Shown one piece after another: positions 1 through 21,700 of a stretch of DNA of 21,700 bases. The DNA lies in the IMG/VR virus record IMGVR_UViG_3300037427_001410, positions 1 through 21,700 of that record. One strand, 5' to 3'. The position numbers and the translations under genes were made by a program. The stretch comes from a virus. The stretch's first letter is position 1. Every line of letters begins with the position of its first letter. Below the pieces are notes generated by a model that worked only from the letters and a program-made list of their open reading frames with translations, searched no databases and had not been told where the DNA came from.

Positions 1-631
1 TCTCTGAATCAGTTTTGGCACTTACTATGTATTTGTAGCAAGGAATTCCTTTATCATTCAGTCTTTGAATCCCATCTCTAAATGCAGAAAAGATAGGATG
101 TTGTTCTATTGGGCCATCGTGTTCGTATTTGTCCTTCCACAAGTCGTACTTGTTAGCCCATATACCTACTGCGATAGGATAGTCTGCTTCTCGCTTTTTC
201 TTTCTCTTCCCATTGACATTCCATTCAGAAGCACAGATTGTATCTATTAGGAATGTCCAACACAGTTGTTGTTCGATGTCAAAATGCTTGTCCATATGTC
301 TATCATCAATCATAAATATGATGTATCTCACTTTACGACTTCGCATATCATGAATCCAATCATTCCAGTATGTTGTCTGCCCACCGATGTCAGCAGTTTT
401 CACAGTATGTGCATCACCGTCTAACTTGATGTATTTTCTAGAAGCACGTTGTAATCCCACTGTCCTAGTTTTGATATCAGGCACATCTCCTCTAGTTCTT
501 AGTTGATGGTTGAGTGTAGTCTTACCTGCTCTAGTTGCTCCGTAAATTCCAAAGTTTATCGCGTGGACTCTTTGGTATATCTTATTCAGTCCCTCGACAA
601 TCAGTATGGCGAAACCCGCCATCACTGACAT
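1..631 (-). CDS. Arf/Ras-like small GTPase (3' end cut by window edge)
   Basis: Partial gene; 210 residues are readable from an ATG at 631 and the reading frame is still open at base 1. All nucleotide-binding motifs are visible: P-loop GATRAGKT (residues 31-38), a candidate switch I threonine in RTVGL (T57), G3 DIGGQ (81-85) with the catalytic-type glutamine, G4 NKYD (160-163) and G5 SAK (204-206). The TVGL and DIGGQ spacing resembles the Arf/Arl branch (PTIGF...WDVGGQ) more than bacterial Era/Obg GTPases. The N-terminus is hydrophobic (residues 4-15), perhaps a membrane-contacting helix as in Arf, and a lysine-rich insertion lies at 141-147. The start is chosen because GGTGATTG sits just upstream, overlapping the previous stop; an alternative ATG is at 622. 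It follows two small membrane-protein genes at the end of the capsid operon. Expected activity is GTP binding and hydrolysis; the role in the virus is unknown. Confidence 0.88.
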   Translation of the reverse strand, partial: MSVMAGFAILIVEGLNKIYQRVHAINFGIYGATRAGKTTLNHQLRTRGDVPDIKTRTVGLQRASRKYIKLDGDAHTVKTADIGGQTTYWNDWIHDMRSRKVRYIIFMIDDRHMDKHFDIEQQLCWTFLIDTICASEWNVNGKRKKKREADYPIAVGIWANKYDLWKDKYEHDGPIEQHPIFSAFRDGIQRLNDKGIPCYKYIVSAKTDSE

Positions 632-635
632 TCAA

Positions 636-860
636 TCACCACAAGTGGTTCCAGAAATCTACTAAGCCATTCCATGCTATTGAAAGAGTATTGATACCAA
701 GAACTGCCATAGCCTGTCCTATTACAAAACTAGTGAGACAGGATACTGCCCCCCAAAACCAGAACCTAGCCCGTAAGAACCAGATATCAGCAGAGTGCGC
801 TCTTTGTAGGTCATAGGCAAGAGTGGATTCATCCATTCCAAATAGGATTTCGCTGACCAC
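636..860 (-). CDS. small single-span membrane protein
   Basis: 74 aa, starting at GTG (860) behind a purine-rich GGAGTGGTG stretch; an in-frame ATG at 836 is an alternative. I do not recognise the family. One clear hydrophobic segment (about residues 35-59, containing GAVSCLTSFVIGQAMAVLGI) predicts a transmembrane helix, and the C-terminus is tryptophan-rich. The gene starts 13 bases after the stop of another membrane protein and ends 4 bases before the GTPase start, so the three are almost certainly co-translated. It could be a holin-like or membrane-anchor protein, but nothing in the sequence decides this. Confidence 0.7.
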   Translation of the reverse strand: MVSEILFGMDESTLAYDLQRAHSADIWFLRARFWFWGAVSCLTSFVIGQAMAVLGINTLSIAWNGLVDFWNHLW

Positions 861-873
861 TCACACCACTCCC

Positions 874-1287
874 TCACTGATTTTCTATTGTTAAGAAAGA
901 GGGACTAACTCCTTGTTCTTCCGCCTTTATTGTTGGTAGATTGGGGTCACCATACATTGGGGCTATCTGGAAGTTGGTCTGGAATTGCTTCATGGAATCC
1001 TTGACCCTTCTCTTGTTCTGCTCCTCTCTCTCCTTTCTACCCCAATATCCGTCGATTGCTCTCCTTAGTAGGAAATCCTCAATGTAGTCGCTGATGAAGA
1101 CATCGAATAATACCTTCACCATTAATATTGCACCAATCGTACTAACTCCAAATAGGACTGCATGTGCCTCTGCACCATATGGGAAGGATATCCCATATTC
1201 TGCATATGCTAGTACGTTCACTCCGCTTACTGCTCCAACGAACAGTATCGCCATTATCATTCTTGTATCATTTTCTAAACTTGGCAT
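874..1287 (-). CDS. two-span membrane protein with basic C-terminal tail
   Basis: 137 aa from ATG 1287 (GTGATATT just upstream); an in-frame TTG at 1299 would add four residues but is less likely. Two hydrophobic stretches (about residues 7-26 and 42-68) predict a hairpin membrane anchor. The C-terminal half is soluble and charged, with an RKEREEQNKRR stretch followed by a proline-rich end. Family not recognised. It follows the beta-rich 103-aa gene, overlaps no neighbour, and precedes another small membrane protein and the GTPase. The basic tail would be a natural docking face for a soluble partner, which is inference only. Confidence 0.75.
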   Translation of the reverse strand: MPSLENDTRMIMAILFVGAVSGVNVLAYAEYGISFPYGAEAHAVLFGVSTIGAILMVKVLFDVFISDYIEDFLLRRAIDGYWGRKEREEQNKRRVKDSMKQFQTNFQIAPMYGDPNLPTIKAEEQGVSPSFLTIENQ

Positions 1288-1291
1288 AATA

Positions 1292-1603
1292 TCACGCAAA
1301 AGTCACCGTTACTGCACAGGTTCCACTTCCAGTTATCTGAACGTAGAGTCCTTCAGCCGCAATCACCCCATGCATGTCAAATTCCATATTGAATGCGTTA
1401 TTTGCAGTATTGTTCCCAGAAGGAACGTTGATTCTAACTATCTCTAAGTCGCCAGATGTGGTAGTGTCATGACTATCCCACACCTTGACGACATTTGCAT
1501 CTGCATTTACGGAAGTAACGTGTATGCTCACCAGTTTGCATCTAGCGGAAGAAACTACCTTGCTTGCAGATATTACTCCACTGCTTGAACATCCCCCTAC
1601 CAT
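1292..1603 (-). CDS. small beta-rich structural protein (decoration/fibre-like)
   Basis: 103 aa; ATG at 1603 overlaps the stop of the SAP-domain gene (TGATG), so translation is coupled. The protein is dominated by alternating hydrophobic/polar strands and ends with EGLYVQITGSGTCAVTVTF. That ending resembles the small beta-sandwich proteins common in marine viral head genes, in which a 'GLYV.VTGTG..VTV' terminus recurs. No transmembrane segment or enzymatic motif is visible. Its place downstream of capsid and decoration genes supports a virion-surface or head-fibre role. This is a resemblance from memory of a type of protein, not a confirmed family assignment. Confidence 0.65.
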   Translation of the reverse strand: MVGGCSSSGVISASKVVSSARCKLVSIHVTSVNADANVVKVWDSHDTTTSGDLEIVRINVPSGNNTANNAFNMEFDMHGVIAAEGLYVQITGSGTCAVTVTFA

Positions 1604-2115
1604 CAGGCTCCCTCCACTAGCCTCTCAATGAGGTCAGCCTTTTTACCTTCTGTTGATAATCCCCTCTCTTCTAACAGAATTTTCAACTTTGCAACTGTGA
1701 GTTTATCGAGTTTCGGAGGTAGTGGTGCTAGTGTTTTCTCCTCGACTATTTCCTCTTCTACTATTTTCTCTTCTACTATTTCCTCTACGACTTCAGGCTT
1801 CTTTCCGAAGGTCTTCTTAACGAATCCGCCCTTCCTCGGCATTACCTTTTCTCTGATGTTCTTGATGTCATCATCATCCGAGAGGTCTGGGTGATTGCTC
1901 TTGAGAGCATCTAACTTGTATAGTGCTAACCTTGGAAGCATCTTCTCATCAGATTCTGTGAATTCCACAGTAACTGCACTAGCATGTCCCAACATGTTAA
2001 TCGCATATATCAATGGTATTTCCGTACCACTGTCATATCCTATCGTGTATTCAATACCCCCGTATCTACATACAAGGGGTTGTACTCTGTTTTCTCGTAA
2101 CTTTACCATAGCCAT
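1603..2115 (-). CDS. SAP-domain protein of the head module
   Basis: 170 aa, ATG 2115 behind a textbook GGTGAT site. Three parts are visible: an N-terminal globular region (1-100), an acidic linker made of EIVEE-type repeats (about 109-127), and a C-terminal SAP motif (about 138-167) with the pattern LTVAKLKILLEERGLSTEGK followed by KADLIERL. SAP motifs are short helix-turn-helix-like folds that bind DNA. In a capsid operon this suggests a head-completion or DNA-contacting virion protein, with the N-terminal part perhaps holding the capsid. The gene lies after the 119-aa decoration-like gene and a strong RNA hairpin. The SAP call is secure from the pattern; the role is inference. Confidence 0.8.
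   Translation of the reverse strand: MAMVKLRENRVQPLVCRYGGIEYTIGYDSGTEIPLIYAINMLGHASAVTVEFTESDEKMLPRLALYKLDALKSNHPDLSDDDDIKNIREKVMPRKGGFVKKTFGKKPEVVEEIVEEKIVEEEIVEEKTLAPLPPKLDKLTVAKLKILLEERGLSTEGKKADLIERLVEGA
1745..1789. repeat. three tandem 15-bp units inside the SAP gene
   Basis: Three adjacent 15-base units beginning ACTATTT(C/T)CTCTTCT on the plus strand differ by only a few bases. They encode the glutamate/isoleucine/valine linker (EEIVE-like repeat) between the N-terminal part and the SAP motif. This is a likely length-variable linker produced by slippage. Confidence 0.75.
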
Positions 2116-2134
2116 AGTATCACCAATTTGTGGG

Positions 2135-2176
2135 GTAGTAACCCCCTTCCTGTTACTCTAGGAAGAGGGTCACTAC
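2135..2176 (-). promoter_or_regulatory. 17-bp RNA hairpin between decoration and SAP genes
   Basis: Arms 2135-2151 and 2160-2176 enclose an 8-base loop. Read as minus-strand RNA, all 17 positions pair, including two G-U wobbles; in plus-strand RNA those same two positions would be A-C mismatches. The structure lies in the 73-base gap between two genes, 19 bases before the downstream start codon, and is not followed by a U-run. It may act as an attenuator, a processing site, a 3'-end stabiliser for the capsid transcript, or a control of SAP-gene translation. Confidence 0.65.
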
Positions 2177-2188
2177 TTTATGTTTTAC

Positions 2189-2548
2189 TCAAAGAAGCCC
2201 GAATACTCGGACTCTTACCATGTTGACTGTTGTGGCTCCGTTAGCGGTGGCCGCACCAGTTGACATAATGGTGGAGTGAAGTTTGAAGGACGTTCTGGAT
2301 TCATAGTCCCCAGTCGCACTAACTTCACAGTGTACGCTATCTACCACTACATTTGTGCCAGATTCTTCCCTACCAGTAATCATTACTTGATGTACGGTAG
2401 ACAGACCCAAAGCGGATGCGTTTACTACAACTCCACCAGTCTCGTATGCAGTGATGTTGCAAAGCGCATCAACATAGTACTCATCAGCACTGACCTTGGG
2501 GCCACTGAAGCCCTTATGGTCAGGGATTAAAGTAACAGTTATTGCCAC
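2189..2548 (-). CDS. probable capsid decoration or minor head protein
   Basis: 119 aa from GTG 2548, preceded by a strong GAGGTGG site 9 bases after the capsid gene stop. The sequence is beta-rich and small-residue-rich with no charge clusters, typical of a virion surface protein: strands such as GGVVVNASALG and TNVVVDSVHCEV alternate with short loops. The position directly behind the major capsid gene is where tailed viruses usually encode their head-decoration protein. No family motif is recognised. It could instead be a head-completion protein. Confidence 0.6.
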   Translation of the reverse strand: MAITVTLIPDHKGFSGPKVSADEYYVDALCNITAYETGGVVVNASALGLSTVHQVMITGREESGTNVVVDSVHCEVSATGDYESRTSFKLHSTIMSTGAATANGATTVNMVRVRVFGLL

Positions 2549-2557
2549 TTAACCACC

Positions 2558-3943
2558 TCACGCACTCTTTAGGTTGGTTATCTTACCCTGTCCCTTGAAG
2601 AAGGAACAAGCAGTCTCGCCCATCGTGCGGTATAGCCCTTGGTTACCCAACTTGCCAACACCGAATGGGTTGCCGTTGGAGATACCATCCTCAAAGTACT
2701 GAGTTGGCTTCATGACTGATAGCCACAGGTGGTCCGTGTCTAGAATCATTATGTCGCTTAGGGTGTTCGTGACCGTAGATGCGCTGGTCGACGGCATGTC
2801 CTTTGTTGGGATGATGGGTATGTCGTAGTAGGTTGCTACGCGGAAACCGACTTCAGCACCCTTTGGACCCCTAACTCCGTTGTGGGTTGGGACAACTTCC
2901 TTCCTGTCCATGAACCTCTCTTGGCTCTGTAGCAGGTCAGAGATGTGCTGAATAGTGTCGTATCCAGTTAGCATTACCTTTGGACTTCCACCGTTCTGCC
3001 TTAGTCTCCTAATCATGTCGTTTAGTATCGACAGAGTTAGGACTCTTGCGTTAGGGGCGGCGTAACTTGTACCGTAGTCAACCTCTGCGTCTAGGAAAGA
3101 TGCAGTGGATGCCACGCTCTCGCTACTGTCCGAACCAGTGATGGTAACAGTCCTTACAGACCCGAAAATCTGCGTTAGGTCTGTTAGGTCGTCATCGGTT
3201 GGGTCGCCAGCATCGCCCTTGCTGATGTTGGTCAGGTCGTTAGACCACATGTCAGCAATCTCTGCGGCTGATGATACAATCTTGTGTAGCGAAGTGTAGT
3301 TCCTCTCCACGTTGGTTGCGCCACTCTTGTCATCGTATGCCTCAAGGGGTAGTAGAAGCATCTTGTTCTGAGACTCAGCGTGGTGCTTGCCCATGTCCTC
3401 ACGGACAATAGCCCTGATGTCACCAACACCGTCGTCAATAGCGGCTAGTTCCATACCGAGTTCCGAGAACTCAAACTTGTGAGCCACGGTCTTCGGGCTA
3501 ACGTAGAGTTTCGCATACTCAGGAGACAGAGCGGGTATGTTGCTCAATGCCTCGTTCTCAGGTACTCCACCAATTAGGTCAGCCTTTGGTGAGGCGGAAC
3601 CTGCGGCTCCTGCTCCAACTGCGAAGGTGCTTCCAGAGCCACCTTGTGGTCGGCTCTTTAGGACTCTCCAACCGCTAGAGGTGTAAGGCCTCTTAGCAAT
3701 CATGGACAGTGCGTTAACCTCTTGGTTAAGCATTGACCATACCTTCTGTCCGTAAAGGACGTTGTATAGGTCGCCTAGTCCAGTAGCCCCAGTAAAGGGA
3801 TTACCTTCTGTGCTTGTTACATCGTGGGGAGTTCCGAACCCTCCAACAATACCTGCGCTCTTCATAAGAGCATCACCCTGACTTCCACGAAGTCCGTAGG
3901 TAGATGCTTCTAAGTCTTTCATCGTTCTAATATATCCAGTCAT
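2558..3943 (-). CDS. major capsid protein (HK97-fold type)
   Basis: 461 aa, ATG 3943 behind TAAGGAG (which overlaps the stop of the protease gene). The call rests mainly on gene order: it directly follows a prohead protease/scaffold and precedes a decoration-like gene, as in HK97-type head operons. Length and composition fit: few cysteines, glycine/alanine/serine-rich loops, a helical segment near residues 180-205 (possible spine helix) and a late beta-rich region. The N-terminal ~50 residues may be a removable delta-type domain processed by the upstream protease. No single diagnostic motif exists for this fold, so the assignment is by context plus general appearance. Confidence 0.8.
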   Translation of the reverse strand: MTGYIRTMKDLEASTYGLRGSQGDALMKSAGIVGGFGTPHDVTSTEGNPFTGATGLGDLYNVLYGQKVWSMLNQEVNALSMIAKRPYTSSGWRVLKSRPQGGSGSTFAVGAGAAGSASPKADLIGGVPENEALSNIPALSPEYAKLYVSPKTVAHKFEFSELGMELAAIDDGVGDIRAIVREDMGKHHAESQNKMLLLPLEAYDDKSGATNVERNYTSLHKIVSSAAEIADMWSNDLTNISKGDAGDPTDDDLTDLTQIFGSVRTVTITGSDSSESVASTASFLDAEVDYGTSYAAPNARVLTLSILNDMIRRLRQNGGSPKVMLTGYDTIQHISDLLQSQERFMDRKEVVPTHNGVRGPKGAEVGFRVATYYDIPIIPTKDMPSTSASTVTNTLSDIMILDTDHLWLSVMKPTQYFEDGISNGNPFGVGKLGNQGLYRTMGETACSFFKGQGKITNLKSA

Positions 3944-3957
3944 TTTTCATCAACTCC

Positions 3958-4641
3958 TTAATTTCCCCTCGTCAGGTTGTGAATGTCATCCCATGACATC
4001 TCTGCGGCTTCCTCAACAGTAGTTGGGTAGCCTTCAGGGATACCAAAGGCGACTTCAGTAGCCTTACGAATATCATCATCTTTCTCGGTAAGAGACTTGC
4101 GTAGTTCTGCAAACTCAGCCTTTAGTCCGGCAACATCGACGCGAGCATCATACTCTGCTCTCTCAGCAGTGGACTTCCTAACAGATAGTTCCTCTTGGAA
4201 CCTGTCAGCAAAAGTCTTGCTTAGGTTGTCGTATGCCATTCTCTCTAGTTGCTCGGCCTTGAACGCCTCATATGCCTTCTCGACATTATCGTGCGTCAAG
4301 TTGAGGGTAGTGAAATCACTGTCCTCTAGTCCCTTGCTAACAGAGAGGGCCTTTGGAGTGGACTTTGGGTTTCCGTTAGTAACTACTTCCTCGCCAGCCT
4401 CGTTTCCTTCAGCCTCGGTAGGTGCGTCATCTCCGCCGGGTAGACCTTTCTTCTCTTCGTCCATCTCGTCATCCTCCTTCATCTCCATGTCTTCCATCTC
4501 ATCCTCGGACTCCATTTCGTCGTCGCCCTTGTATGACATGTTTTCCATATCGCTTTCTTCTTCATCTTCCTTGTGGATTTGTCCAACTTGCTTCATCAAA
4601 TCGTTCAACTCCTCAAGTGCTTTTTCCAATTTTTCACTCAT
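3958..4641 (-). CDS. scaffold protein from internal in-frame start
   Basis: An ATG at 4641 inside the protease gene, in frame, is preceded at 7 bases by GGAGGTGA, the strongest ribosome binding site in the window. It would give a separate 227-aa scaffold (MSEKLEKALEELNDL...) containing the acidic stretch, coiled coil and C-terminal MSWDDIH peptide without the protease. Nested scaffold genes of this kind are known from phage lambda (C/Nu3). The site is directly visible; actual use of it is inferred. Confidence 0.6.
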   Translation of the reverse strand: MSEKLEKALEELNDLMKQVGQIHKEDEEESDMENMSYKGDDEMESEDEMEDMEMKEDDEMDEEKKGLPGGDDAPTEAEGNEAGEEVVTNGNPKSTPKALSVSKGLEDSDFTTLNLTHDNVEKAYEAFKAEQLERMAYDNLSKTFADRFQEELSVRKSTAERAEYDARVDVAGLKAEFAELRKSLTEKDDDIRKATEVAFGIPEGYPTTVEEAAEMSWDDIHNLTRGN

Positions 4642-5166
4642 TTTATTTTCACCTCCAACATCTCTTTTCAAAATGTCGAATTTTGCTTCTGGGTTAATTC
4701 CTTTTTCACAGATTGTAACTTCATGTAATTCCAAACGGTCTATCTCGTTGTATTCTCCATGTTCGTCAGATGTTCTCTGCTTCTTAGAAATTGCTTGCCC
4801 TCCTATACTAAATGACCTAAGTGTTCCTTTTCGGATTCCTCTTGAAATTTCTTTTGCCTTCTCTATGTCATCTCTCATTTTGATTACGACATAGAACCCA
4901 ACGTCATCTACTGCGGTCTTGTGTAGATTTCCGTTTTTGTCTCGATATTTCTCGATTACCTCCCCGACTTGAACATTTGAATGGTTTGACATTACATTCC
5001 TGTACTTCTGTTCTCCCATGTATTGCTTTACGGCTTTGTCTAATGCACTAAGAGTAATTAAGTCGTTTTGCTTATCGACCATTTCTATTGACGCATATCC
5101 CCCTATGACTAATCCATCTGATTTTAGAATTGTAAACTCGTTGTTGTTTTCTGCCTTTAGTAGCAT
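3958..5166 (-). CDS. prohead maturation protease fused to scaffold
   Basis: 402 aa from ATG 5166; an in-frame TTG at 5199 would add 11 residues, but a TATA-like box at 5207-5213 favours 5166. Residues 1-170 match the HK97-type prohead serine protease. The histidine lies in NVMSNHSNVQVGEV (H62), the serine in LRSFSIGG (S120), and the family's closing element is ELHEVTICEKGINPEAKF. Residues about 200-245 are an intensely acidic Asp/Glu/Met stretch, followed by a helical coiled-coil region (about 285-370) typical of scaffolding protein. The C-terminus ends MSWDDIHNLTRGN, a peptide shared with other proteins here. The protease should cleave scaffold and capsid termini during head maturation. The scaffold half also has its own internal start. 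Confidence 0.88.
   Translation of the reverse strand: MLLKAENNNEFTILKSDGLVIGGYASIEMVDKQNDLITLSALDKAVKQYMGEQKYRNVMSNHSNVQVGEVIEKYRDKNGNLHKTAVDDVGFYVVIKMRDDIEKAKEISRGIRKGTLRSFSIGGQAISKKQRTSDEHGEYNEIDRLELHEVTICEKGINPEAKFDILKRDVGGENKMSEKLEKALEELNDLMKQVGQIHKEDEEESDMENMSYKGDDEMESEDEMEDMEMKEDDEMDEEKKGLPGGDDAPTEAEGNEAGEEVVTNGNPKSTPKALSVSKGLEDSDFTTLNLTHDNVEKAYEAFKAEQLERMAYDNLSKTFADRFQEELSVRKSTAERAEYDARVDVAGLKAEFAELRKSLTEKDDDIRKATEVAFGIPEGYPTTVEEAAEMSWDDIHNLTRGN
4649..4656 (-). promoter_or_regulatory. internal ribosome binding site for scaffold
   Basis: GGAGGTGA on the minus strand, fully complementary to the 3' end of archaeal 16S rRNA, 7 bases before the in-frame ATG at 4641. It also encodes Gly-Gly-Glu of the fusion protein, in the linker right after the protease domain. 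Confidence 0.6.
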
Positions 5167-5206
5167 ATCTCCTGAGAGTAACACTCCCAAAAATTTCAAC
5201 TCTTAC

Positions 5207-5213
5207 TATTTAA
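5207..5213 (-). promoter_or_regulatory. candidate TATA box for capsid operon
   Basis: TTAAATA on the minus strand lies in an A/T-rich gap between ligase and protease genes. An archaeal start site about 25 bases downstream would fall near 5184, leaving a short leader before ATG 5166. The fit is reasonable, but A/T-rich matches are common by chance. Confidence 0.35.
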
Positions 5214-5216
5214 CAT

Positions 5217-5256
5217 AATATGCAAAATCAATTAGGAAGTTCTAATTTTGCATATT
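5217..5256 (-). promoter_or_regulatory. 12-bp inverted repeat at ligase 3' end
   Basis: Perfect 12-base arms (5217-5228 and 5245-5256, AATATGCAAAAT and its complement) flank the ligase stop codon with a 16-base spacer; three more base pairs can form inside it. It could be a terminator-like hairpin ending the upstream transcript or an operator next to the TATA-like box at 5207-5213. Confidence 0.5.
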
Positions 5257-7819
5257 TATCTTTAGTGATATCCCAAACATTCTCATCAGAATCTAATTCT
5301 AACATATCTTGTTTCTTACCTGTCCACACTACCCAAGACTTCTGTTCATCCAACGGAACCATTCTCACATGGAATCTAGTATCGAACTTGTCTCCCTTGA
5401 TTCTATATTCATGATAGCCATCTCTCTGAACTCCTAATTCGACCTCACCCGAATCTATCTCCTTTCTATGTTCGCCTAAATCCTTGCCGACTATAGCCGG
5501 ATACTTAGCAGACTTTCCAAATAGGTCATAGACATCATCTAGTTCTGTAATGTCAATCATCCAGAAATTCCTAGACTCTCCTAGTTTTAGAATGAAATCC
5601 AAATTCTCATCTTCCCTTAGCATGATACTGAAACTTCCAGAATCAACCTTGGAAACCTCTGGCTCTTCTACGTCCTTCTCCAAGACATCATCCAATGCGG
5701 TGAACTTGTTAGGGTGATGGTATTTGAGACTCTCTTGTTCCTTCAACCAACTCATCAACATATCATCCGAGGAATCAAACACATCAGCAAAGACCTCTGG
5801 ATACTCTTTCTTGGTGAAATCAACTATCTTACCAAATGGAGTTTTCCTGTTATCGTATGTCTCGATGATTTCATTACGAATCGCTATTCTAAGTTCGGAC
5901 CTTCTAGACTTGACAAGTTTCTCCATCTCAGTCTTCCAAACGTCTATGTCGTAGAGCGCATTCTTCGCCATCAGAGAATCACCATTGAACCCGTAGATTG
6001 TGAACCCATCAAATTCGCTCTTCGCGATTATCTCCGCATTGCCGTGTATGCCATCCGTGATGAAGAATCCCTTCTTGACCTTCTTACCATTAGTCTGAGT
6101 AAGCCCACTGACTAACTTGTATGGGTTCAGACTACTGATGGCCTCTCCTGCATCAGATGCTAGAGATTTCCTAGTCTTCGTAGCGAGTTGCTCCAATGTC
6201 TCTACCTTGTCAGATTGGTCGACTTCTGGTATCTCTATGAGTTTGGCAGAGTAAAGGGTAAATCCTTCTTTGTTTTTCTTTACCTCATCCACCTTGACTC
6301 GGACAATACTACCGACATCCACGTTCTCCTTCGTATTCAGTGCCTTGCCAACAGGAAGGTATTCCTTCTCATCATGCTCTGTTGTCTTGTAAGTTCTAGC
6401 AACTTCAGCACTGACTGGCCCAACCCCTAACGAATATGATTTCATACCACTCTTGGTTGTCTTCTTCTCTAGAACAATCACATCAAGGTCAACGAACTTC
6501 TTCCACTTAATCCACTTAGGGTTCTTCCTGTTACCTATGTAATAGGTCGATTCCAAATCCTTGATAATTACTCCCTCTGAAGCAGGTAGTTCCATGATGT
6601 CCTTGGCATACTCACCAACCTCCTTTATCGAATCTGCCATTCTAGTGTCCTTCTTAGATGGGAATGCCAGTTGCTCAGAGGAGTGTTGACTGAACTGATA
6701 GAGAAGAGTATTGATTCTCTCTCGCAATGGCTCACCATGCATGTCATTCCCCTCATGGTGCATGATGTCGAAAACATGCGCTCTTAGTTGTCCTCCTTTC
6801 TTCTTCTTGAATACATGTGTTATGGTGTCTGCCCGATGAAGAGGCTCATCACCATCAAACAAAACTAGTTCTGCATCTAGAATGCAATCTCCGAATTGCT
6901 TCTCCTTTAGTTTCTCTATCTGGTCCTTGCAAGCATCTGAGATATCCTTCTCATTGTAGGAGTATGCCTTGATGCTCTTACCCTTCTTATGGAGTTGTAT
7001 CCGCATTCCATCATACTTCTCTTGGACTAGGTAATCTCCTGAGAACCCCTTGAGGGCCTTCATGTCATCAATCTCAAAAATCCGATACATTGGTTTGTTG
7101 GGTACTATGAAATCAATCTCGGCCTTTTCCTCATCACTCTTCTCTGCTTTTTTTATATCGACTTCCAGAAGGTTGTCCCACTTAGGCTTCTCGTATTCTC
7201 TGAGAAACATATCCTTGAGTGTCTTGAGTGCATTCTTGACTTTGGATTCTATTCTCCTGTTATCCTCGTCTTCCTTGCCATAATGCTCTATGATGTATAG
7301 TGACAAATCATCCTCATCCAAATCCAATCCCATGAAACCATTGGTTATTTCATCCGCATCTAGATTCTTAGTGTCCCATACCTTATCTGGCAATGCCTTG
7401 GAATGTGACCGCAATGCATAGTGCAAGAAGGCAATAAGAACAGATTCGTTCTCTAGCATAGTGGGTATGACATCATCTTCACCGAACTTCTTTGAGAATG
7501 GGTCAGTGACCTTCTCGGACCTGAACCTCATGTCCTTTACCGCTTCAAACAAATTCTTCGCTTCAACGGATTGTGGCTTCTTGGCCCCATCATCGAAAAC
7601 CAACTTCTCATCAATATAGTCCTTCAACTCAGATGAGAAGTCGCTCAGAGAATCATACTTGTCTTTGATATGTTCTACACTATCCGCCCAATCATCAGAA
7701 TACTCCGATGGGTTGTTTCTAGCAGACAGGTATGCGTATCGGACTTTCTCAAAAAAATCCAAGACCTCTTTGGTTAGGTCTTCAGTCTCTTTCTCAAATT
7801 CAAGTCCTGATATGGGCAT
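5228..7819 (-). CDS. ATP-dependent DNA ligase with large N- and C-terminal extensions
   Basis: 863 aa, ATG 7819. The nucleotidyltransferase core is clear: motif I EKYDGMRI with the adenylated lysine K268, DAELV (315-319), motif III VFDIMHHEG (about 349-357), motif IV EGVIIK (415-420) and motif V KWIKWKK (435-441). It is followed by an OB-fold region to about 530 (GSIVRVKVDEV). It should seal nicks in duplex DNA using ATP. The usual archaeal/viral enzyme is about 550-600 aa. Here ~260 residues precede motif I without an obvious match to the standard DNA-binding domain, and ~330 residues follow the OB fold. The last ~130 residues (FSIMLREDENLDFILKL... then KSWVVWTGKK) faintly resemble the LigD phosphoesterase fold but without its histidines; this is tentative. 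Its position between head genes is unusual. Confidence 0.92.
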   Translation of the reverse strand: MPISGLEFEKETEDLTKEVLDFFEKVRYAYLSARNNPSEYSDDWADSVEHIKDKYDSLSDFSSELKDYIDEKLVFDDGAKKPQSVEAKNLFEAVKDMRFRSEKVTDPFSKKFGEDDVIPTMLENESVLIAFLHYALRSHSKALPDKVWDTKNLDADEITNGFMGLDLDEDDLSLYIIEHYGKEDEDNRRIESKVKNALKTLKDMFLREYEKPKWDNLLEVDIKKAEKSDEEKAEIDFIVPNKPMYRIFEIDDMKALKGFSGDYLVQEKYDGMRIQLHKKGKSIKAYSYNEKDISDACKDQIEKLKEKQFGDCILDAELVLFDGDEPLHRADTITHVFKKKKGGQLRAHVFDIMHHEGNDMHGEPLRERINTLLYQFSQHSSEQLAFPSKKDTRMADSIKEVGEYAKDIMELPASEGVIIKDLESTYYIGNRKNPKWIKWKKFVDLDVIVLEKKTTKSGMKSYSLGVGPVSAEVARTYKTTEHDEKEYLPVGKALNTKENVDVGSIVRVKVDEVKKNKEGFTLYSAKLIEIPEVDQSDKVETLEQLATKTRKSLASDAGEAISSLNPYKLVSGLTQTNGKKVKKGFFITDGIHGNAEIIAKSEFDGFTIYGFNGDSLMAKNALYDIDVWKTEMEKLVKSRRSELRIAIRNEIIETYDNRKTPFGKIVDFTKKEYPEVFADVFDSSDDMLMSWLKEQESLKYHHPNKFTALDDVLEKDVEEPEVSKVDSGSFSIMLREDENLDFILKLGESRNFWMIDITELDDVYDLFGKSAKYPAIVGKDLGEHRKEIDSGEVELGVQRDGYHEYRIKGDKFDTRFHVRMVPLDEQKSWVVWTGKKQDMLELDSDENVWDITKDKYAKLELPN

Positions 7820-7836
7820 TCAACAACATGCCCCCC

Positions 7837-8070
7837 CTAGTTCGTGTCACCAGCAAGTCCGTATCCTGAATTGGTGTCATCAGTCGATACTGGGTTCTTC
7901 ACCTTCTCTTCCTTGGGGTTCTTTTTTGGTCGCGTGACCTTCACAGTCTCCCCGTTGACATCTTCCTTGTTCTCAAGGATACCCAGATTCTGCGCTTCCT
8001 GAATTACTGTCTTTGCCTTGTCTATAGTCGTGTGGACAAGCATCTCTTCCTTGCTTATTTTCTCTGGCAT
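7837..8070 (-). CDS. small lysine-rich protein of unknown function
   Basis: 77 aa, ATG 8070 with GGTGATT immediately upstream, 4 bases after the previous stop. The N-terminal half is helical (KISKEEMLVHTTIDKAKTVIQEAQNLG); the rest is basic and apparently disordered, ending GYGLAGDTN. No family recognised. It belongs to a run of four small genes between the 918-aa protein and the ligase, probably structural or accessory head proteins. Confidence 0.65.
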   Translation of the reverse strand: MPEKISKEEMLVHTTIDKAKTVIQEAQNLGILENKEDVNGETVKVTRPKKNPKEEKVKNPVSTDDTNSGYGLAGDTN

Positions 8071-8074
8071 CTAA

Positions 8075-8308
8075 TCACCCCATTGTCTCGACTATCTTGT
8101 GTATGTCTTCCCAATCCATCTTGGATATCACATCGCCCGTAGGCATGTTACTTGGGTTATCGTTCATAGAGGGAGTAGGAGTGTCAGCCACAACGAAGCC
8201 TGACTTCATTAGTAGATTATCATTGTGATATACTGTTTGTTCTAGATTCTTCACTTTGTCTACTAGTTCTTTTAGTAGAATTAACATTTCATTTTGTTCT
8301 TCGCTCAT
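8075..8308 (-). CDS. small coiled-coil protein with C-terminal M-x-W-x-x-I tag
   Basis: 77 aa, ATG 8308 with GGTGG upstream. The N-terminal ~30 residues form a leucine/valine heptad pattern (EMLILLKELVDKVKNLEQTV), likely a coiled coil. A proline/asparagine-rich linker follows, and the protein ends KMDWEDIHKIVETMG. That end closely parallels the scaffold C-terminus (EMSWDDIHNLTRGN), suggesting both bind the same partner. No known family recognised; a mini-scaffold or capsid-associated role is inferred. Confidence 0.7.
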   Translation of the reverse strand: MSEEQNEMLILLKELVDKVKNLEQTVYHNDNLLMKSGFVVADTPTPSMNDNPSNMPTGDVISKMDWEDIHKIVETMG

Positions 8309-8515
8309 TCAATCCACCATCGTATCTAATACTATCATCATGTCTGTTAGTGAGTCCATCAATTTATCAACGCTCTCTTTTGGCATACTTGCAGAAAAGT
8401 TTTCATCGTGGTCTAACAGCCCTTCTAATTTACGAGCGCACTCTGCAATATCATCTCTTTGGCCTGACTCTAAAAAAGCCCCGTCTTCTTCTTTCATTAT
8501 TTTCTTCCAACTCAT
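8309..8515 (-). CDS. small helical protein with N-terminal M-x-W-x-x-I tag
   Basis: 68 aa, ATG 8515 overlapping the previous stop (ATGA). It begins MSWKKIMKEEDGAF, related to the N-termini of the 109-aa and 625-aa proteins. The rest is predicted helical, with a C-terminal stretch ESVDKLMDSLTDMMIVLDTMV that could pack as an amphipathic helix. No family recognised. Confidence 0.68.
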   Translation of the reverse strand: MSWKKIMKEEDGAFLESGQRDDIAECARKLEGLLDHDENFSASMPKESVDKLMDSLTDMMIVLDTMVD

Positions 8516-8841
8516 TTCTTCTTGCCCCCTTTCTTCTTTGGATAAATCTGTTCTCTAATTTGTAAGTAAAGTGTTTCGTAGTCCTTTCTTAGTTCTGCGG
8601 CTGATGCCATGATATCTAAGTTCTTCTCCTCAAAGCCAGTGACTTTCTTCTGTAATGACTTACTTGACTTCACGAATTCAACACCACTCAATTCGTCTAT
8701 CAAATCAGAGAGCCTCGTCATATCCTTGCCGAACATCTCAGTTGGTTGAGAGGCCTGTAGCAGTTTCTTGATTTTCTTCTTCTGCTTGGGATTCATCTTA
8801 TCTAGAACAGAATCGGCTTTGAGAATATCCTGCCAATTCAT
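8512..8841 (-). CDS. 109-aa helical protein with N-terminal M-x-W-x-x-I tag
   Basis: ATG 8841, with GGTGTGG upstream. Starts MNWQDILKADSVLDKM, almost the same as the 625-aa protein (MSWQTILKADSLLKAM). The body is helical and basic, ending in a lysine/glycine tail (PKKKGGKKK) that could contact DNA. It lies directly after the 918-aa gene and overlaps the next small gene by 4 bases. Not recognised as a known family. Confidence 0.7.
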   Translation of the reverse strand: MNWQDILKADSVLDKMNPKQKKKIKKLLQASQPTEMFGKDMTRLSDLIDELSGVEFVKSSKSLQKKVTGFEEKNLDIMASAAELRKDYETLYLQIREQIYPKKKGGKKK

Positions 8842-8862
8842 ACTCGTCCCACACCTATCTCG

Positions 8863-11619
8863 CTAATTACTCTTCTTGTTACTCTTCTCTTTGAGTTGTT
8901 GCATTGCCAAATTCTCTAGTTCCTCAATTGGCATCTTAGGATTCTCCTCTCTCAACTCTGCTATAATCTTCTTTTTTCTTTCTGATATGGCCTTTGGTGT
9001 AAAGTCAGTTTTCTTTCTGCGTCTTCGTTTTGGCCCACTCTCAAATTCAATTGGGTCACCTTCTTCAGCATATTCTTCTGGATTATCATATATCGCTTGC
9101 AATTCATCCGCATGCTTTGTAATTGTCTTAACCAATTCGTTAAACTCATCGATTGAGGAATTTTTATATTTTCCTTCCACTTCTTTCTCAGCCTTCTCAA
9201 TAGAACCATCCAAATCGAAATCTGCTTTCTTAGCGTGTGTCTGTAGCGAATCTTCCAGTGAACCTCTGAACGGGGATTTCTTATCAGCCACATTTTCTTT
9301 ATCCTTTGAGAAGGATTCATGGATTTTCTGGGTTTTCTCAAATATGGGTGCTACTCTTGATTTAGTTTTCTCAATGGCTCTATCCCATTGTTTCTGTCTA
9401 CGCTTCTCTTCCTTTTCCTCATGTGCTTGCAACTCTCGGAAGTCCATACTTGACAAGTCTATTTTTGGAATTTTCAAGGCTTTCTTGAGGTCAAGTATTG
9501 CTCTATCCAGTTGGTTGTTGAGAACTTTGAATTCACGAAGTGCCTTTTGTCCCACCGAGTTTTGAATGCTCACGTTGTAGTAGGCAACAAGATTAGCAAC
9601 AGTTTCTAGTTGTGAATGTATTATCTGTTCTCCACCTTTGACTTTTCTACGCTTATCAAGCAAGACCTTGATGTTGTCCTCTATCTCATCCTCTAAGAAA
9701 ATCAAGTTCTTTCTAACTGTATCATAATTGGGGTCATTCTGAATGAGTCTGTCAATGGTGAATTTTCTCTCCAATTTATCTTGGTCTTTCTTAGATTCCT
9801 GTAGGAAGTTCACCTTTCTTCTAGCAACATCCAACTCCTTGATTTTTCTCGGTGGCCTCATCTCGTCCTCACCAGAGATTTCTATCAAGTCCTTCATCAT
9901 CTCAGTTGCCTCTCGCCCGCGAGCATCTTCCCTAATGACTGGATTCGTCCATGAACCACTAACCCAAGTACTGTCTTTAGTAATGAATAAATCAGTTAAA
10001 CCATCATCTTCATCTGGCAGTTTGCCTTTGAAGAGTAGTTTTCTCAAATTCTCCCTTAGTTTATTTGGGATTTCCTCATATGCATTAACTGCTATTCTCT
10101 GCTTCTTAACAAGTTTAGCACTCTTAATATCACCAGAGTCCGGTGTGGCTTCATATTCAGCCATTCTATTCAGGGCTTGTTTAATTTTGTTAAGGGACTC
10201 CTGCCTCGTCTTACCCTTAACGTTGAATTCTATGAGTATGTCTCTTCCCTGATTGAAATCCTCACGCAAGTCCTTATCCTTTATCTCAGTCTCCTTGGTG
10301 ATTATACTGATGCCCTTCACTCCGAATTCCTTACTCAGATACTTCTTGATTTCGGTTATCGCCTTTCCTTTACTGTCGATTTCAACGATATCATAGTGGC
10401 GTTTCAACCACTTATCTCTTTTCTTGTTATAGAGTGCGCGTAGCAAATCGTTATACTCTTCAACCTCATTCTTCAATAGGATTTCATCTTGGTTTTTGTC
10501 TCTAGCATCTACGAACTTCTTACGCAAGCCTCTATCCCTTACCCAACCACCGATAACAGTATATGCTCTTTGGAAGGTCTTTTCACCATCCTTTTCCTCT
10601 GTTAATTCCCCACCTGTTGGTAGCGTAGACCCTGATAGATTGAGAAATATCAATTTCGCGACTCTATCTCTCTTCTCATCCACTTCGTCTTGAGGGGGAG
10701 AGAGTTGCTTACGACTCATCTCCTCAAATAGTTCCTTCATTGACTCATTCTTAACGAGCATCTCTGCTAGTTTCTTAGATTGGTATTGGGATTTCAACTT
10801 CTTAGAATTGTATACCTCTGGATTCCTAAACAACTCACTCAGTTTCTTCTCAAAATCCTCAACCACAACTGCACTGTAGTTAAGATTTTTTTCGCCGTTA
10901 GCATCCTTGGGGCCTTCTTTAATTGCATCTTCTACAGCAGTAGGAAACTCTACGCCAAAAGTAGTAACATAATCATCCCAAAGTTCTTTTTCGTTCTCAA
11001 ACTCGTCTTTGAACTCTTGATGCTTTTTCTTTCGCTCTTTGAAATCCTCGGCAGATTCTCCCTTCTCCTTCTTAGGTACTTTCAGAGCCTCCTTGGAATA
11101 CTTGTCCTTGTATGCAATATCCATGACACCATCCTTATCCTCAAGGTAATCATAGTCCTTGGCCTTCACGGTTGGAAATTTCTTATCCGCGCCTTTAGTA
11201 TGCTTAACCCACGCTTTCATCAATTGGGTTCTACTGATGACATCATCATAGTCGATGGTAACATCGTTCATAGTCAAGTCAACGGCATCAGGTTCGTCAT
11301 CAAACAATTTGTCTTGGGTAAGAGTCAATTTACTACGGGACGGATACTCTATCTCTTTCTCAATCTTATCTTTCAACTTGTCATACTTCTTTTGGAATTC
11401 AGGGGGTATTCTCACCCTACCACTGATAATCTCATTCATGAATGGGGCAGACTTTCCTGCGATGTAATCCCTAGTCCAAGTATCCATTCTCTTTTTTAGT
11501 TCAGCATCGAATTCCTTTCTCTTTGCACCTGACAACTTTTTGATTTTTGCTCTGATGTTTTCATTCAACCTTTCCTTCTCTTCTTCCTGCTCTTCAATGG
11601 TGGCCTTCAGAAGTAGCAT
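8863..11619 (-). CDS. very large charged coiled-coil head protein of unknown function
   Basis: 918 aa from ATG 11619, chosen because GGTGAG is 5 bases upstream; an in-frame GTG at 11628 is an alternative. It has extreme Lys/Glu content with long helical, coiled-coil-like stretches throughout. Some possibly globular sections lie in between (around residues 430-480 KGISIITKETEIKD... and 545-580 LFITKDSTWVSGSW), with a basic cluster KRRRRKK near the C-terminus. No enzymatic motif or membrane segment is visible. It follows portal genes and precedes small tagged proteins. Candidate roles are an internal head or DNA-ejection protein or a large scaffold-like organiser. Tape-measure is less likely, since tail genes are absent and it lies within the head region. 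Confidence 0.7.
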   Translation of the reverse strand: MLLLKATIEEQEEEKERLNENIRAKIKKLSGAKRKEFDAELKKRMDTWTRDYIAGKSAPFMNEIISGRVRIPPEFQKKYDKLKDKIEKEIEYPSRSKLTLTQDKLFDDEPDAVDLTMNDVTIDYDDVISRTQLMKAWVKHTKGADKKFPTVKAKDYDYLEDKDGVMDIAYKDKYSKEALKVPKKEKGESAEDFKERKKKHQEFKDEFENEKELWDDYVTTFGVEFPTAVEDAIKEGPKDANGEKNLNYSAVVVEDFEKKLSELFRNPEVYNSKKLKSQYQSKKLAEMLVKNESMKELFEEMSRKQLSPPQDEVDEKRDRVAKLIFLNLSGSTLPTGGELTEEKDGEKTFQRAYTVIGGWVRDRGLRKKFVDARDKNQDEILLKNEVEEYNDLLRALYNKKRDKWLKRHYDIVEIDSKGKAITEIKKYLSKEFGVKGISIITKETEIKDKDLREDFNQGRDILIEFNVKGKTRQESLNKIKQALNRMAEYEATPDSGDIKSAKLVKKQRIAVNAYEEIPNKLRENLRKLLFKGKLPDEDDGLTDLFITKDSTWVSGSWTNPVIREDARGREATEMMKDLIEISGEDEMRPPRKIKELDVARRKVNFLQESKKDQDKLERKFTIDRLIQNDPNYDTVRKNLIFLEDEIEDNIKVLLDKRRKVKGGEQIIHSQLETVANLVAYYNVSIQNSVGQKALREFKVLNNQLDRAILDLKKALKIPKIDLSSMDFRELQAHEEKEEKRRQKQWDRAIEKTKSRVAPIFEKTQKIHESFSKDKENVADKKSPFRGSLEDSLQTHAKKADFDLDGSIEKAEKEVEGKYKNSSIDEFNELVKTITKHADELQAIYDNPEEYAEEGDPIEFESGPKRRRRKKTDFTPKAISERKKKIIAELREENPKMPIEELENLAMQQLKEKSNKKSN

Positions 11620-11628
11620 ATGTCTCAC

Positions 11629-11856
11629 CTAGAATGGAATGTTTTCTTTTCGGTTCTTAGATTTCTTAGGTAAGATGATAACATCAGGGATGTCAGCAGA
11701 TGTAGGTATCTTCTTCTCTACTGTCGTACTCTTATCGACACCAGCAACGGAATAGTCCCTATTCTTCTTCACCTTGTTTACTTGCTCTCTTCGTTCTGCT
11801 ATTCTAGCCGCCTTCAATTCTCTTTCCAACTGCCTTACACTTTTTTCTTCACTCAT
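11629..11856 (-). CDS. 75-aa basic protein with N-terminal coiled coil
   Basis: ATG 11856 behind GGAGG at 6 bases. The N-terminal half is a charged helix (SVRQLERELKAARIAERREQVNKV); the C-terminal half is basic and proline-containing. It overlaps the preceding 44-aa ORF by 8 bases. Its stop (TAG) forms part of the ribosome binding site region of the 918-aa gene. No family recognised. Confidence 0.68.
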   Translation of the reverse strand: MSEEKSVRQLERELKAARIAERREQVNKVKKNRDYSVAGVDKSTTVEKKIPTSADIPDVIILPKKSKNRKENIPF

Positions 11857-11983
11857 TTTTCTTCCTCCATTTTTTGCTTTCTTTACTCATCTTTAGAAAT
11901 TCTTCTAGTCTCTTATCTGTCTCTGCATTCAATTTGTCAATCTCTTCTTTCCATTTCCTTGCCGTTTCAAGAAGGTCGCTCAA
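11849..11983 (-). CDS. 44-aa coiled-coil micro-ORF after portal
   Basis: Starts with TTG at 11983 overlapping the portal stop by 4 bases (TTGA) and ends inside the start of the next gene. The translation is a highly charged single helix with hydrophobic heptad positions (LLETARKWKEEIDKLNAE, then TDKRLEEFLKMSKESKKW). It fills the only gap between portal and the 75-aa gene exactly, and its composition matches its neighbours, which argues that it is real. The non-ATG start and the lack of a strong binding site reduce certainty. Confidence 0.6.
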   Translation of the reverse strand: MSDLLETARKWKEEIDKLNAETDKRLEEFLKMSKESKKWRKKNE

Positions 11984-13638
11984 CCTACCCGCCTCTCTGT
12001 TCGCCTATCGACATTACGATTACCTGCTTCCTTTGGTAATCCTGAGAATCGCTTGTCTGGACCCTCACTCATACTAGGTTTGTTTCTGCCTTTCACAGTA
12101 GCGGGTTTTCCTGCTTGCTCGGCGGTTGGTCTTGTTCCGGCTTCCATCATTTGACCTAATTGTGATTGGTCGATATCCGTACCTGCGTATGGGTCCAACT
12201 CAAATTCACCTTCTGCACCTTCCTGTGCATTAGGGTCTTCCTTTGGTTCTGGTTTGTAGTAAGTGAATCTACCGTCATCATCCATATCTACCTCAAAGCC
12301 TAGATTCTTGATAGCCCCAGCAACGTTGACTTCTATCTCTCGCTTCCTCAATTTTGCAATCTCATCCTCCTCCTCTGATGGGGGCAACTTGAGATTCCAA
12401 TCACTGATGCCAAACTCTAGAGTCATGAATGGGAAGACGTAGTTATTCCAAATCGTCTGTGCCATCTCAACTGCTCTGTTGGTTACGAGTATTTGCATGC
12501 CCTCGTTATTCAACCCACCACTAGCAGAGTTGTCTGCCATGAAGATTTTACTGACTCCGTAGAATGCGGCAATCCTATCCCGCAAGTCTTCCTTGACAGC
12601 AATGTAGTCCATCTCCTTCAAGGTATTCATGAAGTTAATCCACTCAACAGAACCCTTTCCATTCTCTGCCTCTATTCCCATAACGGGAATGAAGTGGGGG
12701 TCTTGCTCAATCTTCTCTTTGACCCCTCGCCAAAATGACTTCATAGAATCGATGTTCCTAGTTTGCACTGCTAACAATCCCCTTGGCATTCTTGCCTTGG
12801 TGTATGATGAATTGACGTAATTCTCCATAGCCATTAGAGTAGTTACGTTATTCCACAATGTGATTATGGGTGATGTACCATAGAGCCTAGAAGGTGAGTA
12901 CTTGCTGAAGTGCAATACTTCTCCCTTGACGAAATACTGTTCCTCTCCATTCACCCTATTGACGTAGTGAACAGGGAACATGGCACTACCACAAACCTCA
13001 CAATTCTCATGCTTGTCCTGTGCGAGTTGGTTTCTATGGCGTAGGCATGTGAATCCCTTGATGCCCCTTTGCCCAACGTCATCTGTGTATAGGTGGAAGG
13101 TAACAGGGTCACCTCTGTATATCTCCTTGATTCTATGCATCTTGATGCAGTTATTGTTATCCAAGTAGTATTCCTTTACCATAACCAAGTAAGCATCATC
13201 GATTATGTTCAAGTCATCTTCCAATTCTTTCAATACATCAATGAATAGTTGCTCAGACTTGTTGACATGTTGCTCTAAGAATTGATGAGCGTATTTGAGT
13301 TGGGCCTTGTCTGGCTTTCTCAAATCAGTAGAACCACAGTCTGCACATTCCTTAACTGGACTCTGATGCTTGTTCCCGCAGGAATTGCATTGGGCTACGA
13401 ACGCCTCTTCCCAGATGTATCCTCTCCTGAATATCTCCTGCTTCAACTGAGTAGTACAAGTTCTAACGATAGTAGATTGCTTTGCTAGGTTGTAGATGAT
13501 GGGAGTGGTTAGGAAATATGACGTATCCTTTTCCTGAATCCCCGGATTGAATATGGTTCTATCCTCTGGTTTCGGTGTGGTATCCCTAAACAGCCTTGCA
13601 ATTGAAAATCTTCTCTTCTTTGGTTCTGGTTCTACCAT
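11980..13638 (-). CDS. portal protein with zinc-ribbon-like insertions
   Basis: 552 aa, ATG 13638 overlapping the upstream stop by one base (TAATG), with GGAGTTGTGG upstream. Portal hallmarks are VLHFSKYSPSRLYGTSPI (about 241-258), the long helix with NNVTTLMAMENYVNSSY, and RIAAFYGVSKIFM followed by GLNNEGMQ (about 355-383), as in HK97/SPP1-type portals. Unusually, two cysteine clusters interrupt the N-terminal half: C84/C87/C98/C101 (CNSC...CADC) and C198, H201, C213/C216 (CLRH...CEVC), both suitable for zinc binding. The portal dodecamer is the DNA gate at the head vertex and docks the terminase. The C-terminal ~100 residues are acidic then basic and probably flexible. Confidence 0.88.
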   Translation of the reverse strand: MVEPEPKKRRFSIARLFRDTTPKPEDRTIFNPGIQEKDTSYFLTTPIIYNLAKQSTIVRTCTTQLKQEIFRRGYIWEEAFVAQCNSCGNKHQSPVKECADCGSTDLRKPDKAQLKYAHQFLEQHVNKSEQLFIDVLKELEDDLNIIDDAYLVMVKEYYLDNNNCIKMHRIKEIYRGDPVTFHLYTDDVGQRGIKGFTCLRHRNQLAQDKHENCEVCGSAMFPVHYVNRVNGEEQYFVKGEVLHFSKYSPSRLYGTSPIITLWNNVTTLMAMENYVNSSYTKARMPRGLLAVQTRNIDSMKSFWRGVKEKIEQDPHFIPVMGIEAENGKGSVEWINFMNTLKEMDYIAVKEDLRDRIAAFYGVSKIFMADNSASGGLNNEGMQILVTNRAVEMAQTIWNNYVFPFMTLEFGISDWNLKLPPSEEEDEIAKLRKREIEVNVAGAIKNLGFEVDMDDDGRFTYYKPEPKEDPNAQEGAEGEFELDPYAGTDIDQSQLGQMMEAGTRPTAEQAGKPATVKGRNKPSMSEGPDKRFSGLPKEAGNRNVDRRTERRVG

Positions 13639-14963
13639 TATGCCACAACTCCTTCTAACTTATCCATCTCATTCATCATACAATTATCATGTAGTTTGGC
13701 TACAGTGTCGATGTTGATGTTGTACTTCCCAAAGTCATATCTTACATTATCCTTGTGATTCTCGTATTTCATCAACTTGAACAGTTCATCTTTCCTATTC
13801 ACGTACCATTCTGCCTTCTTGTGGGATTTCTTCATTCGTAATAATTCAAGTAGAATCTCAGCATTAGCCTTCTTCAACTTCAGATGTGGTAAGCACTTTG
13901 TCAGAATCTCACCAACATCTGCCGCAGAGTAGAAGTTCAGTCTGTTCACTGGTCTGGTATCTTGAGGAGATTTCTGGTCTAGGTGTAGTCTACCACAACC
14001 TAGGGACTTCTTCATCTCTAGCATGAAAGCCTTACCACGATTGCCTGTTGCGATTAGACCGACTCTAGGGTTGTAATTCTTGTCCATCGTGATGTAGCCA
14101 TCCGAGTCTATGAAGGCCGCAGTGTATGCGTAGATGTCCTTCTTTATCTCATCATTGAATTTGTAGAAGGAACCATCAACGTTAGTTATCTCCTTACCTA
14201 TGGCAATCTTGGATATTATACTAGGGGAAGTCTTCTTGAAGAGTCTCTTAGGTAATCTCTCATGAATCTGCCTTGAGGAGATTCCGGGTTCTTCAACGAC
14301 ACATTTCAAGATATGGTCAGCAATAGTCTCCTTTTGGCTCTTTGATATTTTCATGTTCTTGATGCTATTCTTGAATTTTCTTTTGATACTAGTCATATCC
14401 TTAGACAACCTAGCATAATCTACTCCGAAGTCTACGTCTTGCCTGTCTAATTTAGTCTCCCAGAACTTGCATAGCAAGTCGATAGTATCTCTTCGCTGAC
14501 CCTCTGTTGAAATTAGTGATAGTTTAATCAAATCCGTTTCAGTACAATTCATCTCCTTAACAAGAGGCTTGTACTTAGAAACCCAGTATATGTCATCGAT
14601 AGAAGAATCTAGATGGTCTGCATATGCCTTGATTAGATTGTCAATGGAAAGTGTGATTGCCTTCTTCTCATCTCCCTTCAGGGTTCTCCTGAAATCTCTA
14701 AGGCTCTTTACCATGTCTGGTATGTCCTTGCCTTCAATCTCATATTTCTTGACGTTGGTAGTCAATTCCTTCTTGGCATCGGAAAGGGATATCTCAAAGG
14801 TCTTGGCGTAGTCCTTCTCTATTTGGGTATGGTCATTGGTGGGTTGAGCAACTAACCAACCTTGCTTGAGTTCATCAGTAAGTGCTTCCTGCTCATCTTG
14901 AAGTTCCTTTACTTGGTCAGCGACTTGGGCGGCTTGACGTAATTTATCTCCTTTTTCGCTCAT
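13638..14963 (-). CDS. LAGLIDADG homing endonuclease-like protein with winged helix and unknown N-terminal region
   Basis: 441 aa, ATG 14963 behind TAGGTGAG. The N-terminal ~200 residues are helical and of unknown function, opening with a coiled-coil stretch (VKELQDEQEALTDELKQ). Residues about 209-268 look like a winged helix (ETIADHILKCVVEEPGISSR, then QIHERL). A LAGLIDADG motif at 278-290 (AYTAAFIDSDGYI, with D286 and D288) begins a single endonuclease domain containing VGLIATGNRGKAFMLEMKKS and LKLKKANAEILLELL. It should cut or bind DNA at a specific site. It sits between terminase and portal and is not an intein, since both neighbours are intact. It is likely a mobile or co-opted endonuclease fused to another protein. 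Confidence 0.82.
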   Translation of the reverse strand: MSEKGDKLRQAAQVADQVKELQDEQEALTDELKQGWLVAQPTNDHTQIEKDYAKTFEISLSDAKKELTTNVKKYEIEGKDIPDMVKSLRDFRRTLKGDEKKAITLSIDNLIKAYADHLDSSIDDIYWVSKYKPLVKEMNCTETDLIKLSLISTEGQRRDTIDLLCKFWETKLDRQDVDFGVDYARLSKDMTSIKRKFKNSIKNMKISKSQKETIADHILKCVVEEPGISSRQIHERLPKRLFKKTSPSIISKIAIGKEITNVDGSFYKFNDEIKKDIYAYTAAFIDSDGYITMDKNYNPRVGLIATGNRGKAFMLEMKKSLGCGRLHLDQKSPQDTRPVNRLNFYSAADVGEILTKCLPHLKLKKANAEILLELLRMKKSHKKAEWYVNRKDELFKLMKYENHKDNVRYDFGKYNINIDTVAKLHDNCMMNEMDKLEGVVA

Positions 14964-14971
14964 TTTCTCAC

Positions 14972-16414
14972 CTAATAAAAGTTCATGCCAACTACTCCGT
15001 CGAGAGGATTGTTAATTGTTGTTGCGGGGTCATCGAAAATCTCCATATCATCTAATAACATGAAAACCTCCCCTTGGTGTTGCGATGCCGCGTTAGCCAG
15101 AGCGAGGCTCATTACCATGTCATCGTGCGCCCCCACACCTTCAAATCTACCAGCACTAGTTATTGAGAACATAGACAATTCCTCAATCAGCATGTTACTG
15201 ACCCTCTTACTCGCAGTGTCGCCATATGGGAAATTCATTTTCTGATTCTCAATGTTCATTTGCAATGCCAGAATGATTTCCTGTTTGTTCTTCCTAGTGG
15301 TATTGAAATCTCTCACATTCAAATCTGATACGCTTCTCAATTCCTGTGTGAATGCCTTGGCAAACGTGTTAGTCTCGTAGAGAATTTCTTCGGGTTGGAA
15401 TATCTGACCAATGAGTTTAATCTTCTCGATGTTCTCCCTGAACTCTACGTTCTTGGCTCTATCAACATGAACAATTGTCTTGTTCTTATTCTCATCTACT
15501 TCCAGCACAGTAATTACATTGTAGTCCCCATCCGTGGAGATAGCAGGGTCGACTCCCACATAGTATCTGTATCCCTTGTCTCGACGGTTTCCTAATTTCA
15601 AAACAAAGTCCTTGTTCTTACAAGCCTGAACGAAATCTGGATTGAACAATGCAGTACCAGTGGAGATTGGAACACATAGGTATTCTCTTGTAAACTTGAG
15701 AGAACCAATCTCGGCCTTTCTTTGCATGAGAGCATCATACGCCCAACGCTCAGGCCAGAGTGGTTCGTTGAGTGAATTGAGACAGGGGTACTTCTTCACT
15801 GAATATGCCTCGTTCTCTTCCAACTGTGCGAATATATCGGTGTAGGTAAACGGAGTTCCAATCATTCTTAGATTTGAGGTGTGGTGAAGTGTGGGTATCA
15901 TATCACCGAAGAACCAATCAGTGACCTTTTGAATTCCTGAAATGCTGAACTCCTTCAAAGGGTCGTCAATGATAATCTCCTGCGGGTGAAGACCACGAAT
16001 CTGAGAACCAACTGAACGCTCAAGTATTGCATTACCATTGGTCAGTTGTATGTTCCCAATAGCCCAACCCCTAGTGGGTTTGTATTTCTTCAATGCTGGA
16101 TGGTTGAAGTACCTGTCAATCTCTCGCATGTGAACCAGAGTCTGCTTTTGGTTCGATGAGATGTATAGCATCTGAAATGGAGGCTCTTGGAATACTAGGT
16201 TCCATACTACCCAACAATGCATGAAGACTGATTTACCGTGGTCCCTACTACAGATGATAACGGTCCTATCCGTGGTATGCATAGAATCCAACCACTCTTG
16301 CATGTATGCGGGAAACATCATACCGAGTACGTTCTTGAAGAAGTATGGGAACGATGTCTTTGACATCTCCATATCCATATCGGACATGAAATCCATGCCC
16401 TCTAGTTCTGTCAT
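14972..16414 (-). CDS. terL: large terminase subunit (packaging ATPase-nuclease)
   Basis: 480 aa from ATG 16414, which overlaps the previous stop as ATGA; an in-frame TTG at 16435 is less likely. Walker A is CSRDHGKS (residues 55-62), Walker B EIIIDD (146-151) and the coupling motif MIGTPFT (184-190). The C-terminal RNase H-like nuclease shows YVGVDPA (D289), YETN (E347) and the closing AHDDMVMSLALA (D431/D432). All acidic metal-binding positions are present, so the motor should be active. It translocates viral DNA into the procapsid through the portal and cuts the concatemer. No clear small terminase subunit is adjacent. Confidence 0.95.
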   Translation of the reverse strand: MTELEGMDFMSDMDMEMSKTSFPYFFKNVLGMMFPAYMQEWLDSMHTTDRTVIICSRDHGKSVFMHCWVVWNLVFQEPPFQMLYISSNQKQTLVHMREIDRYFNHPALKKYKPTRGWAIGNIQLTNGNAILERSVGSQIRGLHPQEIIIDDPLKEFSISGIQKVTDWFFGDMIPTLHHTSNLRMIGTPFTYTDIFAQLEENEAYSVKKYPCLNSLNEPLWPERWAYDALMQRKAEIGSLKFTREYLCVPISTGTALFNPDFVQACKNKDFVLKLGNRRDKGYRYYVGVDPAISTDGDYNVITVLEVDENKNKTIVHVDRAKNVEFRENIEKIKLIGQIFQPEEILYETNTFAKAFTQELRSVSDLNVRDFNTTRKNKQEIILALQMNIENQKMNFPYGDTASKRVSNMLIEELSMFSITSAGRFEGVGAHDDMVMSLALANAASQHQGEVFMLLDDMEIFDDPATTINNPLDGVVGMNFY

Positions 16415-16971
16415 ACCTTCAACCCCATGAACCAACTATCTGCATATCTGACTAACAACTTCCTGACTGCTTCTGAAGAACTTCCCTTTGCATGCAGACG
16501 CTCGATGGTATCAACAACATCTTCTGGTACATCCTCCTGACCGACAACAGTACCATCCTCATCGAATTGAACATCAGAGAAACCAGCACCATTGAAGATG
16601 GATTTTGATTTTTTATTTGCGAATATCACGAATGGCTTGTCACCATGCATGCTAACGACATGATTGGCAACTGCTTCGCCCGCTCCCCCAGTTTCTTCCT
16701 CCGGCAATCCAGTCTCAATACCGTAACTCGCTAACCCAGCACCGAGATACACGTTCTTCCATTCGCCCACCCCATGAACTGCGATTGGCTTGTTCGACTC
16801 CGTGTGATAGGCAACCCAATATTGAGGGTTCTTCATCTGTTCAAATGGTGAACCTACCAAGAGGTTGTATCTCTCTGGCCTTCTCTTGTAGTATATCCCA
16901 TGCTTGTCGAATATGTCATAGACATCTGCTTCGGAGTATGGTCCTCTGAAGTCATTGTCTGAGTATGCCAT
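16411..16971 (-). CDS. GNAT-like acetyltransferase-fold protein
   Basis: 186 aa, ATG 16971 behind GGTGAG. The arrangement of residues ~50-131 follows a GNAT fold: strands WVAYHT and KNVYLGAGLAS, a GAGEAVANHV turn-helix where acetyl-CoA pyrophosphate would bind (about 96-105), a strand PFVIFAN, and KSKSIFNGAGF, like the conserved 'N..A..LYE..GF' end. Possible activity is acyl transfer from acetyl-CoA to a protein or small molecule. The C-terminal ~45 residues are an extra helical tail. It overlaps the terminase start by four bases, so it is co-translated with it. The fold assignment is from pattern only. Confidence 0.55.
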   Translation of the reverse strand: MAYSDNDFRGPYSEADVYDIFDKHGIYYKRRPERYNLLVGSPFEQMKNPQYWVAYHTESNKPIAVHGVGEWKNVYLGAGLASYGIETGLPEEETGGAGEAVANHVVSMHGDKPFVIFANKKSKSIFNGAGFSDVQFDEDGTVVGQEDVPEDVVDTIERLHAKGSSSEAVRKLLVRYADSWFMGLKV

Positions 16972-16975
16972 TTAC

Positions 16976-19474
16976 TCACCGGAAATTGCCCTTCAAGAAA
17001 TAGACACTTTCTGGTGATACCCCATGCTTAGTCGCAATATCATCCATAGAGCCGAAGTCACTTACGATATTCTCGACTTCTATGGCTGAGACATCAAGGT
17101 TGTAATCTCTCTTCAGTACTGTCATTGCAGTGTTAACATGTTCAAAGTTGTCTAATTTGGAAGTGTTATAGTAAACTGGTTTGCCGAGCATTTTCCTAAT
17201 GGAGTCATGGGCCTGTAGCAAATCCAATTCCACATCGGATTTGATAACATTCATTGATGTCTGTGCGGCCTTCAACCTATCAATAGCAGTACCAAATGCT
17301 GAGATGCTCTCTGCGTCATCCAATGCTCTGTACGAGTCCTCTCTTCTTATTATGTGACTTATGACAGAACGAACTGGCCCCACATCTCCGCCTTCCCAAT
17401 CTTCTGCTGGCTCATCAAATATCACAACATCATCTAGTGAAACATCATTCAATTCCAATGTGGACTTGAAGTAGTCACCTAGTTCTTCCTTACCCTCTTC
17501 CCCTATGGTGGAATCAGGACTGACACTGAATACCTCTGGAATCAAGAAGGCATGTAATTGCTCTAGTTTGGTTTTGAAAGCATCTATGTTTGACTTGGCA
17601 TCAGGGGATGTAGCCTCCTCTAGTAACTCAGCGATTTCCTCAACTATGCTGATATCGATGAAAGCGGCATCTTGGAGTTCTTGATTTATGATGGAGAGAT
17701 ACGCATTCTCCGTAATGTCCGAGTTCTTGCTAGTTATGATTGCAAATAGTCTCTCTGTGTTTGAGTCAATATCAGTTCTGAAATCCAACTTGTCTGCGAA
17801 TGGGTAGTGGCTACTAGTGAGTGGTATGAAGAAGAACTCACTGATTTGCTTAACCAATTCATCAAACTTAGCCTTAGCACGACTTGGTATGTTACCGGGT
17901 ACACCTTCAAATGGAGCCAAGTTTGCTAACGCATCTCTAATTGACCCGGTTGGTTCCTCAACCATCACTACCTTAGCAACAGTATCTAAGAATTTGGCAA
18001 TGAGTTTCTTCCTCTGGTCTATCTCACCAGCATCATGTCGTGAGGCCAAGGATGATAGGACATCATTCATCGGAAGATACAAGTTTCCTTCTGGTGCATT
18101 ACTGGCAGTCTTAGACAATTCCTCCAAGTAATCTATTATTGTCTCATCGAAATCCAAATCATACAGGTATGTGATGCCCTTCTTGAACGCCCGCCTGAAT
18201 TCACTTATCTCATCTTCTAGCATTACTGGGTCATCAAACAAATCTACCTTCTCAACTATGTATTTGTATAGCGGGTCAACCTTGCTCAGTTGTTCCCTAG
18301 AATCTTCAACTGCCTCTTGCAATTCAGCAAACTCTGCCATCTCACTTTCCATTTCAGGATTTTCTTCAAAGCCAATTCCAGTTCTCTCAGCATCAGTCCT
18401 AATTTGCTGGTCAGTGCCTCTCCCTGAGAATCCTTGGTCGGTTTCTATATTTCTACGGTCTACTCTTTGAAGGTCTTCCAAATCATCCACTACCTTGTCA
18501 AGCGAACTAAAAACCCTGCTTATTTGCGATGGGAATCTAACTTCGGAGTCCTCTTTGTCAAATTCGTAGACATAGTTCAAATCCTTACCTGCATATTCCT
18601 TCAAGGAACTCAAGGAATCCATATCAAGAGCAATCACATCATCCAAGGCATCCTGAAAATCACCATACTTGTCATTGATGTCTTCCCAATACCGATATAC
18701 GTCCTTCCTATCTTCTGTGTATCTCAGATTCTTGTCACCAGAGATGGTTCCAGCAGAGAACGTGAACAGTTCTTTCTTATCACTCATCCCCGCAGTCTCA
18801 TCTAGTTTTCTCATAAATGGACGAACTGCTTGTTCATATTCTGAAGAAACTGTTTGCAGTAGAGGTAGGAGTTTTGCTTTGTTATCCTGAAACTTCTTAC
18901 CTTTACCCATAGCGAGAGTAATGTCATACTTCTCTGGAATTCCCTTACCTTCATTGAACATCCTACCTATTACTTCACTAGAAAGTACTCTCCCATTCAC
19001 CCGAAAATTATTCCTGATTTTAGTTGCAAGTTGAAGATACCCAGAACTCTTGGGTGTCTTCGCTTCACCAAACTCAACTAGAATCTGACTGAGCATCATA
19101 TTGGTGTCATCACCGAAAGACTCCTTGAATCCTTCAGGCATCCTCTCAACCATTTCCTCTGTTTTTTGGTCTTGAGTCTTAAGTTGTGAGATAGAGGGTT
19201 GAATCAATGTCTTACCATCCTTGTTCATCAAGATTGTATCCTCGCCTTCCTTGGGTGAGGAACTGTTCTTCTCTAGGTATGATTTCAGATAAGAGCCGTT
19301 CTGAGCAAACTCCGCAGTTAGCCTCGTCTTCCATTGGTTACTCTCTTCTCTACGTTGAACAGAATTCGTTACTCCACTTTCTTTCAAGAGTTTGTTAATC
19401 ATTCTCCGGCCATCTCTAGCACTTGAGACAAAGGCCTCAAAGACCTCTTGCTTTTGACTCTCATCTAGATTCAT
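16976..19474 (-). CDS. large acidic protein ending in a helix-turn-helix-like segment
   Basis: 832 aa, ATG 19474 with GGTGA 6 bases upstream. Mostly helical and acidic, with no membrane segment and no enzyme motif that I recognise. The last ~33 residues (about 800-832) contain DFGSMDDIATKHGVSPESVY, then FLKGNFR. This has the spacing of a helix-turn-helix (IA.K.GVS...V), as in many DNA-binding phage proteins. Located two genes before the large terminase, it could help packaging-site recognition or be an internal virion protein. The function is unresolved. Confidence 0.68.
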   Translation of the reverse strand: MNLDESQKQEVFEAFVSSARDGRRMINKLLKESGVTNSVQRREESNQWKTRLTAEFAQNGSYLKSYLEKNSSSPKEGEDTILMNKDGKTLIQPSISQLKTQDQKTEEMVERMPEGFKESFGDDTNMMLSQILVEFGEAKTPKSSGYLQLATKIRNNFRVNGRVLSSEVIGRMFNEGKGIPEKYDITLAMGKGKKFQDNKAKLLPLLQTVSSEYEQAVRPFMRKLDETAGMSDKKELFTFSAGTISGDKNLRYTEDRKDVYRYWEDINDKYGDFQDALDDVIALDMDSLSSLKEYAGKDLNYVYEFDKEDSEVRFPSQISRVFSSLDKVVDDLEDLQRVDRRNIETDQGFSGRGTDQQIRTDAERTGIGFEENPEMESEMAEFAELQEAVEDSREQLSKVDPLYKYIVEKVDLFDDPVMLEDEISEFRRAFKKGITYLYDLDFDETIIDYLEELSKTASNAPEGNLYLPMNDVLSSLASRHDAGEIDQRKKLIAKFLDTVAKVVMVEEPTGSIRDALANLAPFEGVPGNIPSRAKAKFDELVKQISEFFFIPLTSSHYPFADKLDFRTDIDSNTERLFAIITSKNSDITENAYLSIINQELQDAAFIDISIVEEIAELLEEATSPDAKSNIDAFKTKLEQLHAFLIPEVFSVSPDSTIGEEGKEELGDYFKSTLELNDVSLDDVVIFDEPAEDWEGGDVGPVRSVISHIIRREDSYRALDDAESISAFGTAIDRLKAAQTSMNVIKSDVELDLLQAHDSIRKMLGKPVYYNTSKLDNFEHVNTAMTVLKRDYNLDVSAIEVENIVSDFGSMDDIATKHGVSPESVYFLKGNFR

Positions 19475-19475
19475 A

Positions 19476-21353
19476 TCAGTTCACCAAGTTAGTACGGACA
19501 TAGCCTCTGAATGTCTTCATTTTAGGATTGTCCTTAACATTTTCGTCATCATCTGTTAGGTTAGCAATTTTTTCAATTGCACTACTAACATAGGAAAAGA
19601 ATAGTTCTCTTATCTTTGGGTAGTCCCGTTTTAGCACAATTTCCAAATTGTCTTCATCGGACTCTTCACCTGAATTAATATATTTTTTCGTCCTATCATA
19701 AATTGCCCCATCACCAGTACCATAGATTTCTTCTATACTAATCAACAATGACACAAGCCCCTCATAGGTGACTGTGTTTCCCACGGCTAACTTTTTTGCT
19801 TCTGGTCGCCAGAGTGTCTGGAACTGGTTCTTCGCTCCCTCCTTCCTTCCCACATCAAAAGATGTGAGAAGGGCATCTACTCCTTCTTCAACAGATTGTG
19901 AGAACAATTTCTTCATCCTATCCAACCTGCTCTGTAACTCTTCCTTGCTACCAGTGAGGTCTACGACGAAGAAGGATGATGATGGTTTTGATTCTGGTTT
20001 TCTTGGGTCATCTCTTGTCCTATCAGTCTCTCCGGCGTCAGTTGTTACCTTGCCTCTCTGAAATCCTACAAGGTCATCCTCAATATCATCAAGCAAATCA
20101 GAGGCTCCGGGTTTCAACTCATCCCCATCTAACAGATGTGAGAATCTCCGCCTCAAGTGCCAATCATTCACTTGGTTTCCCTTGACATCAGTTCCTTTCT
20201 CACCATCAGCCAACTCACTGTACTCCTGCTCGGTGAGGTAATACTGACCTGCTTCTATGATGGCATCTAGATGCTTAACGTCATCTGTCTTACCCTTCTT
20301 CACAAGTGCATTCCTGAAGGTCAACAACCTGTTTCTGACATTATCATCCCTACCACCATAGACTTGAGATTTTCTGTAGTCCTCAAGGACGGATGGAATA
20401 TCCTTTGCACCTACTTCGGCAACGTCAACAACATCCTCTGTCTCAGTTTCCCTATCTGCTTCCTGTAGTATGGACTGTATCCTACCCTCACCAACTGCCT
20501 TGGAGCCTCCCGAAATTGGGAAAGTGTCTATGTTGTCTGTCCTGATGAATGCCTGTAATGTCGCTGGTACTCTTGCCCTGCCAACCCCACCGAATAAACT
20601 AGTGAAGTCAGTCCCATCCATGTTATCCTTACGGCTTGGCGCAATGAACCTCTCAAACTTCTTCACCTTGAAGCCAGTCTCTAGATAGTTAATGACATCA
20701 TGTGGGGTCAATGGGTCTTTTGGAGTATAATCAGTCTTCTCTGCTTTAGCCTTCCTCGCAAACTCAGAGTCGACATTGGCAAGCAACTCTACAAGCCTCT
20801 CGTTGTTCTCAGATTGCTTGGCGGCGGCGTAGAACTCGTCATCGATTACCTGTCTCAATTGATTCTTGAATCTCTCAGTACCTTTCTCAAGCATAGGCAT
20901 GAGAGCAGAGTCATCTCCCGCTTTGAACTTCTCAATCGCACTGAGCAGGTTCGGTGAAATCTTGTCTCGCTTCTCTCCCTCTGGTCTTGCAATCTCAGAC
21001 ATCAACTCGTTGAAGAATCCCAATGCTGGTTGTCGGACGTTCTTGTAGTTCCTGTAGTTGAAACCCGGCTTGCCCTCATGTAGTTCATGGAAGTCCTCCT
21101 CGTCCATTTCCATTATGTCCTTGAGGCTATTCAGAAGTCTCCTAGTCTTTGAGCGGTCCTCCATGCTCAATAGGTGTTCCTTGAGATTCTCCTTGGTAGT
21201 GGGTTCTCTGAATTCCTTGAAGGATGCCGATGGAGAGACTCCCACTATCAAATCGAATACCTTAGCCCTTCGATTCTTAGCACCTTTCATTTTGATTGGC
21301 ATAGCCTTAAGCAGACTATCCGCTTTCAGAATAGTCTGCCAAGACATAATCAT
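19476..21353 (-). CDS. 625-aa protein with N-terminal M-x-W-x-x-I tag, function unknown
   Basis: ATG 21353 overlaps the upstream stop (ATGA); a second in-frame ATG at 21347 would begin exactly at MSWQTILKADSLLKAM, so that start is equally plausible. The body is helical and charged, with a serine/proline-rich hinge around residues 455-465 and a possible globular C-terminal part. No family or catalytic motif recognised. The N-terminal peptide nearly duplicates that of the 109-aa protein encoded 12 kb downstream in the operon. Likely an internal or head-associated virion protein. Confidence 0.7.
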   Translation of the reverse strand: MIMSWQTILKADSLLKAMPIKMKGAKNRRAKVFDLIVGVSPSASFKEFREPTTKENLKEHLLSMEDRSKTRRLLNSLKDIMEMDEEDFHELHEGKPGFNYRNYKNVRQPALGFFNELMSEIARPEGEKRDKISPNLLSAIEKFKAGDDSALMPMLEKGTERFKNQLRQVIDDEFYAAAKQSENNERLVELLANVDSEFARKAKAEKTDYTPKDPLTPHDVINYLETGFKVKKFERFIAPSRKDNMDGTDFTSLFGGVGRARVPATLQAFIRTDNIDTFPISGGSKAVGEGRIQSILQEADRETETEDVVDVAEVGAKDIPSVLEDYRKSQVYGGRDDNVRNRLLTFRNALVKKGKTDDVKHLDAIIEAGQYYLTEQEYSELADGEKGTDVKGNQVNDWHLRRRFSHLLDGDELKPGASDLLDDIEDDLVGFQRGKVTTDAGETDRTRDDPRKPESKPSSSFFVVDLTGSKEELQSRLDRMKKLFSQSVEEGVDALLTSFDVGRKEGAKNQFQTLWRPEAKKLAVGNTVTYEGLVSLLISIEEIYGTGDGAIYDRTKKYINSGEESDEDNLEIVLKRDYPKIRELFFSYVSSAIEKIANLTDDDENVKDNPKMKTFRGYVRTNLVN

Positions 21354-21700
21354 GCCTCTTTGTAAGAGGATTCACCACCTAGTGGTGCAGGTGGTTGGTT
21401 GCTCATTCTCCTAGTCCTATGAATGAACGACTGTTGACCGGGGGTTAACTCACTAGAGCCGCCCGCTTGTCTTTCTCTGAAAATTGCATACTCGGATTCT
21501 ATTTCTTCCTGTAGTTCTTTTTGTCTTTCCAATGCCGCTTGATAAACGTCATATGGAACATTGCCCTTTTCATTGACAGGGTACTCAACTTCCTTACCAT
21601 TAATATTCATAGTCCTCGTTCCTACAACCGGAGGTGGTTTCTGCATATCCTCATTCGTAGCGAACTCATCTGCTACTGCTGTCTCGTAATCTGATAATTT
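21350..21700 (-). CDS. partial hypothetical protein (5' end beyond window)
   Basis: The frame is open to base 21700, so the true start is probably outside; an internal ATG at 21646 would give 98 aa with a weak GAGG site. The visible 116 residues include a loop-rich start (QKPPPVVGTRTM), a helical charged middle (YQAALERQKELQEEIESEYA) and a low-complexity proline/glycine tail. It overlaps the 625-aa gene by four bases. Family not recognised. Confidence 0.6.
   Translation of the reverse strand, partial: KLSDYETAVADEFATNEDMQKPPPVVGTRTMNINGKEVEYPVNEKGNVPYDVYQAALERQKELQEEIESEYAIFRERQAGGSSELTPGQQSFIHRTRRMSNQPPAPLGGESSYKEA

Follow-up and report, generated by a model that had tools for sequence, protein, structure and literature searches.

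A predicted Ras-like small GTPase is a core gene of tailed viruses that probably infect ocean archaea

Tailed viruses that are probably viruses of ocean archaea carry, shortly after their major capsid protein (MCP) gene, a gene for a protein that, judged by its motifs and predicted fold, belongs to the Ras-like small GTPases, with no narrower family assigned. It is a core gene in these viruses, as constant as the capsid gene itself, and it lies within a block of five genes whose order is kept in two virus clades. Small GTPase switches are a hallmark of eukaryotic membrane traffic, and in viruses they are found mainly in the giant viruses of eukaryotes. The gene was recognized at the edge of a 21.7-kb linear fragment from IMG/VR, which is called the window here (Table 1).

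Results

The GTPase gene, its motifs and its predicted fold

The GTPase ORF (631..2 on the minus strand) begins with the ATG at 631, stays open up to the contig edge and reads MSVMAGFAILIVEG...SAKTDSE. Its complete relatives are 13–14 residues longer and end in MVYRGxxTMIKDY followed by the stop codon; therefore, ~13 residues are absent from the window copy. Followed leftwards through these relatives, the gene proves neither broken nor chimeric, both of which are excluded by the intactness of the relatives and by the same placement in 57 of 57 capsid loci.

The five G motifs that the earlier note had read by eye are confirmed: none of 200,000 shuffled versions of the protein contained the ordered set, and it is conserved across the relatives, with Asp81, Gly83 and Gly84 invariant and Thr57 nearly so in the family alignment. 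That note had also pointed to a catalytic-type glutamine at residue 85, the equivalent of Gln61. This is not a conserved feature of the family. Among distinct clade-1 proteins the residue is Gln in 54 and Glu in 65, and in clade 2 it is Gln in 51, Glu in 18, Asp in one and His in one; with Glu as common as Gln in clade 1, residue 85 is therefore not a conserved catalytic residue. The hydrophobic N-terminus, in turn, is upheld, with a predicted helix over residues 2–22 and a mean Eisenberg hydrophobicity of 0.55 for residues 1–18. The helix is not clearly transmembrane (TM), the median maximum being 1.46 on the Kyte–Doolittle scale.

An AlphaFold2 model built with 60 family members (pLDDT 83.8, pTM 0.81) has a 21-residue N-terminal helix followed by an alpha/beta G domain. 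Foldseek matched the model to 1,522 PDB chains at E ≤ 1e-3, and the top 50 were almost all Rab, Ras and Arl; the best of these structure matches reached E 4e-9 with a TM-score of ~0.6–0.75 on the target, at an identity of ~15–18% to known GTPase families in the structure alignments. In the viral structure library, the top 50 matches came from eukaryotic large DNA viruses wherever the organism was named. Thus, the predicted fold is a Ras/Rab/Arf-type G domain of the TRAFAC class.

Profile searches place the protein no more finely. All 22 relatives scanned match TIGR00231 (small_GTP), at best with E 1.5e-5 and below the family cut-off, and the Pfam families Roc, MMR_HSR1, SRPRB, Arf and Ras score alike, at ~1e-4 to 1e-5 at best; among the matches listed, no Pfam family reached its cut-off. 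The combined two-clade profile, run against PDB sequences, retrieved H-Ras, Rab33B and 8oun at E 2e-4. The protein had earlier been described as Arf/Ras-like, of which small and Ras-like stand and the Arf family does not. It shares with Arf, Arl and SR-beta a DxGGQ-type G3 in the window copy, a hydrophobic helix before the G domain and weak Pfam matches. Unlike Arf and SR-beta, however, it lacks Gly2 (it starts MSVM), has no Trp before DxGGQ (TADIGGQ) and does not conserve the Gln. With these motif differences and with Pfam cut-offs missed for both Arf (20.9 bits versus 22.3) and SRPRB (20.9 bits versus 25), membership in either family is rejected.

Table 1. Features of the 21.7-kb window
Feature	Position	Strand	Basis or remark
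Small Ras-like GTPase, first 210 of ~223 residues	2..631	-	3' part cut by contig end
Hydrophobic N-terminal helix, residues 2-22, candidate membrane anchor	566..628	-	AlphaFold2 helix and hydrophobicity
G1 P-loop GATRAGKTT, residues 31-39	515..541	-	dominant variants in both clades have GxxxxGKTT
G2 Thr57, switch I, in RTVG	461..463	-	RT ≥90% conserved in family alignment
G3 DIGGQ, residues 81-85	377..391	-	Asp and both Gly invariant; Glu in place of Gln in about half of clade 1
G4 NKYD, residues 160-163	143..154	-	NKxD in every distinct protein of both clades
G5 SAK, residues 204-206	14..22	-	SAK in clade 1, ATR in clade 2
74-aa protein (1TM), hydrophobic segment residues 38-56, Trp-rich C-terminus	636..860	-	
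141-aa protein (2TM), 2 (to 3) hydrophobic segments, charged helical tail	874..1299	-	
103-aa protein, variable; possibly capsid decoration	1292..1603	-	
170-aa protein, C-terminal SAP domain	1603..2115	-	Pfam SAP 6.3e-11
119-aa protein after capsid gene; possibly decoration	2189..2548	-	
Major capsid protein, HK97 fold, SU10/HVTV-1 type	2558..3943	-	SU10_MCP 2.8e-8; phrog_24667 1.4e-22; haloviruses
Prohead protease (S78)	3958..5199	-	Pfam 8.4e-11
ATP-dependent DNA ligase	5228..7819	-	Pfam 6.1e-29
Portal protein	11980..13638	-	phrog_18178 1.4e-63; haloviruses
Terminase large subunit	14972..16435	-	phrog_38 1.3e-54

Spread and conservation

A scan of viral contigs with the window GTPase gave 70 relatives, 68 of them aligned over essentially the whole query. 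By profile scan, complete homologues were found in at least 386 IMG/VR contigs (clade 1), and a second clade, ~33% identical to the first and seeded with a divergent homologue from a MAG of mixed content, was found in at least 170. The total is therefore above 500 contigs, some of which are perhaps fragments of the same viruses. The protein is 219–224 residues long in clade 1 and ~238 in clade 2.

For the closest MCP relatives, a sample outside which the more distant viruses lie, the GTPase gene was present in all 57 loci having at least 3.2 kb downstream of the capsid gene, where it stands 1.4–2.2 kb past the MCP stop codon. Compared with the window, the GTPase of the relatives declines from 94 to 59% identity and the MCP from 83 to 58%, and the three small genes that follow the MCP drop to ~22–50%. 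The dN/dS of the GTPase against close relatives is 0.015–0.05, with synonymous sites saturated in several of the pairs. The GTPase thus evolves as slowly as the capsid protein and is under strong purifying selection.

Beyond viral contigs, tblastn of plasmids with the GTPase gave nothing significant, and the scan of cellular genome contigs returned only two, both in a Maricaulis-labelled MAG (G022) that also held the clade-2 seed. In this MAG are at least three contigs (L072, L073 and L234) from viruses of the present archaeal type, most likely through mis-binning.

The operon and the five-gene block

In longer relatives, the gene order is protease, MCP, 119 aa, SAP, 103 aa, 2TM, 1TM, GTPase, Cys/His and 234 aa, followed by a hypervariable gene, the adaptor, genes of 70 and 175 aa, the tail tube (Pfam Phage_tube_2, 5e-17), another 119-aa gene in a chaperone-like place and a tape-measure-like gene, these last two being named from position and look only. 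Contrary to its earlier placement, the GTPase gene therefore does not close the head operon; it lies in the middle of a morphogenesis operon and looked terminal because the contig ends there. The hypervariable gene, third past the GTPase, ranges from ~260 to 1326 aa among relatives (L097:12079–14028, L077:12088–15015 and equivalents), and its neighbours are constant in length.

Five of these genes form a conserved block: the two-TM protein, a TM protein of 71–77 aa, the GTPase, the Cys/His protein and the 234-aa protein. In clade 2 the block again runs 2TM, 1TM, GTPase, Cys/His and ~213 aa, although the genes upstream are different. In profile comparisons between the clades, homology is found for the GTPase (E 2e-61) and for the Cys/His protein (94%, 1e-7), and the 234/213-aa pair gives a suggestive match (55%, 1e-4); hhalign gives a weak match for 1TM (21%) and none for 2TM (0.2%). 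For the two TM proteins, homology between the clades is thus not demonstrable, and the block is defined by their order and hydrophobic segments, TM assignments being by hydropathy only and the 1TM segment being marginal in some members, especially those of clade 2. The predicted model of the Cys/His protein (pTM 0.51) gave no structure match.

Within the window, the 1TM gene stops 4 bases ahead of the GTPase start, and the 2TM gene probably starts at an ATG near 1287. The gaps of 4 and 13 bases along 2TM, 1TM and GTPase suggest one transcript.

Further observations concern the rest of the window. For a 441-aa ORF (13638–14963, minus strand) in the terminase–portal interval, Pfam gave nothing meaningful; judged by eye alone, its C-terminal part (AFIDSDGYI) resembles LAGLIDADG. 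The terminase–portal genes are flanked by those for three very large, charged proteins (8863–11628, 16976–19474 and 19476–21353, all on the minus strand), which are without meaningful database matches. A motif centred on Trp appears repeatedly at the ends of proteins, at ORF starts near 21353, 8841 and 8515 and at ORF ends near 3958 and 8075 (minus strand). The N-terminal forms are MSWQTILKAD, MNWQDILKAD and MSWKKIMKEED, the C-terminal ones SWDDIHNLTRG and DWEDIHKIVETM, and clade-2 viruses have N-termini like AWSLLKE and AWQILKTE. The motif is possibly a capsid-targeting or scaffold-binding tag.

The viruses and their hosts

The MCP and portal are nearest to those of Druskaviridae and of viruses of Methanomassiliicoccales and Methanofastidiosa. 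Each of the 32 record entries tested has a family B polymerase, which most clade-1 records encode in two pieces; a split polymerase of this kind has been reported in Aoguangviridae, a magrovirus family (PMC10768690). A genome of ~90–110 kb with a family B polymerase characterizes the order Magrovirales, and these viruses agree with this description; they likely belong to that order, with Poseidoniales hosts. A chaperonin was present in 11 of 20 records (9/9 in clade 2 and 2/11 in clade 1), and archaeal primase gave a weak Pfam-level match in two. MCM and PCNA, which are reported for Aoguangviridae, were each found by Pfam in 0 of 20 records, a search by which divergent versions may be missed. 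ARAGORN reported no tRNA over the loci examined, and there is therefore no clue to the host from tRNAs.

The nearest isolates are the Druskaviridae HVTV-1 and HCTV-1, which have homologous MCP, portal, adaptor and tail tube genes in the same order; the adaptor and tail tube, also identified by profile match to the HVTV-1/HCTV-1 proteins, reach E values down to 1e-22 and 2e-22. They differ, however, in having a four-gene interval after the MCP, in which a single TM gene takes the place of the marine viruses' block. No GTPase was found in HCTV-1 (in a search without positive control) or in the MCP–adaptor interval of HVTV-1. The Druskaviridae TM protein (110 aa, phrog_24068, function unassigned) is encoded just ahead of the adaptor (L391:15650–15982 and L235:16203–16532). 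Profile comparison does not support it as a homologue of the two-TM protein.

Discussion

A core GTPase gene of this kind was absent from the prokaryotic-virus databases searched: INPHARED phages gave no match to the GTPase of either clade, and PHROGs gave no convincing family. In the open-access literature searched, we found nothing pairing magroviruses with a GTPase, with an annotation inside the tables of the central magrovirus papers being possible.

Two known groups are instructive for comparison. The Rup proteins are prokaryotic single-domain Ras-superfamily GTPases of up to 240 aa with no MglB partner, and those of group 1 are likewise without the G3 Gln (PMC4316618). The viral protein is similarly a single G domain of no more than 240 aa with Ras-like G1–G5 motifs, and, in contrast to what would be expected of MglA, no Pfam match to MglB/roadblock was obtained among the neighbours scanned. 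By the definition in PMC4316618, rather than by a tree, it would sit among Rup, from which it differs in being a core gene within a fixed gene block. Giant viruses also carry Ras/Rab genes (PMC11915834), and those of mimivirus (Rab, 5xc5), Pithovirus and Tupanvirus share with the present protein a virus-encoded Ras-type fold. They belong, however, to eukaryote-infecting viruses, are ~10–20% identical and are not shown to be fixed in a capsid operon. The mimivirus Rab gene is reported as acquired from eukaryotes, and a virion-membrane role proposed for its product is cited there (PMC11915834).

What might the viral GTPase do? Our leading proposal, to which we give roughly even chances, is that it is a membrane-associated GTP switch that works late, with TM partners, in assembly or egress. 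We infer that it would be produced together with the virion proteins and would probably be held at the host membrane in two ways, by its hydrophobic N-terminal helix and by the TM proteins of the two genes just upstream. There, it would hydrolyse GTP and alternate between GTP- and GDP-bound states, in a putative complex with the TM, Cys/His and 234-aa proteins, and so may control a late membrane step, which could be either the tethering and assembling of proheads at the membrane or the remodelling and opening of the envelope for egress. A late, membrane-linked role had been suggested earlier from the supposed operon end; that placement has gone, and the role persists as the most economical reading of the hydrophobic helix and the virion-gene setting.

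Other roles can be envisaged. First, the block adjoins the head genes, and its products could therefore be virion parts, with the TM proteins carried in the particle and forming a pore in the host membrane at entry, and with the GTPase helping to load them or the genome. The clade-1 block indeed sits between the capsid and adaptor genes, and the capsid, GTPase and adaptor genes are in fixed order; the strict G motifs, however, argue for an active switch rather than a structural part, and we consider this role unlikely. We know of no small GTPase that serves as a virion ejection protein. Second, and similarly improbable, the GTPase could imitate a host small GTPase of polarity, secretion or division and titrate its regulators, as its single-domain Ras-type fold and the Ras/Rab genes carried by giant viruses (PMC11915834) would allow. 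Against such mimicry, the gene evolves slowly, belongs to the core and stays with a conserved block in each clade, which is not the usual behaviour of an accessory takeover gene, and the genome-contig scan, which reaches close relatives only, gave no host homologue. Third, an assembly chaperone that binds GTP as a scaffold and hydrolyses it very slowly would fit the Glu that about half of the clade-1 proteins and a quarter of those in clade 2 have at the Gln61 position, and is nevertheless very improbable, given the invariant Asp81, Gly83 and Gly84, the nearly invariant Thr57 and the fact that Q61E Ras still hydrolyses GTP.

Returning to the membrane-associated switch, its broader form, in which tailed archaeal viruses have evolved a five-gene, GTPase-driven membrane machine that governs capsid assembly or release at the membrane, is a tentative proposal that we hold to be rather less probable than the switch itself. 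To our knowledge, no machinery is known for a membrane step of assembly or release in most archaeal tailed viruses. The GTPase block offers a concrete possibility for how viruses whose archaeal hosts lack a peptidoglycan wall may assemble at, or exit through, the membrane, and the proposal is testable with five genes. For tailed viruses, a Ras-like GTPase no less constant than the capsid protein, in widespread marine prokaryotic viruses, would represent a new core function.

Follow-up and report, generated by a model that had tools for sequence, protein, structure and literature searches.

A short peptide, in its N-terminal form an octapeptide close to M-S-W-x-D-I-L-K, recurs strictly at the ends of proteins encoded by head-side genes in a group of tailed viruses; its Trp and Ile are conserved, every scaffold that we examined carries it, and selection acts on the peptide itself. 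We consider it probable that this tag is a capsid-targeting sequence of a large group of marine magrovirus-like tailed viruses, which docks in the manner of a scaffold and is possibly cleaved after Lys8, data from virion proteomics, binding assays or structures being as yet lacking. What the tag docks to, and that its carriers are packaged, cleaved and ejected, is inferred, as is the host.

The window (the whole stretch of 21,700 nucleotides analysed here, from IMG/VR record IMGVR_UViG_3300037427_001410) is, judging from its predicted products, the head module of a tailed virus, with terminase, portal, S78 protease-scaffold and SU10-type capsid genes. The genes and tags discussed below are the following:

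2558..3943, minus strand: major capsid protein, SU10 type (Pfam PF17236, E = 2.8e-08; PHROG major head protein)
3958..5199, minus strand: Peptidase_S78 prohead protease with C-terminal scaffold part (Pfam PF04586, E = 7.8e-11; PHROG head maturation protease)
3961..3999, minus strand: C-terminal tag MSWDDIHNLTRGN of the prohead protease-scaffold (gene 3958-5199)
8078..8119, minus strand: C-terminal tag MDWEDIHKIVETMG of a 77-aa coiled-coil-like protein (gene 8075-8308)
8492..8515, minus strand: N-terminal tag MSWKKIMK of a 68-aa protein (gene 8309-8515)
8818..8841, minus strand: N-terminal tag MNWQDILK of a 109-aa protein (gene 8512-8841)
8863..11628, minus strand: 921-aa protein starting MLLLKA, without Trp, encoded between the genes of the 75-aa and 109-aa proteins (the 921-aa slot)
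11980..13638, minus strand: portal protein (PHROG portal, E = 1.4e-63), the query for finding relatives
14972..16435, minus strand: terminase large subunit (PHROG terminase, E = 1.3e-54)
21324..21347, minus strand: N-terminal tag MSWQTILK of a 623/625-aa protein (gene 19476-21353, with the 832-aa gene next downstream)

The ATG of MSWQTILK is at 21347, two codons inside the longest ORF, which starts at 21353; the likely start of the protease-scaffold gene is the ATG at 5166. An earlier note on this DNA had reported five terminal copies on otherwise unrelated proteins. All five are present in the places that it gave, all on the minus strand, and no similarity outside the tag was seen among their carriers. 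The note had treated them as one motif: a shared terminal peptide there is, but in two sub-types, an N-terminal one (ILK) and a C-terminal one (I-H/N). Similarly, what it called the scaffold does bear a C-terminal tag, but the protein is a Peptidase_S78 prohead protease whose scaffold part lies at its C-terminus.

Among the other genes of the window, the 863-aa protein at 5228-7819 has an ATP-dependent DNA-ligase-like core. In relatives its gene is flanked by the small tagged genes on one side and the protease gene on the other, an odd place for a ligase, and a separate ligase of ~513 aa is also encoded on the opposite strand of their genomes. The 441-aa ORF between portal and terminase (13638-14963) contains AAFIDSDGYI, which resembles the LAGLIDADG of homing endonucleases, and has no Pfam match. 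The 832-aa family (16976-19474) is variable except for a conserved helix-turn-helix-like segment at its end (KHGVSPESVYFLKGNFR), and perhaps has a small-terminase-like role. The protein at 2-631 has a P-loop of GATRAGKTT type and is kept downstream of the capsid gene in relatives (MSVMAGFAIL... starts). The 75-aa protein near the portal (11629-11856) has a conserved KENIPF-type terminal peptide in most relatives, of unknown use.

A portal search of IMG/VR returned 45 relatives, in which an ORF scan gave 305 terminal candidates; the consensus of the N-terminal form, in them and in 7 long relative genomes, is M-[STN]-W-[EKQF]-[DN]-I-[LI]-K. Collecting every complete ORF with M.W..[ILVM][ILVMF][KRN] near its start yielded 667 distinct proteins, which fall into 356 sequence clusters (251 of them singletons), with the tag Met near the ORF start (a median of 6 open codons upstream) and roughly 7-18 tagged proteins per genome. 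The terminal motif proposed in the earlier note thus recurs in relatives, and one mark of a T4-type mechanism, a short N-terminal peptide common to unrelated proteins, is met.

With just five copies in the window, chance likeness of short sequences could have been suspected. However, the back-translated pattern matched 133 times in 14 whole relatives, on one strand per record, against 1 match of the reversed pattern, and in a viral contig collection a strict DNA pattern matched at least 120 stretches and its reversed counterpart 4; together with the strand and position counts given below, these controls refute chance, to which we attach virtually no credence. The same DNA pattern gave 62 isolated matches in cellular genomes (257 Gb). 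Poseidoniales is named in none of the titles of these matches, the share of that group in the collection not having been counted, and on these grounds mimicry of a host peptide was set aside. Apart from such isolated matches, the tag is specific to viruses in the collections scanned.

The earlier note had recognised that internal copies as frequent as terminal ones would refute a terminal signal. In late-strand proteins (~187,000 residues), W..[ILV][ILV]K occurs 183 times at the N-terminus and 20 times internally, so that this refutation fails. At the C-terminus, 4 copies of W..ILK stand against the 20 internal ones (p = 0.08), an enrichment that is merely suggestive.

The profile of the tag, built from one representative per cluster, has S/T/N at position 2, W at 3, E/K/Q/F at 4, D/N at 5, I/V at 6, L/I/V at 7 and, in 98% of representatives, K at 8. 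Position 9 is without preference; conservation ends abruptly past Lys8, as expected for a detachable tag. Since part of this set came from a pattern scan, the profile was repeated on portal-found relatives with M-x-W as the sole requirement, and the full tag was found in 169 of 207 proteins, most of the others being near variants (for example ILVK or DTLK). An alignment of 150 representatives has essentially MSWxxILK alone in common.

A reused 5' leader DNA, or constraints on translation start, might produce such a pattern without any function of the peptide, and the ribosome-site-like signal common upstream of the tag, as well as the preference for the codon AGT at position 2, would be in keeping with this. 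Yet the wobble positions of the tag codons vary and the upstream DNA contains little besides that signal, so that selection acts on the peptide and not on a DNA leader. Genes on the opposite strand are without the tag, and the sister motif at C-termini, remote from any start, comes near to refuting a leader on its own. Taking also the strand and position counts into account, we rejected this explanation as very improbable.

These counts place the tag on the head side of the late strand. In the 7 long genomes it is found on 90 of 454 late-strand ORFs and on none of 473 ORFs of the opposite strand (Fisher, 8e-31), which encodes PolB, an ATP ligase, a UvrD helicase and a TFIIB-type zinc ribbon. 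The tag is also unevenly distributed about the capsid gene: 98 of 297 late ORFs carry it on the upstream side and 2 of 137 on the downstream side (1.6e-16), where the block of tail genes lies. As the ORFs were called mechanically, the totals contain some spurious ORFs, on both sides of the comparison. Presence of the motif in non-structural genes, which the earlier note had named as a refutation, is therefore not what we find, and a second property of a T4-type mechanism, restriction to head assembly genes as opposed to tail or replication genes, is met by the strand and capsid-side counts.

It is conceivable that what the tag recruits is not the capsid but a host factor, some machine of late expression or a different site of viral assembly, and that its location in the head region reflects nothing more than common late timing. 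The partner is indeed unidentified and the cargo diverse, and the carriers include a DnaJ-type zinc-finger family and HExxH proteins. We nevertheless find this improbable, because late tail genes on the same strand are nearly without the tag, the prohead scaffold always has the sister form, and cellular genomes yield only isolated matches.

Every protease-scaffold examined terminates in the sister form, [SD]W-x-[DE]-I-[HN], as does a companion of ~78 aa, the counterpart in relatives of the 77-aa protein of the window. In an alignment of 36 proteases, W and I/V are each kept in 35 of the 35 rows that reach the C-terminus, amid a variable region, and a wider search found W in 53 of 53 distinct scaffolds. 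All 48 copies of this sub-type lie within the last 18 residues, with 0 elsewhere. Loss of these residues in homologues had been the remaining refutation put forward in the earlier note; W and I/V/L are kept. The same protease was recovered from 7 of 9 further multi-tag records; the remaining two, without a protease match, are perhaps fragments. One 184,733-base record (G024, that of L110) contains two complete protease-scaffold genes ~91 kb apart, and may represent two related genomes joined in assembly.

In protease-scaffold fusions of the herpesvirus type, the protease domain comes first and the scaffold last, with a short hydrophobic C-terminal end that binds the capsid; we know of no system of this type in which the end motif of the scaffold is reused on cargo. 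Residues S/T/N/D before a Trp, with D/E/N three residues on, fit a helix capping box. Structure models give a weak hint that the tag forms a separate short helix: a separate helix is predicted at residues 3-8 of the 109-aa protein, and in the protease-scaffold a long predicted helix (292-373) is followed by a short one from the tag Trp, both with low confidence (mean pLDDT 63 and 47, respectively).

The near-invariance of Lys8 and the lack of conservation after it also raise the possibility that the tag is mainly a recognition and cleavage signal of the prohead protease (ILK-x, cut before x), the proteins entering the head in some other way and then being trimmed. In HK97, the model for S78 proteases, the substrate is a capsid protein whose 103 N-terminal residues form a scaffold part that is removed (PMC10275583); residue 103 is Lys, followed by Ser104. 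The protease and the 921-aa slot, moreover, have [ILM]LK near position 8 without Trp. Against this, conservation covers the Trp and its N-cap residue as well as the Lys, the C-terminal forms of the scaffold and of the 77-aa protein retain W and I without ILK, and cleavage would be of no benefit to the C-terminal ILK copies. Four C-terminal W..ILK copies keep the Lys although a cut there would not free the protein, an argument against reading Lys8 as a cleavage site alone. We thus regard a tag that serves mainly for cleavage as unlikely. Since the C-terminal form of the scaffold is without the LK ending, the two forms of the tag may differ in their binding sites.

Most of the proteases have [ILM]L[KRQ][AST] ~8 residues in, without Trp, which recalls the N-terminal cleavage site of T4 gp21 itself. 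An inner F-x-ILKS at the N-terminus of the protease was considered as a second cleavage site and dismissed; being invariant and running into the conserved domain start GGYAS, it was read as part of the protease domain.

Few of the tagged representatives match any Pfam or PHROG family. Those that could be typed include PAP2-type phosphatases, several unrelated HExxH proteins, DnaJ-like zinc fingers, a DUF6321 protein and Lys-rich proteins; the PAP2 phosphatase and the HExxH proteins look enzyme-like and are plausible as injected cargo. In the 109-aa family W3 is invariant in 27 homologues, and three members (L034, L038 and L083) have a long insert, of variable length, directly after the tag, which a separable docking peptide would tolerate. 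The insert has D-x-DGDG-type residues resembling a calcium-binding loop. The 921-aa slot carries an N-terminal tag in one virus type, MSFMDILK in others and a C-terminal W..ILK in two; its occupants were compared by position, their homology being unproven. A sequence search of relatives gave no homologue of the 68-aa protein and only one of the 625-aa protein, which was for this reason matched across viruses mainly by gene position. Its positional counterparts are mostly tagged (MSWQNILK, MAWESLLK, MSWVSILK).

In phage T4, a protein can be directed into the head by its first ten residues alone, of which 4 and 7 serve targeting and 8 and 10 processing (PMC9026906), and the internal proteins of T-even phages are diverse defence proteins with the targeting sequence alone in common (PMC3012670). 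The tag resembles the T4 peptides (IPII, IPIII and the related IPI propeptide; PMC9026906, PMC3012670, PMC9958956) in comprising ~8-10 N-terminal residues on diverse, fast-evolving proteins, in its two key targeting residues at i, i+3 (4/7 in T4, W3/I6 here), in a last residue that is possibly the protease cut, and in the location of its genes in the head core set. It differs in the number of tagged proteins per genome, a few in T4, in its occurrence also at C-termini, with a sister tag on the scaffold itself, and in its carriers, viruses of archaea by inference and without experiment. The protease here is an S78 enzyme with Lys, while T4 gp21 has a Glu site, and membership by descent, which would require a gp21-type protease and a T4-like propeptide, is not met. 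We take the motif to be unrelated to the T4 targeting sequence, although no alignment was made; together with the S78 protease, this makes the tag an analogue of the T4 system and not a member of its family.

Other phages offer partial parallels. In P1 DarB, an antirestriction protein that is injected, a 30-residue N-terminal signal suffices for entry into the head, but it has been shown on one protein and is not an octapeptide common to many (PMC9024508). Ejection proteins of SPN3US and other giant phages have N-terminal propeptides removed by a protease, two of them identical at the N-terminus, but mostly of more than 100 residues and without a short universal tag (PMC5694885).

HVTV-1 and HCTV-5 (Druskaviridae) have the same terminase-portal-protease-capsid order as the window, with homologous portal and protease. 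In HVTV-1 the W..ILK tag is absent from the termini of the head-region proteins checked. Between 16703 and 25491 of that virus (L204), gp113, gp115 (annotated zeta toxin) and gp116 have a similar VY..SP.EAPE-type segment near an end, possibly a shared peptide of its own. The viruses studied here combine a halovirus-related head module (the portal matches haloviruses), archaeal replication genes and a genome near 90 kb (71-97 kb in relatives). On this gene content and published traits they are probably magrovirus-like archaeal tailed viruses, and a Poseidoniales (MGII) host is probable by inference from the same traits (PMC10160649). No named magrovirus record was among the phage-collection matches. 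A description of the motif was not found in the magrovirus literature searched, which is weak evidence, as many journals were not covered; as far as we could find, peptide-addressed head loading is known from phage T4 and has not been described for archaeal viruses.

The T4-like spacing of W3 and I6, the position of Lys8 at the expected cut and Lys103 of HK97 lead us to infer capsid targeting, with cleavage after Lys8 as a possibility. The proposal of the earlier note, a procapsid sorting signal like that of T4, is supported as the best reading by the late strand, the head side, the terminal position and the retained W and I, and remains an inference. The unrestricted residue 9, the two tagged ORFs downstream of the capsid gene and the absence of the tag from the haloarchaeal relative HVTV-1, despite its homologous portal and protease, speak against it. 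Under capsid targeting, M-S-W-x-D-I-L-K would form a short helix that caps itself, with S/T/N/D as N-cap and D/E/N at N3, and that presents Trp3, Ile6 and Leu7 together on one side. With this side it would dock in the growing procapsid, most simply where the protease-scaffold's own C-terminal S/D-W-x-D/E-I-H/N helix binds, be that on the capsid protein or on the core of the scaffold; the proposed partner is the SU10-type capsid protein. An exposed terminal tag would thereby bring about co-assembly of its protein into the interior of the head, either as cargo or as a core protein, and the S78 protease may cut after Lys8, leaving the cargo free for ejection with the DNA.

A broader version of capsid targeting, which we put forward only tentatively and with somewhat less than even confidence, is that the tag is a universal address, usable at either end and copying the capsid-binding helix of the scaffold, that loads ~10-20 exchangeable orphan proteins per head for injection. 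The cargo would comprise phosphatases, putative metallopeptidases, and basic and zinc-finger proteins, and the tag alone would serve as a cargo detector for uncultured viruses.

If capsid targeting is correct, hundreds of orphan genes in abundant uncultured marine viruses would gain a function, and peptide-addressed head loading would exist in viruses beyond T4 and P1. The tag would then provide a sequence-only detector of probable injected proteins, and hence of candidate counter-defence factors, as well as an 8-residue loading tag that is testable by co-assembly without the uncultured host.
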